From Niastella koreensis GR20-10 (GTDB lineage: Bacteria > Bacteroidota > Bacteroidia > Chitinophagales > Chitinophagaceae), in assembly GCF_000246855.1 (NCBI RefSeq), contig NC_016609.1, positions 4,464,001 to 4,528,000 on the forward strand: a stretch of DNA of 64,000 nucleotides. Reading direction: 5' to 3'. The notes under the pieces are model-generated. The model was not told the DNA's origin, searched no databases, and worked only from the letters and a program-made list of their open reading frames with translations. Each line of letters begins with the position of its first letter. Within the stretch, counting starts at the first letter, position 1. Positions 1 through 64,000 of this stretch are shown here, piece after piece. The translations under genes were made by a program, and so were the position numbers.

Positions 1-551
1 TCACCGGTTCGTTATCGAAAAAAATGGTGGAAACCGTTAGGCAAAAGTTCAATGGCTATAGCAGTCGCGTGGCGTTCAAACAAAAGCGGCTCGATCTGTT
101 TGATGATATGTATGCCTGCCTGGAACGTGGTTATGGGAACGACAACCTGAGTTATGCCAATATGTGTTTGCATCATTATATTTCCACCTTTTTGTATGAC
201 GACCAGTTTAACCTGGCGGAGAAAGTTCATGCCGATGATCCCGTAGAATTGTCCATTAGTTATATGCAGCAGCATATTGCCAAATCATTGTCACTGGAAG
301 CCATTGCCAAATCGGTTAATTTCTCGGCCTCGCATTACTCCGCGCTGTTTCGCAAAAAGACGGGCTTTGCACCTATAGAGTACTTCAATCATTTAAAGAT
401 CCAGCTGGCCTGTCAGTATTTGCATTTTACCGAATTACGGGTAAAAGAAATTGCCGATAAGCTGGGCATTGAAGATCCCTATTATTTCTCCCGGTTGTTT
501 ACGAAATTGATGGGCATGTCGCCAAACCAGTACCGGAGTAGTAAGCAATAG
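1..551 (+). CDS. AraC-family transcriptional regulator, 5' end missing
   Basis: This is the C-terminal part of a DNA-binding regulator; the frame is open to the left edge, so the N-terminus (normally a cupin-like sensor) lies outside. The last ~100 residues form the two helix-turn-helix AraC domain: the recognisable core is IAKSVNFSASHYSALFRKKTG, followed by DPYYFSRLFTKLMGMSPNQYR. It resembles the complete AraC regulator at 27628-28548 (shared SxxFSxLFxxKTGxAPIxYF and DPYYFSxxF patterns), so the two are probably paralogues. Its target is unknown; the genes that follow on the same strand are not obvious sugar-utilisation genes, so the partner is likely to the left of the window. Family assignment is firm, function is not. 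Confidence 0.93.
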   Translation, partial: TGSLSKKMVETVRQKFNGYSSRVAFKQKRLDLFDDMYACLERGYGNDNLSYANMCLHHYISTFLYDDQFNLAEKVHADDPVELSISYMQQHIAKSLSLEAIAKSVNFSASHYSALFRKKTGFAPIEYFNHLKIQLACQYLHFTELRVKEIADKLGIEDPYYFSRLFTKLMGMSPNQYRSSKQ

Positions 552-715
552 CCCTGCACCGAATATGTACAAGAACACACAAATCAGGACTGTACACATT
601 GACCAAAATCAATTTCCATTTTCCCGCCCCGTTCTGCCTCTTTTTTCCATATTTTTTCAACTTACAGTCGTTAGTTATTATTACATTAGCGATTCAGAAC
701 CAAAACCTTGCTATT

Positions 716-1048
716 ATGGGAAAATTTATAATCACCAAACGGGTAGATGGAGATTTTCAGTTCAGTTTAACGGTCGGCAATGGCGAAACGATCCTCATCA
801 GTGAAGGCTATTCCACCAAATCGAACTGCCACAACGGGATTGATTCCGTAAAACGTAATGCACCAGATGATAATAAATACGATCTGCGCGTAGCATCAAA
901 TGGTAAATTGTATTTCACCCTGGAAGCGGCCAATGGCCAAACAATTGGCGTGAGTGAGTTATACGAAAGTGAGACGGGCCGTACCAATGGCATCTTATCG
1001 GTTAAAACGAATGCGCCCGATGCCATTATCCAGGATGCAACGGTTTAG
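716..1048 (+). CDS. YegP/DUF1508-family small protein
   Basis: A 110-residue protein of two tandem ~50-residue YegP-type repeats. Each repeat has the pattern F-x-a-NGxTI-x-S-E-x-Y-x-S(K/E)-x-x-x-x-x-G-I-x-S-V-K-x-N-A, seen at about residues 10-55 and 60-108. I start at the ATG at 716 because the protein opening MGKFIITKR is typical of the family and the upstream in-frame extension (from 599) is hydrophobic and unlike it. The family is widespread, small and of unknown molecular role. The gene stands alone and is followed by a good intrinsic terminator at 1071-1098. Confidence 0.88.
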   Translation: MGKFIITKRVDGDFQFSLTVGNGETILISEGYSTKSNCHNGIDSVKRNAPDDNKYDLRVASNGKLYFTLEAANGQTIGVSELYESETGRTNGILSVKTNAPDAIIQDATV

Positions 1049-1070
1049 ATGTACAGAGCAATTCAGCCGG

Positions 1071-1098
1071 TGCGCTCCCAAGGGGGCGCATTTTTTTT
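1071..1098 (+). terminator. Rho-independent terminator after the YegP-like gene
   Basis: TGCGCTCCC pairs with GGGGCGCA (one G-T wobble) around a very short loop, and is followed directly by eight T residues at 1091-1098. It lies 22 bp past the stop codon, in the right orientation. Confidence 0.85.
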
Positions 1099-1335
1099 GC
1101 TTATATGCATGAAAATCAAATCATATCTTGTAAAACAAGCTATTTTGAATTAAATAAAATGTCCAGATCGTTTAATGCTACGGCGGAGGCATTCAATGCT
1201 GAAATCAAATTATTCAGAGCTTCTCCTGTCGCATTTGCCCCCCAGAATTGTCCTGCCCACACCCCGGCCAGGTTTGAAAAATGAACCAACTTTACAGGGT
1301 CAGGTAACACATTTCTTTACTTAAATTATTCACTC
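1099..1335. other. Intergenic stretch, nothing convincing
   Basis: AT-rich sequence between a terminator and the next gene. I see no ORF with coding character, no word array and no clear promoter; the SRPBCC gene promoter is presumably within the last 100 bp. Confidence 0.5.
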
Positions 1336-1776
1336 ATGGAAAAGCAGGAATTTAAAATTGCTATTGACGCCCCCCGTGAAAAAGTATGGAATATTTTATG
1401 GACCGACGATTCCTACCGGGCATGGACAGCGCCCTTCACCGAAGGTTCGCATGCCATTACCGACTGGAAAAAAGGCAGCAAAGTATTGTTCCTCGATAGT
1501 AAAGGCATGGGCATGGTGAGCAAAATAGATGAAACCATTCCCAACGAATACATGAGCTTTGAACACCTGGGTTATGTAAAAGATGGCGTGGAAGATGTTA
1601 CAAGCGATGAAGTGAAAAGCTTTGCGGGTGCGCATGAAAATTATACGTTGAAAGACCTCGACGGTAGAACCGAACTGATCGTTGATATGGATATGAACGA
1701 CCAATACAAAGACTACTTCATCCAAACATTTCCCAAAGCACTGGCGAAAGTAAAGGAGCTGGCAGAACTGGCGTAA
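1336..1776 (+). CDS. SRPBCC / AHSA1-like ligand-binding domain protein
   Basis: A 146-residue single-domain protein. The opening KIAIDAPREKVWNILWTDDSYRAW is the typical first strand and helix of START/Bet v1-like (SRPBCC, Activator of Hsp90 ATPase homologue 1-like) proteins, and WKKGSKVLFLDSKGMGMVSKI followed by a C-terminal long helix (FPKALAKVKELAELA) completes the fold. Such proteins bind hydrophobic ligands or act as stress-related helper proteins; the ligand cannot be read from sequence. Monocistronic. A GC-rich hairpin follows at 1810-1830. Confidence 0.88.
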   Translation: MEKQEFKIAIDAPREKVWNILWTDDSYRAWTAPFTEGSHAITDWKKGSKVLFLDSKGMGMVSKIDETIPNEYMSFEHLGYVKDGVEDVTSDEVKSFAGAHENYTLKDLDGRTELIVDMDMNDQYKDYFIQTFPKALAKVKELAELA

Positions 1777-1809
1777 TAGTCGCTACCACATAACGCAGCC
1801 CCCCACCAA

Positions 1810-1835
1810 CCTCCCCCCGATAGGGGGAGGCTTTG
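1810..1835 (+). terminator. GC-rich hairpin after the SRPBCC gene
   Basis: CCTCCCCC (1810-1817) pairs perfectly with GGGGGAGG (1823-1830), followed by a weak T-rich tail (CTTTGATTCTT). It is related to the GC-rich palindromes at 37389-37407, 50288-50306 and 61736-61754, so it may be a dispersed element as well as a terminator. Confidence 0.55.
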
Positions 1836-1980
1836 ATTCTTATATTACCTGCTACAAGAAAATTAACCTTAATTACCCCCACATTCCCTTTAACAATCAT
1901 TTTTTTGTTACGCGGCAACCACTGCTCACATTTGATCGTCGTATAGGTTTGTTTTTACTAACTTTATCAAAACCAATATC

Positions 1981-2445
1981 ATGGCTTCCTATACAATTAC
2001 CATCAACAATAACAAACATACGGTTGATGTTTTGCCTGATACTCCCCTACTTTGGGTTTTGCGCGATGAGCTGAATTTGGTAGGTACCAAGTTTGGTTGC
2101 GGTATTGCTCAATGTGGCGCCTGTACAGTATTGATGAATGATAATGCCATCCGCTCCTGCTCCTATCCTGTTTCAGCGGTGGGTACCAACAAGATCACCA
2201 CCATCGAGGGATTAAGCGAAAACGGCGATCACCCTGTTCAAAAAGCCTGGGACCAAATGGATGTTCCGCAATGCGGTTATTGCCAGGCTGGCCAGGTAAT
2301 GGCAGCGGTTGCGTTGTTAAAGCGAAAGCCCAACCCCACCGATGAGGATATCAACGCAGCTATGAGCAATATTTGCCGTTGTGCTACTTATGTTCGGATA
2401 CGAAAAGCAATACATTTAGCTGCAGGCAATGCTGCAAGTAAATAG
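1981..2445 (+). CDS. iorA: (2Fe-2S) small subunit of a molybdenum hydroxylase (isoquinoline 1-oxidoreductase alpha-like)
   Basis: A 154-residue electron-transfer subunit carrying two [2Fe-2S] clusters. The N-terminal plant-ferredoxin-like cluster motif is [14 protein letters not shown] with a fourth Cys about 20 residues on; the C-terminal helical domain has [10 protein letters not shown] and the paired ICRCATY. Length matches the CoxS/IorA family. It is followed after 113 bp by the large molybdopterin subunit in the same orientation, so the two form one enzyme. The complex lacks a separate FAD subunit in this window, as is usual for the two-subunit IorAB type. The physiological substrate (an N-heterocycle or aldehyde) is not predictable. 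Confidence 0.9.
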
Positions 2446-2494
2446 CTGAAAAAAAGCTGAAAGCTATAAGGCGAAAGCTTAAAGCCGAAAACGC

Positions 2495-2536
2495 TGAACT
2501 CTGAACTCTGAACTTTGAACTTTGAACTCTGAACTG
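2495..2536. repeat. Heptad array, six TGAACTN units
   Basis: Six copies of TGAACTN begin at 2495, 2502, 2509, 2516, 2523 and 2530, an exact 7-bp period, inside the spacer between the iorA- and iorB-like genes. The preceding 50 bp (AAGCTGAAAGC, GCGAAAGCTTAAAGCCG) is built from related words. It has no obvious complementary arm and would be transcribed within the operon. Confidence 0.9.
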
Positions 2537-2558
2537 TTTACTTATCAACCAGTCACCA

Positions 2559-4691
2559 ATGAAACAAAGTACAACTAATATATCCCGCCGGCATTTTCTA
2601 AAAATCACTTCTTTAGCTGGCGGCGGCGTGTTGTTTGGTTTTGAAATGCTGGCCAATGTAACGGCTGAAACGGTGGCCGATGCGCCGCTCTTCTCGCCCA
2701 ATGCTTATCTCTCTATCGATCCACAGGGCATTGTTACTTTGCTGGCGCCTAACCCCGAGATCGGGCAGGGCGTAAAAACTTCTATTCCCATGCTGCTGGC
2801 CGAAGAGCTGGATGTGGACTGGAATAAAGTAGTAGTTACCCAGGCGGTTTTTGATAAAGAAAAATATGGTAACCAGTCTGCCGGGGGTAGCGGCGCTATT
2901 CGTGGCCGGTACGAACCCATCAGAAAAGCCGGTGCTGTTGCCCGGCAAATGCTGGTAGCCGCTGCTGCACAAACCTGGAATGTTCCCGAGCAGGAATGTT
3001 CAACCGAAAATGGTTTTGTGCTGCACAAAGCCAGCGGTAAAAAACTCAGCTATGGCGAACTGGCTTCCAAGTCAGCCACCATGCCGGTTCCGGATAACAT
3101 CAAACTAAAAGACCCGAAAGATTTCAAGATCATCGGGAAGCGCATTAATAACGTAGACAATAAAGGCATTCTTACCGGCAAACCTTTGTTCGGAATAGAT
3201 ACCCGCCGCGAAGGCATGCTCTTTTGTATGGTATCGCGCCCGCCTGCCTTTGGCAAGAAATTAAAATCATTCGACGATACCGAAACACGCAAAATACCCG
3301 GGGTAAAGAACGTGGTGCGTACCGACACGGTAGTAGCGGTGCTGGCCACCAATACCTGGGCCGCTAAAAAAGGCCGCGATGCCCTGAAAGTTGAATGGGA
3401 AGATGCCGGCAAACTGGAAAGCACCATGGAACATGTTGCCGCTTTTAAAACCCTGATCCAGCAAAAAAGCGATAAACCCGACAGAAATGACGGGAATGTA
3501 GAGCAGGCGTTGAGCAGCGCCAAAAAAGTGATAGAAAGCGTTTATGAAGTGCCGGTGCTGAGCCATGCACCCATGGAGCCCATTAACTATTTTGCCGATG
3601 TAAAGGATGGTAAAGCCGATCTGTACGGCCCTACCCAGGTACCGGGTAATGCCATCAGAGATGTAGCCAAAGCACTGGGCATTGCTGAAGCCAATATTAC
3701 ACTGGGCATGCCCCGGCAGGGTGGCGGTTTTGGCAGAAAGTTACGTGCTGATAATGTGGTGGAAGCTGCCCAGATCTCCGCCGCCGCCAAAGCTCCCGTG
3801 CAAATGCTATGGACACGCGAAGATGATATGCAGGGCGATTTTTACCGGCCCAATGGAATGTATAGATACCAGGCCGCCATTAACGCCAATAACGAACTCG
3901 ATGGCTGGTACCTGAGCGCTGTTGCGTTGAATGCCGGCCGTGCAGCCGCATCGGAAAACTTCCCTGCTGGTGCACTGGCCAATTACCGGTGCGACAGCCA
4001 TGGCGTTCAATCGAATATTCAAACCGGTCCGTGGCGGGCCCCTACGCATAATGCCATTGGTTTTGCAGAACAAAGCTTTCTCGATGAAATAGCACATGAA
4101 TTAAAGAAAGATCCCGTAGCCTTCCGCCTCGAACTGCTGGAGAAAGCCAAAACCAGCCCGGTTGGCAAAGTGAGTTATGATATTGAGAAATTCAAAAGCG
4201 TTATAAACCTGGTAAGCAAAATGAGTAACTGGGGTAAAAACACGCCAGGCCGGTTTAAAGGCTTTGCTGCGTATTACTCCTTTAACACCTATGTAGCCGA
4301 AGTGGCTGAGGTTTCTGTAGTAAATGGCAAACCCAAAGTGCATAAAGTATGGGCAGCTGTAAACTGCGGACAGGTAGTAAACCTCAGCGGCGCCGAAAAC
4401 CAGGTGCAGGGCGCTATTGTGGATGGCCTGGGCCATGCCTGGTATTCTGAAGTCACCTTTGATAAAGGCGCGGTACAACAGAAAAACTTCAATGCCTATA
4501 AAATGATGCGGATGGCCGATGCGCCACCGGATGTAGAGGTGCAGTTTGTGGCTACCAATGAAGCGCCTACTGGTTTGGGCGAGCCTGCGTTGCCACCGAT
4601 TGCCGCTGTGGTTTGTAATGCCATTTTCGCAGCTACTGGTAAAAGAATCAGGAAATTACCATTTGGCAATGCACTAGCACAAAAGGCATAA
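2559..4691 (+). CDS. iorB: Molybdopterin-binding large subunit (isoquinoline 1-oxidoreductase beta-like), Tat-exported
   Basis: A 710-residue catalytic subunit of the xanthine oxidase superfamily in the IorB/aldehyde oxidase group. It starts with a twin-arginine signal (SRRHFLKITSLAGGGVLFGF, residues ~9-28), so the complex probably works outside the cytoplasmic membrane. Molybdopterin-contact motifs include GIGQGVKT-like PEIGQGVKTSIPMLLAEEL near residue 68, the AGGSGAIRGR loop, MPRQGGGFGRK (~385) and the C-terminal GLGEPALPPIAAVVCNA carrying the presumed catalytic Glu. It is paired with the small subunit upstream. No cofactor maturation genes (XdhC/CoxI-like) are nearby, so these must be elsewhere. 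Confidence 0.9.
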   Translation: MKQSTTNISRRHFLKITSLAGGGVLFGFEMLANVTAETVADAPLFSPNAYLSIDPQGIVTLLAPNPEIGQGVKTSIPMLLAEELDVDWNKVVVTQAVFDKEKYGNQSAGGSGAIRGRYEPIRKAGAVARQMLVAAAAQTWNVPEQECSTENGFVLHKASGKKLSYGELASKSATMPVPDNIKLKDPKDFKIIGKRINNVDNKGILTGKPLFGIDTRREGMLFCMVSRPPAFGKKLKSFDDTETRKIPGVKNVVRTDTVVAVLATNTWAAKKGRDALKVEWEDAGKLESTMEHVAAFKTLIQQKSDKPDRNDGNVEQALSSAKKVIESVYEVPVLSHAPMEPINYFADVKDGKADLYGPTQVPGNAIRDVAKALGIAEANITLGMPRQGGGFGRKLRADNVVEAAQISAAAKAPVQMLWTREDDMQGDFYRPNGMYRYQAAINANNELDGWYLSAVALNAGRAAASENFPAGALANYRCDSHGVQSNIQTGPWRAPTHNAIGFAEQSFLDEIAHELKKDPVAFRLELLEKAKTSPVGKVSYDIEKFKSVINLVSKMSNWGKNTPGRFKGFAAYYSFNTYVAEVAEVSVVNGKPKVHKVWAAVNCGQVVNLSGAENQVQGAIVDGLGHAWYSEVTFDKGAVQQKNFNAYKMMRMADAPPDVEVQFVATNEAPTGLGEPALPPIAAVVCNAIFAATGKRIRKLPFGNALAQKA

Positions 4692-4718
4692 TGCAATTTT
4701 CCCTATTTTTACGACGAT

Positions 4719-6242
4719 ATGATCAGCAAATTATCCTGGTTAAAACGTCTTAAAGATAGTTTTACTAAACAACCAACTGAGTCCGAATCCTTTTCACGGT
4801 TCCTGATAAAAGATAGTCTTCATAAAAAATACCTGCTGATAGCAACAGCAGGTATTTTTATTCAGTTTATAGTTTTTAAACTTTGTTATCCCTTTGCCGG
4901 GTATTTTACCGATAGCTACACGTATATAGATGCGGCTGCCCACAATTATATCATCAGTATCCGGCCATTGGGTTACTCCCGTTTTTTGTCGCTGGTACAT
5001 AGATTCACCACATCCGACACGGCGCTCGTTTTCATTCAATATCTCACCATCCAGCTTGGCTTGTTGTATTTCTTTTTTACGCTCCGTTTTTTCTTCCCCT
5101 TACGCAACCCTATCAGCCATGTGCTGTTTGTTTTCTTTTTATGTAACCCGCTTACTCTATACCTCAGTAACCAGGTAAGCAGTGATGCCCTGTTTGCGAG
5201 TGTGAGTATTATCTGGTTTACGCTGTTGATCTGGCTTATCATCCGGCCTGGCTGGACCAGCCTTTTAATAATGGCAGAATTACTGTACCTCCTGTTCCAG
5301 ATCCGTTATACAGCATTGTACCTGCCGGCGGTGGCCATCCCGGCCATATTACTCTGCCGGCGTAACAGGCTCTTTAAAAGTTCGGGAATTATCCTGGTGG
5401 TAGCGCCCATGTATTTAGGGATGCAACATATTAAAAGTCTCACCCAAAAGGAAACCGGCACGGCCGTGTTTTCCGCCTTTGGCGGCTGGATGGCAGCCAA
5501 TAATATCTTACAGGTATATCCGTATATTACTGTACAGGACAAAGACCTGCCTACGGCTGAATGTATTGCGTTGAATAAAATAGTAAAACAATATTTTAAC
5601 ACATTGCCTGCATCGGCAAAACCCGGGCCGGACGAGTTTTTATGGAGTGATAAATCACCTTTGAAAACTTACATGTATCAGTTAGAACAGCAGAAAAAGA
5701 TCAACGGGTATTTCAGGTCCTGGCATGCTGTAGCGCCTGTTTTTACGCAATACAGCAACACTCTGATGCTGCAACACCCTTTTGCCTTTATGCGGTATTA
5801 TATGGGGCCTAACACGAAGGTATTCTTTTTGCCGCCGATGGAATGTTTCCTTTCCTATAACGAAAAGAAAAACACCGTGGATCCTGTGGCTGTGAAATGG
5901 TTCAACTATAAAAGCGACCAGGTAACCTGCGTTAATAATACCTTTCAGGCAGGCATGCTGGCCCCCATGCGCTGGTTATGTCTGCTCTCGAATATCTTTT
6001 TTTGTGGTGGATTGCTGGTTGTATTGATCCGGGCGAAACGATACAAACCCTCTCCTGAATTATTACGTACACTGTTATTAGCCGGCGCCTTCTGGGTCGT
6101 TCACTTTTGCTTTAGCATCTTTGCCTCATCGATCGTTTTGCGGTATCAATATTTTCCTATGCTCATTTGTGTAACATTTTCTTTAATACTTATAAATATT
6201 TTCACCACTCATTACCGCAATAAGCCCGCGTCCACAATGTAA
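4719..6242 (+). CDS. Polytopic inner-membrane protein, possibly GT-C-type glycosyltransferase-like
   Basis: A 507-residue protein with roughly nine or ten hydrophobic segments. After the first membrane segment there is an exported loop with FTDSYTYIDAA, an acidic cluster in the place where GT-C glycosyltransferases (PMT/ArnT-like) keep their catalytic Asp; a large soluble loop of about 150 residues lies between ~260 and ~410. I cannot match it to a named family with confidence. It starts 27 bp after the iorB-like gene, so it may be co-transcribed with it. Its 3' end overlaps the convergent protoglobin gene by 41 bp. Confidence 0.7.
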   Translation: MISKLSWLKRLKDSFTKQPTESESFSRFLIKDSLHKKYLLIATAGIFIQFIVFKLCYPFAGYFTDSYTYIDAAAHNYIISIRPLGYSRFLSLVHRFTTSDTALVFIQYLTIQLGLLYFFFTLRFFFPLRNPISHVLFVFFLCNPLTLYLSNQVSSDALFASVSIIWFTLLIWLIIRPGWTSLLIMAELLYLLFQIRYTALYLPAVAIPAILLCRRNRLFKSSGIILVVAPMYLGMQHIKSLTQKETGTAVFSAFGGWMAANNILQVYPYITVQDKDLPTAECIALNKIVKQYFNTLPASAKPGPDEFLWSDKSPLKTYMYQLEQQKKINGYFRSWHAVAPVFTQYSNTLMLQHPFAFMRYYMGPNTKVFFLPPMECFLSYNEKKNTVDPVAVKWFNYKSDQVTCVNNTFQAGMLAPMRWLCLLSNIFFCGGLLVVLIRAKRYKPSPELLRTLLLAGAFWVVHFCFSIFASSIVLRYQYFPMLICVTFSLILINIFTTHYRNKPASTM

Positions 6243-6795
6243 CATGTAACAATACTGCTTTACACCAGGCCTTGTGCATTTTTTCAATCACGCCCAGGCT
6301 ATGTCCGTTTTTGGCCATAAATGTTTTGATGGAATCATTAACAACAGCAGTAAACGCAATTACATAGCGCATGGGGATGAACGGGGCTGCATCGGCGTTA
6401 TCTGTTTTATTCTTTTTAGCCGACATATGCCTTAAACCAATCTCATGCTGGTAATTCAACCAGTCCTGGTCATATGATTTGTAGCAAAGGTCCATGATCC
6501 ATTGTTTGAACCGCTCCTTAACTTTTGCTTTATATGGTTCGTCGGTTTTACCGGCATCGTTTTTAAAATAGTACGCCAGGTGTGGCATTGAACTGATCAC
6601 CCCCCGCCACATATTTACGATGGATTCAGCCTGCGGTTCCAGTACATCCCCCGCCATGCGTAAATACTTTTGATCGTCTGAATCGAACGTAATGGTTTGT
6701 TTCAACAGCTCAAGATCTTTCATAGTAACCGGTGAGGTGGCCAATTCATTAGCACCATAGTCGTACCCGGCGATATTGTCCACTAATGTTTCCAT
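6202..6795 (-). CDS. Protoglobin-domain haem protein
   Basis: A 197-residue stand-alone protoglobin. The core runs from PVTMKDLELLKQTITFDSDD to the end; the proximal haem-ligand region is YQHEIGLRHM, matching the conserved motif of archaeal protoglobin and globin-coupled sensors. There is no methyl-accepting, GGDEF or other output domain, so it is a single-domain sensor or gas/NO-handling protein rather than a classical signalling globin. It is transcribed towards the preceding membrane-protein gene and overlaps its last 41 bp, including both stop codons. Confidence 0.9.
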   Translation of the reverse strand: METLVDNIAGYDYGANELATSPVTMKDLELLKQTITFDSDDQKYLRMAGDVLEPQAESIVNMWRGVISSMPHLAYYFKNDAGKTDEPYKAKVKERFKQWIMDLCYKSYDQDWLNYQHEIGLRHMSAKKNKTDNADAAPFIPMRYVIAFTAVVNDSIKTFMAKNGHSLGVIEKMHKAWCKAVLLHVTLWTRAYCGNEW

Positions 6796-7408
6796 AACTA
6801 ATTGCTTTTATTTGCTTTGAACAAATCTTAAAAAACCGTACCATCCGCGGTGCAAGCCTTGCAGGTAAAAAAATACCCAGGCTAATCAGTGTTGTGTGCC
6901 GGGAATTTTGAGTTAACAATGAGCCATCGGTGGTAAGCTAAGTGGCATCCATTGAAATTTTTGGGCAATACTTTCAAACCTTGAAGTACAGCTGGCTAAC
7001 CTGGTGATCAACGCTCAATTACTATGACAAGTAAAACCTGATGGGGCCAATGTTCGCTGTTGATTAGTTGTAGTTACCAATAAATAAGCATAGAGCCAAA
7101 ATCGCGATAAATTCCATTATAGTACTACAGTACTATAATGACCAATTATAGTATTCCAGTACTATATTTATTGATTATAGTACTGTAGCACTATATTGAC
7201 TTTTTTCTACAAACTTGCAATAACGGTAACACCACTTGCAAACCAATGTTTCAACTCATATCAATTCCAGCTAATATCAGATTTGTACTGGAGGTCGGTT
7301 CAAATCTGTACTGACTTGACAATAATCAAATTAACTAAACGAAATTGTCCATAACAAAGGGCACCATGGGTAAAGTGAGTATATTCGGCGCCATATTGCT
7401 AACTGACT
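6796..7408. other. Long divergent intergenic region with phased palindromes
   Basis: About 610 bp between the protoglobin gene (minus) and a secreted orphan (plus). It holds no plausible gene; a short plus-strand frame from 7345 is out of frame with, and overlaps, the better gene at 7409. The striking content is the trio of palindromes at 7117-7196. A further short near-repeat, CAGATTTGTACTG / CAAATCTGTACTGAC, lies at about 7268-7316. Unlike most gaps here it has no 7-bp word array. Confidence 0.7.
7117..7196. promoter_or_regulatory. Three phased palindromes, candidate operator cluster
   Basis: Three 22-bp near-palindromes of the form TTATAGTACT-nn-AGTACTATAA start at 7117, 7146 and 7175, exactly 29 bp apart. 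The first is almost a perfect dyad; the second and third carry single changes per arm (AGTATT, AGCACT). Dyads of this size and regular spacing suggest binding sites for a dimeric repressor that can bind cooperatively. Which of the two divergent genes is controlled, and by which protein, cannot be told. Confidence 0.65.
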
Positions 7409-8152
7409 ATGAGACGACTGTTTATAAAGTGGATGCTGCTTGCCGGTTCACTACTTCCCCTGGCGCTTGTTGCCCAGCATATAAGCCTCGACAGATTATT
7501 ATCGTTGCAACGATCCTCTTTGATTACCATCCAGGATTATTTGGAAACCAGCACCTGGAAACTGAAACGCATAACCTCCCTGAGCGAAGCAGACAGCAAC
7601 GTGTTTCAATCTCACACGCGGTATTTTTTAGATTCCCTGTCACTGGCCCGTAAACAGGAAAGCGGCTCCCTAAACACCAGCGGCAGTTATTATATGGCCA
7701 GGTTGCTGGAAGGCACGAAGCTGGATGCGCCGGCCTGGGTGGAATACCTGAGTCAGGTAGAAACGAGGCTCAGCCCCACTACCCTGTTCACCAATTCGTT
7801 CACCATCACCATGCCGAAGTACTTTTTGTTCAACGCCATTAATTTAAGGCTGGCAGAATATACCAGGCGCACGTTTCACCATGCCCTGCGTTTTAGCTTT
7901 GGCGATGGCGACACCTTCAAATCGATCATTACTGAAATTGGTATTCTGAATTTACCCGATAGCGTTTGTTATATAATGTACAACAAACCTTTAATAACCC
8001 GGGTATACAAACTGGCCGACCAGGTAATCAACCTCGTCACCATCGATACCCCTACGCCCACTTATTCACTCGAAATTTATGCCCGCGCCGATTATGAATA
8101 TTTACACGGGAATGAGCAGGAGTTGAAAGGGAAGGTTGATTATATTCAGTAA
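7409..8152 (+). CDS. Secreted protein of unknown function
   Basis: A 247-residue protein with a clear signal peptide (MRRLFIKWMLLAGSLLPLALVAQ). The mature part is mixed alpha/beta and charged, with no motif I recognise. The start at 7409 gives the signal peptide directly at the N-terminus. It sits downstream of a 600-bp regulatory-looking region with three phased palindromes and converges on the glutaminase-like gene. Orphan; probably periplasmic or envelope-associated. Confidence 0.75.
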   Translation: MRRLFIKWMLLAGSLLPLALVAQHISLDRLLSLQRSSLITIQDYLETSTWKLKRITSLSEADSNVFQSHTRYFLDSLSLARKQESGSLNTSGSYYMARLLEGTKLDAPAWVEYLSQVETRLSPTTLFTNSFTITMPKYFLFNAINLRLAEYTRRTFHHALRFSFGDGDTFKSIITEIGILNLPDSVCYIMYNKPLITRVYKLADQVINLVTIDTPTPTYSLEIYARADYEYLHGNEQELKGKVDYIQ

Positions 8153-8184
8153 GTTGACGGGTTAACAGGTTAACACGTTGACAG
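8153..8184. repeat. Octad array, GTTGACGG-type words
   Basis: Four words beginning GTT lie at 8153, 8161, 8169 and 8177 (8-bp period): GTTGACGG, GTTAACAG, GTTAACAC, GTTGACAG. The array starts on the base after the stop codon of the upstream gene, between convergent genes. Since GTTAAC is self-complementary, the array can fold. Nearly the same array is at 27598-27627. Confidence 0.88.
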
Positions 8185-8223
8185 GTAAAATGAAGCATTG
8201 GTGCGTAAAGTAGGTGGTTGACC

Positions 8224-10209
8224 CTACTTCCCTCTCCCCTTCTTCCCCCACGTCTTATCCAGCATGCGCATAAAATACCCGCCTACTACACTTCGGGCCT
8301 GAAAGCCTACCTGTTTTCCATTGGTGGTTTCGTGCCAGTCGCTCAGCGGTACCCGCGTTGGCGTTTCTGTAAGATAGGTGTAAAGCGGGTCGGTGAGCGC
8401 TTTAAAGGCAGTTGTATCGTTTGTAAGCGTGGCCGTCCACATGATCCAGTCGCTTTTGGTATAGGTTTTCCGGCTGTCTAATGGCAGGCCAAAGGTGTTT
8501 TGTTTGGTGAGATAGTACTTGATCTCTTTGTTATACACTTCGGCGGGGAACAAATGCAGGTTCAACACCCGGTCCCAAACCAGGTTATACTTCTGGCTCC
8601 AGGTATTCTTGTCAGAGAAAGTAAGCGAGTAATGATCGCCATCACTGGCCAATGTCATCCATTTTTTAGCCATATTGAGGGCTGTGGTGCGATACTTCAT
8701 ACTGACAGGTACATCGTGCATCATTTCGGCCAGCAGGGCGTAACAACCTATGGCCACAATGGCTTTTACCGACAGGTTTGCATTGCGCGCCAGGTGGCCG
8801 GCAAAATCATCAGTGCACAACTGGTTGGCAGGGTCAAAGCCTTCTTTCTCCAGGTAATCTACCCAGGTGGTCAGCGTTTTCCAGTGCTTTCTGGCGTAAT
8901 TGGCGTTTCCTTCTGCTTTGGCAATGGCAGCCGTTAAAATAATCATATTGCCCGATTCTTCCACCGGCATATCTTCCCCATAGGTTTGTCCGTTGGCTAT
9001 AGGATAAGTGCCCAGGTCGTGCGCTGCAAAAGGTTTGGCAAATTTGCCGCTTTCGCTATAATAGAAGATGCCATTCAGCATACCTTTTAACAGATCGGGA
9101 TTGTACAGCAGGTACAGGGGCGCAGAAGGGTAGGTTACATCAACCGTATTGATAGAACCGTTACTGAAATTCTCTTTCGACAGAAATAAGATGTTCCCAT
9201 CCGGGTCTTTCAGGATCTTATTCGCCGCCACACTCTGGCGGTAAGCGGCCACGCATAATTGTGCGTATTTGTCGCCTCCTGCTTTTACGGCATCTGCATA
9301 CAGCTGCTGATCAAAGGCTGTACATTGCTTCATGATGCTTTTATATTCAATGGCGGCATGAGCCAGTTCTTTTTCTATGGTGCGTCCTTCACTGCGCCAA
9401 ACCGGTGGCAGGTTTTTCCCAAAATACTGAACGGAATAGATATCATCATAGCCCAGCATAATAAACTGTGTTTGTGGAATGCTGGCTATTTTCAGGGCCG
9501 GTAATGCCGTACGCAGCATCAATGCTTTGCCGGTTGTGGAATCAGCTGTTTGGGCATCGCCAATAACCTGTTTCGTATTGGCTGCTTTTGGCGCTGCTAC
9601 ATACATATATCCCCAGTCAATACGCAGGTTATCGCCCTTCTTTTGCAAAACCGGCTGTTCAACGGAACCGGCTTTTATCACATACAGGCCATCGGGAGTT
9701 ACCAGTTTTTTAGCAGTCACTTCCTGCTCTGGTTTATTAACACATAAATTGGTAGACACATTTATATTTACCTGCGTCTGATGTATTTTATTATCGTTTG
9801 ATTGTAACGTTACCGAGATATAGGAAACAGGGCGGGTCAGTACCGTCCAGCTATTTAATAGTAAAGGAGAAGTGAATTGCACCTGCAGGTTCACTGGTCC
9901 ACATACATACTGGTAGATTGTGCGCGTGGCAGTAACAGTTACATCTTTTAATTGAGCGGTAGCAGTAAATGATGCCGCATCCTGCCCCATAAAACGAAAG
10001 TTCTGGCCATCAACCATACACCAACCGTTCAATGGCTGGTCAGCGCCTGTCCAGTGTTTGGCAGAACCGGTAGTAAGGTCATCGGTAAACGACCAGATGC
10101 TGAAATAAGGATCGTGCGTGATCAATGGGTACGCAGGCATTTTTTTTACCTGGGCAGCAATAACAATTGAAAAAAGCAGGAAAGCAGGTAATAAAATGGT
10201 ATTTTTCAT
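8224..10209 (-). CDS. Secreted glutaminase A-like protein (DUF4965/DUF5127/DUF1793 family)
   Basis: A 661-residue exported protein. It has a signal peptide (MKNTILLPAFLLFSIVIAAQ), then the family's opening AYPLITHDPYFSIWSFTDDL, a beta-rich DUF5127-type region to about residue 280, and an alpha/alpha-barrel-like DUF4965/DUF1793 region with the AYRQSVAANKILKD, DVTYPSAPLYLLYNP, DLGTYPIANGQ and WVDYLEKEGFDPANQLCTDDFAGHLARN motifs. Some fungal relatives are glutaminases, but most bacterial members are uncharacterised and the barrel is of the glycosidase type, so the substrate is open. Divergent from the P-type ATPase. Confidence 0.9.
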   Translation of the reverse strand: MKNTILLPAFLLFSIVIAAQVKKMPAYPLITHDPYFSIWSFTDDLTTGSAKHWTGADQPLNGWCMVDGQNFRFMGQDAASFTATAQLKDVTVTATRTIYQYVCGPVNLQVQFTSPLLLNSWTVLTRPVSYISVTLQSNDNKIHQTQVNINVSTNLCVNKPEQEVTAKKLVTPDGLYVIKAGSVEQPVLQKKGDNLRIDWGYMYVAAPKAANTKQVIGDAQTADSTTGKALMLRTALPALKIASIPQTQFIMLGYDDIYSVQYFGKNLPPVWRSEGRTIEKELAHAAIEYKSIMKQCTAFDQQLYADAVKAGGDKYAQLCVAAYRQSVAANKILKDPDGNILFLSKENFSNGSINTVDVTYPSAPLYLLYNPDLLKGMLNGIFYYSESGKFAKPFAAHDLGTYPIANGQTYGEDMPVEESGNMIILTAAIAKAEGNANYARKHWKTLTTWVDYLEKEGFDPANQLCTDDFAGHLARNANLSVKAIVAIGCYALLAEMMHDVPVSMKYRTTALNMAKKWMTLASDGDHYSLTFSDKNTWSQKYNLVWDRVLNLHLFPAEVYNKEIKYYLTKQNTFGLPLDSRKTYTKSDWIMWTATLTNDTTAFKALTDPLYTYLTETPTRVPLSDWHETTNGKQVGFQARSVVGGYFMRMLDKTWGKKGRGK

Positions 10210-10353
10210 ATGCGAAAGCTCATAAGTTAAGATAACAAATGACTAAAATCAGGCCGCAATATTGCATGTGTTAACATGCAGGTAAAAATCATAACCGAAT
10301 TTAAGGCGTTAGCAAATCAAAAACAGATAACGGGTAAAAATTCTTATTATAAA

Positions 10354-12939
10354 ATGAATTGGCACACTTCCCCTACAGACGCTATTTTAAACGAATTGCA
10401 AAGCAACATGGATGGCCTGCCTGACGACGAAGCCGCTAAACGAATTCAGCAGTATGGCCCCAACCAGTTGCAGGAAAAAAAGAAGCGCCCCGCGTGGATG
10501 TTGTTCGCTATGCAGTTTAAAGATGTAATGATCCTTATATTGATGGTAGCGGCCATTGTATCGGGTTTTGTGGGTGACGTAAAAGACGCCATTGTAATAT
10601 TGATAATTATTATCATCAATGCCGTTGTTGGGTTTGTACAGGAGTTTCGGGCCGAGAAGGCGATCGATGCCTTAAAGGAACTATCGGCAGCCCTGGTGCG
10701 GGTGCGACGGAACAAACAGGTAAAACAAATTCCTGCAACAGAAGTAGTACCGGGCGATATCGTATTATTTGAAGCCGGCGATATGGTGGGCGCCGACGTC
10801 CGAATTGTGGAAAGCCATGCCCTGAAGATTGAAGAAGCCTCGTTAACCGGCGAATCACAGGCGGTTGACAAATCACCACGCGCCTTGCAGGATGAGGAAG
10901 CACCTCTGGGCGATCGAACCAATATGGCTTATAAGAGCACCCTGGTTACAGCAGGTAATGGTACCGGCATTGTTGTGGCAACGGGCATGGAAACCGAGAT
11001 AGGCAAAATTGCCGGTATGCTGCAGGAGAAAGAACCTGCCACGCCGCTGCAACAACGCCTGGCCGATTTCAGTAAAAAATTATCGTTTGTAGTATTGGGT
11101 ATTTGTGTGGTGCTATATGGCATTGGCATTTTTCTGCGCGGACAGGACCCGCTGAACATGTTGCTCACCACCATTTCGCTGGCCGTGGCAGCCATTCCCG
11201 AAGCATTACCTGCCGTTATCACTATTGCCCTTGCTTTAGGCGCAAAAAAACTGGTGCGCAAAAATGCGCTGATAAGAAAACTGCCCGCTGTTGAAACATT
11301 GGGCTCTGTAACGTATATCTGTACCGACAAAACCGGTACACTTACGCAAAACCAGATGACAGTGCAGGAGATCTGGCAGGTCGAAAAATTCAATCTTGCT
11401 ATTCCCGGCATATCAACAAACCAGGCGCTGTTACTGTTGATGAGCCTCAACCACGATGCGCAGAAAGACCATACTGATAACAACAAACGAAAAGGTGATC
11501 CCACGGAAGTTGCCCTGGTTCAATATGCCCTGCAACAGGAAGCGTATGACGATAAATGGGAACAGGCCTTTCCCCGCGAACAGGAACTGCCCTTTGATTC
11601 AGACCGCAAGCTGATGACCACGGTGCATAAGGCCAACGATCAATTCCTGGTAGTCACCAAGGGCGCCCTGGAGTCGATCCTGAAAATATGTAAAAACGCC
11701 GATGCCGAACCAATTACCGCACGAAGCAATCAACTGGCTGAAACCGGTCAGCGGGTTATTGCTTACTCCTGCAAACTGGTTCAGCAATTGCCAAAGGAGG
11801 AAGATCAGACGGTGTTGGAAAGCGATCAGGATTTTTGCGGACTGGCGGGCATGATCGATCCGCCGCGGCCTGAAGCCCGGCAGGCCATTGCAGCCTGCAG
11901 AACCGCCGGCATTGTACCGGTACTCATAACAGGCGATCACCCCGTAACCGCCGGCGCTATTGCGCGCGATATGGGTATTCTGAAAAGCAGGGACGACAGA
12001 ACCGTCACCGGCGCTGAGTTGGCGAAGTTCTCCGACGAAGACCTCGACAACAACATCACGCATATAAAAGTATATGCCCGCGTATCGCCGCAGCAAAAGC
12101 TACGCATTGTAAAGGCCCTGCAAAAAAAGGAACAGTTTGTGGCCATGACCGGCGATGGGGTGAACGACGCACCCGCCTTAAAGCGCGCCAATATTGGTGT
12201 GGCTATGGGCATAACCGGTACAGATGTATCAAAAGAAGCGGCAGATATGATTTTGCTGGACGATAATTTCGCCACCATTGTAAAAGCGGTGGAGGAAGGA
12301 CGGCGGATCTATGATAACATCAGAAAGTTTATCAGGTATGTACTGGCCTGTAATTTTGCCGAAATCCTAACCATCTTCATGGCGCCGGTGGTCGGTTTAC
12401 CTATTCCGTTACTACCCATTCATATCTTATGGATTAACCTGGTAACAGATAGTTTACCCGGACTGGCGCTGGCCGGTGAAAAAGCGGATACCCATATTAT
12501 GCAGCGTCCGCCACGAAATCCCGGTGAAGGCATCTTTTCCCAGGGGCTGGGGTTTTATACGATCTGGGTGGGGGTGCTGATGGCTGCCGTTACCCTTATT
12601 ATGCAGGCCTGGGCCATTCATGTGGGTGATGCGCACTGGCAAACCATGGTGTTTACCGTGCTTTGCTTTAGCCAGATGGCGCAGGCACAGGTATCACGCA
12701 GCGAATACGAATACATTTACCGCATGGGCATATTTACCAACAGGCCGCTGGTTGGCGCTATTGCGCTCACCACTATTTTACAAATAGCTATCATTTATCT
12801 TCCGGTATTGAACAGGATCTTTAACACAGCTCCCCTAACCATCACTGAACTGGGTTTTAGCGTACTGGTTTCCGCCATTACCTTTCATGCAGTGGAGCTG
12901 GAAAAATTCCTTAAACGCAGATCGGGGAAAGTGAATTAA
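10354..12939 (+). CDS. Ca2+-type P-type ATPase (P2 family)
   Basis: An 861-residue ion-pumping ATPase from the start chosen here; the in-frame ATG at 10276 would add 26 residues unlike the family's N-terminus. Seen in order: cation-ATPase N domain ([25 protein letters not shown]), TGES actuator motif (~167), IPEALP in M4, the phosphorylation motif with Asp325 in DKTGTLT, nucleotide-binding KGA, and [12 protein letters not shown]. The M5/M6 residues NFAEI and [14 protein letters not shown] resemble SERCA/PMCA-type Ca2+ pumps, although M4 has PEALP instead of PEGLP. Its stop codon overlaps the stop of the convergent BNR lipoprotein (TTAA). Confidence 0.93.
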
Positions 12940-14021
12940 TCTGCCAGCATATATGGATACGGGAACAACAATACCTTCCAGGTAACCCCGCCATCAGCTG
13001 TTACATACAGCTTTTGATCGCCATACATAATACCATTCTGCTCATCCTGGAAATGGAGCTTTTTCATGTTCAGGTATTCATAAAAATTGTCAGAAACGGT
13101 ATTCCAGGTTACACCCGTATCGGTACTTTTCACCAGGCTTTCGGCGGTAACACCATAGATCACCGACTTATTAACCATGAACGCATGGGTCAGTTTCAGA
13201 TCGGCAGAAGGCTTCTTCCAGGTAACACCGCTGTCGGGAGAAATATATACATTCCCGGCGTCTTCAATGGCGGCAATATTACCTTTTGTACCCACCTGCA
13301 AACCATTGATCACCCGGTTAGCAATGGCCACCGGTTGGCTCCAGGTCTTGCCGGTATCGGTTGTTTTTGAAATAAAGGTGCTGTAAGCGCTGTTCTTGTA
13401 CAGCAGCACCCAGCCTGTTTTGTTATTTAAGAACTGTATGTTCAGTGGTTGTAAAGCATCATCGAAATAGGTCACCCGGGTAGCTGCAGTGGTGGCTATA
13501 TTAAATTTATAGTACTGACGACTGTCAGCATCGGAATTTGATTTTTGCTGATAAACCAGCATGATGTTGTTGCTGTCAATAAAAGCGGTAGACACCAGCT
13601 CGGTACTATAATAACCTGCGGTGCTGATTACGGGCGAATACGTTTTTGGCGCCGCCGATGCCCAGGTTTTTCCATAATCCAGGGAGTAATTTATTACCGG
13701 CGCCGCACTGGTGCCCGAAGCAAATGCAACAAAACTTCTGCTGTAATTGTAGGGGGTCAATCTTGTTTTAGGAATCGCCACATCACTGTTTGAAAAATTC
13801 ACAAACAGATCGGCAGTACTAAAATAGTTTTTATCGGAAAAACCCCTGATCCCAACAGTACTATCAAGCTGCACATGCTGCAGGGTGTTATCCTTTATTA
13901 ATACCTTGAGCTTTGAATCCAGTATTGGCGTAGTTTGGATACTCGACACCATGAACCTGTCTTTATCACCACAACCCCATGCCACAGCACCCATAACTAA
14001 AAATAAGTATAGTTTTTTCAT
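12936..14021 (-). CDS. BNR-repeat beta-propeller lipoprotein
   Basis: A 361-residue exported lipoprotein: the signal MKKLYLFLVMGAVAWGC ends in a lipobox Cys. The body shows repeated S/D-x-D-x-G-x-T-W Asp-box motifs (YSLDYGKTW, KTTDTGKTW, SPDSGVTW, STDTGVTW, TADGGVTW), typical of sialidase-like or Ycf48-like propellers. The usual sialidase active-site residues cannot be confirmed, so a binding or scaffold role is as likely as catalysis. It lies 2 bp downstream of the outer-membrane barrel gene, suggesting a two-gene operon at the cell surface. Confidence 0.85.
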   Translation of the reverse strand: MKKLYLFLVMGAVAWGCGDKDRFMVSSIQTTPILDSKLKVLIKDNTLQHVQLDSTVGIRGFSDKNYFSTADLFVNFSNSDVAIPKTRLTPYNYSRSFVAFASGTSAAPVINYSLDYGKTWASAAPKTYSPVISTAGYYSTELVSTAFIDSNNIMLVYQQKSNSDADSRQYYKFNIATTAATRVTYFDDALQPLNIQFLNNKTGWVLLYKNSAYSTFISKTTDTGKTWSQPVAIANRVINGLQVGTKGNIAAIEDAGNVYISPDSGVTWKKPSADLKLTHAFMVNKSVIYGVTAESLVKSTDTGVTWNTVSDNFYEYLNMKKLHFQDEQNGIMYGDQKLYVTADGGVTWKVLLFPYPYMLAD

Positions 14022-14023
14022 AG

Positions 14024-14788
14024 TTATTTTTTGAAATTCAGATTAACACCCACGCTCAGGTTTATTGAACTACAGTTGTAAACTTTTTTAGTTGGCATAT
14101 ACAAACCGGCCGTCAGCATTTCCTGAATCAACTCAGGACTTACTGTCAATTCGGGTTTATAATATTCGTAATCCAGTTTCACATATAAATCGCCTGAACG
14201 AACCACCATAATACCAGCATCGATTGAATAACTGCTGCCAGACATCACCTTACCGTTTGTATTAAACTGCGCGGTAGTTGTTTTGTCGTCTGACTTAGGC
14301 GTAATGTTGTTCGACGAAAAGTTTTCGTCCACTCTTAATATGGGGAAAAATGTGTAATTATTTTTTGTGTAGGCGTTGTACTGAAATTCAAGCCCTGCCT
14401 TATACGTGCGGAATGCTTCGCGTTTGGTTTCACCCAGGTCGGCATTCTTCCAGTAATACTTTAAGCCGCCTACCGGCCGAAGCCATAATTTATTTTTCAG
14501 GAACGCTGTTTTAAAACCGATAGAGGCAGCGAGACCGCCCTTGAAAGCTTCTTTCAGATCTGCACCGGGATTGGAGAAACCGGCATCGATATCAACTGCA
14601 AACTTCCATACCTTTTTAACCTTTGGCTTTTTTTGTTTTCCATTGTCGAGCGTAATCACCGGCGATGAAAGAGATGATGCACTCGGTGTAGACGTTTGAG
14701 GAGCAGGCGCCTCCTGTGCCTGTGCGGCACGTTGGATAAACAACATGGAAAAGACCCATAGGACACAACGGATACAAAGGGTTTTCAT
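14024..14788 (-). CDS. Outer-membrane beta-barrel protein
   Basis: A 254-residue protein with signal peptide MKTLCIRCVLWVFSMLFIQRAAQAQ. After a Pro/Ser-rich linker it shows alternating hydrophobic/polar strands such as KFAVDIDAGFSN, LWLRPVGGLKYYWK, DLYVKLDYEYYKP and a terminal INLSVGVNLNFKK, ending in a barrel-like last strand. I place the start at 14788 because the longer frame (from 14854) would put 22 unrelated residues before the signal. It lies directly upstream of the BNR lipoprotein. No specific function. Confidence 0.82.
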   Translation of the reverse strand: MKTLCIRCVLWVFSMLFIQRAAQAQEAPAPQTSTPSASSLSSPVITLDNGKQKKPKVKKVWKFAVDIDAGFSNPGADLKEAFKGGLAASIGFKTAFLKNKLWLRPVGGLKYYWKNADLGETKREAFRTYKAGLEFQYNAYTKNNYTFFPILRVDENFSSNNITPKSDDKTTTAQFNTNGKVMSGSSYSIDAGIMVVRSGDLYVKLDYEYYKPELTVSPELIQEMLTAGLYMPTKKVYNCSSINLSVGVNLNFKK

Positions 14789-15093
14789 TGGATATTTTTT
14801 AATAGTCTTACTACAAAAATAAGATAAATGCGTACTGGTGTTGCCAGCCGTCATTCATCCTATCTTTACACTTACATTAATCAATATGTTATATCAGCCA
14901 CAGTATCAACACCCTATGCATCATTTTCCGGATCGCTCCTGTATTGGTACTTTAGCCGCTGTATAAAACGTAAATACCCTTTGTAGTATTGCTTTGGGTA
15001 AGAATTTCCTTACGTTTTCTTTTGAGGGATAGGCTGTTATACAAAATGTTGAATATTGAATGCCGAATAATCGAATGTCGTCTGCCATCCCCC
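14789..15093. other. Gene-free stretch ending in a word array
   Basis: About 300 bp without a plausible gene between the barrel-protein start and the small Pro/Glu-rich gene. Its promoter for the barrel gene should lie at 14800-14900. From 15051 it carries a short heptad array. Confidence 0.5.
15051..15078. repeat. Heptad array, GAATNNN words
   Basis: GAATATT, GAATGCC, GAATAAT and CGAATGT follow at 7-bp spacing. The words match those in the arrays at 17741-17782 (reverse complement) and 24414-24455. It lies downstream of the small minus-strand gene ending at 15094. Confidence 0.75.
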
Positions 15094-15312
15094 TCACCCC
15101 TTCGGGGTTATCGGTTCATCCTGTTTGCCCGGTTCTTCAGCAGGTTCGGGAACAGGGATTTCCCCGGGCGAGGTTCCACCCGGATCATCGTCAGGCACAA
15201 TTTCCGGCTCTTCAAATGGTGGCGTTGGCCTGCTTGGTACGGTCTCGGGCGTTATTTCCGGTTTTTCGGGTGAAGGTATCTCGGCTGGTTTATCAGGTGT
15301 TTTTTTGGCCAT
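15094..15312 (-). CDS. Small Pro/Glu-rich protein
   Basis: A 72-residue, very acidic and proline-rich protein (PEKPEITPETVPSRPTPPFEEPEIVPDDDPGG), with no signal peptide or membrane segment and likely unstructured. The opposite strand also has an open frame (Gly/Ser-rich), so this is a choice: I prefer the minus strand because MAKKTPDKPAE is a natural start and acidic proline-rich small proteins occur in this bacterial group. The stop overlaps a CCCC-TTC-GGGG hairpin at 15096-15108. Function unknown. Confidence 0.55.
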   Translation of the reverse strand: MAKKTPDKPAEIPSPEKPEITPETVPSRPTPPFEEPEIVPDDDPGGTSPGEIPVPEPAEEPGKQDEPITPKG

Positions 15313-15353
15313 AGTATTCGTTTAGGGGAGAACTGCAAAAGCCATTCCACGCA

Positions 15354-15381
15354 AAACGCTTAAGGCAGAACGCTTAATGCA
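15354..15381. repeat. Heptad array, AACGCTT-type words
   Basis: AAACGCT, TAAGGCA, GAACGCT and TAATGCA follow at 7-bp spacing, between the starts of two divergent genes. The same AACGC words occur at 27558-27592 and 46191-46218. Confidence 0.75.
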
Positions 15382-15434
15382 AAATCATAAAAGCAGGAAC
15401 CAAACCGGTGGCACGATTGTTCCATAATTAATAC

Positions 15435-16064
15435 ATGAATTCACAGCCAATTTTCCAGGACCGCATCGATGCCGGGCTGGCATTGAGCGAACATTTACAC
15501 CATTATAAAAATGTTGACGGCGTTACACTGGCCGTTCCCCGCGGTGGTGTTCCGGTTGCATTACCAGTTGCCAAAATATTACAATTGCCCCTCGAGCTCA
15601 TTCTTTCTAAAAAAATCGGCCACCCCATGCATAAGGAGTTTGCCATTGGCGCTGTAAGCCTTACAGGACAGGTTATATCGCCTAATGCATTTGCAACGGA
15701 TGAATATATCCAACAGGAAACCCTGCACATCCGCGAGCAATTAAGGGCCATGTATAAAAAGTTCATGGGCAATAAACAGCCAACGCCATTAAATGGAAAG
15801 GTGGTCATTATAATTGACGATGGCGTTGCCACCGGGCACACGTTGCTCAGCACTATTGAAATGATCAAACATGAAAGCCCCAAAAAGCTGGTGATTGCCG
15901 TACCTGTTGCTTCCAAACAGGCCGCACAAAAACTGAGTGCGGAGTGTGATGAATTTGTGTGTGTATGGGTCCCCTCCCACTTTCGCTCAGTGGGTGAGTT
16001 CTATTCAAATTTCGAGCAAATAAGTGACGAAGAAGTTATTACTATGCTTGGTTTTCCGAAATAG
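15435..16064 (+). CDS. Phosphoribosyltransferase-domain protein
   Basis: A 209-residue type I phosphoribosyltransferase-like protein. The PRPP-binding loop is VVIIIDDGVATGHTL (~120-134), preceded by the flexible loop region with KKIGHPMHKEFAIGAV. It opens with FQDRIDAGLALSEHL, characteristic of the stand-alone PRTase-like family often found beside stress genes, dienelactone-hydrolase-like proteins or erythromycin-esterase-like proteins. The base substrate is not known. The next genes, HPF/RaiA and a universal stress protein, are on the other strand and give the region a stress theme. Confidence 0.87.
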   Translation: MNSQPIFQDRIDAGLALSEHLHHYKNVDGVTLAVPRGGVPVALPVAKILQLPLELILSKKIGHPMHKEFAIGAVSLTGQVISPNAFATDEYIQQETLHIREQLRAMYKKFMGNKQPTPLNGKVVIIIDDGVATGHTLLSTIEMIKHESPKKLVIAVPVASKQAAQKLSAECDEFVCVWVPSHFRSVGEFYSNFEQISDEEVITMLGFPK

Positions 16065-16161
16065 TTCACTGGTCTCAGTTCACAGTTTACTGTTCTCAGT
16101 TATAGTTGCCGCGCAGCCGTGTATTTGCTTTCAGCTTTAGGCTTACAGCTTTTAGCTGTAT
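16064..16161. repeat. Two heptad arrays between convergent genes
   Basis: Six words from 16064 (GTTCACT, GGTCTCA, GTTCACA, GTTTACT, GTTCTCA, GTTATAG) and, after a 22-bp spacer, five words from 16127 (GCTTTCA, GCTTTAG, GCTTACA, GCTTTTA, GCTGTAT), all at 7-bp spacing. The second set matches words at 19831-19872. The array fills the entire gap between convergent genes and includes the first gene's last stop-codon base. Confidence 0.85.
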
Positions 16162-16515
16162 TCATACCTTAACTGTGCTCGTTATTTGATCAGGTAATCC
16201 ATGCTGCAATTTAGCCTGCAGGAGTACGGCCCTTTCCAACTCATCTACTGCCAGGCAGGCGCTTTCGTTAAAGCTGCCCGATCGACGGTGTACGAACAGG
16301 CAATCGCCATACAATGTGAGTCTTATCTCACACACCTTACTTTCCTGTGGTGAAGCAGTAGCATCCTCACGCAGAATAATTTCGGCTTTCACTACGTCTT
16401 TAATAAGATGGGAAAAAGACAGCACTTTTTCCTTAACGGGTTTTAATATGGATTCATTTACTTCCGAGTGCGGGGCATGAATCTCAATTATCATTGACTC
16501 AAATCGGAATGCCAT
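16162..16515 (-). CDS. HPF/RaiA-family ribosome-associated protein
   Basis: A 117-residue protein of the ribosome hibernation factor family (short type, no C-terminal dimerisation domain). The pattern is a first strand MIIEIHAPHSEVNESILKPVKEKVLSFSHL, a middle AEIILRED strand, CEIRLTLYGDCLFVHRRSGSFNESACLAVDELERAVLLQAKL with the family's helix. It has a lower density of basic residues than classical HPF, so ribosome binding is inferred. An internal ATG at 16494 is an alternative start. It lies downstream of the universal stress protein in the same direction. Confidence 0.82.
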   Translation of the reverse strand: MAFRFESMIIEIHAPHSEVNESILKPVKEKVLSFSHLIKDVVKAEIILREDATASPQESKVCEIRLTLYGDCLFVHRRSGSFNESACLAVDELERAVLLQAKLQHGLPDQITSTVKV

Positions 16516-16658
16516 ATAAAGTATTGTATGTTCTAAGTTACGATTATAAATGCAATAAAACGCACGCCCGTAGCGGGTTTAACAGTTGTTGTTCAAACAG
16601 GAAACAGCTTACGCACACATTCATAACAACATGATAGATAATGCGTTTACAGGCTTCT

Positions 16659-17495
16659 TTAACAATGGGTGATAAAGAAGGGAAGATTGATCGTCTTTAA
16701 CAGTGGACTTGCAGTTGCCGGTTTTATCAGCTCAGACAAGCCATTGCGGCCATACGAACCCATTACCACAATGGCATGTTGCCGGTCGTACAGGTACGCG
16801 AATAATTCTTCACTAGCCTTACCCTGCAATACCTGGAAACCAATACTGCTGTAATGCAAACGCAACCATTTACCCATGTGTTCCTGCTCGGTAACCGGCA
16901 TATCCTCGTCTTTATTTACCTGTAATACGACCGCCTTTTTATCGGACAGTTCAGGGAATAAATAAGTAAACTGCTTGATGGCGAAAACAGCGGAGCGGCT
17001 GCCATCATAAGCGAACACGATCTCTTTTATTTCCGACAGGCTTGCAGGCGCCACCAGTACCGGGCATTCTGCAGCAGCCAGCACGTCTTTTACAAAAGGC
17101 GTAGGCGTATCCTTCAATTTTCTCTCCCGCGTTGCAGAAGCTTTTATAATCAGGAAATCGGCAAACCGGCTTTCAGTGATGATGGATTCACTTCCATAAC
17201 TGGTGTTATCAAAATGTACGTCGCAACGCACGCCTCTTACTGCGCAGGTACTCTTAAACTGCGTCATGTGCTCTTCCAGTTGTTGTAAGGTAATATTAGG
17301 GCCCATACTGTAAACAGGCGGCTCCTCAATATAAGGGGCGCCGAACTCCATCTTCACTTCCGGTTGTTCTTCTTCATAATTACCATAAAACAAACCGGTT
17401 AATGTGGAATGCGAAAGGCTGGCAAAATTGCAGGCAAAGTGAATAATTTCGGTATCGATGTGAGCCGCATCGAGTACCAGCAGGATCTTTTTCAT
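16659..17495 (-). CDS. Universal stress protein family protein, two Usp domains
   Basis: A 278-residue protein with two UspA-like units. The first begins MKKILLVLDAAHIDTEIIHFACNFA, the second at about residue 150 with KEIVFAYDGSRSAVFAIKQFTYLF and ends with the nucleotide-binding-like VVMGSYGRNGLSELIKPATASPLLKT (G-x-x-G-9x-G-S/T type). The first unit lacks a clean ATP-binding motif. Same direction as HPF/RaiA downstream, with ~140 bp between. Bacteroidota often carry such diverged tandem Usp proteins near stress genes; role unspecified. Confidence 0.87.
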   Translation of the reverse strand: MKKILLVLDAAHIDTEIIHFACNFASLSHSTLTGLFYGNYEEEQPEVKMEFGAPYIEEPPVYSMGPNITLQQLEEHMTQFKSTCAVRGVRCDVHFDNTSYGSESIITESRFADFLIIKASATRERKLKDTPTPFVKDVLAAAECPVLVAPASLSEIKEIVFAYDGSRSAVFAIKQFTYLFPELSDKKAVVLQVNKDEDMPVTEQEHMGKWLRLHYSSIGFQVLQGKASEELFAYLYDRQHAIVVMGSYGRNGLSELIKPATASPLLKTINLPFFITHC

Positions 17496-17691
17496 GGTGC
17501 TTGATTTTATACATCAAAGCTATCCTGCTGGTTGGTTTCGTTGTATGATATTGATTAGTGAAGAAAATGATCCTAATCAGAAGAAGGGCAGACGGCAAAC
17601 GGAGAACAGCTGCAAGCCTCAAGCTTCTAGCAAATACAGGCGAAAGCGGAAATCCGCCGGCTGGCAGATGAAAGCAAAGACATTTCCGGTA
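17496..17691. other. Leader of the universal stress gene, no gene seen
   Basis: Together with the following word array this gap is ~360 bp. Nothing coding is convincing. A palindrome-like ATCCGCCGGCTGGCAGAT at about 17652 resembles the perfect TCCGCCAGCTGGCGGA at 30980-30995. Confidence 0.45.
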
Positions 17692-17893
17692 TTTGGCTTT
17701 AGCCTTTAACCTTTTGGCTTTAACCCGCTTTCCTCACTTCAACATTCAACATTGGATATTCAATATTCAATATTTTGCATTCACCTTTATCAACCCTATC
17801 AACTTCGTCAACGCTATCAACCTCCTACATCATGCTCCAATGCTTCCCCTTACACGTCAACGCGTTAACGCGTCAACTTGTAAACCTGTCAAC
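17692..17893. repeat. Composite word array at the 3' end of thiH
   Basis: Four blocks in series: five heptads from 17692 (TTTGGCT, TTAGCCT, TTAACCT, TTTGGCT, TTAACCC); six heptads from 17741 (AACATTC, AACATTG, GATATTC, AATATTC, AATATTT, TGCATTC); 9-bp words with AAC at 17792, 17801, 17810 and 17819; and 8-bp words with AAC at 17859, 17867, 17875, 17883 and 17891. The last block enters the thiH coding region and supplies its stop. The first ~115 bp are present in inverted orientation at 24377-24497. Confidence 0.92.
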
Positions 17894-19005
17894 ACAACAT
17901 CCCAATCTTTCCAAACCGGCTCGTAACCAACAGAAGAAATAACGCGGGCCATTTCGGCAGGACTCCGCTCGTCCGCTATTTCAAATTGCTCCAGCGATTC
18001 GGGTTCTACCGCATAACCGCCCGGATTGGTTTTTGATCCCGCACTGATGGAGGTGATGCCTAATTGAATTACATGGTCCCTGAAGCGGGGTAATTCGCGG
18101 GTAGATAATGACAGTTCCACTTCCTGGTTGAAGATGCGCCAGGCGCAGATCAATTGAACCAGTTCGCGATCAACCATTTCAACCTTTGGTTCCAATCCGC
18201 CGGAAAAAGGCCGTAAGCGGGGGAAAGAAATGCTGTATTTTGTTTGCCAGTACGTACGTTCAAGGTATTGCAAATGCAAGGCAGTGAAAAAAGAATCGGT
18301 GCGCCAGTCTTCCAAACCTATCAGGATGCCCAAACCGATCTTATGCACCCCTGCCCTGCCCAGGCGGTCGGGTGTTTCAATGCGATATTGAAAATTTGAC
18401 TTCTTCCCTTTGGGGTGATGCTTTTTGTAATCTTCCCGGTGATAGGTTTCCTGGTACACCAGTACCGTGTGCAACCCTTCCGCGATCAACTCCCTGTAAT
18501 CGGCTTCATCAAGCGGCTGAACTTCCATAGAGATATGCGCAAACTGTTTCTTCAACAGGTTGATGGCGTTTTTAAAATACGGTACATGCACCGTATGATT
18601 GGCTTCACCGGTTACCAGCAGCACATGCTCATACCCCATCGATCTGATGGCTGTTGCCTCCTGTACGATTTCGGCAGCAGACAAGGTTCTGCGGCGCACC
18701 TTGTTATCCAAACTGAACCCGCAATAGGTACAAATATTATTGCACTCATTGCTGAGGTACATGGGTACATACATCTGTATCGTTTTCCCGAATCGTTGCT
18801 GGGTGAGCTGTTGGCTCAACCGGGCCATAGGCTCCAGGTAAGCGGCTGCAGCCGGTGAGATCAGGGCCATAAAGTCATCCAGCGTTCTGCTTTGCCGGCC
18901 CAGCGCAGCTTCCACATCGGCAGGCGTTTTACTATAAATGCGCTGCTTAACCTCGTCCCAGTTGTATTGATCGAAAATATTGATAAAACTATCCATGGTG
19001 TTCAT
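17857..19005 (-). CDS. thiH: 2-iminoacetate synthase ThiH
   Basis: A 382-residue radical SAM enzyme that cleaves tyrosine to make dehydroglycine for the thiazole ring of thiamine. The cluster-binding motif is [10 protein letters not shown] (C-x3-C-x2-C), followed by the family's [11 protein letters not shown] and [11 protein letters not shown] segments. Last gene of the thiamine operon; its start overlaps the end of thiG by 17 bp, indicating translational coupling. The final residues GLQVDALTR and the stop codon are encoded by an 8-bp word array, so the natural C-terminus seems to have been extended by the repeat. Confidence 0.95.
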
Positions 19006-19762
19006 CTAAAAAAGCCGTTAAAGGACTACTTGCAATAGCGGTGTTCAATGGTTTGGCTAAGCGGGCTTCGTAAGCTATTCGCCCTGCTTCTACAGCCATT
19101 TTAAAAGCAGTGGCCATTTGCACGGGCTGGCCGGCCACAGCAATCGCCGTGTTCACCAATACCGCATCCGCGCCAATCTCCAGGGCTTTGGCCGCATCTG
19201 AAGGAGAACCTATTCCCGCATCCACTACTACCGGCACATTGCTTTGTTCTATAATAATTTCTAAAAAGTCAATTGTCCTCAGGCCTTTGTTGCTGCCTAT
19301 AGGTGAACCAAGCGGCATTACTGCGGCCGCGCCGGCTTCTTCCAGGCGTTTACACAAAACCGGATCGGCATGAATATAGGGCAGCACCACAAAACCCATC
19401 TTTACCAGCTCTTCGGTTGCCCGTAAGGTTTCAACCGGGTCGGGCATCAGGTATTTGGGATCGGGATGTATTTCCAGTTTCAGCCAGTTCGTTTGCAACG
19501 CTTCGCGCGCCAGTTGTGCGGCAAAGATGGCTTCTTTGGCGGTACGCACACCCGAGGTATTGGGTAGTAGATTGATGTGTTTGTGCTGCAGGTGACGTAA
19601 AATATCATCCTGCGGATTGTTCATATCAACCCGTTTCAACGCTACGGTAACCAGTTCTGAACCGGATGCCAGCAACGCCTCTTCCATAGCTTCGGTTGAA
19701 CTGAATTTTCCCGTTCCGGTAAATAAACGGGAGTTGAATACTTTATTTGCTATAGTTAACAT
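18989..19762 (-). CDS. thiG: Thiazole synthase ThiG
   Basis: A 257-residue TIM-barrel enzyme that joins deoxyxylulose phosphate, dehydroglycine and the ThiS thiocarboxylate into thiamine thiazole. Typical segments: [14 protein letters not shown] at the start, [59 protein letters not shown] and [31 protein letters not shown]. Overlaps thiH at its end. 114 bp separate it from thiE upstream, filled by a word array. Confidence 0.96.
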
Positions 19763-19794
19763 GTAAGATTATTTCGTGAATTATGAATCAGCCT

Positions 19795-19872
19795 AAAGGT
19801 TAAAGCTTAAAGGCTAAAGCACTTCAATGTGTGCTTTTTGCTTTTAGCTTTAGGCCTTCACCTTTCAGCCTT
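19795..19872. repeat. Heptad arrays forming a hairpin between thiE and thiG
   Basis: Four words from 19795 (AAAGGTT, AAAGCTT, AAAGGCT, AAAGCAC) and six from 19831 (GTGCTTT, TTGCTTT, TAGCTTT, AGGCCTT, CACCTTT, CAGCCTT), all 7 bp apart. The two arms are near complements (AAAGC against GCTTT), so the transcript would form a long slippable stem inside the thiamine operon mRNA. Confidence 0.9.
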
Positions 19873-19876
19873 TTCC

Positions 19877-20500
19877 CTATGAGTACAAAGCATTAATCTT
19901 CTCCACCTGCGCTTTCTGATCAACAGCATTCGTTAATGCGCCCGAAACAGCCACTCCATACACGCCGGCATCTCTTAACCCCGGTACGTCATCGGGCAGA
20001 ATGCCACCAATGGCCACAATGGGTGTATAGTATGCTGTAGCCCGCATTCGGTCCATAATGCGTTGATAGCCTTCCAGCCCCAATACCGGACTTAATTTTT
20101 CCTTGGTAGTGGTAAAGCGGAATGGCCCTAACCCTACATAATCAACACCCTCCAGGATGCGCTGTTGAATATGCTCAAAGGTATTGGCGGTACCACCAAC
20201 GATCATGTCCCTGCCAACGATGGCCCTGACATCCCGTACAGCCATATCCTGCAACCCCACATGTACGCCCCAGGCGTTTACCGACCTGGCTACCAACGGA
20301 TAATCGTTAATGATAAGTTTGGCGTTGAACCGGTCGCACAAGGTTTTTGCAACCTTTGCCAATTCCAGCACCACGGTTTCAGGTTGGTTCTTTACGCGTA
20401 ACTGAACCAGCTTACAACCGGCTTCCAGCGCTTCTTCGATGGCCGTTACATGCGTTTTTGCCGCAGTTTGTTGTGAAATAAAATATACCCTTTCTAACAT
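19877..20500 (-). CDS. thiE: Thiamine phosphate synthase ThiE
   Basis: A 207-residue TIM-barrel enzyme coupling HMP-diphosphate and thiazole phosphate. Motifs: KLVQLRVKN (normally VQLREK), the ligand loop LIINDYPLVARSVNAWGVHVGLQD (INDY for the common INDR), VGGTANTFEH, and VDYVGLGPFRFTTTKEKLSPVLG, with VAIGGI near the C-terminus. These keep the phosphate- and Mg-binding pattern, so this is the likely active ThiE of the operon, as opposed to the diverged copy at 21222-21830. Overlaps thiD by 7 bp. Confidence 0.92.
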   Translation of the reverse strand: MLERVYFISQQTAAKTHVTAIEEALEAGCKLVQLRVKNQPETVVLELAKVAKTLCDRFNAKLIINDYPLVARSVNAWGVHVGLQDMAVRDVRAIVGRDMIVGGTANTFEHIQQRILEGVDYVGLGPFRFTTTKEKLSPVLGLEGYQRIMDRMRATAYYTPIVAIGGILPDDVPGLRDAGVYGVAVSGALTNAVDQKAQVEKINALYS

Positions 20501-21249
20501 GATGCGTGATATCCCAGTAATGACTGGCTGCTGTTTAAAAATGATTCTATATACTGTTTCGCGTACTTACATGCCTGTTGTAATGGCTGCCCCTGCGCCA
20601 GCTGCGCAGTTATAGCTGCCGACAGCACACAACCCGAGCCATGTTTGGGAAATACTGCTGAAACACCGGCTTCAATTATCGTATAACCAGCCGGTTCATA
20701 CAGGGTATCGGTTCCCAATGCATCGGGCCGGTGGCCGCCTTTTAACAACACCGGACAAAACACTGCCCGGTCGTTTTTTATGAGTGCCTCCCCGGTCATG
20801 AACTGCAGCTGCTGCAATTCATCATAATTGGGTGTAACCAGCGATACGCCGGCCAATACCGCATCCAGGCTGTCAAAACTCTCCACCGAATGAAAATCGT
20901 AACCGGCACTGGCTTTTAAAACCGGGTCCCATACAATCTGGATGGCGGGATTGCTTTCTTTTAAAAAAACAATTACATCCAGCAGGGTTTCCAGCGAATC
21001 GATGATCCCGATCTTACAGGCTGCAATCACAAACTTGTTCATCAGCGGTTGCAATTGCTCTATGACCTGCTCTGCCGATAACCAGTGTATATTATAAAAG
21101 CTGTCATCGGTTTGAACCGTCCAGGCCGTGCAAACCCCAAAGCCATACACTCCGTGTTGTTCAAAGGTTTTGCAATCGGCCAGCACCCCTGCTCCGCCAC
21201 TGGGATCAAACCCCGCTATGGTCAATACGTTTGGACGTGCTGTTTGCAT
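20494..21249 (-). CDS. thiD: Hydroxymethylpyrimidine/phosphomethylpyrimidine kinase ThiD
   Basis: A 251-residue ribokinase-fold enzyme phosphorylating HMP to HMP-PP. It shows the N-terminal TIAGFDPSGGAGVLADCKTF, the CKIGII segment, VWDPVLKASAGYDF, VTPNYDEL, and the C-terminal KHGSGCVLSAAITAQLAQG with the catalytic region. Slightly short of typical ThiD length. Overlaps both neighbours (7 bp with thiE, 28 bp with the thiE-like gene), so it is tightly coupled in the operon. Confidence 0.95.
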   Translation of the reverse strand: MQTARPNVLTIAGFDPSGGAGVLADCKTFEQHGVYGFGVCTAWTVQTDDSFYNIHWLSAEQVIEQLQPLMNKFVIAACKIGIIDSLETLLDVIVFLKESNPAIQIVWDPVLKASAGYDFHSVESFDSLDAVLAGVSLVTPNYDELQQLQFMTGEALIKNDRAVFCPVLLKGGHRPDALGTDTLYEPAGYTIIEAGVSAVFPKHGSGCVLSAAITAQLAQGQPLQQACKYAKQYIESFLNSSQSLLGYHASC

Positions 21250-21830
21250 AATTTAAAATTTTCAACGGCATTTGCCGGTTCCTTCCAGATGGCGCCCAAC
21301 AGCGCCACCCCGTCAAAGTTCATAGCCATAGTTGATTGAATATTCCCGGCATCCACCCCACCCAGCGCGATTACTGAAATGGGCTTTTGCTCCTCCCTCA
21401 AATAAAAATCATCATCGGCAAAGCCCTTGTATTGTTGTTTTGAAATGCTGTCAAAGACCGGTGAAAAAAAAGCATAAGAAAAAAGGGATGTCAACCTTTG
21501 TAACGTTGGCAGGTCATGCACCGAAGTGCTTAACGTATAGCCTTTGTTTTTCAGTTGCACCATTTCTTCTTTTGATGTTTCCTGCCGGTGTTCTTCCCTG
21601 AAATGCAAGCGATGGATGTTATACTCATTCATCAAATGAAAGAACCCATGCATGGCAATTCGATTATGATATTTGGCCGGAATGGCTTCTATCAATTGCC
21701 TTACCGACTGTTCATCCCCTTCCGGCTTACGCAAATGAAACACCTCCAACCCTTCGGCAAATAATTGCTGAATGATGGCGGCTTCATTTGGCACTGCAGC
21801 AGCATGTGATATAACAACTATCGAAAACAT
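21222..21830 (-). CDS. Diverged ThiE/TenI-like protein
   Basis: A 202-residue protein with the ThiE/TenI barrel: GLEVFHLRKPEGDE near the start, FSYAFFSPVFDSISKQQYKGF in the place of the pyrophosphate loop, and VIALGGVDAGNI at the C-terminus. The INDR-type ligand motif is replaced by IAMHGFFHLMNEY, so phosphate synthase activity is doubtful. A thiazole tautomerase (TenI-like) role, or a second thiamine phosphate synthase with different residues, are both possible. This type of second ThiE-like gene is common in thiamine operons of Bacteroidota. Confidence 0.85.
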   Translation of the reverse strand: MFSIVVISHAAAVPNEAAIIQQLFAEGLEVFHLRKPEGDEQSVRQLIEAIPAKYHNRIAMHGFFHLMNEYNIHRLHFREEHRQETSKEEMVQLKNKGYTLSTSVHDLPTLQRLTSLFSYAFFSPVFDSISKQQYKGFADDDFYLREEQKPISVIALGGVDAGNIQSTMAMNFDGVALLGAIWKEPANAVENFKLCKQHVQTY

Positions 21831-21841
21831 ATTAAAAAGCT

Positions 21842-21956
21842 GTTGCAGGTTACAGGTTGCAGGTTGCAGAACCTGCCCCGCTTCGCGGGGTTACAAGAAG
21901 TTCACGAAATGGAGCCCTGGAACCTGAAACCTGAAACTTTGAACTTAAAACTTTAA
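21842..21956. repeat. Heptad arrays forming a hairpin between thiC and the thiE-like gene
   Basis: Four words from 21842 (GTTGCAG, GTTACAG, GTTGCAG, GTTGCAG) and five from 21922 (ACCTGAA, ACCTGAA, ACTTTGA, ACTTAAA, ACTTTAA), at 7-bp spacing. Between them lies a compact hairpin CCCCGCTTCGCGGGG (21876-21890). CAGGTT against AACCTG would pair the arms. The same ACCTGNA words form the array at 38850-38917. Confidence 0.9.
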
Positions 21957-21957
21957 A

Positions 21958-23868
<1,911 letters not shown>

Positions 23869-23939
23869 TCAATGGTGAATACAGTGGCAGGCTATAAGCT
23901 TCAGGCCGCAAGCCGTCCCGGCCAGGGGTCATTCTTATA

Positions 23940-24143
23940 TTACCCTCCTTGCGTGGCGCGGATCAACATTACTTTATCAGCTGGCTGTAAGATGTATGCG
24001 GACCAATCGGTACTGGGAATAACGGTTTCATGAACCGCTACCGCCAAACCGGCTACCGGTATGCCTAATACCTGAGTAAGCAAATGCTCCAACGAACATT
24101 GGTCAGGAATATCCCTGGATTGTTGATTGATAAGAATGTTCAT
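23940..24143 (-). CDS. thiS: Sulfur carrier protein ThiS
   Basis: A 67-residue ubiquitin-like sulfur carrier for the thiazole ring. It begins MNILINQQSRDI and ends in the required Gly-Gly (RATQGG), the site of thiocarboxylate formation; GLAVAVHETVIPSTDW matches the family's central VAVN...VPRSxW segment. I start at 24143, because the longer frame runs back into the riboswitch. First gene of the operon. No thiF (adenylyltransferase) is in this operon, so ThiS must be activated by an enzyme encoded elsewhere. Confidence 0.95.
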   Translation of the reverse strand: MNILINQQSRDIPDQCSLEHLLTQVLGIPVAGLAVAVHETVIPSTDWSAYILQPADKVMLIRATQGG

Positions 24144-24224
24144 ACCTACGTTTTTTATCACTTCAGGGAATGAACATGCAGCAAAAGAGAAATGAAAGAA
24201 ATGAAAATAAAAGAAGACTTTCAC

Positions 24225-24300
24225 TTTTCCCTTCGGCAGTATCAACTGCATCAGGTTCAAAGGGTATTATCTCAGTCCGATGTATGGACACCCCTAAAGC
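24225..24300 (-). ncRNA. TPP riboswitch (THI element)
   Basis: On the minus strand, in order: AGGGGTGTCC, CTGAGATAATACCC, GAACCTGATGCAGTTGATACTGCCG and AAGGGAA. These are the conserved pyrimidine- and pyrophosphate-sensor elements of TPP riboswitches. It sits about 80 bp before the thiS start, as expected for thiamine-pyrophosphate repression of the operon. Whether it acts on translation or transcription is not clear: I see no strong terminator between it and thiS. Confidence 0.96.
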
Positions 24301-24304
24301 TGGG

Positions 24305-24333
24305 TAAAGGTAGAGTTTTTTTTGAAATAGCAA
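24305..24333 (-). promoter_or_regulatory. Probable thiamine operon promoter (Bacteroidota type)
   Basis: On the minus strand TTG (24331-24333) and TACCTTTA (24305-24312) are separated by 18 bp, close to the Bacteroidota -33 TTTG / -7 TAnnTTTG consensus. Transcription would begin just before the riboswitch. Confidence 0.55.
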
Positions 24334-24370
24334 TTTTTTTGTAAAAAGCCTTCGTTTAAGCTGGAGCGAG

Positions 24371-24606
24371 TTGACCGGTTGACGAAGAAGAAGGTTGATA
24401 AAGGCGAGGACAAAATATTGAATATTGAATGTCCAATATTGAATGTTGAAGTGAAGGAAACTGGTTAAAGCCAAAAGGTTAAAGGCTAAAGCTAAAACCG
24501 GAGGTGTATTTACTTTCAGCTTCGGGCTTTCTCCTTTTGGCTGTTTCCTTTTGCCCTTTGCCTTTCACTACTACCTACTGCCTGCGGCCTTTCATTTCTG
24601 CCGTCT
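24371..24606. repeat. Composite word array upstream of the thiamine operon
   Basis: From 24371 it holds GTTGAC/GTTGAT words, six heptads from 24414 (AATATTG, AATATTG, AATGTCC, AATATTG, AATGTTG, AAGTGAA), five from 24463 (GGTTAAA, GCCAAAA, GGTTAAA, GGCTAAA, GCTAAAA), then CTTTNNN-type words to about 24606, roughly complementary to the preceding block. The stretch 24377-24497 is the inverted counterpart of 17692-17810. It fills most of the ~390-bp gap before the next gene. Confidence 0.9.
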
Positions 24607-24678
24607 GCCTGCTTTCACAACATGACATATATCAATCGCTAAACTGATAATTTTCATGCAGTTTATCCGTTAACCTAA

Positions 24679-24686
24679 TATCTTTG
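24679..24686 (+). promoter_or_regulatory. Possible -7 promoter element for the Cys-rich gene
   Basis: TATCTTTG fits the Bacteroidota -7 consensus TAnnTTTG and lies 16 bp before the TTG start at 24703. The upstream -33 element is poor (TTTTCATG). Confidence 0.4.
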
Positions 24687-24702
24687 CCTGAAATTTGACG
24701 AC

Positions 24703-25074
24703 TTGAACAAATGGTGGACGATAGTGTTTTTGATAGGCATGCTGGGGCAAACCTTCAGCAAGAGCCTTATCGTCCTGAATTTCAGGGTCAATCAAAAGGC
24801 TATTGCGGCCACCCTGTGTGTGAACCGCGATAAACCCAGAAGTTGCTGTCATGGTAAATGTTACCTGACCAAACAGCTGAACAAAGATGAAAAATCGCAG
24901 GACACCCCGCTGAACGGTGGTTCCAGCCTGAAGTTCGAGGTAGTGCTGTACAGTGAAAAGAAGATGGAGACTCACTACCTGGTAATCAAAGAAAAACTGA
25001 TACATGTATCGCGGTATACCGATCCCATCTCACAAAAGGTAATAGACGCTGTTTTCCATCCTCCACAAGTGTAA
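24703..25074 (+). CDS. Small exported Cys-rich protein, TonB-receptor neighbour
   Basis: A 123-residue protein with a hydrophobic N-terminal export segment (WWTIVFLIGMLGQTFSKS) and a cysteine cluster: LCVNRDKPRSCCHGKCYLTKQL. The C-terminus ends with HPPQV. Proteins with this C-x-N-x-x-x-P...C-x-GKC pattern are common in Bacteroidota next to TonB-dependent receptors, and the layout recalls the small Cys/His proteins of metal-uptake loci; I do not know a characterised member. The start codon is TTG; the next in-frame ATG would cut the export segment. Read with the receptor gene 200 bp downstream. Confidence 0.7.
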   Translation: MNKWWTIVFLIGMLGQTFSKSLIVLNFRVNQKAIAATLCVNRDKPRSCCHGKCYLTKQLNKDEKSQDTPLNGGSSLKFEVVLYSEKKMETHYLVIKEKLIHVSRYTDPISQKVIDAVFHPPQV

Positions 25075-25276
25075 TCGCTGCCACACACATTTTAATCATT
25101 CTAATTATTATTTATTCTTACCTGCTGTAAGTATGTCCCTGAAGGCATGTTATTTACAGTATGTAATGTAATAAACCTGTTCCAACGATCTATTCCACTT
25201 CAACCTTAACATGCGAAAGCAGGTTCAGGCATTGTATTGCCTGAATTGGCCACTGCATGTGCAATACGCTATGATC

Positions 25277-27565
25277 ATGAAACGCTTTATAAAATGGGCA
25301 ACTGCTTTACTGATCGTACTAGCCGGGCTCAAATCCAATGCACAAACAAACTGCACCGGCAAAGTAATGGATGCTATTACACACGAACCAATAGCCCGGG
25401 CTTCCGTACAGATCAAACACAGCAACAAGGGAACTATTACCAATACGAATGGAGAATTCACCCTGTCAATGACAGATACCGCGAACGACCTCATTATTTC
25501 TTCATTGGGATACCAGCCTGCAACGATACAGGCACGCACACAAAGTACCTTACTGGTAAACTTACAAAGCAACAATAACAGCTTACAGGAAATTGTGATC
25601 AGCGCCAGCAGAACGGCGCAAAAACGCAGCGAAGCGCCGGTAGCCATTGCCACCATCAGCAAACAAACAATGGAAGACACCAAGGCCACCCGCATAGATC
25701 AGCTGGTGAATAAAGTAAGCGGCGTAAACATGGTGAACCTTGGCAATGAACAACATGAAATGAGCATTCGCCAACCGATGACTACCAAGAGTTTGTTCTT
25801 ATACCTGGAAGACGGCATTCCTATTCGCACCACCGGTGTGTATAATCACAATGCATTACTGGAAATGAACCTGCCCGCCGCCAGGCAGATCGAGATCATC
25901 AAAGGCCCGGCCTCTTCCCTGTATGGGGCAGAAGCCATTGGCGGCGCAGTGAACGTAATCACGCAGGCGCCTCCTGCGGTATTTACCGGGCAGGTAAGTG
26001 CACAGCTCACCAATACCGGTTATAAAAGAACGGATGTACAGGTGGGCAATACATTTGGCAAATTTGGTTTAATAGTAAGTGGTTATTATGCCGACCGGCA
26101 CAATGGCCCCGTGGACCACAGCGATTTTCATAAAACCGGCATTACCGTTCGCGGTGATTATGCCATCAGCGATAAAACAAAATGGGTGAATGATATCACG
26201 TATGTAAATTATTACAGTGATATGCTGGGCGCGCTCGACAGCACACATTTTGCCAATAAAGATTACAGTACGCCGCAAACATTCACCTATCGCAAAGTGC
26301 CTGCGCTTCGCTACAAATCACAACTGTTTCATCAGTGGAATGCCAACAGTACTACACAGGTATCGTTTGTATACCGGGATAACTCGGTACAACAAAATCC
26401 ATCGTACCGGGTAAAGAATGCGGTCGATCCAACAATGGCTTATGGCGAAATCAACAACAGTTCCTTTAACACCTACATGGTGGTGGCCCAACACCAGCAG
26501 TCGTTCAATTTCCTGAACAGTAAATTGATTGCGGGGGTAACAGTTGACAACAGCCCATCTACCTATATTGCCAACTTCATCAATATCCAACGGGATAGCC
26601 GGGGGTATTATGTAAGCTATACCAACACTGATTCTGTTTTGAGTAAGTATTCTGTAGGCATCAACAACCTGGCATCTTATTTACATTACGAAGCGGAACT
26701 GGCAAAAGGATTGAAAGTGACCGCAGCCCTCCGGTACGATTTCTATCATTACAATTTCCAAAACGCGTTGCCGCCTTCTGCTTACACCGGGTCACCTTCT
26801 ACCAAAAACAGTTTCAAACGCTTTTCGCCCAAATTCGGCGCCACCTATAATTATAGCGGTGTAGGTTTATATGCCAACTACAGCGAGGGTTTTGTACCGC
26901 CCCAGATCAGTGATCTGTATGTAGGCGTAAAAGTGCCCTTTCTTGGTTCACAAACATTTTACAACTATGAAGTGGGCGGCTGGTTTTCCCTGCTTAATAA
27001 TAAACTGTATGCCGACTGGAGCTGGTACCTGCTGAATGGCACCAATGAGATCATCACGGTAAAAAATCCTGACGGTTCAACCGAAAACCAGAACGCCGGT
27101 AAAACAAAACATACGGGTATTGAATATGGCATTACTTATCGCCCCGTGAATGGCTTGTCTGTCCGGTTCAGCGCGGCCAACAGCAAACATACCTTTGGTG
27201 ATTATGTGGAGAAAGGAATTCCATACAACAACAACCAGCTGGCCGGTGGTCCACGGTTTATTGCCAATGCCGAAGTAACTTACAAACCTGTTTTTGTAAA
27301 AGGGTTACGGATGGGCGCTGAATGGCAGCACATCGGTTCTTACTACATGGACAATGCCAATACAAAAAAATATGGAGGTTATGATCTGTTGAACCTGCGG
27401 GCCGGTTACACCATTCATGCTTTTGAAGTGTGGGTAAATGCCATGAACACTACTAACAAGTATTATTCAACCTTTGCCAGCAAATCGGGCAGTACGTTAA
27501 GTTACAATTTAGGAGACCCGAGGGAATTCAATGTTGGTATTGGGTATAAGTTTGGAAAACGCTAA
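25277..27565 (+). CDS. TonB-dependent receptor with carboxypeptidase-regulatory-like N-domain
   Basis: A ~762-residue outer-membrane transporter. Signal peptide MKRFIKWATALLIVLAGLKSNAQ; a beta-sandwich domain (CTGKVMDAITHEPIARASVQI to LGYQPATIQ, ~25-105); a plug domain with TMEDTKATRIDQLVNKVSGV and EIIKGPASSLYGAEAIGGAVNVIT; then the 22-strand barrel ending in FNVGIGYKFGKR. I start at 25277 to put the signal peptide at the N-terminus; 25271 is equally possible. There is no SusD partner, so this is more like a siderophore, cobalamin or metal receptor than a glycan SusC. The Cys-rich protein upstream fits a metal cargo, which is inference. Confidence 0.92.
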   Translation: MKRFIKWATALLIVLAGLKSNAQTNCTGKVMDAITHEPIARASVQIKHSNKGTITNTNGEFTLSMTDTANDLIISSLGYQPATIQARTQSTLLVNLQSNNNSLQEIVISASRTAQKRSEAPVAIATISKQTMEDTKATRIDQLVNKVSGVNMVNLGNEQHEMSIRQPMTTKSLFLYLEDGIPIRTTGVYNHNALLEMNLPAARQIEIIKGPASSLYGAEAIGGAVNVITQAPPAVFTGQVSAQLTNTGYKRTDVQVGNTFGKFGLIVSGYYADRHNGPVDHSDFHKTGITVRGDYAISDKTKWVNDITYVNYYSDMLGALDSTHFANKDYSTPQTFTYRKVPALRYKSQLFHQWNANSTTQVSFVYRDNSVQQNPSYRVKNAVDPTMAYGEINNSSFNTYMVVAQHQQSFNFLNSKLIAGVTVDNSPSTYIANFINIQRDSRGYYVSYTNTDSVLSKYSVGINNLASYLHYEAELAKGLKVTAALRYDFYHYNFQNALPPSAYTGSPSTKNSFKRFSPKFGATYNYSGVGLYANYSEGFVPPQISDLYVGVKVPFLGSQTFYNYEVGGWFSLLNNKLYADWSWYLLNGTNEIITVKNPDGSTENQNAGKTKHTGIEYGITYRPVNGLSVRFSAANSKHTFGDYVEKGIPYNNNQLAGGPRFIANAEVTYKPVFVKGLRMGAEWQHIGSYYMDNANTKKYGGYDLLNLRAGYTIHAFEVWVNAMNTTNKYYSTFASKSGSTLSYNLGDPREFNVGIGYKFGKR

Positions 27566-27629
27566 ACGCAGAACGTTTAATACCTAACGCAAATACAGTT
27601 GACGGGTTAACAGGTTAACTCGTCAACTT
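27558..27629. repeat. Heptad plus octad arrays between convergent genes
   Basis: Five heptads from 27558 (AACGCTA, AACGCAG, AACGTTT, AATACCT, AACGCAA) are followed by four octads from 27598 (GTTGACGG, GTTAACAG, GTTAACTC, GTCAACTT). The first heptad contains the receptor's stop codon. The octads almost copy 8153-8184. Confidence 0.88.
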
Positions 27630-28548
27630 AATCTTTTTTCTGCGAACGATATTGTTTGGGAGATAAACCAATAATCTTACGAAAGCGCTTCGAGAAATAA
27701 TACGGATCATCAAAACCCATGCTTAAGGCAATGTCTTTTACCGAGCTGGAGCTGAAGTCGAGCTGCTGACTGGCCTTTTGCATTTTCATTTGAATAAAAT
27801 AATCGATGGGTGCATAGCCGGTCTTTTGCTTGAACAAACTGGAGAACCGGGACGCCGAATAATTATAATGACTGCTCAGGTCCTGCAGGGAAATATTTTC
27901 ATTGATATGCTCCTGCATATACAGAATGGCGGCATCGACCACATCCAGTTTATCATTGGGACTAACGGTCGTATGCTTCGAGTTATAAATAAACAGGCTC
28001 AGGAAATGCGGTAAACTCAGGTTGGCGAAAATGAGATTATCGGTACTATACCCTAACTCCAGCGCTTTGTACATGCGGGAGAACATGTTAATGATCTCGC
28101 TGCTGCTTTTGATATAAAATGGTTTGAAATGTTTTTGAACGGCTTGCAGGGCATTCATTTGTGATAACGATTCGCCCCCGAAATGGATCCAGTAAATGCT
28201 CCAGGGATTATCTTCTGCACTGCCGTAGGCATGCTCCACATTCTGCGGTAAAATAAAAAACTGGTTTGGCCCTACCTCCGATTTCTTATCTCCTATCTGG
28301 TACCAACCAGCGCCATCCACACAATAAAATAAAAAGTTTTCCGGTAACCCCTTCTTGCGGTAGGTATAGTGACCACGTGCATTCGGATAATATCCCAGGC
28401 TGCAAACGTACAACTGATTCAACAAGGCATTCGTTTGTACCTTTTGCTTCAGCACCATTTTCGGGATCTCTATGCGCTGGCGACCAATTCCATACCAGAT
28501 GTTTTTGTGGCTACCCTCTTTATTTTTCGCATTCATATGGTATAACAA
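27628..28548 (-). CDS. AraC-family transcriptional regulator
   Basis: A 306-residue sugar-type AraC regulator: an N-terminal cupin-like sensor with RGHYTYRKKGLPENFLFYCVDGAGWYQIG and GPNQFFILPQNVEHAYG (~55-115), and a C-terminal double helix-turn-helix with YNYSASRFSSLFKQKTGYAPIDYF and DPYYFSKRFRKIIGLSPKQYR. ATGs at 28548 and 28536 are both possible starts. It is divergent from the DUF5703 glycosidase gene, with 91 bp between, so it probably controls that gene and perhaps the glycan locus to the right. The closest relative in the window is the fragment at 1-551. Confidence 0.93.
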   Translation of the reverse strand: MLYHMNAKNKEGSHKNIWYGIGRQRIEIPKMVLKQKVQTNALLNQLYVCSLGYYPNARGHYTYRKKGLPENFLFYCVDGAGWYQIGDKKSEVGPNQFFILPQNVEHAYGSAEDNPWSIYWIHFGGESLSQMNALQAVQKHFKPFYIKSSSEIINMFSRMYKALELGYSTDNLIFANLSLPHFLSLFIYNSKHTTVSPNDKLDVVDAAILYMQEHINENISLQDLSSHYNYSASRFSSLFKQKTGYAPIDYFIQMKMQKASQQLDFSSSSVKDIALSMGFDDPYYFSKRFRKIIGLSPKQYRSQKKD

Positions 28549-28582
28549 TAGAATTTACGGCAAGATACTTACATTCGCTGAT

Positions 28583-28617
28583 TCCCGGCATGATCTAAAT
28601 AATTTATAGATCCGGGA
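28583..28617. promoter_or_regulatory. Dyad in the araC/DUF5703 divergent promoter
   Basis: TCCCGG (28583-28588) and GATCTA (28592-28597) are mirrored by TAGATC (28607-28612) and CCGGGA (28612-28617). The dyad lies 23 bp before the DUF5703 start and 35 bp before the regulator's start, a natural place for an operator. Confidence 0.5.
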
Positions 28618-28639
28618 AACTCGAACTGGATATCAGCCC

Positions 28640-30979
28640 ATGAATAAAAATCACATTCTTCTAATAGGAGTTATAGTCTGTAACCTGTTGCCGCTGGTTT
28701 TACCGGCTCAGTCTGTATTACCAACTTACAATATTATCTGGAATTCTCAAAGTAGAAATGCGGGCGAATCCATGCCCTGTGGCGGCGGCGATATCGGGCT
28801 GAACGTTTGGGTTGAAAAAGGCGACCTGCTGGTATACATGGGCAAAAGCGGTTGCTTTGATGAAAACAATGCTTTATTAAAGGCAGGTCGAATACGTGTC
28901 AAATGTACACCCAACGTATTTGAAGGAGAGTCGTTTAAACAGGAATTAAAATTAGAAGAAGGGTATGTTCAGATAGATGGCCAGTACAACAAGCTTAAAA
29001 CTACATTAAAAATTTGGGTAGATGTGTTTCGCCCGGTGATCCATATAGATGTTACAGGCAATGAAGCGGTAAAAACAGAAGTAAGTTATGAAAGCTGGCG
29101 TTATGCCAACCGTACCCTCACCGGCAAAGCCAATAATGCCAACAGCTACAAATGGGCCCCTCCTACTGAAGTAATTACCAATAAAGATAATATTGATTTT
29201 AAGGACAACACAGTATTGTTCTATCACCGCAACCGGACTGATATACCAACTATTTTTGATATAACCGTTAAACAACAGGGATTGGAAGCGGTAAAGGACC
29301 AGTTATACAACCCTCTTGCCAATCTAACGTTTGGCGGTTTGCTACAAGGTAACAATATGATACCGGCAGGCACATACACCGGTACCTATATGGATACCGA
29401 TTTCAAGGGCTGGAAACTCCAAAGCAAAAAAGCCAGCCGCGATCATCACATAACCGTTTTATTACATACTGCGCAAACTCCTTCGGTTGAAACCTGGTTA
29501 ACCAGTTTGCAAACCGTTAGTACCGATGCCGCTAAAAGTTCAGCAACGGCGGGGCAGCAAACCCGCAACTGGTGGAAGCAATACTGGCAACGCAGTTTTG
29601 TTTATTTACAACCCAACCAACCCGATACCGGTGCTGTGCTCTGGCAAACCGGTCGCAATTACCAGTTGTTCCGGTATATGCTGGGTTGCAATGCCATGGG
29701 AAATTATCCTACCAAATTCAACGGAGGTTTATTTACCTACGATCCATCCGCAACAGACAGCAGCTTACACTTCACACCCGATTTTCGTAACTGGGGCGGT
29801 GGTATTCATACCGCGCAGAACCAGCGGTTGGTATACTGGCCCCTGTTAAAAAGCGGCGATTATGACCTGATGAAACCCCAGTTTGATTTTTACCTGCGCA
29901 TTCTTCCTGCGGCTGAACTACGCAGTGAAACTTACTGGCACCATGGCGGCGGCTGCTTCTCCGAACAGATCGAAAATTTTGGTTTACCCAATTGTACCGA
30001 ATATGGCTGGAAGCGTCCGGCTGATTATGATAAGGGAATGGAATACAATGCCTGGCTGGAATATGAGTGGGACACCGCGCTTGAATTCTGTTTAATGATC
30101 CTGGAAACCGAACGGTATAACGGCAACAACATAAAAGAATACATACCGCTTATAGAAAGCTGTCTGCGTTTCTTTAACGAACATTATCAATACCTGGCCG
30201 GTAAACGGGGCAGAAATAAACTTGATGGCAAAGGCCAGCTGGTGATCTTTCCCGGTTCCGCAGCAGAAACCTATAAGATGGCCTATAACGCCAGCAGCAC
30301 CATTTCCGGCTTGCGTACTGTATTGACAAGATTGCTGGAATTGCCTGCTAAATATCTTACCGACCCGGCACGCACCCAATGGCAACAAATGCTGTTGCGC
30401 ATTCCCCCTGTCAACTTCCGGCAATTCGGTACATACACGACTATTGCGCCGGCCAAACTGTGGGAACGGATCAACAATACCGAGTGTCCCCAACTCTACC
30501 CTGTTTTCCCCTGGGGCATTTATGGCATTGGCAAACCGGGTTTAGACACGGCCATCAATACCTTTAAACACGATACCGACGCCCTTACCTTCAGAAGTTA
30601 TGTGGGCTGGAAACAGGACAACATTTTTGCCGCCCGCTTAGGATTGACCAGTGAGGCCCTGCAACTCACCACCCAAAAGTTAAAGAACAGTGGCCGCCGT
30701 TTCCCGGCATTCTGGGGTCCTGGCTATGACTGGGCACCCGATCACAACTGGGGTGGCAGCGGCATGATAGGCTTGCAGGAAATGCTGTTACAAACCGATG
30801 GCAAAAAGATCTACCTCTGCCCTGCCTGGCCCAACAACCAGGATGTACATTTTAAATTACATGCGCCCTATAACACTACGGTAGAAGCTACCGTTATAAA
30901 TGGGAAAGTGCAGTCGCTCATAGTGGTGCCGGAAGAAAGAAAAAAAGATGTGATCATAGCTGAAAGCTTCAGGCTGTAA
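28640..30979 (+). CDS. Secreted DUF5703-domain protein (GH95-like glycosidase)
   Basis: A 779-residue exported protein. Signal peptide to about residue 23 (LLPLVLPAQ), then the DUF5703 beta-domain opening YNIIWNSQSRNAGESMPCGGGDIGLNVWVEKGDLLVYMGKSG, then an alpha/alpha-barrel with NGGLFTYDPS, TPDFRNWGGGIHTAQNQRLVYWPLLKSGD and the C-terminal PNNQDVHFKLHAPYNTTVEATVINGK typical of the GH95-related group. Predicted to cleave a side-chain sugar from plant polysaccharides; no activity can be assigned. Its divergent AraC regulator suggests substrate induction. A perfect palindrome follows the stop codon. Confidence 0.88.
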   Translation: MNKNHILLIGVIVCNLLPLVLPAQSVLPTYNIIWNSQSRNAGESMPCGGGDIGLNVWVEKGDLLVYMGKSGCFDENNALLKAGRIRVKCTPNVFEGESFKQELKLEEGYVQIDGQYNKLKTTLKIWVDVFRPVIHIDVTGNEAVKTEVSYESWRYANRTLTGKANNANSYKWAPPTEVITNKDNIDFKDNTVLFYHRNRTDIPTIFDITVKQQGLEAVKDQLYNPLANLTFGGLLQGNNMIPAGTYTGTYMDTDFKGWKLQSKKASRDHHITVLLHTAQTPSVETWLTSLQTVSTDAAKSSATAGQQTRNWWKQYWQRSFVYLQPNQPDTGAVLWQTGRNYQLFRYMLGCNAMGNYPTKFNGGLFTYDPSATDSSLHFTPDFRNWGGGIHTAQNQRLVYWPLLKSGDYDLMKPQFDFYLRILPAAELRSETYWHHGGGCFSEQIENFGLPNCTEYGWKRPADYDKGMEYNAWLEYEWDTALEFCLMILETERYNGNNIKEYIPLIESCLRFFNEHYQYLAGKRGRNKLDGKGQLVIFPGSAAETYKMAYNASSTISGLRTVLTRLLELPAKYLTDPARTQWQQMLLRIPPVNFRQFGTYTTIAPAKLWERINNTECPQLYPVFPWGIYGIGKPGLDTAINTFKHDTDALTFRSYVGWKQDNIFAARLGLTSEALQLTTQKLKNSGRRFPAFWGPGYDWAPDHNWGGSGMIGLQEMLLQTDGKKIYLCPAWPNNQDVHFKLHAPYNTTVEATVINGKVQSLIVVPEERKKDVIIAESFRL

Positions 30980-30995
30980 TCCGCCAGCTGGCGGA
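30980..30995. repeat. Perfect 16-bp palindrome after the DUF5703 gene
   Basis: TCCGCCAGCTGGCGGA directly follows the stop codon. A degenerate copy lies near 17652-17669. It is a likely 3'-end hairpin or dispersed palindrome. Confidence 0.7.
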
Positions 30996-31021
30996 CGTCG
31001 CGGTAAAAAAGCATTAAATAC

Positions 31022-31720
31022 ATGAAACCATTTTTAAACACATTATTATTTTGTTTATCCATTGGCTTTTCCCAGGCGCAATCACCCTGCGATAAAATAA
31101 AGTACCTCGACAAACTGGCAATGGCGCCTTCCGAATTGCCGGTACAGGATTTTAAAGTATTCGACTATAACCAGGTCCCTGATTCGGTAAAAGCCCGCCT
31201 GCAAAGCGAGATCATCAAAGAAACATCAGCCGCCTTCTTCAAAGAATTAAAAGTAAAGACAGTAAAATATCTTGATTCAGCCATCAATTCAACACTGTTC
31301 ACTCCCGTTGTTATTCTTGATAATGACAACAACCCGGTGGACTTTGTATATGCCATCTTTTACGAAATGAAATTCAAAGGCGAGATCCCTTTTGTATTTA
31401 AACTGGAAGTAAAACAAAATGGTGAGTTGTTAAAGAAGGGACAGTTTGAAGGGATCGTAAACCAGAAAAAGAAGATCATTCCCTGCGTCAAAGCATTATC
31501 CATAGCAGCTACCGACAAAGAAGCGCCCATTACCAAACCGGGCGAGATCTACATTTACTATAATCAAACCTACAAGACTATAGTCTGGCAGATCATGGAA
31601 GCAGGTAATACCACCGGCGACAGTCAGCATGTTACAGTGATCAATGTATTCGATGGAGAGATACTGGAAAGAAATGAGTTTCTGAAAGGGATGCAGGAGT
31701 TTGATAATGATCTCAGATAA
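31022..31720 (+). CDS. Secreted protein of unknown function
   Basis: A 232-residue protein with signal peptide MKPFLNTLLFCLSIGFSQAQ. The mature region alternates strands and helices (FKVFDYNQVPDSVKARLQSEI, FVYAIFYEMKFKGEIPFVFKLEV, QTYKTIVWQIMEAG) without any catalytic motif I recognise. It follows the DUF5703 gene by 42 bp, so co-transcription is likely. Converges on the GH127 gene, with a heptad-array hairpin filling the gap. Confidence 0.75.
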   Translation: MKPFLNTLLFCLSIGFSQAQSPCDKIKYLDKLAMAPSELPVQDFKVFDYNQVPDSVKARLQSEIIKETSAAFFKELKVKTVKYLDSAINSTLFTPVVILDNDNNPVDFVYAIFYEMKFKGEIPFVFKLEVKQNGELLKKGQFEGIVNQKKKIIPCVKALSIAATDKEAPITKPGEIYIYYNQTYKTIVWQIMEAGNTTGDSQHVTVINVFDGEILERNEFLKGMQEFDNDLR

Positions 31721-31743
31721 AATGAACCGCCTTTCTGTTGCTT

Positions 31744-31856
31744 GTAGTTTATGGTTTGCAGTTTATGGTTGCTTCGAGCTTCGGGGTGCCGAACTATTTA
31801 TTGTTCCTCCCCAAATTAGGCAAACCACAAACTACGAACCACAAACAATAAACTAT
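31744..31856. repeat. Heptad-array hairpin between convergent genes
   Basis: Left arm from 31744: GTAGTTT, ATGGTTT, GCAGTTT, ATGGTTG. Right arm from 31822: AAACCAC, AAACTAC, GAACCAC, AAACAAT, AAACTAT. Each arm has an exact 7-bp period and the right arm is close to the reverse complement of the left, with a 50-bp middle. The last unit contains the GH127 stop codon (TAG on the minus strand). Confidence 0.92.
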
Positions 31857-33877
31857 TTACGCACCCACACCGTCATATCCGACTTACCACGATTGCCCCA
31901 CGCATAGTATGGGATCATGGTTATTTTTATGGGAGTAGCGTTAGTGCGCACTTTTCTATATAAGGCGTTTGACCAATCTTCTTTAGGTTCTAATAAAGCT
32001 GTTCCCTGTAAGCTGGCAATCCTGCTTTTGCTGATGGTAGTAAAAACAGGTTTCAGATCGTTTGTAAGCGGAATAGCCACGTCAAATACATTGGTTCCTT
32101 TTGGCAGATCGGTTGATTCCAGGCAATATACCACAGGACCACGTTTCACCGCCAGCTGGTTACGCGTTTCTTCTACCAGGGGATTGCTTTCAATCAACGT
32201 TACCGGCATGCTCAGGTTCAGCTCCACTACATCACCTGCTTTCCAGGCACGGTTGAGCTCCACATAGGTGGCCGGTTTGTTGGGGCCGGTCACGGGTTTG
32301 CCATTTACTGTTAACGCCGCTTTATCACACCAGCCAGGTATGCGCAAGTAAAGCGAGAAAGCTTTTGCTTCCGCTTTTGTAACCGTGAATTTTATATGAC
32401 CATCCCAGGGATAATTGCTCTGCTGGGTCATTTCCAGGGCGGAGCCATCTTCCAGCTTTGTTGAGATCTTATTAGCACCATACAAATGCACCCACAATCC
32501 TTTGTTTGATGTGGTGTAGGCATAATCCCCTACTTCTGCCATGGTACGCACCGTATTGGGCGGACAGCAATTCGAGAGTTTGATATAAGGAACACGGCCA
32601 GCTTCCTGCCAACGCAACGTGTAAGGATAATCAGCGGAGTGGCTCAGCGGATTGGTATAAAAGAAATTATTTCCATCAAGGCTGATGCCTGATAAGATAC
32701 CATTGTACAATTCCAGCTCCATTACATCGGCATACTTGGCGTCACCCGACAATAACAGCATGCGCCAGTTCCACAACAGGTTACCGATGTTGGCGCAGGT
32801 TTCATTATGCGCAGTGATATTCGGTAACTGGTATGCCCGGCCATAAGCCTGATGCGTTTTCTGAATAACTGGTGGTTTATAGGATGTTCCATAAGGAGAA
32901 ACGCCATCATACAAAGCGCCACAACCACCGGTAACGTACAACTTTTTGTTCACTACATCGTTCCAGATGCTGTTCAAACAGGTCATCAGAGAATCATCAC
33001 CGGTTTCGGCATATACATCCGCTACCCCGGCATATAGATAATTGGCGCGAACCGCATGGCCCATCGCCTCCATCTGCTGACGGAAAGGAACGCGGTCCTG
33101 GTTATCATCCGTACCCTCTTCCACCAATCCACGGATGTTGATGAGATTGATAGCCAGTTGCAGGTATTTGGGATCGCGGGTGGTGCGATACAACTCCACA
33201 ACGCCCATATAATGCGAAGGACAAATAGCATTGCGTGCTAATTCAGGAGAAGCGCGTTTATAAAAATTATCCAGGTAATCTGCTGCTTTGATAGCCACAT
33301 CCAGCAGGGTTCTTTTACCCGTAACGCGGTAATGGATACAACCGGCGGTCATCAGGTGACCGAGGTTGTAAGTTTCAAAATTCAACCGGTCTGCAAATGC
33401 TTTTTCTTTATTGGTTGCTTTGCGTTCTTCGATCAATACCGGGGTATGAATATAACCATCTGCCCGCTGACAGGCTGCAATAGTTGCAATGGCAGTATCG
33501 AGCATGACCTCCAGGTTCTTGTCTTTGGTGACCGCATACAAACTGGTTACCCCTTCCAGCAGTTTGTAAAAATCGCCATCATGAAACGGCGGACCACTGT
33601 GCGAACCGGTATCCTTACCAGCTGCAATCTCAAAATTCCTGTAGGCGTGGCTCACATTGGCATCGGTATAGGTGCGCCATAAATGCGGCACCATAGAATC
33701 TTTACAAACCTGCATGCGTTCACCCCAAAAACCACCTGTCCAAACGGTGGCCGACAGGTCAACCGGTTGTAGTTTAACACGCGTGCTCTTGCTGGTATTC
33801 ACCAGGCTGTTGTTCTGACTGTACACACAATCTCCCGCAACCAACAGTACGAAAAAAAGATGAATACGTTTATACAT
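31853..33877 (-). CDS. Secreted GH127-family (DUF1680) beta-L-arabinofuranosidase-like enzyme
   Basis: A 674-residue exported alpha/alpha-barrel enzyme; signal peptide ends near CVYSQ. The zinc/nucleophile residues known from Bifidobacterium HypBA1 are present: Glu359 and Cys361 in NETCANIG, and Cys437-Cys438 in LSNCCPPN, with nearly the same spacing as in that enzyme. The position matching the HypBA1 general acid/base Glu appears to be Gln343 (KTHQAYGRAYQLP), a subgroup pattern. GH127 members act on beta-L-arabinofuranose or, in pectin rhamnogalacturonan II, on related sugars. Lies 26 bp downstream of GH106 in the same direction. Confidence 0.92.
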   Translation of the reverse strand: MYKRIHLFFVLLVAGDCVYSQNNSLVNTSKSTRVKLQPVDLSATVWTGGFWGERMQVCKDSMVPHLWRTYTDANVSHAYRNFEIAAGKDTGSHSGPPFHDGDFYKLLEGVTSLYAVTKDKNLEVMLDTAIATIAACQRADGYIHTPVLIEERKATNKEKAFADRLNFETYNLGHLMTAGCIHYRVTGKRTLLDVAIKAADYLDNFYKRASPELARNAICPSHYMGVVELYRTTRDPKYLQLAINLINIRGLVEEGTDDNQDRVPFRQQMEAMGHAVRANYLYAGVADVYAETGDDSLMTCLNSIWNDVVNKKLYVTGGCGALYDGVSPYGTSYKPPVIQKTHQAYGRAYQLPNITAHNETCANIGNLLWNWRMLLLSGDAKYADVMELELYNGILSGISLDGNNFFYTNPLSHSADYPYTLRWQEAGRVPYIKLSNCCPPNTVRTMAEVGDYAYTTSNKGLWVHLYGANKISTKLEDGSALEMTQQSNYPWDGHIKFTVTKAEAKAFSLYLRIPGWCDKAALTVNGKPVTGPNKPATYVELNRAWKAGDVVELNLSMPVTLIESNPLVEETRNQLAVKRGPVVYCLESTDLPKGTNVFDVAIPLTNDLKPVFTTISKSRIASLQGTALLEPKEDWSNALYRKVRTNATPIKITMIPYYAWGNRGKSDMTVWVRK

Positions 33878-33903
33878 AGCTTTTAGCGTTTTTTATATAT
33901 TCT

Positions 33904-36900
33904 TTAGTTGTCTCCACTTACAATTAATACCGGCCCCAGTAAACCTGCTGGTAACAGCGGTTTGTCTTTTGTCCAGAAAGGGGCATTCGTCCAGGTAATG
34001 CGTTCTTTCTCCGGCAATAACAGGTCGCCTTTTAACCGGTTGAACCAGGTATTGGTCACTTCTAACCGGAGATCATTTTTTCCGGGATGCAGTGCTTTTG
34101 AAATGTCTACGTGATATGGCGAGGTCCAGATCACTCCACAATCAATACCATTCACAAACACCCTGGCCAGGTTGCCTACTTTGCCTGTGTGCAACCTGAA
34201 CTTTATGCCGGCATCCATACTCCTGGTATTCTCAAATGTTGTTTCATATACGGCAGTTCCGGAATAGTATTTAATAGCATTATCGGCATTGGCAGACCAA
34301 TCGGACAGGGTTTCAAAAACAACAGGTTTTGCCGGACCGCCTCGTGCAGGGTCAAATGTTACCTTCCAGGGGTTATTGAGCGAATCCAATCCTATTGAGA
34401 TATCTGACAATATACTAACATCCTTTGAGGCAGGTTTCCGCAGCACTACGAATGCAGATCCGCTGGCAGCCAGCCTCAATTGAAACTGGACATAGCCATT
34501 TTTAAATGCGTATCCGCTGGGCGTGATCTGTTCCCCCGTAACCGGGTCCCAGATCTCCGGCACTTTACCGGTTACCCGTAAAGACACAGTCAATGTTCTA
34601 TAGCCTTCGAGCTGGTTGCTGATAAAATAAATATCAACCCCATCACCCGCTCTGTGTGTCCAGGCTATATCCGCGGCTCTTTTTTTCCTGGAATCCAAAA
34701 CAACCACATCTTTTTCCAGCCCAAGCGGCGAAAATGAACTATCCACATAAGGCCCCTGCACTACAGTGCCCTTGCCTACTGTCCATTGTTTCTGGCTGCC
34801 CGTTGGTGTTTTCCAGATGGTAGCGGCAATAGTTTGTACCTGTTTATCTGCAGCAGCAGCCTGTTGCAGGCTGTATGATTGTTCAGGCGCGTCATTTACA
34901 ATTATGGTTGCGCCGGCCTGTACCAGTTCTGCGATCTTTTTTATAACAGCCGGGGTCATGCGTTTGGCAACGGGCGACATTGGATGCGGTTGTGGCAATA
35001 CCAGGATTTTGTAACTGGCGCCACCGGGAAACTCTACTCTTCCATTGCGAACCGTAGCCTGCATTAACACATCCGGGTTAAAACAATCATAGGCGTATCC
35101 ATGCAAAGGATCTATCCATTTTTCGGGATCGGCCATATTAGCGGTATGCGTTACGCCTTCGGGCATGGTGCGTAATGGATTACCTTCGTTGGCTAAGCGC
35201 TTTTTTTCTGCTTCCACGGTTGATTCGCCAAAGATGCCCGGCAGGGTATTTACCAACCTGTATGGCAATATGGAACGACGGGGAATTTCTTCGCCGGTGA
35301 ACACGGCCACGTCTACCACCGGTTTTCCAAACTGCAATAACGCCTGACAGCGTTGGGCATATTCCACCCAGGCAGCGCCCGGATTCCACCAGGTTTGATC
35401 GCGCTGGAAATACAACCCGATCCCGTTCAACGTCATACCCGGTTTACGGTCCAGCCATGGGTTTTCCATAGATACGTGATACACCAGCTTGTTTATACCT
35501 AGCGCATAGTTTCTATCGCCCAGGGCTTTTAACATACCCGGATGTTCATCCCATGCCAATCGCAATTCGGTAAATGCTTCTGCCTGGATAACCGGTTTGC
35601 CATAGATATGCGCGCCTGAAATGGCATCAAACATATCGTTGGGTTTATCGTGTGTAGGGCTGCGTAACCAGAATTCGCCCATGGGCAAATCGGCTTCTTT
35701 ATAATGCAGCAACCCGTCGCTGGTCATAGTGGGTGCAATACTTTCTGCACTCATGATACAACCCTTTTGATGCGCCAGGTTTTTCAACGTTACATAAAAC
35801 ACATCTCTCACCAGTTCGATGATCGTTTGGCGAACATCGTATAAGAATCGTTCAGACACATCCGCGCTCTGCACGGGTACGCCGGCCATGGTAATGAGGT
35901 AAGGCAGGCAGTCATATCCACGGCGTTTTTTAAATTCCGCCCTAAAAACCGGAGACCAGTTCTGGCTGCCACATTCCCAGCTATCGATATGGAATAATTT
36001 CAATACTTCTTTGGCTACATCCGGTCCAGCCTGGCGAATGGCTTCTGCAAACCATTTATCGAACTGGAGTTTCACTGCTACCGGGTTGAACTTATCACAC
36101 TCCAATCCTTTACCACCGCCACCGGTTGCATTAGTTTGCCCGGTTGAGGTACTCCCCACGCGCATGATGGTCCAGTTGCCTTCAGGCACCTGCCAGTTGA
36201 GGTGGCCATCAGCCGTCATTTTACTGGTAATGTCAATGATGCGATTCAACGGTACACATAATGAATCGGGCACCTGCGCAGTAGTGGTGCGATCACTTAC
36301 GCGCCAGACAGACCCGCTTTTTCCTTCGTATTGATGGATCACCGGTTCGCCTGACAAATAAATACCTGTAACCTTTAATACCGGTTTCCATTTGGCGGGG
36401 TCCAGGTCTTCCGCCCCTGGTTCCAGTTCTTTTTTATCATATACAAATCTGAAATACCGGGCAGTGGTAGTTTTAACAGCATGGGTAATGTCTAAGTCAT
36501 AATCCTGCCAGCCGCTGCGGGGCGCCTGCAACCGTTCAACGGGCGTGAAGTTGTTGCCATCATCACTCACCATAATCTGCAGGCGGCGGGAAGGATAGTT
36601 ATTCCCTCCTGTTTTAATAACAATAGAACGGCAGGTAAATGGCTTTGCGTAAGCATACTGGATCCAGCAGGCACTGTCGCTTTTAAAGCTTTGGCGGCTG
36701 CTGCTTTTTTCAGTAAGGAACTGCGGCGAAACGCCGGTTACACTGCTGGTTACTACCGGGACCATTGCTGTATCCGCAATGCTTTTTTTGATCATCGTGG
36801 GATACGCAAACACCGCGATGTCTTTATAATAATTTTCTTTTGTTTCAGGTTGTGGCAGTACGCCTTTGAAGGTTTGATTACCGGAAACATAGGTTTTAGA

Positions 36901-37359
36901 GCTTACCACGCGTTGCATGGAGAGTTCGGGTTTTATCCAGGGGCCACCCGCCAGGGCAAATCCATCGCTCACGTGCATCCCCAATTGAAAATGCAGGCGT
37001 TTGGCTTCCTGCATGGCAAATTTCACCAGCTCCCACCAATGGGGCGATAACTGCTGAGCCGGCGGATTGAACAACGGCAAACTATCTGCCCCTTTGATGA
37101 ACATCATATAAGCGCCACCCAATCCTGCTGATTTCATCGCTTCCAGATCGGCAGTAATTCCTTCCCTGGAGGCAGCAGCCTGCATCCAGTACCAGAATAC
37201 CCAGGGCTTGGCCTGCTCAGGAGGATGCCGGAACAATTCATCTAATGAGGTATCTGTTAATGGAGCATTGTTTCCCAATGGCGCAGGGAAGTTCTTTGCC
37301 TGTGGGAAAATGAATAATACCGTAATGCAACTAACTAATATGATTATGTTTCGCTTCAT
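33904..37359 (-). CDS. Secreted GH106-type alpha-L-rhamnosidase
   Basis: A 1151-residue exported glycosidase. It opens after the signal with LFRHPPEQAKPWVFWYWMQAAASREGITADLEAMKSAGLGGAYMM, the family signature. A beta-sandwich insert (~225-340), the catalytic barrel with LFHIDSWECGSQNWSP and MSAESIAP, and a C-terminal galactose-binding-like module (AVYETTFENTRSM ... VFVNGIDCGVIWTSPYHVDI) follow in order. GH106 enzymes remove alpha-L-rhamnose from pectin, especially RG-II and arabinogalactan. First of two adjacent hydrolase genes at the end of the locus. Confidence 0.92.
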   Translation of the reverse strand: MKRNIIILVSCITVLFIFPQAKNFPAPLGNNAPLTDTSLDELFRHPPEQAKPWVFWYWMQAAASREGITADLEAMKSAGLGGAYMMFIKGADSLPLFNPPAQQLSPHWWELVKFAMQEAKRLHFQLGMHVSDGFALAGGPWIKPELSMQRVVSSKTYVSGNQTFKGVLPQPETKENYYKDIAVFAYPTMIKKSIADTAMVPVVTSSVTGVSPQFLTEKSSSRQSFKSDSACWIQYAYAKPFTCRSIVIKTGGNNYPSRRLQIMVSDDGNNFTPVERLQAPRSGWQDYDLDITHAVKTTTARYFRFVYDKKELEPGAEDLDPAKWKPVLKVTGIYLSGEPVIHQYEGKSGSVWRVSDRTTTAQVPDSLCVPLNRIIDITSKMTADGHLNWQVPEGNWTIMRVGSTSTGQTNATGGGGKGLECDKFNPVAVKLQFDKWFAEAIRQAGPDVAKEVLKLFHIDSWECGSQNWSPVFRAEFKKRRGYDCLPYLITMAGVPVQSADVSERFLYDVRQTIIELVRDVFYVTLKNLAHQKGCIMSAESIAPTMTSDGLLHYKEADLPMGEFWLRSPTHDKPNDMFDAISGAHIYGKPVIQAEAFTELRLAWDEHPGMLKALGDRNYALGINKLVYHVSMENPWLDRKPGMTLNGIGLYFQRDQTWWNPGAAWVEYAQRCQALLQFGKPVVDVAVFTGEEIPRRSILPYRLVNTLPGIFGESTVEAEKKRLANEGNPLRTMPEGVTHTANMADPEKWIDPLHGYAYDCFNPDVLMQATVRNGRVEFPGGASYKILVLPQPHPMSPVAKRMTPAVIKKIAELVQAGATIIVNDAPEQSYSLQQAAAADKQVQTIAATIWKTPTGSQKQWTVGKGTVVQGPYVDSSFSPLGLEKDVVVLDSRKKRAADIAWTHRAGDGVDIYFISNQLEGYRTLTVSLRVTGKVPEIWDPVTGEQITPSGYAFKNGYVQFQLRLAASGSAFVVLRKPASKDVSILSDISIGLDSLNNPWKVTFDPARGGPAKPVVFETLSDWSANADNAIKYYSGTAVYETTFENTRSMDAGIKFRLHTGKVGNLARVFVNGIDCGVIWTSPYHVDISKALHPGKNDLRLEVTNTWFNRLKGDLLLPEKERITWTNAPFWTKDKPLLPAGLLGPVLIVSGDN

Positions 37360-37375
37360 TCTTATTTATGATGAA

Positions 37376-37526
37376 GGCTTCCCCCCAACCCCCTCCGGTG
37401 GAGGGGGAGTTTGGCAACCTCGTAATTACACTTAACATCTTAACTTTTCAGCAGGCCCCTGTCAACCCGTTAACTTGTCAACTTATTAACTGTATCAACT
37501 CTGTCAACTATATCAACGCTATCAAC
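37376..37526. repeat. GC-rich palindrome plus octad/nonad array
   Basis: CCCCCTCC-GGT-GGAGGGGG (37389-37407) is followed by a conserved stretch TTGGCAACCTCG and TTTCAGCAGGCC, then words with AAC at 37464, 37472, 37480, 37488 (8-bp period) and 37497, 37506, 37515, 37524 (9-bp period). The 9-bp part lies inside the 3' end of the BASS transporter gene. The palindrome is identical to the one at 50288-50306. Confidence 0.92.
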
Positions 37527-38840
37527 TTCTTCCTTTATTCCCAAAGGCCCGTTCTCAATAACCAATGCCTCTTTAACCGGCCGTCTCCTCCAGTAATTAG
37601 CCAAAACGGACCCCGCCACATTCATCCAGGGACTGAACACGGCAGCAGGTAAACCCAGGGTGCCGAGTTTGCCCATACTGGCGGCAATACCGGAAGCCAT
37701 ACCGGCATTTTGTAATCCTACTTCAAAGGCTACGGTGCGGGCGGAATTTTTATCCAGCCTGAACAACCGGCCTAACCAGTAACCAAAAAAGAAACCGGCG
37801 GCATTATGGATCACCGAACACAGGAATAAAAGAAAACCGGTCTTTAATAAATTGTCATGTCCGGCAGCGGTAGTAACCGTGGTGAAATAGATGATGCCGA
37901 ACATGGAAAAATAAGGCATTATAGCATCGAGCCTTTTAACGGCCTGCGCCAACAGGTGATACAATACACCGGCTACTACAGCACTCAGTAAAAAGCCAAA
38001 TATTTCCATTGATTGTAACAACTGCTCATTAGTAATGGTGACAGACAGATAACTCCACCAACCCAGCGGCAGGGCCGCCAGCCAGAAGGCTGCTATGATA
38101 AATAAAACAATGATCACCCGAACACCTCTGGATGATGCTGTTTTTAAAAAATCATGTAACAACGCGGCGCCAATGGGTACGATCACGATCTTGATGATCT
38201 CCATCATCATATTCACCACCTTTACCTGTACCAGGGTGCCGGCCAGTAATTTCATTAATAAGGGCGTAAAGAAAGGAGCCGCCATGGTGGCCATAGCAGT
38301 TACCACAACAGACAACATGAGATTGGCTTTGGCCAGATACACCATTACGTTAGAGGCCAATCCGCTTGAGGTAGAACCAATCAATATGATCCCGGCTGCA
38401 ATCTCCGGTTCAAAGTGAAATACTTTTGTAAGCAGCAATCCCATCAGGGGCATAATGGAAAAATGGCAGATGAGGCCAATCGCCACCCCCCTGCCGGTTC
38501 TACCCACGCTGGTAAAATCTTCAAGTTTCATTTGTATCCCCATCCCAAACATCACCAGCTGGATAATAATCAGCATCAGCCATTTGTTCCGAAGATCAAC
38601 TGAACCTACCGTAGTGAAGGCCGCAGGATACATCATACCAGCTACCACAGCTGCAACAATCCAGGCAGTATACCGGTATCCTTTCATGGCAGGAATAGCA
38701 CCTAACCCAATCGCCGTACACACAGCCGTAATCACCGCAGCCGGTTTGTACCACAGCGGTTGCTGCGTAAATACACCGATGAGTAAGGCTACTGCGCCTG
38801 CTATACCAGCTATCAGAAAAAATTGAAATACTTTCTTCAT
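37470..38840 (-). CDS. Bile acid:sodium symporter (BASS) family transporter
   Basis: A 456-residue inner-membrane carrier with about ten hydrophobic segments. BASS-type motifs: FGMGIQMKLEDF, AAGIILIGSTSSGLASNVMVYLAKANLMLSVVVTAMATMAAPFFTP, and near the end FEVGLQNAGMASGIAASMGKLGTLGLPAAVFSPWMNVAGSVLANYW. It is longer than usual at the N-terminus. In this locus it may import an organic acid produced from sugar degradation. Oddly, its last ~17 residues (VDSVDIVDRVDTVNKLTS) are the translation of a 9-bp/8-bp word array, so the normal C-terminus has been extended by the repeat. Confidence 0.9.
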   Translation of the reverse strand: MKKVFQFFLIAGIAGAVALLIGVFTQQPLWYKPAAVITAVCTAIGLGAIPAMKGYRYTAWIVAAVVAGMMYPAAFTTVGSVDLRNKWLMLIIIQLVMFGMGIQMKLEDFTSVGRTGRGVAIGLICHFSIMPLMGLLLTKVFHFEPEIAAGIILIGSTSSGLASNVMVYLAKANLMLSVVVTAMATMAAPFFTPLLMKLLAGTLVQVKVVNMMMEIIKIVIVPIGAALLHDFLKTASSRGVRVIIVLFIIAAFWLAALPLGWWSYLSVTITNEQLLQSMEIFGFLLSAVVAGVLYHLLAQAVKRLDAIMPYFSMFGIIYFTTVTTAAGHDNLLKTGFLLFLCSVIHNAAGFFFGYWLGRLFRLDKNSARTVAFEVGLQNAGMASGIAASMGKLGTLGLPAAVFSPWMNVAGSVLANYWRRRPVKEALVIENGPLGIKEEVDSVDIVDRVDTVNKLTS

Positions 38841-38849
38841 ATGGAACTT

Positions 38850-38917
38850 CAGGTTACAGGTTTCAAGTTACTGGTTACAGGTTTTAATACCCGGGGACCT
38901 GCAACCTGTAACCTGAA
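38850..38917. repeat. Heptad-array hairpin between racemase-like and BASS genes
   Basis: Left: CAGGTTA, CAGGTTT, CAAGTTA, CTGGTTA, CAGGTTT from 38850. Right: ACCTGCA, ACCTGTA, ACCTGAA from 38897. Both have 7-bp periods and are mutually complementary around a CCCGGGG-containing loop. Confidence 0.92.
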
Positions 38918-38930
38918 ACAGCTATTTCTT

Positions 38931-39590
38931 TTAAATAACAGATGCAATATGTTGTACCGCTATTCCCGGACTGGCCAGGATAGGCACTTTTTTATCTTCA
39001 GGAGCCAACGCATCGGCAACACGGGCCATGGATGCCTGCGCCAATACGATCACATCCACTTTAGTTGATAATTCGCGCAAAGCTTTTCCAACCATTTCAT
39101 CGTGTTTAGCGCCATTGCCGCTCATCAAAGCGTCAAATGCGCCTTCGCACAATACGGCCTGCAATTCTATTTCCTTACCGGCCACAGCGGCTCTGCGTTT
39201 TACCAGGTCGCTGGTAGGCGCGAGCGTAGTTGATAAAGTAGCGATCACGCCAATGCGTTTTCCGGTACGTACTGCCTGATCGGCCATCGGCTGGTCAACG
39301 CGCAATACGGGCACATTGGTTAAAGCAGCAGCGGCTTCTACAGCGGGACCAATAGATGAACAGGTTACCAGGATAAAATCAGCGCCTGCCAATTCCGCAG
39401 AGCCAACATAGTTTACCACCCTGCGTGAAGTAGTAGGTGTTAACTCACCACAGGCGATCGTATTTTTAATCAGGCTGTCGTCAACAATATTGAACACTTT
39501 TACCTGGGGCAGATACTTACTAACTAATTCCTGGAACATAGGTACCAGGGTGGCTGAGGTATGAATAAGTCCTAATGTTTTTTGTTGCAT
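38931..39590 (-). CDS. Aspartate/glutamate racemase-superfamily protein
   Basis: A 219-residue cytoplasmic protein of the Asp/Glu racemase fold. The two catalytic-Cys regions are FILVTCSSIGPAVEAA (~75) and QAVLCEGAFDALMSG (~147); the second has CEG instead of the usual CT, so strict racemase activity is doubtful. The family also includes hydantoin racemases and maleate isomerase-like decarboxylases. It lies 29 bp downstream of the DUF1537 kinase and close to the RuBisCO-like gene, so it likely acts in the same acid-sugar pathway, for example as an isomerase, epimerase or decarboxylase. That role is inference. Confidence 0.85.
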   Translation of the reverse strand: MQQKTLGLIHTSATLVPMFQELVSKYLPQVKVFNIVDDSLIKNTIACGELTPTTSRRVVNYVGSAELAGADFILVTCSSIGPAVEAAAALTNVPVLRVDQPMADQAVRTGKRIGVIATLSTTLAPTSDLVKRRAAVAGKEIELQAVLCEGAFDALMSGNGAKHDEMVGKALRELSTKVDVIVLAQASMARVADALAPEDKKVPILASPGIAVQHIASVI

Positions 39591-39619
39591 GTTGTATATT
39601 TTCTTCTGTTATAGTCGAA

Positions 39620-40951
39620 TTAATTCAAATGGCCCTGCATCAACACTTCAAAATAGTCATCGCCGCCAACCTGTCCGCCCTTGAAATTTACGTCTAATCC
39701 GTCAATGGGCGAACCGGGCGCTGTGGCTTTACACAAAGGGGCGCCGGGTACCAGGGCTGCGATCATCTCCACCGCTTCTATTCCCATGGCACGGGTGGTA
39801 TAACTGCTGGTATCGCCACCTGCGATCACGATCCTTTTTATAGGTGATTGGGCAGCCGCATCCCGGGCAATTGTTCCCAATGCAGCGCCTAATTGTGCTG
39901 CAGGTAAGTTAATTGTTTGCTGCAGACCGGCCCCACCCGTACTGATGATCACATGTTTTCCTTTATTCAGGAGATCTGTTGCTTTGCTGATCGATGCATG
40001 AATGGATTGATGGTCATTGTTGCAAATTGCCGGTGCATCCAGCAGGATCTCTTCAAACCCTTTTGATCTGACGTAGCTGATCTGTCCGGCCGTCACAGGC
40101 GAACAACTTCCCACAATTACCAACAAGGGTGCTGCTTTGCCGGGATGTTTCCATTCAGGTTTTGACGTCAATTGATTGGTACTATTCCAATGCTGGCCCA
40201 AAGCCATTTCAATCCCGGATGAACCTACGGAGAACAACGTTCCCGTATTAGCCTGTGCATCTATCAGTTCACCAATGAGCTTTAATTGTTCCTGGTACAG
40301 GGCATCGAACAAGGCTATATCAAATCCCTGTTGCACTACCTGCTCCCAGGCAGCTGCAATCGTTTCATTCGACAATTGCAGAATATCTATCAGTCCTGTT
40401 TTCTTTTTGGTTTGTTTTTCCAGGTGAACCCGCAGGTCGCTTTCATCGGCTGGAGTTGCCGGGTGTTTGCTCATGGAAGGATGCCTGTCTAACCGGTAAA
40501 TTTTACCATTGCTGCCAATGCCCATGCGGGCAAACAAATTGCCGAACATACAGTAACGGCCCAGCACCGGCGCCGCCACCAGTAATGGCACACATTTGTT
40601 TTTAAAGACAGCCATACCGGTATCTATAGCTTTTCCTATGCTTCCTATAGTTGGGGAAGAATCAAAAGTGGAGCAGACTTTATAATGTACATGCCGCGCC
40701 CCGATTTGCTTTAATTGCTCAAAAGCAGGCAACAGGGTTTGCTCCATTTCCGACGGCGCCATCGCACGGGTTTTACCAGCCACCCCAAACGCATTCAACC
40801 CCGGATACTTTTTCAATTGTTCGGGAGTGGGCGGCTCAATAAACAAAGCCGTCTTTGCCCCGGCTCTGGCCAGAAATTCCAGGGCATCGGTGGAGCCGGT
40901 GAAATCGTCACCGTAGAAGGCTAGTAATATGTTGTTGCTATTGTTATCCAT
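39620..40951 (-). CDS. Four-carbon acid sugar kinase family protein (DUF1537), OiaK-like candidate
   Basis: A 443-residue two-domain kinase. N-domain: LLAFYGDDFTGSTDALEFLARAGAKTALF (sugar-binding), VHYKVCSTFDSSPTIGSIG; C-domain: LVIVGSCSPVTAGQI and the nucleotide-binding IVIAGGDTSSYTTRAMGIEAVEMIAAL...GLDVNFKGGQVGGDDYF. Family members phosphorylate D-threonate, D-erythronate, 3-oxo-tetronates or 3-oxo-isoapionate. Its neighbour, a RuBisCO-like protein 106 bp upstream, matches the known kinase/decarboxylase pairing of D-apionate catabolism (OiaK/OiaX), which is why I favour that role. Substrate unproven. Confidence 0.88.
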   Translation of the reverse strand: MDNNSNNILLAFYGDDFTGSTDALEFLARAGAKTALFIEPPTPEQLKKYPGLNAFGVAGKTRAMAPSEMEQTLLPAFEQLKQIGARHVHYKVCSTFDSSPTIGSIGKAIDTGMAVFKNKCVPLLVAAPVLGRYCMFGNLFARMGIGSNGKIYRLDRHPSMSKHPATPADESDLRVHLEKQTKKKTGLIDILQLSNETIAAAWEQVVQQGFDIALFDALYQEQLKLIGELIDAQANTGTLFSVGSSGIEMALGQHWNSTNQLTSKPEWKHPGKAAPLLVIVGSCSPVTAGQISYVRSKGFEEILLDAPAICNNDHQSIHASISKATDLLNKGKHVIISTGGAGLQQTINLPAAQLGAALGTIARDAAAQSPIKRIVIAGGDTSSYTTRAMGIEAVEMIAALVPGAPLCKATAPGSPIDGLDVNFKGGQVGGDDYFEVLMQGHLN

Positions 40952-40977
40952 TGTTGTTTTGTCAATCTAACGGGCAG

Positions 40978-41054
40978 TTATTAGGCTCGTAGGTTATTAG
41001 GTTCTAAACTCAAGAACTCAAGAACTTAATAACCCAATAACTTAATAACCTACA
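40978..41054. repeat. Octad-array hairpin between RuBisCO-like and kinase genes
   Basis: Left: GTTATTAGG words from about 40978 (two, imperfectly spaced). Right: AACTCAAG, AACTCAAG, AACTTAAT, AACCCAAT, AACTTAAT, AACCTACA from 41007, an exact 8-bp period. Complementary arms; the same words form 57871-57943. Confidence 0.9.
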
Positions 41055-41057
41055 AAC

Positions 41058-42302
41058 TTACTTTTTACCGAATTGCTTCACTGACTCCGAAAACTCCTTA
41101 TACTTACCCGCTGCCTGTTCTATACTCAACCCATCCACCGCAGCCTGCCAGGCCTGTTGTAAAGCTACTACACCCGCTGCTGCGCCCATGGGATGCGCCA
41201 TAATGCCACCACCGGCCATATACAACAGATCAACTGTTTTGGTGCGGCGATACGTTTCCGGCGCCTGTCCGCCCCACTGGCCGGAAGAAACTACCGGTAT
41301 TGGCGACTCGTGGTTATAGAACGGCGTTTGCAATGCTTTTATAGAAGCTACTACAGAATCATCGCTCTCCCAGAATTTATTCTGAATCCCATTTACATGC
41401 AATTGGTCAACACCGGCTACACGCCATAACTTCTGATATGCGCGAAAATCAATTCCTAACAACGGATGACGGGTTTGCATGCCCCAGCCATTGCGGTGGG
41501 CATGAATAGCCAGCTGGTGCTGATCGCAGATCTTTTTCACGCCGGCCATACCTACGCTGTTGATGCTTACCATGGCACAGGTGCCGCCACTCTTTACTAT
41601 GTATTCATAGCGTTGCAGCATTTCATCTATTTCACCGCTGATGTTAAACGCATACATCACTTTTTTACCGGTGGCATCTGCATGGGCATTGATCACTTTC
41701 ATGATCGCATCTACCCTGTCTTTAAACAAGGAGTTGGCTGATGAAGACAACAACTCATCGTCTTTTATAAAGTCGATCCCCGCGCCGGCCAGGGTTTTAA
41801 CCATGTCGGCCGTTTGCTCCGGCGTAAGCCCAATGCTTGGTTTTATGATGGTACCGATCAATGGCCTGTCCTGCACGTTCGTCAACTGACGGCAACCTTT
41901 AACTCCAAAAGCAGGTCCTTTATAGTGCTGAGCATAAGAAGCAGGCAGCTCAATATCTATCAACTTCAACCCCGTGAACTGGCGGAGCTCATACAAATTT
42001 CCCTGCAGCGTTGATGTTAACACCGGCAGGTTATAACCAAAGTTCTCAATGCTCCAAGAAACCTGAATCTCGGCACGATGGTATTGTCCATTGCTGCTGG
42101 CAGCGCCGGGCATGGCAGGCGTAGTAACAGTTTCCAACGGCGTTACTTTTTCTACCCTGGCCGCAAAGCGTCGTTTCAATTCTTCGGTTTCACCGGGCAC
42201 AGCTATAAAGGTCCCTGATGATTGCTCACCGGCTAATACTTCAGCGGCTTTCTCCACCTGTAAGGGAGTTTCGATATAATACGTTGCTATTATTCTTTCC
42301 AT
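41058..42302 (-). CDS. RuBisCO-like protein (form IV type), OiaX-like decarboxylase candidate
   Basis: A 414-residue RuBisCO large-chain homologue. Start at 42302 (MERIIATYYIETPL); the longer frame upstream is word-array sequence. Catalytic residues align well: Lys154 in TIIKPSIGLTPEQ (RuBisCO Lys175) and the metal-binding, carbamylated-lysine motif Lys180-Asp181-Asp182-Glu183 in GIDFIKDDE (RuBisCO 201-204), exactly 26 residues apart as in RuBisCO; His269-Arg270 in HAHRNGWGM match His294-Arg295. Loop-6 sequence differs (NGIQNKFWE), so CO2 fixation on ribulose bisphosphate is unlikely. With the adjacent DUF1537 kinase it resembles 3-oxo-isoapionate-4-phosphate decarboxylase. Confidence 0.88.
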   Translation of the reverse strand: MERIIATYYIETPLQVEKAAEVLAGEQSSGTFIAVPGETEELKRRFAARVEKVTPLETVTTPAMPGAASSNGQYHRAEIQVSWSIENFGYNLPVLTSTLQGNLYELRQFTGLKLIDIELPASYAQHYKGPAFGVKGCRQLTNVQDRPLIGTIIKPSIGLTPEQTADMVKTLAGAGIDFIKDDELLSSSANSLFKDRVDAIMKVINAHADATGKKVMYAFNISGEIDEMLQRYEYIVKSGGTCAMVSINSVGMAGVKKICDQHQLAIHAHRNGWGMQTRHPLLGIDFRAYQKLWRVAGVDQLHVNGIQNKFWESDDSVVASIKALQTPFYNHESPIPVVSSGQWGGQAPETYRRTKTVDLLYMAGGGIMAHPMGAAAGVVALQQAWQAAVDGLSIEQAAGKYKEFSESVKQFGKK

Positions 42303-42309
42303 GATCCTG

Positions 42310-42384
42310 TTCTTAGTTCTTTGTTTTATGTTCTGTATTCCAGGTTTTACTCGTTGCCTTGTTGCCTTGTTGCCTTTATGCCTT
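42310..42384. repeat. Heptad and octad arrays between GH78-like and RuBisCO-like genes
   Basis: Six heptads from 42310 (TTCTTAG, TTCTTTG, TTTTATG, TTCTGTA, TTCCAGG, TTTTACT) then octads GTTGCCTT three times and TATGCCTT from 42353 to 42384. The third octad contains the TAA stop of the GH78-like gene (minus strand). Confidence 0.9.
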
Positions 42385-44586
42385 GTATTTAATCTCGTAA
42401 TCTTTTCCTTGCTCAACAGTTACTTCATAAACGTTATTTCCTTTGCTTACGATAGTTGCTGTTTTAGAAGAAGGTTTTGATTGACTTTTAAACTTAAGCG
42501 TACCAGTTCCTATTGCACCTTTTATTTTTATTTGGGTAGTGCTGCAATATACATTGATGTCGCCATGCGGTGTGGGCACTTTGCCCTCCATCCATTGCAA
42601 GCCGCCGAGTACAGGTTCTGCTGTCCAGGTGGCATATCCGGGTGAGGTGGGTTGTACTCCTAAATAGTATTTACCCAGCAGGTAAATGGGACTGGCGCCC
42701 CAGGCATGACAAAGACTTTTGCCGAATTGACGGCCATACATGGAGTAATGGTCGGCGCCTGATTTGGAAGGATTGTATTCTTCCCAGAAGGAGGTAGCGC
42801 CGGCATTCAGCATACCGCCCCAGTAGTTTTTCATTTCATTCAACACATATTTCTGTTCACCCATTACGCACAAGGCTTCCAGTTCATAGAAACGCATGTA
42901 CGGGGTAGTGATCTTTTGAATATTGTCGTTCAGCAACACGTTCTTTTTTACCGCCTGCTTTTGCTCTTCATTAAAATAATTAAAGAAGATGCCAAACATA
43001 TTGGCATACCTGGTTACATTATCGGTTGGTTTTCCATCAACGCGGCTGTGTACCAGGGCGTGTTTGCTTTCGTTCCAGTAAACGGAGAACAGTTTCGCGC
43101 GCATATCGGCAGCCAGTTGTTTGTACAGCGCTTCGTTCTTGCTGTCATTCACCATATTGGCGCAAAGCGCCATGGTTTCCAGACTGCGGCAGAAAAGCAT
43201 TTGTTCAAAGCTCACTTCGCCTTTTTTGCTCAAACCAGGCGCCCAGTCAATAAAGATCCAGTCGCCGCTCAGTCCCTGCATCATGCCATCTTTATTGCGG
43301 CGGCTGAGGCAATAGTCCATCATGCTTTGCATGCGGGGGTAGAACTGCTGAATAAAGGTTTTATCGCCGGTATACCGGTACAGGTCATAGATGCCCAGGA
43401 ACCAGTAAAAAGTATAATCCATGATGGTGTTGATGTGGCTGGTAACGGGGTCTTTACCACGCAGCGCCATCAACGTACGGTTTACCGTAGGCACATCGTA
43501 AAACAGGTAATAGTTCATCAGGTAGCTTTGGTACGCATCGCCACTCCAGATCCAGCGATCGCGTTTGATGCCATCGATGAAGAATTCCCGGGTACACAAG
43601 TGCATGGTGTAAGCCGCTACATCCCATATTTTATTGATGCCGGTATCGGAACAACGGAAAGCACCACGGTTTTCAACCGGCAGGTATTCATATAACATCG
43701 AAACGGAATCCAGGGTAACGCCACCTTCCGCCTGCACATTTACAAAGCGGAATGCTTTGGTGAGCACCATTACAGAATCCATTTTTGAATCGGCATTCAC
43801 TTCTACCCTGTCCAGCGTTTCGCAGGAGCCGGTAGACAACGCTTCTTCTTTTGATTCGCCATAATACAACGACACCTTGCCTTTACCCTGTAAGCCATGC
43901 AAGCGGATATAGCCGAAGGTTTCTTTACCAAAATCTACCAGTAACGACCCGTTGTTTTTGGTGGCAGTTACAGCCGATTGGGGTTTCACTGCCAGTTTAA
44001 ATGCGGAAGGACGCTGTGCAGGCTCATTGAAATTCCAACTGCCGGCGTTCAACCAAACAGTGGCTGACACATCTGAGGTTTTACCTGTTTCATCAATCCA
44101 TTCTTTATCTTCGAACGTCACCAGCCACGACGAGTCGGTAGCAAAGGTTTTCCCTTTGATATAGATAGCAGGCACGGTACCCGCACTGTATACTTTTACA
44201 TTGATGCGGTGTTTGCCGGCAGGAATGGTTACGCGGGAGGGCGTTCCTTCATAGCCCTTTCCATCGAGCTTGAGAATATATTTTCCTTCTACATATACAT
44301 CGATGTCTTCGGGTTCGGTCAATTCCACATCCTTGTGAAAATCCATCAGCACATAATGGCCATCCAGTTTCCAGAATGGTGGAAAGAAAGAACCGCGTTC
44401 TGTACGCCGGTTCTGCATATTGTTGGCCAGCCAGATCTCGAAATCCCCGGGATACCAAATCCAGGTAGCCTTGGGGGGGGCTGGTTGTGCCTGCGTGGTG
44501 CAGGCGAATAATACTAATGCTATCCAAACAGTGTGTTGCAATATGGCATGTCTGCAATTCATTCCGGAAAGATTTATAAGATGCAA
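42376..44586 (-). CDS. Secreted GH78-like alpha-L-rhamnosidase
   Basis: A 736-residue exported six-hairpin glycosidase; signal HTVWIALVLFACTTQAQ. Order: N-terminal beta modules (KATWIWYPGDFEIWLANNMQNRR, DVYVEGKYILKLDG), then FRCSDTGINKIWDVAAYTMHLCTREFFIDGIKRDRWIWSGDAYQS, which is the position of the GH78 acid motif (usually DCPQRxER) in a variant form, then AGATSFWEEYNP and a C-terminal beta module. The variant DGIKRDRW defines a subgroup, so rhamnosidase activity is probable, not certain. ATG at 44586 lies 3 bp past the symporter stop; 44562 is an alternative. Confidence 0.87.
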   Translation of the reverse strand: MHLINLSGMNCRHAILQHTVWIALVLFACTTQAQPAPPKATWIWYPGDFEIWLANNMQNRRTERGSFFPPFWKLDGHYVLMDFHKDVELTEPEDIDVYVEGKYILKLDGKGYEGTPSRVTIPAGKHRINVKVYSAGTVPAIYIKGKTFATDSSWLVTFEDKEWIDETGKTSDVSATVWLNAGSWNFNEPAQRPSAFKLAVKPQSAVTATKNNGSLLVDFGKETFGYIRLHGLQGKGKVSLYYGESKEEALSTGSCETLDRVEVNADSKMDSVMVLTKAFRFVNVQAEGGVTLDSVSMLYEYLPVENRGAFRCSDTGINKIWDVAAYTMHLCTREFFIDGIKRDRWIWSGDAYQSYLMNYYLFYDVPTVNRTLMALRGKDPVTSHINTIMDYTFYWFLGIYDLYRYTGDKTFIQQFYPRMQSMMDYCLSRRNKDGMMQGLSGDWIFIDWAPGLSKKGEVSFEQMLFCRSLETMALCANMVNDSKNEALYKQLAADMRAKLFSVYWNESKHALVHSRVDGKPTDNVTRYANMFGIFFNYFNEEQKQAVKKNVLLNDNIQKITTPYMRFYELEALCVMGEQKYVLNEMKNYWGGMLNAGATSFWEEYNPSKSGADHYSMYGRQFGKSLCHAWGASPIYLLGKYYLGVQPTSPGYATWTAEPVLGGLQWMEGKVPTPHGDINVYCSTTQIKIKGAIGTGTLKFKSQSKPSSKTATIVSKGNNVYEVTVEQGKDYEIKYKA

Positions 44587-44589
44587 AAA

Positions 44590-46176
44590 TTAGTGTCCGT
44601 TAAATACTATGTACAAACCCAGCATTACCGCTACCAGAATCCCCCACATTACCCATACCTGTTTATCAGGTTTGGCCAGGCTTTTAAAATAAGTAGCCTG
44701 TTGTAGCTTCATGGCGCCTTTCTTATCAGTTACTGAAATTACGTATGTCATAGCGCTTAATATCAGGAACAGGTAAAACGACAATAACATAAAATGCGGC
44801 CAGAAGGTGTAGGTTTTTGAAGGGTATACCCACAAATATAAGATCCCTGCCAACAGGCAAAATGCCGTACCGATGGTCAATACACAATTGATGGCGCGGG
44901 GTGTTGTTTTCTTCCAAAGTACGCCAAACAAAAAGGCAACGGTCATCGGCGGCGCCAGGAACCCCAACACCGACTGAAACACGTTAAACAGGTCCAGTCC
45001 CTTTATCATATCGATCGCCAGGGCAACTGCCACTGAGATGATGGCTCCAGCCACTGTAATGATGCGGCCTACCCGAATGATCTCCTGGTTAGTAGCCTGG
45101 GCGTTGTATTTTTTTACATAGATATCCATGGTAAACACCGTACTCACCGAATTAAGCGAAGCACCAATAGTGCTGATTAAACAGGCCACCAGCACTACAA
45201 TGATAAGCCCCTTCAAACCCGCCGGGAATAAATTGGTTACCATGGTGAGATAAGCTTCATTAGCATCTGTATGCGGATACAGCACATAACAAATTATCCC
45301 GGGTAAAATAAACAGCGGCACATCCAGGATCTTCAACCAACCGATAAAATTGGCGCCTAATTGGCCTTGCTTCAAATTCTTTGCACCCAACACAGACTGC
45401 ACCATAGATTGTTCCGTACAAAAGAACCACACGCCCATAACGGGGTATCCCAGCAGGATGGGCAGCCAGGGAAAACTTGTATCGCTGTTAGGTTGAAACA
45501 AATTCCAGAAATGCGGCGGTGTTTTTTCATAAATAGCATGGAGACCGCCCGCTCTTGAAACCCCGAGTATTACCAATAACAGTGACACCGCAATCAACAG
45601 CAACATTTGGAATACACTGGTATAAGCAATGGTTTTTAAACCTCCTGCAATAACAAACAGGGTGGACACCACCACCATAACGATCACCGACAACCACATA
45701 TCAAATCCCAGCAACTGCCTGATCAACACCCCGCCGGCAAACAAGCCCAGCGACAACCAGGAAATTAATATAGTGATCAGCGTATACCAGGCCAGGATGT
45801 TGCGGGTATTTTCGCCAAACCGTTTTCCTAAAAATTCAGGCAACGTTGAGACGTTGGCGCCCAGGTAACGGGGCGCAAATACAACCGCCAGCATTAAAAT
45901 GAATATAAATGCATACCAGGCAAAATTGCCAGATGCCATCCCGGATAAATAACCGGCGCTGGCAGAAGCTACCAGCATAGATGGACCTACATTGGTGCCC
46001 CACATGGTAAAACCGATACTGGCCCAGCCTAACGACTTATCGGCCAGGAACAGGTTTTGGTCTTTGTTCTTTTTTTGTCCGAAGCTTACCCAGATCCCTA
46101 TTCCAATAAGGATCGCCAGGTAAATGGCAACAATAACGAAATCTACTGGTTGTAACAGATTATAAATGGCCTTCAT
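44590..46176 (-). CDS. Sodium:solute symporter (SSS family)
   Basis: A 528-residue inner-membrane transporter with about 13-14 membrane segments. Family features: VDFVIVAIYLAILIGIGIWVSFG at the N-terminus, LGWASIGFTMWGTNVGPSMLVASASAGYLSGMASGNFAWYAF in the first repeat, and ACLISTIGASLNSVSTVFTMDIY with the conserved Na+-site serine pair. It is of the sugar/glycoside type used by Bacteroidota to import monosaccharides. Sits directly before the GH78-like gene (3 bp), so the pair is coupled: the liberated sugar may be its cargo. Confidence 0.92.
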   Translation of the reverse strand: MKAIYNLLQPVDFVIVAIYLAILIGIGIWVSFGQKKNKDQNLFLADKSLGWASIGFTMWGTNVGPSMLVASASAGYLSGMASGNFAWYAFIFILMLAVVFAPRYLGANVSTLPEFLGKRFGENTRNILAWYTLITILISWLSLGLFAGGVLIRQLLGFDMWLSVIVMVVVSTLFVIAGGLKTIAYTSVFQMLLLIAVSLLLVILGVSRAGGLHAIYEKTPPHFWNLFQPNSDTSFPWLPILLGYPVMGVWFFCTEQSMVQSVLGAKNLKQGQLGANFIGWLKILDVPLFILPGIICYVLYPHTDANEAYLTMVTNLFPAGLKGLIIVVLVACLISTIGASLNSVSTVFTMDIYVKKYNAQATNQEIIRVGRIITVAGAIISVAVALAIDMIKGLDLFNVFQSVLGFLAPPMTVAFLFGVLWKKTTPRAINCVLTIGTAFCLLAGILYLWVYPSKTYTFWPHFMLLSFYLFLILSAMTYVISVTDKKGAMKLQQATYFKSLAKPDKQVWVMWGILVAVMLGLYIVFNGH

Positions 46177-46190
46177 CGTTGTAATACGCT

Positions 46191-46218
46191 GAACGCCGAA
46201 CGCTTAACGCTGAACGCG
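46191..46218. repeat. Heptad array, GAACGCT words
   Basis: GAACGCC, GAACGCT, TAACGCT, GAACGCG at 7-bp spacing, between the Gfo/Idh/MocA gene and the symporter. Same words as 15354-15381 and 27558-27592. Confidence 0.85.
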
Positions 46219-46251
46219 AAAACCAGTTAAGCATTGGCATTGCTTTTTTAA

Positions 46252-47316
46252 TTATAAGTTATGTGCTTTCAGGAAGTCACTTACCTTCACAGGCATTCCA
46301 GTTTTCAGTGACTTATCCATCGCCTGTAACAATGCGATCGTACCTATACCCTCTTTCAGATCGGGATAAGCAGTTGTATTATTAGTGATGCTGTCGGCAA
46401 AGTATTCCAGGTAATTCTGGTATTCACCGGCATGGTGACTCTGACCTTCAAACCGGAAGTAGTATTTGATGGTCTTATCGCCCCATTGCACTATTTTTTC
46501 TTCCCCGGTTTTATCAGTGATGGCGTAACGTAATTCATGATAATCGGCCTGAGATGCACCCAGGGTTCCCCGTAACACCACACTCATGCCGCTGTCTCTT
46601 TGTGCAGGTTGAATAGGGCCGGTATACGAGCCGCTTACCCGTGCTATGCGGCCATCTGCAGCCCGAAAAATAAAGTGCATGGTATCTTCATTCTTCAAAC
46701 CAGCTGTTTTTCCATTGCTGCTGATCATTCCATATCCCATTACTTCTTCCACTTCGGGCAGGTACCAACGGATGAAATCTACCGGATGGCTTAACCCGCC
46801 ATAAAGCCATTTGAACGCACTTTCCAGGGCCCATGGCTTTTCTAAAAACCAGCGATGATCGGCATTATAATGGCTTTCCACGGTGATCAGGTCACCAATC
46901 AACCCCGCTTCAAAATCTTTCCGCTGTCTTTTAGCCGGTTCAAAAAACCGGGAGCTTTGTCCCACAAAAACCTTCTTACCGGTCTTTTGTTGCAGATCGA
47001 GCAACTCCTTTGCTTTCGACAGGTCATCTATCAGCGGCTTGGTGCACACTACGTGTTTGTTAGCCAGTAATGCCTGTTTAATATGGTCTGCATGCAAATG
47101 ATCGGGCGTATAAATAGCAATGATGTCAATCTCCGGGTCATTCAGCATGTCCTCATACTTCGTTGTATAATTGAAGAACTGAAACTCCTTGCTGCGTTGT
47201 TTGCACAATTCTTCATTCCTGTCACAAATGGTTTTCAGATTCACCTTGCTGCTGTTTAAAGCGGCAGACATAGTACTGCGGCCTTCACCTAACCCTAATA
47301 CTCCGAGATTCAACAT
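46252..47316 (-). CDS. Gfo/Idh/MocA-family oxidoreductase
   Basis: A 354-residue cytoplasmic NAD(P)-dependent sugar dehydrogenase. The Rossmann loop is LGVLGLGEGRST, the sugar-binding motif is CTKPLIDD (EKP-like), and the catalytic Asp/His pair is in GGLSHPVDFIRWY. No signal peptide, unlike many paralogues in this phylum. Known members act on inositol, glucose-6-phosphate, and, in one described branch, D-apiose. Given the RuBisCO-like/DUF1537 pair in this locus, oxidation of a pectin sugar to its lactone is a sensible guess; the sugar is not known. Confidence 0.9.
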   Translation of the reverse strand: MLNLGVLGLGEGRSTMSAALNSSKVNLKTICDRNEELCKQRSKEFQFFNYTTKYEDMLNDPEIDIIAIYTPDHLHADHIKQALLANKHVVCTKPLIDDLSKAKELLDLQQKTGKKVFVGQSSRFFEPAKRQRKDFEAGLIGDLITVESHYNADHRWFLEKPWALESAFKWLYGGLSHPVDFIRWYLPEVEEVMGYGMISSNGKTAGLKNEDTMHFIFRAADGRIARVSGSYTGPIQPAQRDSGMSVVLRGTLGASQADYHELRYAITDKTGEEKIVQWGDKTIKYYFRFEGQSHHAGEYQNYLEYFADSITNNTTAYPDLKEGIGTIALLQAMDKSLKTGMPVKVSDFLKAHNL

Positions 47317-47322
47317 ATCCTG

Positions 47323-47398
47323 GTTTTAAGTTTTTTGTTTAAAGTTTAAGGTCCTCACTTTCTCATTCTTCATTTCTCATTTCACATTTTTAATTTCC
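47323..47398. repeat. Heptad arrays at the 3' end of the beta-helix gene
   Basis: GTTTTAA, GTTTTTT, GTTTAAA, GTTTAAG from 47323, and CATTCTT, CATTTCT, CATTTCA, CATTTTT, AATTTCC from 47364, all 7 bp apart. The stop of the minus-strand beta-helix gene lies inside the second block. The arms are not strongly complementary. Confidence 0.85.
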
Positions 47399-49260
47399 TT
47401 GAAGGATTCTTCCAATCCGGCTCTGCTCTTTATACTATCCGCTACCTTCGGTCCATTGTTCTCCCAGGTATTACCGGGGCCATTGGAGTTCTTCAGGTAC
47501 TTTTCTTCTTCGGTCCAGTTATCTTTTAACTGAATGTAGGAACTACCTTCATCGAGATAGAGATAGAAGAAATGGTGCGGATCATGCGCATAAGGCGCTT
47601 TCAAAACGGTGTGCACTGCGTTCTCACTGATTACCGAACCGGGCATGGCCGATAAGGTATAGATACCACTTACATCATACATATGTTTAGCATAATGATG
47701 CACCAGGTTGGCGTGAATGCGGTTATCCTTCATGGCGTTGATGGTTTTCGTCCAGCCCCAGCCAACACAAATACCGCTGTATGGCAGATCGCTCAGTTCG
47801 TTGTGATCGATATTGATGCCCTGCACATAACCGGCGCTGATACCCACACAACCCCAGTCTTCATTGGCGCAATCGGTAATAAAACAATTGCTGATGGTAA
47901 GCTTGCGGCACAACTCCCGCGCATCGGCAGGGGCATAGGGTAAGTGCGTTTCAAAACCAGGATCAGAGAAGGTACCGGCCTGGATAGCGGTACCTGCAAT
48001 ATCATGAAAGGTGCAACCAACAATGGTATCGAGTTGCGTTCCTTTAATATAATCGAGACCGGTAGCAGCCATGTGTGAGAAATTGCAGCGTTCAAAACCG
48101 GTGTTGTTTACAAACACTAATTCTACCCCACCCGGCTGACGGCCGATCCAGCCCTGGTTTTCCAGTCCTTTTTTATCAGGCGTACCAGGGATCTTTAGTT
48201 TGTAAGCATCTAATAAAAACATCCCGGCCTGTAAAGGCACGTGTCCGGCCTGCGAAGGACGCAGCCAGGTGGAATATTTAAAGTCGATGCCTTTGAAATA
48301 TACATGTGATACAGGCTCATCAATTGTTCCTTCCACGCGGGCAATGGTTTGTAAATACGGCGCTACCACCTGTGCAATGCTCATATTCTCATTGTTGCGT
48401 GGCCAGTAGATGAGCTGTTGTTTCTTTACATCCAAATACCATTCACCAGGCTCATCAAGAAACTCGACAGCATTGGTGAGAAAGAAAGCCGAGTTACCGG
48501 TTTTCTGTGAGATCCAGGGCGCAGGCCAGGGATGCTCTGACTGAATACGGCTTTCGGGCTGACAGAACCTCAACAAAGCGCTGTCACCCTTTACTGTAAC
48601 CGATTTTATGCGTAAAATAGCGATAGCCCACCATTGATGAATAACCATTTCCAAACCGGCCGCTTTTTCCCAGCCAGTTGTTTTTGGTTTGGGGATCCAG
48701 CATTGCTGGGTTTCATGGTTCCAGGAAAGAATACGGTTCATGCTATCGGCATTGCGATCGCGGGCGCGAGTGGCCTTTTGATCGTTTACCCATAACTGAC
48801 GAAAATCGAGCAGCCGGCCATTTATAACAGGCGCATCGGCTACCCAAACTTTTCCCTGTGCCACAGCAGGCAGACCAGGAATTTTCTCCGTGGCTTTTCG
48901 CCAGCCATTTACCGATAAGCCGCCACTGAACACCGGCTTTGCGCCAGGCGCTGCTTCAATTACAGTCGGGCTCTCAGGCGTACCCGAATCTTCAGGCCGC
49001 ACGAACAGCGGTTCATCAAATGCGTACACACCGTTCTCTATAATAATATGAATTCCATTCGCAATAGTAGGATCTTTTAACCGGCGCAATTCCCTTGCTT
49101 TACGCAAAGCCATAGCTACGGTAGCCATGGGCTTTTCTTTTGTTCCGGGATTTGCATCCGCACCACCTGGAGCTACATAAATGTCGGCAGCCTGTACAGC
49201 CATACCCAAAAACCATGTAAATAAAGTGCAGGCAATCGTGTATTTAAATAGTCTTTTCAT
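47377..49260 (-). CDS. Secreted right-handed parallel beta-helix protein
   Basis: A 627-residue exported protein. Signal to about residue 24 (FLGMAVQA), then the common beta-helix opening DIYVAPGGADANPGTKEKPMATVAMALRKARELR. From ~300 it shows repeated turns such as GIDFKYSTW, VFVNNTGFERCNFSHMAATGLDYIKG, TIVGCTFHDIAGTAIQAG, LTISNCFITDC and INIDHNELSDLPYSGICVG. Beta-helix enzymes of this kind act on polysaccharides (pectin lyase, polygalacturonase or alpha-1,3-galactosidase types). No catalytic set can be fixed, so the activity is open. 19 bp downstream of the TIM-barrel gene. Confidence 0.88.
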   Translation of the reverse strand: MKRLFKYTIACTLFTWFLGMAVQAADIYVAPGGADANPGTKEKPMATVAMALRKARELRRLKDPTIANGIHIIIENGVYAFDEPLFVRPEDSGTPESPTVIEAAPGAKPVFSGGLSVNGWRKATEKIPGLPAVAQGKVWVADAPVINGRLLDFRQLWVNDQKATRARDRNADSMNRILSWNHETQQCWIPKPKTTGWEKAAGLEMVIHQWWAIAILRIKSVTVKGDSALLRFCQPESRIQSEHPWPAPWISQKTGNSAFFLTNAVEFLDEPGEWYLDVKKQQLIYWPRNNENMSIAQVVAPYLQTIARVEGTIDEPVSHVYFKGIDFKYSTWLRPSQAGHVPLQAGMFLLDAYKLKIPGTPDKKGLENQGWIGRQPGGVELVFVNNTGFERCNFSHMAATGLDYIKGTQLDTIVGCTFHDIAGTAIQAGTFSDPGFETHLPYAPADARELCRKLTISNCFITDCANEDWGCVGISAGYVQGINIDHNELSDLPYSGICVGWGWTKTINAMKDNRIHANLVHHYAKHMYDVSGIYTLSAMPGSVISENAVHTVLKAPYAHDPHHFFYLYLDEGSSYIQLKDNWTEEEKYLKNSNGPGNTWENNGPKVADSIKSRAGLEESFKEIKNVK

Positions 49261-49279
49261 CTTATGTTAAATTCTCATC

Positions 49280-50155
49280 CTATTGAAAGATCGATTTCAA
49301 ATACGCTACATTGGCGCCGAAATTCCTTTTTACGTTTTTAGGATCAGAAGCATCGCGTGAACGCTCTATCACCAGCCAGCCTCTGTAACCTATTTTATCC
49401 AGCGTTTGTTTTACCTGGTTCATATTAATAGTTTTATCGTTTTGCAGCCATACACTGTCATGGTTGGAGCTATGGATCTGACACATATGGCTACCCAGGA
49501 TCTCCATTTCTTTGTACAGGTCTCTTCCGTTTGTAATGGCGTTCGAGAAGTTGAAATAGATCTGAATAGCTGGTGAACCAATATCGCTTAACAGTTTTAA
49601 TTCATCGGTAGCGCTTAACGAAGTTTCAATCCCAATGATCACCCCGGCCGCTTCCGCCAGCTTGCCTACTTCTTTCAGGCGGGCAACAACGGCTGGTCTC
49701 TTTTCAGGAAATTTGGTCAGGTCACCCTGAATACCCAATGGCAGAAAGCCAATTTTCACATTCATCTTCTTCATGGTGTTGATGCAATCCCCCACCGCTT
49801 TCACCGCAGTTGGCCGCTCAGGAAATGATTGGGCATAAAAGCCAGTCATTGCCAATGAAGCTATTTCCAGGTTGTATTCTTTGGCTTTGTCGAGGAACAA
49901 AGTACGGATGGTATCATCGGCCAGTTTGTTATCGAACGTTTCGCGATCGCCCATACCGCCCATGTCAACTTCCACGCCATCGGCGCCTAATTCTTTTGAC
50001 AATTGAAAGGCACTGAGTTTTTGTCTCTTCAGGATCATAAGATCAACTACGGCAATCTTATACCGTCCATCTGTCTTCACCAGCTTTTGTGCAGACACTC
50101 TATAGCCCGACAGTAATGTTACTAAAAGTGCGAATGTGAATACTTGAAACTTCAT
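49280..50155 (-). CDS. Exported sugar phosphate isomerase/epimerase-like TIM-barrel protein
   Basis: A 291-residue xylose-isomerase-like TIM barrel. Metal-binding carboxylates lie in GADGVEVDMGG, VIIGIETSLSA and GWLVIERSRD. It begins with an export signal (FTFALLVTLLSGYRVSAQ), unusual for a family whose substrates are mainly cytoplasmic, although exported members are seen in Bacteroidota. One described member of the broader family decarboxylates 3-oxo-isoapionate, but an exported enzyme more likely acts on free sugar or on oligosaccharide-derived keto sugars in the periplasm. Function not assigned. Confidence 0.85.
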   Translation of the reverse strand: MKFQVFTFALLVTLLSGYRVSAQKLVKTDGRYKIAVVDLMILKRQKLSAFQLSKELGADGVEVDMGGMGDRETFDNKLADDTIRTLFLDKAKEYNLEIASLAMTGFYAQSFPERPTAVKAVGDCINTMKKMNVKIGFLPLGIQGDLTKFPEKRPAVVARLKEVGKLAEAAGVIIGIETSLSATDELKLLSDIGSPAIQIYFNFSNAITNGRDLYKEMEILGSHMCQIHSSNHDSVWLQNDKTINMNQVKQTLDKIGYRGWLVIERSRDASDPKNVKRNFGANVAYLKSIFQ

Positions 50156-50182
50156 ATAGTGAGTTTAACTTTATCGTGAATC

Positions 50183-50450
50183 GGTCCCGGCTGAGCCGGG
50201 ATGAATCGGCAAACGGCAAACGGCAATCGGCAATCGAGCCTTGCGATAATATTCTACCTCTTAACTTCTCAGCAGGCCTCCCCCCGCCCCCCTCCGGTGG
50301 AGGGGGAGTTGGGCAACCTCGCGACAATATTTATCTGCCTTTATTTCTCAACTCCTCCTTCCTGTCTTCAACCTTGTCAACCTGTTAACTCGTCAACGTT
50401 CTTCCCTTTATCAACTCTATCAACGCCATCAACTCTATCAACTATTTTTT
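50183..50450. repeat. Mosaic repeat region: heptads, GC-rich palindrome, octads and nonads
   Basis: The whole 286-bp gap is repeats. A CCCGGCTGAGCCGGG palindrome (50186-50200) precedes four heptads from 50207 (CGGCAAA twice, CGGCAAT twice); CTTAACTTCTCAGCAGGCC precedes the palindrome CCCCCTCC-GGT-GGAGGGGG (50288-50306) and GGGCAACCTCG; then AAC words at 8-bp spacing (50379, 50387, 50395) and 9-bp spacing (50413, 50422, 50431, 50440). It shares its parts with 37376-37526 in a different order. Confidence 0.93.
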
Positions 50451-51827
50451 CTCAAATAGTTTCTTTAAATCATCATAACTATGGATCGCATTGGCCGGTA
50501 ACTTCTCCCCATGATCCCCGAAGACATACAAGGCGTTCTCCGATTCTATGGTCACCTTGCTTTCATCGATCTTACCGGTTATTTTATCTTTTACGGCAGA
50601 CATGTCTAAATGAAAATGTTTGCCGATAAATTCATACAGGGCAGTACGTTTATTAATTCCGTAATCGTGTTTTTCCAACGGCAGATGCACGTTCTCCACC
50701 TCGCCGGTTTTTCCATACAACCCATACGTTCTTTGCAGGAACGGAAACTCGATTTCGGGCACATGTGCCGTCCAGTCGCCACCATCAGACACTACCAGTT
50801 GCGGCCGGGGCGCCGCCATGGAAGCAATCTCCACATTGTTGGTGCCGCCTCCACATAAATGCACCGGCATGCCGCTTTCACACGGGCAGCCGCCGCTGTG
50901 GAAGGAGGAAACCATCACCACCGGCACGCTTAATTTTATGCGGTCGTCCAGGGCTGTTACCAGCATGGTATGACTGCCCCCACCCGATCCGCCACTGATG
51001 GCTACGCGGCTGGTATCTGCTTCTTTCAGTTTCAGCATATAGTCCAGGATACGAAACGCATTTAACGTTTGTACCGTCATGGCCAGACTGCGGCGGTGAT
51101 CTTCGCTTTTAAACTGTAACAGCGATTCGCCCCAGGCAAACAGATCATAACTGATAGCCATACAACCCATGCGGGCCAGTGAGGCGCAGCGGTACTGGCA
51201 ATCGGGGCGGTACCGGTGTTTCTCCCAGTGGCCATCAGGACATAACACCACGGGGATCTTTCCTTTTATTTTTGCCGGTTTGTATATAGATGCGCAGGTA
51301 TACACCCCGGGCAATACTTCAAATGCAATGTTCTCTACAGTATACCCATCCATTTTGCGCACCGGCGTTGTAATGGGTTTTGATGCCGGGGCCGGCGGAA
51401 CAGGCGATAACTGCAACGCTTCATACATGCAGGCACGCAGCTCCGTTTTACGTTTTTCCCAGCTGGCCACATCATTGTATAACGTACTCAGGTAATCCAG
51501 TTGCGCCTTACCTTCTTCTACTGTTTTTAAATGATATTGAAAGGCACTGATCTTATAACGTTTGTCGCCTTCTTTGCTGAACGACAGGTCCTGCGAAGCC
51601 AGCACATTGGCGAGTGTTTTCTCCACATCGGGGCGAAAACGCCAGCGGGCATACGTTACCCAACGATCGTTCACCATGCCGTCGCTATACCGGATCTTGA
51701 TGCCGTACTGGCTTTCAATTTCCGTTAACACCTGTTTCAACGGCTCCCGGTAGGCATCGTCAGAAGTCTGGCTTCGGCTGTCCACCCAAATCGTGAGGCA
51801 ACAAATGAGATAAAATAGTTTGCGCAT
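50442..51827 (-). CDS. Exported alpha/beta-hydrolase (acetyl xylan esterase-like) with an N-terminal STN-like domain
   Basis: A 461-residue exported protein. After the signal (MRKLFYLICCLTIWVDSRS) comes an STN-like stretch, LTEIESQYGIKIRYSDGMVN ... VEKTLANVLASQDLSFSKEGDKRYKI (~30-95), a module normally found in TonB-receptor plugs and sigma-regulatory proteins. The hydrolase follows: VVLCPDGHW, MGCMAISYDLFAWGES, and the nucleophile elbow SRVAISGGSGGGSHTM, with a late His in EKHDYGINKRTALYEF. Predicted to remove acetyl or methyl ester groups from pectin-type glycans. The domain combination is uncommon; a role for STN as a substrate- or wall-binding module is a guess. Confidence 0.82.
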   Translation of the reverse strand: MRKLFYLICCLTIWVDSRSQTSDDAYREPLKQVLTEIESQYGIKIRYSDGMVNDRWVTYARWRFRPDVEKTLANVLASQDLSFSKEGDKRYKISAFQYHLKTVEEGKAQLDYLSTLYNDVASWEKRKTELRACMYEALQLSPVPPAPASKPITTPVRKMDGYTVENIAFEVLPGVYTCASIYKPAKIKGKIPVVLCPDGHWEKHRYRPDCQYRCASLARMGCMAISYDLFAWGESLLQFKSEDHRRSLAMTVQTLNAFRILDYMLKLKEADTSRVAISGGSGGGSHTMLVTALDDRIKLSVPVVMVSSFHSGGCPCESGMPVHLCGGGTNNVEIASMAAPRPQLVVSDGGDWTAHVPEIEFPFLQRTYGLYGKTGEVENVHLPLEKHDYGINKRTALYEFIGKHFHLDMSAVKDKITGKIDESKVTIESENALYVFGDHGEKLPANAIHSYDDLKKLFEKK

Positions 51828-51846
51828 AATTTGTTTTATTATATTG

Positions 51847-51947
51847 TCAGTAGTCAGTTGTCAGTTGTGAGTGGGTTCCCGATTGTTCGGAAGGCTGAAT
51901 AATGGCGAGCTCACTCACAACTCACAACTCACAACTCACAACTCACT
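51847..51947. repeat. Heptad-array hairpin between symporter and esterase genes
   Basis: Left: TCAGTTG at 51854 and 51861, then TGAGTGG. Right: CTCACAA at 51914, 51921, 51928 and 51935, then CTCACT. Exact 7-bp periods; GTTGTGAGT pairs with ACTCACAAC. Confidence 0.92.
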
Positions 51948-51948
51948 A

Positions 51949-53526
51949 CTAAACTGCCTTCAAAGTAACTTTCGCTTCTCTCTTCTCGTTCCTTCTCGCT
52001 TCCTTCCAGCCAGAGTACAGGAGATTTTTATCCAGTACCGGTTTGGGGAAGAACAAACTGGCCACATAACCCACGCTAATCACTACCAGGTGACTGTACA
52101 CACCGAGCATCAGTTTATCGTGACCAAAATTATATTCACCGAAATTGAGTAACAGGTGTTTATTGGCGCCTATTCCAATTTGGGTAGACGTCAAAAACGC
52201 ATAAGACGTAAACAGGATACAGGCAATAATGCCGATGTTAATACCCTGTTTGTTGGCGCGGGCGCTGAAAATACCCAGCAGGAAAATGCCTACTATACCC
52301 CCGGAGAAGATGGCATACAGCGTAAACACAATGCCCAATACGCCTTCACTGCCGGCATTGATATACAAACAGCCAATACCCATGGCAATCAAACCAGAGA
52401 TCACCACGGTCCATCTGCCGGCTTTTAAATAAGCATGGTCAGAAAGGCCGCGACGCATTTTCTTATAATAATCTTCTACACCTACAGCAGCCAGACTGTT
52501 CAGGTCGGCACTCAAACTGCAAATGGCAGCTGAGATCATGGCCGACAGGATCAGGCCTCTTACCCCAACGGGTAACCGGGTGCCAATAAAATAAGGGAAT
52601 ACCTGTTCGGGATGCAGGCCTTGCGGCAGCGGATTCTGTTTATAAAAAACAAACAAAGCCGTACCTATGAACATGAACAACATCCAAACGGGAACGGTGA
52701 GCAAAATACCCATGAGTGAAGCCCGGATGGCGCCTTTGTCGGTTTTTGCCGTTAAATAACGTTGTACTACGGTTTGGTCGGTACCATATTTCTGAATGGC
52801 ATAAAACAAGCCATTGATAGCCATTACCAGGAAGGTTACCCGGGTAAGATCGGCATCATAGGGACCAAACCCGGTGTGGCCATTGGCTTTTGCCACCGCC
52901 CAGATCTCCGAAATACCACCATGGGTGGAGAACAGGATAACGGTTAAACAAGTAATACCAGTGGCAAACAGCATGAAACCCTGGAATACATCGAGCCAGA
53001 TCACCGCTTCCATGCCACCCATTAAATTCACGCCAATGATAATCAACCCTACCACCATAATCATGATCATGGTGTTGCCACCGATCATACTATCCAACGC
53101 CAATGCCAGTAAGAACAGCACAGTGCCCATACCGGAAAATTGCCGCAGCACAAAGGCCAGCGAGCTGTAATAGCGGGCAAAGGCGCCAAAACGTCTTTCA
53201 AAATATTCGTAAGTACTTAACCCAATTACTTTACGGTATAACGGAACTATAAACCAGATGGTGCCTAATAATACAATGGGCACCATCAACCCCTGCACCA
53301 ACAAGATCCAGTTACTGGTAAACCCTGTACCGGGATATGCCAGGAAAGTAACGCTACTGATCAGTGTCGCCAATAACGACATACCTATTGCCCAGGATGG
53401 CACCCTTCCATGTGCCAAAAAGTAGGACTTAAAAGAATCCTGTTTTCGCGCAAACCGGTACCCTACATATAATGTCACCACCAGAAAACATATGATGATG
53501 ATATAATCCAATACTGATAAATTCAT
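51949..53526 (-). CDS. Sodium:solute symporter (SSS family), second copy
   Basis: A 525-residue inner-membrane transporter. Family marks: LDYIIIICFLVVTLYVGYRFARKQDSFKSYFLAHGRVPSWAIGMSLLATLISSVTFLAYPGTGF near the N-terminus and MISAAICSLSADLNSLAAVGVEDYYKKM with the Na+-site serines. It resembles sialic-acid/sugar-acid transporters of the SSS group more than the other symporter here. It lies 30 bp downstream of the DUF1537/PdxA2/DapA/ADH genes in the same direction, so it most likely carries their substrate. Confidence 0.92.
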   Translation of the reverse strand: MNLSVLDYIIIICFLVVTLYVGYRFARKQDSFKSYFLAHGRVPSWAIGMSLLATLISSVTFLAYPGTGFTSNWILLVQGLMVPIVLLGTIWFIVPLYRKVIGLSTYEYFERRFGAFARYYSSLAFVLRQFSGMGTVLFLLALALDSMIGGNTMIMIMVVGLIIIGVNLMGGMEAVIWLDVFQGFMLFATGITCLTVILFSTHGGISEIWAVAKANGHTGFGPYDADLTRVTFLVMAINGLFYAIQKYGTDQTVVQRYLTAKTDKGAIRASLMGILLTVPVWMLFMFIGTALFVFYKQNPLPQGLHPEQVFPYFIGTRLPVGVRGLILSAMISAAICSLSADLNSLAAVGVEDYYKKMRRGLSDHAYLKAGRWTVVISGLIAMGIGCLYINAGSEGVLGIVFTLYAIFSGGIVGIFLLGIFSARANKQGINIGIIACILFTSYAFLTSTQIGIGANKHLLLNFGEYNFGHDKLMLGVYSHLVVISVGYVASLFFPKPVLDKNLLYSGWKEARRNEKREAKVTLKAV

Positions 53527-53556
53527 ATGGCAATTATAAAATGATAGCTCTCTTTA

Positions 53557-54711
53557 TTAAAAACTCCATAATCCATCCGGCCATTGATAACTCCCCGGCT
53601 TAACCGTAATAAATAAATTCGGATCATTTGTCTGCATCCGCACCACGCCAGGCGCCATCTCTTCTACCGGGTAAAACCGGGTTAGTTTCGACTGGTTGAT
53701 CAGGGCCCAGGCGGTAGCGCCGCCTTCCACGATCAACTCCTGCACCATGCTGCGCTGTAATACTTCATTTACCAGTCCCGCCATCTTTTCTTTCAGCTGA
53801 CCAGCGCCAACGCCTGTTTCCCTGGTGGAATCTTCATGAATGGCCACAATGGCCTTTCCATGTTTTTTTACCAGGGCCACCACTTCATTGGCCCATTTTA
53901 CATAGCTATAGGTACCGCTGTGCACGGAACGGATTATTTCATCGGGCATATAGCATACGGGGCCACCAGCTGTTTTTATTTGTTTGATGGTGTTACGGCT
54001 TTGCGAAAAAGTGGTTCCGCAAACAAACAAACTAAATGGCAAACGCCCGGTTGCCATGTCGCTTTCAGCGGGTCGTTTACCGGCGAGCAGTTTATCGAGC
54101 ATCGCGGTAAAAAAACCGGCAGCACCGGCTATCAGCGTGGTATTATCCATGCGGGTAGCCCAGGCCTGGAGGTCGGCAGTTTGTGCTGCCTCTCCTACTA
54201 TAATGCCTGAATCGGGCAATGCTTCATTAAATCTTTTTACATATACTGAATTGCCTTTGCTGCGCAACATATCCAGGATCACGGAGCTGTTGATGGCAAA
54301 GTCAGGGTCATGTGCAAAACTGCTTTCATGCACGGGTTTTCCATGCAGGTAATACCGGCCATTTTCAATCGTTCTGCCCAGTGCCGGGTTGGCCGCTACC
54401 AACACCGCTTTTTTAAAACCGGTGAGCGACAATTGCGCCTGGATCTCTGCCAGTACATGTCCCCGCAAAACAGAATCTGTTTTTTTGAAGATCATGGCTG
54501 GCTGTAAGGCAAGGAGTTCGCGGGTATGCTTTTGCATCACCGCTACCGCTTCCACTTCAGGTAACGACCGGGCATCTGTGGCTATAACAAACAGATCAGC
54601 ATTGGTAGCTGTATTTACTTCGGTGCCCAGCTCTACGGTCAGGTTATAGCGTAAGCCAATACCCGCCAGCTCGGCAGCGCCCGTAAAATCATCTGCGATC
54701 ACCGCTATCAT
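53557..54711 (-). CDS. Four-carbon acid sugar kinase family protein (DUF1537), DtnK/DenK-like
   Basis: A 384-residue DUF1537 kinase. N-domain: IAVIADDFTGAAELAGIGLRYNLTVELG and IFKKTDSVLRGHVLAEIQA; C-domain: LFVCGTTFSQSRNTIKQI and LIVEGGATAWALINQSKLTRFYPVEEMAPGVVRM. Shorter than the first kinase and from a different branch. Its start codon overlaps the stop of the PdxA2-like gene (TAATG), so the two are translationally coupled. Known kinases paired with PdxA2 phosphorylate D-threonate or D-erythronate at O4; I infer the same here. Confidence 0.9.
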   Translation of the reverse strand: MIAVIADDFTGAAELAGIGLRYNLTVELGTEVNTATNADLFVIATDARSLPEVEAVAVMQKHTRELLALQPAMIFKKTDSVLRGHVLAEIQAQLSLTGFKKAVLVAANPALGRTIENGRYYLHGKPVHESSFAHDPDFAINSSVILDMLRSKGNSVYVKRFNEALPDSGIIVGEAAQTADLQAWATRMDNTTLIAGAAGFFTAMLDKLLAGKRPAESDMATGRLPFSLFVCGTTFSQSRNTIKQIKTAGGPVCYMPDEIIRSVHSGTYSYVKWANEVVALVKKHGKAIVAIHEDSTRETGVGAGQLKEKMAGLVNEVLQRSMVQELIVEGGATAWALINQSKLTRFYPVEEMAPGVVRMQTNDPNLFITVKPGSYQWPDGLWSF

Positions 54712-55757
54712 TATGCTGGGTTTTGTTGTTTAATCCGGTGTTTACTTAATTGCACGGCAGCTTCAATGGCAAGTACCATCGCATCGGGACTGGCAATGCC
54801 TTTCCCGGCAATTTCAAAGGCAGTACCGTGGTCAACCGAAGTACGGATGATGGGTAAGCCCATAGTAATGTTCACGCCTTTCACACTGTCCATTTGTTTT
54901 TTCTCGGCATTCCATTTAAACCCGGTGAGTTTAAAAGGAATATGTCCCTGGTCGTGGTACATGGCCACAATGCCACCATAGGTGCCGGTTGCCGCTTTTG
55001 AAAAAAGGGTATCGGCAGGCACGGGACCATCTACATCATAGCCCATTTTGCGGGCTTCTTCCACCGCTGGTTTTATCTCGCCATCGTCTTCGGTGCCGAA
55101 CAAACCGCTGTCACCCGCATGCGGGTTCAACCCGGCCACCCCAATCTTTGTATTGGTAGCACCCAGTGACAGAATGCCGTTGTGCAGCAATTCTATCACC
55201 TGTATAATGCGGTCTTTCTTAACCAGGTCGCAGGCCTCGCGCAATGAAACGTGGGTCGACACGTGGATCACGCGCATATTCTCTTCCACCAGTAACATCG
55301 CATACTTCTTTGTACCGGTATAGTGTGCATAGATCTCCGTGTGACCGGCAAAGTGATGCCCGGCCTCGTTGATCGATTTTTTATTGATGGGCCCTGTTAC
55401 GGTAGCGTCTACATCGCCCGACAGCGCCAGCTCAATTACTCTTTTCACTGCTTCAAAGGAAGCGCCCCCTGCCATGGCAGAGATCTCGCCAAATTGCAGT
55501 TTGCTCATATCTACATTCTTCAAATCAAACACATCGATGATGCCTGGTTTGAAAGTAGCATCGGCCACTTTGGTGATGGCGTTTATTGTAGCTGGTAATT
55601 TCAACCGGCTAATAATATCATTGAACACACCTGCGTCGCCAACGATCAGCGGGCGGCAAACAGCGTGTACTTTTTCATTCAGTAATGCTTTAACGGCTAT
55701 CTCCGGCCCAATACTGGCCGGATCACCCATTGTAATTCCTATAATCGGCTTCTGCAT
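54711..55757 (-). CDS. pdxA2: PdxA2-type 4-phospho-tetronate dehydrogenase
   Basis: A 348-residue NAD-dependent dehydrogenase of the PdxA family. The three metal-binding His positions are in HFAGHTEIYAHYT, GLNPHAGDSGLFG and AMYHDQGHIPFKL; the start IIGITMGDPASIGPEIAVKALL is the family signature. Because it is paired with a DUF1537 kinase rather than with pyridoxine genes, I assign it as PdxA2, oxidising 4-phospho-D-threonate/erythronate to a keto acid that decarboxylates to dihydroxyacetone phosphate. Pyridoxal synthesis remains an alternative. Confidence 0.87.
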   Translation of the reverse strand: MQKPIIGITMGDPASIGPEIAVKALLNEKVHAVCRPLIVGDAGVFNDIISRLKLPATINAITKVADATFKPGIIDVFDLKNVDMSKLQFGEISAMAGGASFEAVKRVIELALSGDVDATVTGPINKKSINEAGHHFAGHTEIYAHYTGTKKYAMLLVEENMRVIHVSTHVSLREACDLVKKDRIIQVIELLHNGILSLGATNTKIGVAGLNPHAGDSGLFGTEDDGEIKPAVEEARKMGYDVDGPVPADTLFSKAATGTYGGIVAMYHDQGHIPFKLTGFKWNAEKKQMDSVKGVNITMGLPIIRTSVDHGTAFEIAGKGIASPDAMVLAIEAAVQLSKHRIKQQNPA

Positions 55758-55763
55758 GTTGGT

Positions 55764-56690
55764 TTATTTTGTAGCCCCGGTGCTTACTACTGCTTCCCAG
55801 GCGGTTAATACTTTTTGTTCTTCTTCGCTTGATAATTGATATAACGGCGGCATCATATGCGTTTCGCACAGTCCTTCTTTTTTCATCAGCACCTTCAATG
55901 CCCATAATGATTCTCCAAGGGTTTTACCACCCTGGTAAATATTTCCCAATACATCTGAAGTTTTTTGCAGCGCATTCGCTTTGGTTTCGTTACCCCCCAA
56001 TGCGGCTTTATACAATTCGCTGTACAAACCTGGCGCAACATTACCGGTGCTGGGGATAATGCCATCGCCGCCTTTTAGCAGGGAGGCGGCGCTTTGTGCG
56101 GCCCAGCCGGCGAAATAAACGAAGTCCGCACGATTGGCGCTTAATTGCAGGGCAGCCTGCAGGCGTTCTTCACTACGCTCAGAATCTTTTAACCCGACAA
56201 TATTGGGGTGATGGCTCAATGCCTCCACTACCTCCAATGGTATTGACATATGCACCGTTGGCGGGATGTTATAGATCATCAACGGACCACCTACTGCATC
56301 GGCCAGGCGCTCAAAATAGGTTTTCATCTCACCGGGTGTAAGCGGATAATAGTTCGGCAACGTAGCCACCACTACATCCACCCCGGCATCAAAAGATTGT
56401 TTCGCAAAGAGCACCGATTCTTCCATGATATTGGAAGAAATACCGGCATACAGCACATCACCGGCCTGTTTTACCCGGGCGGCCACTTTCAGGTAATCCT
56501 GTTTTATCGACTGAGGCAATGAGGCTGCTTCACCGGTAGTGCCTAAAATAAACGGCATTACCTGATGTTGACGAAAATTGGCAAACATTCTTTCTACAGC
56601 TTCCGCATCCAGCGAAAGCCGGTTGGCCGTGGGCGACGCCAGGGGCGTAACCGCCGGTACCACTACACCTTTGTACTTCTTTTGTTGCAT
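55764..56690 (-). CDS. Dihydrodipicolinate synthase-family lyase
   Basis: A 308-residue class I TIM-barrel lyase or aldolase. The substrate-binding GTTGEAASLP, the Tyr of PLMIYNIPPTVHMSIP and the Schiff-base Lys in NIVGLKDSERSEERLQ are all intact. Family members include DapA, N-acetylneuraminate lyase, and keto-deoxy sugar-acid aldolases and dehydratases. The context (acid-sugar kinase, PdxA2, Fe-dependent dehydrogenase) favours a 2-keto-3-deoxy sugar acid as substrate rather than lysine synthesis. Six base pairs before the pdxA2 start and 2 bp after the ADH stop, so part of one operon. Confidence 0.88.
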   Translation of the reverse strand: MQQKKYKGVVVPAVTPLASPTANRLSLDAEAVERMFANFRQHQVMPFILGTTGEAASLPQSIKQDYLKVAARVKQAGDVLYAGISSNIMEESVLFAKQSFDAGVDVVVATLPNYYPLTPGEMKTYFERLADAVGGPLMIYNIPPTVHMSIPLEVVEALSHHPNIVGLKDSERSEERLQAALQLSANRADFVYFAGWAAQSAASLLKGGDGIIPSTGNVAPGLYSELYKAALGGNETKANALQKTSDVLGNIYQGGKTLGESLWALKVLMKKEGLCETHMMPPLYQLSSEEEQKVLTAWEAVVSTGATK

Positions 56691-56692
56691 GG

Positions 56693-57841
56693 TTAATAAG
56701 CTGCATTAAATATATCAATAGCATCTTTCCCGGTGATCGGGCGCGGGTTGTTCTTCAACAAACGCGTGATCTTCATGGCATCGACCGCCATTTGCGGAAT
56801 GGCTTCTTTTGGAATGCCTACATCGCGCAAACGGGCCGGAATACCACAGGCGCTGATCAGGGAACGGATCTTTTCAATTCCTTTCAACGCTGTTTTTACA
56901 TCATCGGCTTCGCGTTCACAACCCAGGGCAACAGCCACATCTGCATAGCGTTTGGGCGCGGCCACATAGCTGAACTCCATTACATAAGGCAACAACAGGG
57001 CATTTGATAAGCCATGAGCTAAATGATATGCACTGCCCAGCGGATATGAAAGCGCATGCACACCCGCCGTATTTACCGGCCCCAGGCAGAACCCACCCAA
57101 CAAGCTGCCCATGGCAACCTGCGTGCGGGCTTCTTCGTCATTACCGTTCTTTACAGCCTGCACAATATTGGCAGCGATCAGGCGCATACCTTCATAAGCA
57201 TATACATCAATAAATGGATGTGCAAACAAATTGGTGTACGCTTCCAGGCAATGCGTTAACGCATCTATCCCGGTTGCGGCGGTAATGGCAGGCGGCACGC
57301 CCATAGTCAGTAACGGGTCTACATACACTATATCGGGCACCAGGAAGGGACTGATGATCCCTTTTTTCTGGTTATCTGTTTCATCAACCAAAATAGAGTT
57401 AGGCGAAACCTCGCTGCCGGTGCCGGACGTTGTCGGCATACAGATCAGCTTTTTGGGGCGGCGTTTTAAAAAGCCAATACCCACTATATCTTTTAATCCC
57501 TGTTCGTTTTCGAGGAGCGCAGCTATTATTTTCGCTACATCCAGCACACTGCCACCACCAATACCAATCACCACATCGGGGTTGAAGCCTTTTACTTCCT
57601 GTAACAGCTGCTGTACTTCCGCAAATGATGGCTCATTAACGATGCTTGTATTCGTCTGCACCTGTACGCCACCTGCTTCCAACTTGTTCACAAAGCTTTT
57701 CAACTGACCCAACAAAGGAGTAATGGTAATTACCAACGCCCTGGTGCAGGATAAAGCCGTTACTTCATCGGGCAACTGCTCCAATGTATTTTTACCGAAT
57801 ACCAGTTTACCGGGAAAGCTAATTTTTAATAGATCCTGCAT
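56693..57841 (-). CDS. Iron-containing alcohol dehydrogenase
   Basis: A 382-residue type III dehydrogenase. NAD-binding GIGGGSVLDVAKIIAAL and CMPTTSGTGSEVSPNSIL; metal ligands Asp/His in ATGIDALTHCLEAYTN and His/His in GVHALSYPLGSAYHLAHGLSNALLLP. Members oxidise or reduce 1,2-propanediol, lactaldehyde, glycerol or hydroxy acids. First gene of the operon with the DapA-like, PdxA2, DUF1537 and SSS genes. It may oxidise a tetronate- or rhamnose-derived intermediate such as lactaldehyde; the exact substrate is unknown. Confidence 0.92.
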   Translation of the reverse strand: MQDLLKISFPGKLVFGKNTLEQLPDEVTALSCTRALVITITPLLGQLKSFVNKLEAGGVQVQTNTSIVNEPSFAEVQQLLQEVKGFNPDVVIGIGGGSVLDVAKIIAALLENEQGLKDIVGIGFLKRRPKKLICMPTTSGTGSEVSPNSILVDETDNQKKGIISPFLVPDIVYVDPLLTMGVPPAITAATGIDALTHCLEAYTNLFAHPFIDVYAYEGMRLIAANIVQAVKNGNDEEARTQVAMGSLLGGFCLGPVNTAGVHALSYPLGSAYHLAHGLSNALLLPYVMEFSYVAAPKRYADVAVALGCEREADDVKTALKGIEKIRSLISACGIPARLRDVGIPKEAIPQMAVDAMKITRLLKNNPRPITGKDAIDIFNAAY

Positions 57842-57870
57842 AATTATATTCTTAGTTCTTTTAAGTTCCA

Positions 57871-57943
57871 GTTCTTAAGTTATTAGGTTATCAAGTTATT
57901 GGGTTAACTAAAGAACTTACGAACTCAATAACTTAATAACTGC
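57871..57943. repeat. Octad-array hairpin between GH78-BNR and ADH genes
   Basis: Left: GTTCTTAA, GTTATTAG, GTTATCAA, GTTATTGG, GTTAACTA from 57871. Right: four units with AAC at 57914, 57922, 57930 and 57938. Exact 8-bp period and complementary arms; shares words with 40978-41054. Confidence 0.93.
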
Positions 57944-57945
57944 TC

Positions 57946-60900
57946 TTATAATTCACTATCCCCACTCTGATTCCCCGAATGAAACTCAGTCAATGGAACC
58001 AGTTTCAGTTTAGTGGGATCAACCTTTACGTATTTCACGCGTTGCCGGCGCCAGGTGTATACAATGTGCACCATGCCATCGGCAGACTGGATCACTGACG
58101 GATAAGAGTACTGGCTCACCGGTGAATCTTCCAGCACCAGGGCCGCCTGCCATAATTTTCCATCTGATGATACGGCCACATTCAACGGGGTGCGGGCGCC
58201 TTTGGGCGCACCTTTCGGCGTTGCCACGTGATTGTATACGATCAACTGACGGCCATCTTTCAGGGTCACTGCATCGGTGCCGGAATTGTTATTCGGCAAT
58301 GTACTCTCCGCCAGCGGCGTCCAGGTTTTACCGTTATCGGTTGACCAGGATTCCACTACTGAAGACGTTTTACTGCGACACAGGATCTGCATTTTGCCAT
58401 CTTTATAGGTGAGTATACTTGGTTGTATAGCGTTGATCTTTTTATCAGGATTGATGGGCCCCACCATGCGCCAGGTTTTACCAAAGTCGGAAGTCACTTC
58501 AAACAGAACCGTCCAGCCACTGCCTTCCCGGCTACTGGGGCAAATAAGATCGCCATTGCTCAACAGCACTGGTTTATTTTTGATCGGGCCCAGGAAGCCC
58601 TCAGGCAACGCTTCGGGTTTGCCCCAGCTTACGCCACTGTCTTTAGAGCGAATAAGCCAGCCTTTCCAGCCTGCCACATTGGGACCTACTTTATAAAATA
58701 ACAGCAGCTCGCCATTGGGCGCCTGGTACAATACCGGGTTCCAGCAGGCGTAGCGCAGTGAGTCGTTGATAATGCCATTGGCTACATTTACCGGTTCTGT
58801 CCATTTGTTGTTTACCTGACGGCTTACCCAAATGCATACATCGGGGTTTCTTTCCTTGGTGCCACCAAACCAGGCAGTCACTAACCCTTTCGGCGTTTCG
58901 GCAATGGTAGCCGCATGACTTTCAGGGAATGATGTTCTATCGAAAATGAATTCATCAGTTACGATGCCGCTTTTAAACTTATAGTTGGATACAAACGAAT
59001 AATCGCCTGAGCCAACTTCCAGCACCGCTTTCCTGCCTTCCATACGCACAAAGCGAATACCATCAGCGCCTGCGATTGGCTTGTTGTTTTCCAGGATGTT
59101 CTTTACGTCATCGGCCGGAATGTATAACAATGCCGTGGTATTGGCCGGAATGCTCACATTCCAGGTAAAGCGGTCGATGGAATTCTTCCAGTTGCTTTTT
59201 ATCAGGCCATGCACCGATTGGTAAGAGGCGTTTACAAATGTCAACCCATCCAACGGCGTGGGCTTCATGATGATCTTTTTAAACCCCGTGGCTGTATCAT
59301 CTGATTTTATCCCGGCTGCATTTTCATACATCCATACCAGCAGATCGCCCAGCAACATCACGTGGTTCTGCGAATTCATTTGCGGCGCCGCCGTATTGCC
59401 GTTCCACAACTCCCAAATAGTGGTAGCGCCATGTTTTACCATGTAGCCCCAGCTTGGGTAGGTGGTATCGGAGATCAGCGTATAGGCCATATCGGGGAGC
59501 TTGTACTCGCTCAAACAACGCATCAGCCATTGGGTGCCTATTACGCCGGTGCTGATGTGACCATGATTGGCTGTCCAGATCTTGCTGGAAATATTATTGA
59601 ACACGCTTTCCCGCAAACTATCGGGCGTAATACCAAAGTACAAGGGCAGCAGGTTGGCGGTTACGGTATTATTGCTGTAGGATTTCTTTTGTTTGTTGAA
59701 GAAGCGTTTGGTGAAGGCTTCCTGGATATGCTGGTTCAGTTCTGCAAACTCCTTTGCATCTTCCGGTTTGTTTATTAAACCAGCGAACTTTTGTATATAC
59801 CACATCATGCGGTAGAAATAAGCGGTGGCAATGAGGGTACCATCGGTATTACGCATGCTGTCCTGCGAGTGGATCAACTCAGGTGATTCGGGTGGTACGC
59901 ACCAGTCGCCGTATTTATCTTTGGAAATTATATAATCCTTCATGAACCGGGTCTGCATGTATTGCAGCCATTTCTTCATACTGGCGTAATGTTTTTCAAT
60001 GACGCGTTTGTCGCCATACTGGTTATACAGCATATCGGCCACCACCAGGTAAGTACCGGGCCAGGTCATGTTATCGCTGAAGTAATTCCAGTATGCAGGC
60101 GCCACATCGGGGATAGACCCTTCGGGTGTTTGGGCTTCCTCAATATCCTGCAGCCATTTGGCGTACAGGTTACCATTGCCAAACATAAAACTCTCCCCTA
60201 ATGAACCAATGGCATGGTCGGCCAGCCAGGGCATACGCTCGTTCCGTTGCGGACAATCGAGCGGCATTCCTTTGTAGTTGGCGCTGATGCCCCACCAGGC
60301 ATTCTGGTGAATGCGGTTTACAATTTCATTGTTGGTTTCAAATGTGCCGGTAGTTGCGAGGTCATCAAAGATTACCTTGCCTTCAAAATTGGTTACCGCA
60401 GGTGTACCGGGATAACCAGTGATCTCCACGTAGCGGAAACCGTGGTATACAAAATCAGGCATCCAGGTTTCGATACCTACGCCTTTGGCGGTATAGATGT
60501 CGGTTACTTTTGCATCGCGCAGGTTACGTACATACAATTCGCCACCGGGTTGCAGGCTTTCACCAAAGCGCAAGGTCACTTGCTGGCCTTTGCCGGCTTT
60601 TACCTGCATCTGTAAACGGCCTACCATATTCTGCCCCATATCCAAAATGAAAACACCCGGTTTCAATTGGGTAATGCTCACCGGTTTTATGGTCTTCATT
60701 ATTTTAATGGGTTCGTTCATTTGCGCAGTCAGGTGGCCGGCAGGCGCCTGCACCATCTCCGGCTGTTGCCAGCCGGCAGAATTAAAGCCGGCTTTGTTCC
60801 AACCGGTCATCTCTTTTGTTGCATCGTACTCTTCCCCATCGTATTCGTTGTTGGTGCGAATAGGGCCATCGGCTGTCATCTTCCAGGAGCCATCGGTAAC

Positions 60901-61782
60901 AATGGTTTTCTTTGTGCCGTTGGTATACTCTACTTCCAGTTGCAGCAACAGTTTTGGAAAGCCAAAAGTGTTGATCTTTTTGGGCTTGTAATTCTGCCGC
61001 ATGGTGAAGAAACGGCCGTTGCCCAACACCGCAGCTATCGCATTGTTTCCATGCTGCAATTGTTTTGTTACATCGTAAGTATTATAGAGAACAGATTTAT
61101 TGAAGTCAGTAGCACCGGGCGCCATCACGGCATCACCAATACGCTGTCCGTTTATAAACAATTCATATAAGCCAAGACCGGAAACATATACCGTAGCCCG
61201 CTTAACTGCTAATTGCTGTGTAAACGTTTTCAGGAAATAACGTGCAGAAAGCCGTGAGTACTGGGTAACACTGTCCCAGGGCATGGCTTTATCTAATCCG
61301 ATCCACTGCGCCTTCCAATCACCGGGCGTTAACAGGCCCATGCTCCAGCTGGCGGGTTGGCTCCAACCGGTTTCGCCTTTGTTGGTATATACTTTTACTT
61401 TCCAGTAACAGGCGGTGCGGCTTGCCAGGGCTTTGCCTTTGTATTCAATATTGATAGATTGGTTGGAACTTACCTTACCGGAGTTCCAGATATCGCCTTC
61501 CTGTTTGGCCAGTTTCTCCGGAGTGGAGGCTACCAGTACCTGGTAAGCGACCTGTTGAATATTGCGCACCTTCCCGGCAAGCTGCCAGCTAAGCCTTGGC
61601 TGCGTTGCATCGATCCCGGCGGGGTTGATCAACATTTCACAACGAAGATGGCGGGCAGTGAGCTGGGCCTTAACGGGCGATGCTGCTGATAAAATCAGCA
61701 GCATGGTTGTTAAAAAAAGTCTAGCCCCCTCCCGGCCTCCCCCGGTGGGGGAGGGGAAACACAGCCTCGCAATAAAATTCAT
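57946..61782 (-). CDS. Secreted GH78 alpha-L-rhamnosidase fused to a BNR/sialidase-like propeller
   Basis: About 1278 residues. N-terminal signal-like FLTTMLLILSAASPVKAQ, then the rhamnosidase modules: LTARHLRCEMLINPAGIDATQPRLSWQL, the N-domain with ATVYVSGLGLYELFINGQRIGDAVMAPG, the DCPQRNERMPW acid motif (~507) in the six-hairpin barrel, and a C-terminal beta domain. From ~940 a second enzyme-like part follows: FIFDRTSFPESHAATIAETPKGLVTAWFGGT with Asp boxes KDSGVSW, SDFGKTW, TDNGKTW. Start is uncertain (61782 chosen; 61872, 61806 or 61704 possible) because a GC-rich palindrome is embedded in the N-terminal codons (FPSPTGGGREGA). Confidence 0.88.
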   Translation of the reverse strand: MNFIARLCFPSPTGGGREGARLFLTTMLLILSAASPVKAQLTARHLRCEMLINPAGIDATQPRLSWQLAGKVRNIQQVAYQVLVASTPEKLAKQEGDIWNSGKVSSNQSINIEYKGKALASRTACYWKVKVYTNKGETGWSQPASWSMGLLTPGDWKAQWIGLDKAMPWDSVTQYSRLSARYFLKTFTQQLAVKRATVYVSGLGLYELFINGQRIGDAVMAPGATDFNKSVLYNTYDVTKQLQHGNNAIAAVLGNGRFFTMRQNYKPKKINTFGFPKLLLQLEVEYTNGTKKTIVTDGSWKMTADGPIRTNNEYDGEEYDATKEMTGWNKAGFNSAGWQQPEMVQAPAGHLTAQMNEPIKIMKTIKPVSITQLKPGVFILDMGQNMVGRLQMQVKAGKGQQVTLRFGESLQPGGELYVRNLRDAKVTDIYTAKGVGIETWMPDFVYHGFRYVEITGYPGTPAVTNFEGKVIFDDLATTGTFETNNEIVNRIHQNAWWGISANYKGMPLDCPQRNERMPWLADHAIGSLGESFMFGNGNLYAKWLQDIEEAQTPEGSIPDVAPAYWNYFSDNMTWPGTYLVVADMLYNQYGDKRVIEKHYASMKKWLQYMQTRFMKDYIISKDKYGDWCVPPESPELIHSQDSMRNTDGTLIATAYFYRMMWYIQKFAGLINKPEDAKEFAELNQHIQEAFTKRFFNKQKKSYSNNTVTANLLPLYFGITPDSLRESVFNNISSKIWTANHGHISTGVIGTQWLMRCLSEYKLPDMAYTLISDTTYPSWGYMVKHGATTIWELWNGNTAAPQMNSQNHVMLLGDLLVWMYENAAGIKSDDTATGFKKIIMKPTPLDGLTFVNASYQSVHGLIKSNWKNSIDRFTWNVSIPANTTALLYIPADDVKNILENNKPIAGADGIRFVRMEGRKAVLEVGSGDYSFVSNYKFKSGIVTDEFIFDRTSFPESHAATIAETPKGLVTAWFGGTKERNPDVCIWVSRQVNNKWTEPVNVANGIINDSLRYACWNPVLYQAPNGELLLFYKVGPNVAGWKGWLIRSKDSGVSWGKPEALPEGFLGPIKNKPVLLSNGDLICPSSREGSGWTVLFEVTSDFGKTWRMVGPINPDKKINAIQPSILTYKDGKMQILCRSKTSSVVESWSTDNGKTWTPLAESTLPNNNSGTDAVTLKDGRQLIVYNHVATPKGAPKGARTPLNVAVSSDGKLWQAALVLEDSPVSQYSYPSVIQSADGMVHIVYTWRRQRVKYVKVDPTKLKLVPLTEFHSGNQSGDSEL

Positions 61783-61873
61783 CTTTCTCAATTTTTTATT
61801 TTCCATTTTTCCCTTCTTCGTTTCCATTATTAACTCTATCAACCCTGTCAACTCCATCAACTCCCTGCTCAAC
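61736..61873. repeat. GC-rich palindrome and nonad array at the start of the GH78-BNR gene
   Basis: CCTCCCCC-GGT-GGGGGAGG (61736-61754) lies inside the first codons of the GH78-BNR frame and is followed by ACAGCCTCG, like the CAACCTCG after the other copies. Words with AAC follow at 61832, 61841, 61850 and 61859 (9-bp period). Confidence 0.88.
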
Positions 61874-61880
61874 TCGTAAG

Positions 61881-61927
61881 TGACCTGTCAGGTTCGGATT
61901 TCGACGCAAACGAAACCTGACAGGTCA
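61881..61927. terminator. Perfect 14-bp hairpin after the GH2 gene
   Basis: TGACCTGTCAGGTT (61881-61894) pairs perfectly with AACCTGACAGGTCA (61914-61927) around a 19-nt loop, 6 bp past the GH2 stop. A T-run follows on the plus strand only, so for the minus-strand gene it is a hairpin without a U-tract. Confidence 0.6.
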
Positions 61928-61933
61928 TCTTTT

Positions 61934-64000
61934 TTAGTCCTTACCCGAAAAGTCAAAGAATAAAGTTATATCCTTGGCATACATCGGGTCCTTGCCATAA
62001 TCATAGAACATATGCTTTTTCCCCATGGGCCCCATATTCTCCGCTTTTTGCGATTTGGTGCCAATGGGTGAAATGCCATGCATGAACGACAGATCGCCAT
62101 CGGGGAACGCAGGTGCGGTATTGAACGGGGTAACCGAAAATTTAGGGGTGAACAACCGCAGGAACACATCTTCATCGGCACATACAACAGTGAGCGGTTG
62201 TGCGGTAGTGTTCAACTTCATCCAGTACAGGTTAGAATAATAACCTTTGAACTCGGGATAGATCAGTTTGCCTTCACCAGTTGAGGTATTATTGTAGTCT
62301 TTATTCCAGATATTCAACGTGCCACCCTTCATGCGGTTCTTCCAAACCCGGTATGGTCCTTCGCCCATCCACTGAATAGATTTTACGGTACTTTCAGGGA
62401 ATGAGAAGTTGACACCTACCAATGAGGTTTCATAATCTTTCGGAAAATACTTCACCTGCATTTTTACCCAGCCTGAAGGGAATACAGTCCACTCCAGTAA
62501 CTGCACCAGGCTTTTCTTCTGAAACTCAGCAGCAATTAACAGGTTGTTTCCTTCTTTGCGGGTATTCCATTTTACAAAGCCGGCTTCGCCTTCGCACAAC
62601 AAAGGACCGTTGCTTAAAGGAATGGCGCCTTTACCATTTTGTACGGTTTGTAACAAACCTGTTCTTTTATTGAACGTGATAGTAACATCACCGGCAGTAG
62701 CGATGATCAATGAATCTTTTTCAGACACATTAACCGTAGCATTGCCTTCCAGTTTGATTATATTTTTTGCAACTGCAGCAGGCAGTTTAATGGGCCAGCT
62801 CCAGGTATATATTTCATGACCGGTTACATCGTATGCGGTTACATACAGTACATTATATTGTTGCCAGTTGGCAGGCAGGTTACAGGTAATGGCGCCGCTT
62901 GTACCTGGCGCTATGCCGGGCACATTCACGGTACCTACAACACTGTCCTTGCTGCCGTTTTGCAATGACGCTAACTTGAAAGTAAAGCGGCATTGATTGA
63001 GGTTGGTGAAATGATACCTGTTTTCTACGGTGAATTGTCCGTTGAAAGCAGGGGTAAGATCTTTTAACTCGAAATGAACGGGCGCCCATACTTCTTTAAT
63101 GGTATAATAGCTGCCTTCTTTTTCGTGGTAGGGACCAACAATGCCATCGGGCGCGTGGTTGCCATCTGTATCGATGCTGTCTTTTTTGTCTGTTCTGATC
63201 ACGCCTTCATCGGCAAACACCCACAGGAAACCACCGGCTGAACGGGGATGATGCCACATCAGTTCCCAGTAATCTTCCAGCCCGGCGCCTAAACCACCAT
63301 CATACAAACCATGCAGGAATTCTGTAGGGAACACGATCTGGTGACCATGCAGGTGCGTATCATTACCGTAATCGTAGTTGATATAATGTTGGGTATCGAA
63401 CTGACGAAACACCTGCCAGGGATGGATCAGCGGACGGTGTTGGGGATCCATTTCATCGAACCAGTGGTCCAGCTCAGCATTACTGCCACCTTCGTTACCA
63501 TTATCCCAAACAACGATGGAGGGATGGTTCACATCATGCACGATCATTTCCTGCGCCAGAATGCTGCCTACCTGGGTATCGTATGCTTTGTGCCAGCCGC
63601 ACAATTCGTCCAGCACCATTAAACCTAATGAATCGCAGGCGTTCAGGAAGTGTGCATCGGGCGGGTAGTGCGACATCCGCACCGCGTTCATGTTCATGTC
63701 TTTCATCATCAGCACATCTTCGATGCTGCGGGTTTCATTCATTGCTCTTGCGGTGGTTGGCCAGAACGAATGACGGCACACCCCTTTGAATTTTATCTTA
63801 ACGCCATTGAGGTAAATGCCATCGCGCTCGCGCACTTCAATAGTACGGAAACCAAATTTCTCCTGTAAGGTATGAACCGGTTTTCCTTTTGCCAGCAGGG
63901 TAAATTCTACCTTGTAGCGATTGGGAAACTCCGGTGTCCAGGTGGCCGGAGAAGCCACACTTGTTTTCAACGTAGCAAGGGAATCACCTGATTTTATTTT
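61934..64000 (-). CDS. GH2-family glycosidase, 5' end outside the window
   Basis: At least 689 residues are visible and the frame is open at the right edge. The TIM-barrel part begins FRTIEVRERDGIYLNGVKIKFKGVCRHSF and NMNAVRMSHYPPDAHFLNACDSLGLMVLDEL; the acid/base Glu is in WDNGNEGGSNA, and a second Glu in QIVFPTEFLHG is a possible nucleophile. A long C-terminal beta region follows (ending ...DITLFFDFSGKD), as in beta-galactosidase-like GH2 enzymes. In this locus it could remove galactose, glucuronic acid or arabinose from pectin side chains. The usual signal peptide would be in the missing part. Confidence 0.92.
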   Translation of the reverse strand, partial: KIKSGDSLATLKTSVASPATWTPEFPNRYKVEFTLLAKGKPVHTLQEKFGFRTIEVRERDGIYLNGVKIKFKGVCRHSFWPTTARAMNETRSIEDVLMMKDMNMNAVRMSHYPPDAHFLNACDSLGLMVLDELCGWHKAYDTQVGSILAQEMIVHDVNHPSIVVWDNGNEGGSNAELDHWFDEMDPQHRPLIHPWQVFRQFDTQHYINYDYGNDTHLHGHQIVFPTEFLHGLYDGGLGAGLEDYWELMWHHPRSAGGFLWVFADEGVIRTDKKDSIDTDGNHAPDGIVGPYHEKEGSYYTIKEVWAPVHFELKDLTPAFNGQFTVENRYHFTNLNQCRFTFKLASLQNGSKDSVVGTVNVPGIAPGTSGAITCNLPANWQQYNVLYVTAYDVTGHEIYTWSWPIKLPAAVAKNIIKLEGNATVNVSEKDSLIIATAGDVTITFNKRTGLLQTVQNGKGAIPLSNGPLLCEGEAGFVKWNTRKEGNNLLIAAEFQKKSLVQLLEWTVFPSGWVKMQVKYFPKDYETSLVGVNFSFPESTVKSIQWMGEGPYRVWKNRMKGGTLNIWNKDYNNTSTGEGKLIYPEFKGYYSNLYWMKLNTTAQPLTVVCADEDVFLRLFTPKFSVTPFNTAPAFPDGDLSFMHGISPIGTKSQKAENMGPMGKKHMFYDYGKDPMYAKDITLFFDFSGKD

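Follow-up and report, generated by a model that had tools for sequence, protein, structure and literature searches.

The 64,000 nucleotides analysed here of the genome of the soil bacterium Niastella koreensis GR20-10 (NC_016609.1, positions 4,464,001 to 4,528,000; the window) carry genes separated by gaps, many of which hold arrays of short words repeated with a period of 7, 8 or 9 bp. Genes were called with a home-made dicodon caller, whose stops are reliable and whose starts are less so. The arrays of the window, in its own coordinates and with the strand where one was assigned, are as follows.

2454-2485: left arm in the gap 2446-2558, with a different word, AAAGCNN
2490-2535, minus strand: 7-bp AACTCTG/TGAACTN, right-type arm in the gap 2446-2558
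8153-8186, plus strand: 8-bp GTTRACAG, beginning at the stop of gene 7433-8152, convergent gap
17738-17822, minus strand: 7-bp TTCAATA (17738-17774) and 9-bp TATCAACNN (17788-17822), belonging to a layered composite
17852-17893, minus strand: 8-bp GTTRACNN, crossing the stop codon of gene 17857-19005
19794-19851: paired 7-bp arms TAAAGGT / TGCTTTT
21842-21964: paired 7-bp arms GTTGCAG (21842-21869) and CCTGAAA/AAACTTT (21916-21964), crossing the stop of gene 21958-23844
24370-24612: layered composite whose core recurs in the genome; arrays GTTGACNN, GTTGATAAAGG and GAATATT, then the GTTGAAGTGAAG linker, GGTTAAAGCC, a centre, and GCTTTNN and TGCCNNN arms
27598-27627: 8-bp GTTRACNN (a self-complementary word), convergent gap
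31821-31852, minus strand: 7-bp CAAACNA, convergent gap, adjoining the stop of gene 31853-33877
37484-37526, minus strand: 9-bp array within the 3' end of the SBF-family gene 37470-38840
38850-38919: paired 7-bp arms CAGGTTA (38850-38883) / ACCTGNA (38897-38919)
40977-41061: paired 8-bp arms GTTATTAG (40977-41003) / AACTTAAT (41007-41061), reaching the stop of gene 41058-42302
42309-42384: 7-bp GTTCTNT (42309-42340) and 8-bp CTTGTTGC (42350-42384), the latter crossing the stop of gene 42376-44418
46186-46217, minus strand: 7-bp ACGCTGA
47354-47397, minus strand: 7-bp CTCATTT, crossing the stop of gene 47377-49203
50204-50236, plus strand: 7-bp AATCGGC, gap 50039-50441
50406-50443, minus strand: 9-bp TATCAACTC, at the stop of gene 50442-51827
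51846-51950: paired 7-bp arms GTCAGTT (51846-51872) / ACTCACA (51913-51950)
57870-57941: paired 8-bp arms AGTTATTA / AACTTAAG
61828-61864, minus strand: 9-bp TATCAACTC

The words named in the original prediction were recovered, namely TGAACTN (2490-2535), GTTGCAG (21842-21869), CTCACAA (51913-51950), AACTTAAT (41007-41061) and TATCAACTC (50406-50443 and 61828-61864). Its claim that the arrays are intergenic holds generally, one exception being a 9-bp array (37484-37526) that falls within the final part of a called CDS; the C-terminal tail of this SBF-family gene varies among the six species compared. The ACGCTGA array at 46186-46217 is missing from N. soli and N. yeongjuensis, where the gap is 31 bp long. 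No Rfam model matched an array of the window, the sole match at gathering score being a TPP riboswitch at 24211-24305.

The arrays are not a chance product of base composition. In 505 gaps (137.6 kb) from the window and 40 stretches of the N. koreensis genome, segments scoring at least 14 numbered 56 at lag 7, 21 at lag 8 and 7 at lag 9, whereas five dinucleotide shuffles averaged 0.0, a control on which the prediction of arrays had been staked in advance. Control lags of 2-6, 10, 12 and 13 gave 0 or 1 segment each and lag 11 gave 3, while the higher counts among lags 14-30 fall on multiples of 7 and 8. Coding DNA yielded 5, 0 and 1 segments at lags 7, 8 and 9; the 7-bp tandem period, and with it those of 8 and 9 bp, prefers non-coding DNA. 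That arrays occupy nearly every gap was too strong a statement, since a larger N. koreensis sample has them in 191 of 940 gaps. Within the window, 16 of the 37 gaps of at least 20 bp contain a lag-7/8/9 segment of score at least 9, and 2 further gaps have short word pairs alone. The expectation that arrays lie in gaps longer than about 60 bp and are missing from tight junctions proved accurate: all 16 array gaps are at least 62 bp long and none of the 6 gaps of 20-59 bp has an array.

As shown by their distribution, arrays lie mainly in codirectional and convergent gaps, and fewer divergent gaps carry them (25/175). Below 500 bp they are rarer in divergent than in codirectional gaps of equal length class, both being almost array-free below 60 bp; above 500 bp there is no divergent deficit (9/36 divergent versus 10/53 codirectional). 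About 12 word families with three periods (7, 8 and 9) coexist in this one genome. The families, and the orientation called W, were picked by eye from the same data, and with these patterns a same-word pair (W and its complement) is found in only 58 of the 154 array gaps of 60-400 bp. By these patterns, the two nearly reverse-complementary arms proposed for many loci are a feature of a minority of those gaps.

Most arrays begin at or near a stop codon. Of 153 cases, 89 have an array edge at -15 to +9 nt relative to the stop codon's end, whereas on the start-codon side the edge distribution is broad; in 105 codirectional gaps of 60-400 bp the array starts at a median of 6 nt past the stop and ends 70 nt before the next start. 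Eight other genomes show the same peak, the range from -10 to +9 taking in 55 of 111 edges. Often the final base of the stop is absorbed into the array word, and the junction TAG|TT occurs at 17 of 90 array-adjacent stops compared with 26 of 632 (p = 2.9e-6), and at 10 of 54 compared with 5 of 104 in the eight other genomes (p = 0.009). The arrays are also polar, with the G-rich word pointing away from the gene towards the gap and its complement appearing past a centre. This outward polarity is present too where the arms carry different words. The GC-skew test of this polarity is independent of the eye-chosen families. Sense GC skew averages +0.32 (77% positive, n = 66) where the array starts less than 20 nt past the stop and -0.27 (23% positive, n = 81) where it starts at least 50 nt away, a difference with p = 1.4e-12, and array-free gaps lie near zero. 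In the eight other genomes, polarity word tokens number 79 against 24, a count made only in the region orthologous to the window. The polarity is thus strong, although not absolute, and the far arms are C-rich, G-poor and regularly spaced.

Folding separates the paired arrays from the rest. Same-word pairs have median fold z values of -4.5 in codirectional (n = 31) and -5.4 in convergent gaps (n = 14), and so form strong hairpins, whereas the single or mixed-word arrays, which are the majority, fold barely above background in codirectional gaps (median z -1.35, versus -0.9 in array-free gaps, n = 45). Array-free convergent gaps reach -4.5 (n = 43), near the value of paired arrays, and arrays are therefore one of several routes to a hairpin there. 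The slippable RNA stems that had been envisaged are consistent with the same-word pairs but not with the codirectional single and mixed arrays, and the two arms of a gap are no more alike than arms of different gaps. We accordingly rejected as a general rule that selection preserves the complementarity of the arms or that one arm is a copy of the other: in the families supplying 3 or more pairs (47 of the 51 arm pairs, including some overlapping arms of the self-complementary GTTRACNN), similarity is 11.9 within gaps and 11.5 between gaps (Wilcoxon p = 0.91), and without co-variation of arm letters exact pairing is not maintained. Terminator-like hairpins are less frequent in convergent gaps with arrays (14/35) than in array-free ones (37/53; Fisher p = 0.008), and equally frequent in codirectional gaps (10/38 and 16/67 array gaps versus 78/291 array-free). 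A GC hairpin followed by a T-tract occurs in 6 of 17 paired convergent gaps and in 4 of 17 in shuffles, which does not mark these pairs as terminators. Around terminator-like hairpins, about half of which are expected from shuffles in array gaps, there are 30 W arrays before and 33 complementary arrays after the hairpin, 17 in the opposite arrangement and 1 across it. At array slots, the alleles that lack an array have only marginally more structure than do alleles of slots that never hold one (p = 0.05). A role as translation stop elements was dropped by inspection, since several words contain no stop codon.

Arrays run along the N. koreensis genome and recur in other Niastella genomes, so they are not confined to the window. 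In a comparison of nine Niastella genomes, arrays return to particular gaps, and do so when gap length is controlled for. When occupancy was permuted inside length bins, using non-divergent alleles of 60-500 bp, the sum of squares was 25.0, compared with 56.7 observed, a value that none of 5000 trials reached. The same place in related genomes may hold a plain hairpin, a tight junction or several different word arrays, and species differ widely in the words that they use. The patterns recognise the words of 70 of the 91 array alleles, and for these, species pairs have a word in common at 40 of 110 same-slot and 408 of 2023 different-slot comparisons; the word at an orthologous slot thus often differs. 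Of six Niastella loci five contain arrays, the exception being L103, a MAG at 58% identity. Occurrence in the genus Niastella alone is not exact: other Bacteroidota contain similar arrays, though sparsely (G325, G379, G188 and G038, stretches mostly chosen for holding a word match), and three of 74 loci not labelled Niastella (L118, L135 and L140) have at least two lag-7/8 segments. Composites of arrays and unrepeated linkers recur at many, distant loci. The differences within the one copied composite pair examined include one complete 7-bp unit, and the similarity of the pair fades at the ends with no sharp boundary. By eye, orthologous gaps, with diverged flanks, gave no clear target-site duplications. 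A conserved palindromic unit of about 20-65 nt was not found; the words are many and cores are common to some composites only.

We hypothesize, with about an even chance of being right, that these arrays are mosaic 3'-end elements of Niastella, similar to REP/BIME and spread by copying and slippage. As shown, the typical element runs from a G-rich sense array at the stop codon, through a centre, to a C-rich array of complementary type; the centre is a loop, a short GC hairpin or an ordinary terminator, and many elements have one arm only or two different words. Copying of segments between gaps would spread the elements inside each genome, and slippage by 7-9 bp would lengthen and shorten the arrays. 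Gene ends may retain or tolerate them because a pair with the same word could form a 3'-end hairpin that works in both directions, and which, in the manner of REP/BIME, might replace a terminator or act as a protector of the mRNA 3' end. Two suggestions of the original prediction find support in the sequence: a transcript 3'-end function, in the adjacency to stop codons and the fewer ordinary terminators of convergent array gaps, and an origin by slippage or copying, in the one-unit difference between two copies and the dispersed modules.

Neutral filling of unconstrained DNA accounts for several of the facts behind this hypothesis, and we regard it as a serious, if tentative, possibility. Slippage and copying between gaps would make arrays anywhere, which would survive only where nothing else is needed and so occupy the stretch between the stop and the next promoter, with hairpins as a by-product. 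The sharp edge at the stop codon with its absorbed last base, the broad edge on the start-codon side, the scarcity in divergent gaps, the frequent change of word and the arms without co-variation all agree with it; by itself, however, it gives neither the outward polarity, nor the depletion of terminators in convergent array gaps, nor the clustering in slots at equal gap length and gene orientation. It is unlikely that the arrays are sites for a DNA- or RNA-binding protein that recognises a core of 4-5 bases at intervals of 7-9 bp. Words recur with conserved core letters and variable others, but the core-letter entropy table is in part circular, the core being built into the word patterns, and fixed core letters were set aside as proof since the unbiased phase test is weak: at p < 0.05, mismatches cluster by phase in no more than 15 of 70 arrays. 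Some 12 families with three periods in one genome, and words that often differ among species at the same slot, also argue against such a protein. Quite unlikely, in our opinion, is a genome-specific process in which a gap is opened or broken at hairpin centres and both 3' ends are extended in 7-9-nt steps with preferred G-rich words and then rejoined, the words being in effect written; arms would then read outward, need not match, and would give each species its own dialect in the same slots.

Loading of Rho on the C-rich arm past the centre, stopping read-through in either direction, would suit the composition and regular spacing of the far arms. We nevertheless consider it very unlikely, as about half of the words (by inspection) have no fixed YC step, a hairpin of paired arms would hide the site, and placement is similar in Nostoc, cyanobacteria being said to lack Rho (PMC13289151, accessible text). 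REPIN-type elements moved by a RAYT transposase would likewise be dispersed, partly palindromic, mosaic and located at gene ends, but this origin appears highly improbable: PF01797 (Y1 transposase) has only two matches in the 9-Mb genome, one strong and one at the cut-off, no fixed REP palindrome runs across the words, and the boundary of the copied pair is not sharp. As least credible we rank G-quadruplex elements, proposed for the GGGNATC heptamers of Xanthomonas and Nostoc, with which polarity, stop-codon adjacency and inverted pairs are shared (PMC4692102). The sequences strongly disfavour this reading, a three-tetrad structure being possible in 2 of 277 arrays and a two-tetrad one in 46 of 277 (pattern, either strand).

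Gene-end heptamer repeats have been reported from Xanthomonas and Nostoc, where one G-rich word is used and quadruplexes are the explanation offered. A comparable adjacency to the stop codon and strand polarity are now seen in a third phylum, carried by a dozen words of which almost none is three-tetrad-capable, so that the rule of position and polarity is separable from any one sequence. The word swaps between sister species at the same gap are natural replacement experiments, and the role and the making of intergenic heptamers become directly testable.

Tandem heptamers are known as STRR repeats in filamentous cyanobacteria. In a literature search of titles and abstract beginnings, such repeats in Niastella were not described among the matches listed, and the accessible part of PMC3751351 gives only the genome size and its estimate. 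The original prediction that no equivalent paired-arm element is known stands for Bacteroidota within this limited search, but not beyond, as Xanthomonas and Nostoc have inverted heptamer pairs of the same polarity (PMC4692102). In the accessible text of Rehm et al. (2015; PMC4692102), the GGGNATC heptamers of these bacteria are explained by quadruplexes, with function given as unknown. They resemble the Niastella arrays in the 7-bp period, intergenic location, scarcity between divergent genes, occurrence singly or as inverted pairs, variable length among relatives, and a G-rich strand that is sense within 50 bp past the stop, at times overlapping it, and antisense near the start of the next gene. 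Niastella differs in its dozen degenerate word families of three periods with no single main consensus word, its almost absent quadruplex potential and its layered composites. Its words also change often at orthologous gaps, whereas 83% of the Xcc repeats lie at the same place in Xac. MacGregor (2015; PMC4679880, accessible text) described intergenic TAACTGA direct repeats in Beggiatoaceae, cyanobacteria and five Bacteroidetes; gaps of Gramella and Aequorivita hold several heptamers, and a relative's gap is shorter and has no obvious repeats. In the Beggiatoaceae genome one word prevails, nearly all repeats are direct and mostly just 5' of start codons, one inverted repeat is reported, and related heptamers are rarely repeated, unlike the Niastella arrays, which use other words mostly beside stop codons. 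The long simple repeats of Mrazek (2007, as cited in PMC4679880), for which slippage was proposed and among which the heptamer is the commonest period in most genomes surveyed, are described there without the paired arms, polarity and interchangeable words of Niastella. The REP/BIME elements of enterobacteria (PMC12306157 and PMC2817692, in part) have in common with them the location at gene ends, fewer copies between divergent genes, inverted units, mosaic composites and proposed effects near the stop codon, whereas in Niastella the arms are 7-9-bp tandem arrays, there is no fixed palindromic unit and RAYT-family genes are very few. Elements similar to these putative 3'-end elements are known in a few other bacteria, and the many interchangeable words of Niastella could help to test their role.

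Arrays of words repeated at an exact period of 7, 8 or 9 bp are a real feature of intergenic DNA in Niastella koreensis, as the original prediction had claimed, since shuffled DNA yields almost none of them and they are present along the genome and in other Niastella species. The window covers bases 4464001-4528000 of a single contig of 9,033,684 bp, and the named species closest to it are Niastella soli, N. yeongjuensis, N. populi and Niastella sp. OAS944. Arrays were scored as a local run of self-match at a fixed lag in the gaps between called genes. In a first sample, composed of the window and 40 evenly spaced 20-kb stretches (505 gaps, 137.6 kb), 56, 21 and 7 segments of score 14 or more were found at lags 7, 8 and 9, respectively, against a mean of 0.0 in five dinucleotide shuffles; at score 10 the counts were 109, 45 and 14, against 0.4, 0.4 and 0.8 in ten shuffles. 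At score 14 or more, lags 2-6, 10, 12 and 13 gave 0 or 1 segment and lag 11 gave 3, the larger counts among lags 14-30 fell on multiples of 7 and 8, and coding DNA showed 5, 0 and 1 segments at lags 7, 8 and 9. Eight other Niastella genomes, counted only across the stretch that is orthologous to the window, held 117, 47 and 10 segments (lags 7, 8 and 9; score 12), compared with 0 in one shuffle, and 125 of the 283 gaps there carried arrays.

The claim that arrays fill nearly every gap was too strong: they occupy 16 of the 37 gaps of the window at score 9 and, in a larger sample (the window and 80 stretches, 1.66 Mb, 940 gaps of at least 20 bp), 121/617 codirectional, 45/148 convergent and 25/175 divergent gaps, with only one array gap among 141 codirectional gaps shorter than 60 bp. 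A smaller excess at lag 11, which multiples of 7-9 do not explain, was also seen in the larger N. koreensis sample (16 segments of score 12 or more). Unrelated to the arrays, a 29-bp near-palindromic repeat is present in about three copies at 7116-7200, upstream of gene 7433-8152.

Automatic clustering gave 24 groups of at least two arrays, and we merged the main groups into 12 word families:

7-bp families: AGTTCNN, GGTTNCA, AAGCNNN, GAATNNN, GGCANNN, TGAGTNN, CAATNNN, GCGTTNN
8-bp families: GTTRACNN, GTTNTTAR, TAATNNGN
9-bp family: GTTGAYANN

When each word is read in its G-richer orientation (W), a strong polarity appears, W mostly pointing away from the gene. Among word pairs up to 250 bp apart in one gap, 211 ran from W to the complement, 22 from the complement to W and 158 on the same strand, and pairs of different words showed 120 and 15 in the first two orders. 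Single arrays mostly follow this polarity (24 of 26 in convergent and 9 of 13 in divergent gaps), and in codirectional gaps they lay within 20 nt of the stop in 23/34 sense but only 2/30 antisense cases. The same was seen without word families: arrays whose start lay less than 20 nt from the stop had a mean sense GC skew of +0.32 (n = 66, 77% positive), and those with a start at 50 nt or more had -0.27 (n = 81, 23% positive; p = 1.4e-12, with intermediate starts omitted), array-free gaps being near zero. Although the word type is common to both arms, the similarity of their letters was no higher within a gap than between gaps (p = 0.91). Where families are layered, certain orders are preferred, such as GTTRACNN and GTTGATANN outside GAATNNN outside AAGCNNN; GAATNNN lay outside AAGCNNN 9 times and never the other way, while GTTRACNN and GTTGATANN showed no one-sided order (9 and 13 times).

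In fold classes of at most 45 gaps each, same-word pairs (a W arm with a complement arm) gave a median z of -4.5 in codirectional (n = 31) and -5.4 in convergent gaps (n = 14), arrays of the single or mixed kind showed little folding (-1.35, n = 45, and -1.87, n = 15), and array-free gaps gave -0.9 (n = 45) and -4.5 (n = 43). GC-hairpin-plus-T sites were present in 37/53 array-free convergent gaps versus 14/35 with arrays (Fisher p = 0.008; shuffled background 13/53 and 8/35), and no such difference was found in codirectional gaps. Around these sites in array gaps, about half of which are expected from shuffles, W stood before the site 30 times and the complement after it 33 times, with 17 in the reverse arrangement and one across the site. 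Array-free alleles at slots with arrays in at least three species were marginally more structured than those at never-array slots (z -1.8, n = 29, versus -0.5, n = 33; p = 0.05), some of the former containing sub-threshold arrays. The fewer terminators in convergent array gaps and this marginal difference support, without proving, that an array may replace a 3'-end hairpin. Two hairpin families separate from the arrays were recognised by eye: ACCTGTCAGGT...ACCTGACAGGT, at 61884-61930 and in a gap after 15513 at L091, a locus of another genome, adjoins gene ends in two Niastella species; GTGTGCCACG...CGTGGCACAC and its variants, also at gene ends, occur in the gap after 16400 at locus L092 and in N. 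soli and N. populi gaps orthologous to 19763-19876, 21831-21957 and 38841-38930, slots occupied by word arrays in other species.

Across a syntenic block of nine genomes, with 36 gaps comparable in at least four, arrays concentrate in particular slots (sum of squares 264 versus 58 on average and at most 119 in simulations, gap length not being taken into account). The clustering persisted under length-binned occupancy shuffling of non-divergent alleles of 60-500 bp (56.7 versus 25.0, 0/5000 shuffles; 26 slots, 134 alleles). In the 70 array alleles, out of 91, whose words were recognised, species pairs shared a word family in 40/110 comparisons at one slot versus 408/2023 at different slots, which suggests that some words are probably inherited and that most differ. 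The gap between genes 39620-40951 and 41058-42302 illustrates this diversity:

N. koreensis: word AGTTATTA
N. soli: word GTGAGTTG
N. yeongjuensis: words GTTAACAG and GTGAGTA
N. populi: word AACGCAG
Niastella sp. OAS944: word GTTGCAG

The run 38931-42302 (-) encodes Asp/Glu racemase-like, SBD_N/NBD_C sugar-binding/nucleotide-binding kinase-like and RuBisCO-large-like proteins, possibly a RuBisCO-like-protein sugar acid pathway. The gap between 18989-19762 and 19877-20500 measures 0-11 bp in three species, holds a plain hairpin in N. soli and spans 103-212 bp in five others, whose arrays are AAGCNNN-like or AGTTATTN-like, which indicates that arrays are gained and lost as pieces added between adjacent genes.

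Word usage differs among species like dialects. Tandem runs of three AGTTCNN units number 291 in N. koreensis, 465 in N. populi and 150 in genome G071, against 7 in N. soli and 3 in genome G104, with at least one in each of the 10 genomes of the genus; they were found in 7/98 sampled family genomes (two of them Niastella) and 37/395 sampled phylum genomes, where many among the matches listed are perfect single microsatellites. GTTRACNN occurs 377 times in N. koreensis versus 0 for the reversed pattern, and in 6/98 family genomes, two of them Niastella. GTTACCN, whose reversed control looks like another word and is also common in certain genomes, occurs 157 times in genome G098, 142 in G104, 4 in N. 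koreensis and not in N. soli. Degenerate heptamer arrays with words of these kinds (TGAACTN, GAATTAC, GAAGACT), some by eye right at stop codons, were observed in distant Bacteroidota (loci L199-L201, L204, L207-L209, L118, L135). At least 43 matches to a 101-bp piece of a layered composite (24430-24530) were counted in N. koreensis, the best being 100% over 101 bp and the weakest 88% over 32 bp; no relative showed more than six, all shorter, and scoring in N. koreensis and four relatives went as far as 40 candidates, which makes their counts lower bounds. Since the composite contains unrepeated linkers, copying is inferred as its means of spread. The long divergent gap in which it lies also holds a TPP riboswitch (24211-24305 (-), RF00059, 77 bits). 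At locus L086, two inverted copies of about 220 bp, about 3.3 kb apart and 93% identical, differ by one GCTTGCA unit among other changes, a direct view of 7-bp unit change.

Array edges tend to adjoin stop codons, 89 of 153 lying at -15 to +9 nt relative to the stop codon end, and on the start-codon side 84 edges are scattered over -10 to 149 nt. TAG followed by TT marks 17/90 array-adjacent stops versus 26/632 without arrays (p = 2.9e-6), and 10/54 versus 5/104 in other species (p = 0.009); the last stop base is often common to the stop codon and the word. Gene 21958-23844 ends in TAG followed by TT in all five species with a detected array, and the four without one have TAA (two), TAG followed by TC, and TAG followed by TT with a sub-threshold array. 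Some arrays extend into the coding end: in 37470-38840 (-), a bile-acid-symporter-family (SBF-family) transporter gene, a 9-bp array encodes a repetitive C-terminal tail, which is different in each of the six species compared, being absent or changed in the five relatives among them.

In the main rival explanation, which is plausible on these data, the arrays would be neutral filler that stop codons and promoters delimit. As to other causes, RAYT transposases are nearly absent, which speaks against them as the copier, and three-tetrad quadruplexes are ruled out for nearly all arrays, as only 2 of 277 can form them. As a general cause Rho is improbable, given that the repeats of Nostoc are placed similarly (PMC4692102) and that cyanobacteria are said to be without Rho (PMC13289151). 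The scheme that we propose begins with the copying of modules between gaps within one genome, a well-supported step; arrays would then grow and shrink by whole units, as seen in one pair, and those that persist would fit a gene end, a same-word pair giving a symmetrical hairpin that could serve transcripts arriving from either side. The interpretation originally offered is partly supported: copying and unit change find support, as does a possible 3'-end role, and strong folding holds only for same-word pairs.

Comparable repeats are known. Rehm et al. (2015) described GGGNATC heptamers in Xanthomonas and Nostoc, with placement, polarity and inverted pairs similar to those of the Niastella arrays (PMC4692102). 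MacGregor (2015) reported TAACTGA repeats with five Bacteroidetes among the carriers, and cited the proposal that 7 nt is the stretch held by DNA polymerase (PMC4679880). Ribosome stalling has been reported for REP elements that lie no more than 15 nt from a stop codon (PMC12306157). No description of such arrays in Niastella was found among the best literature matches. Unlike what has been proposed for the GGGNATC heptamers, the Niastella arrays have almost no quadruplex potential, and they differ from GGGNATC, TAACTGA and REP repeats by their many interchangeable words, three periods, species dialects and slot-wise replacement.
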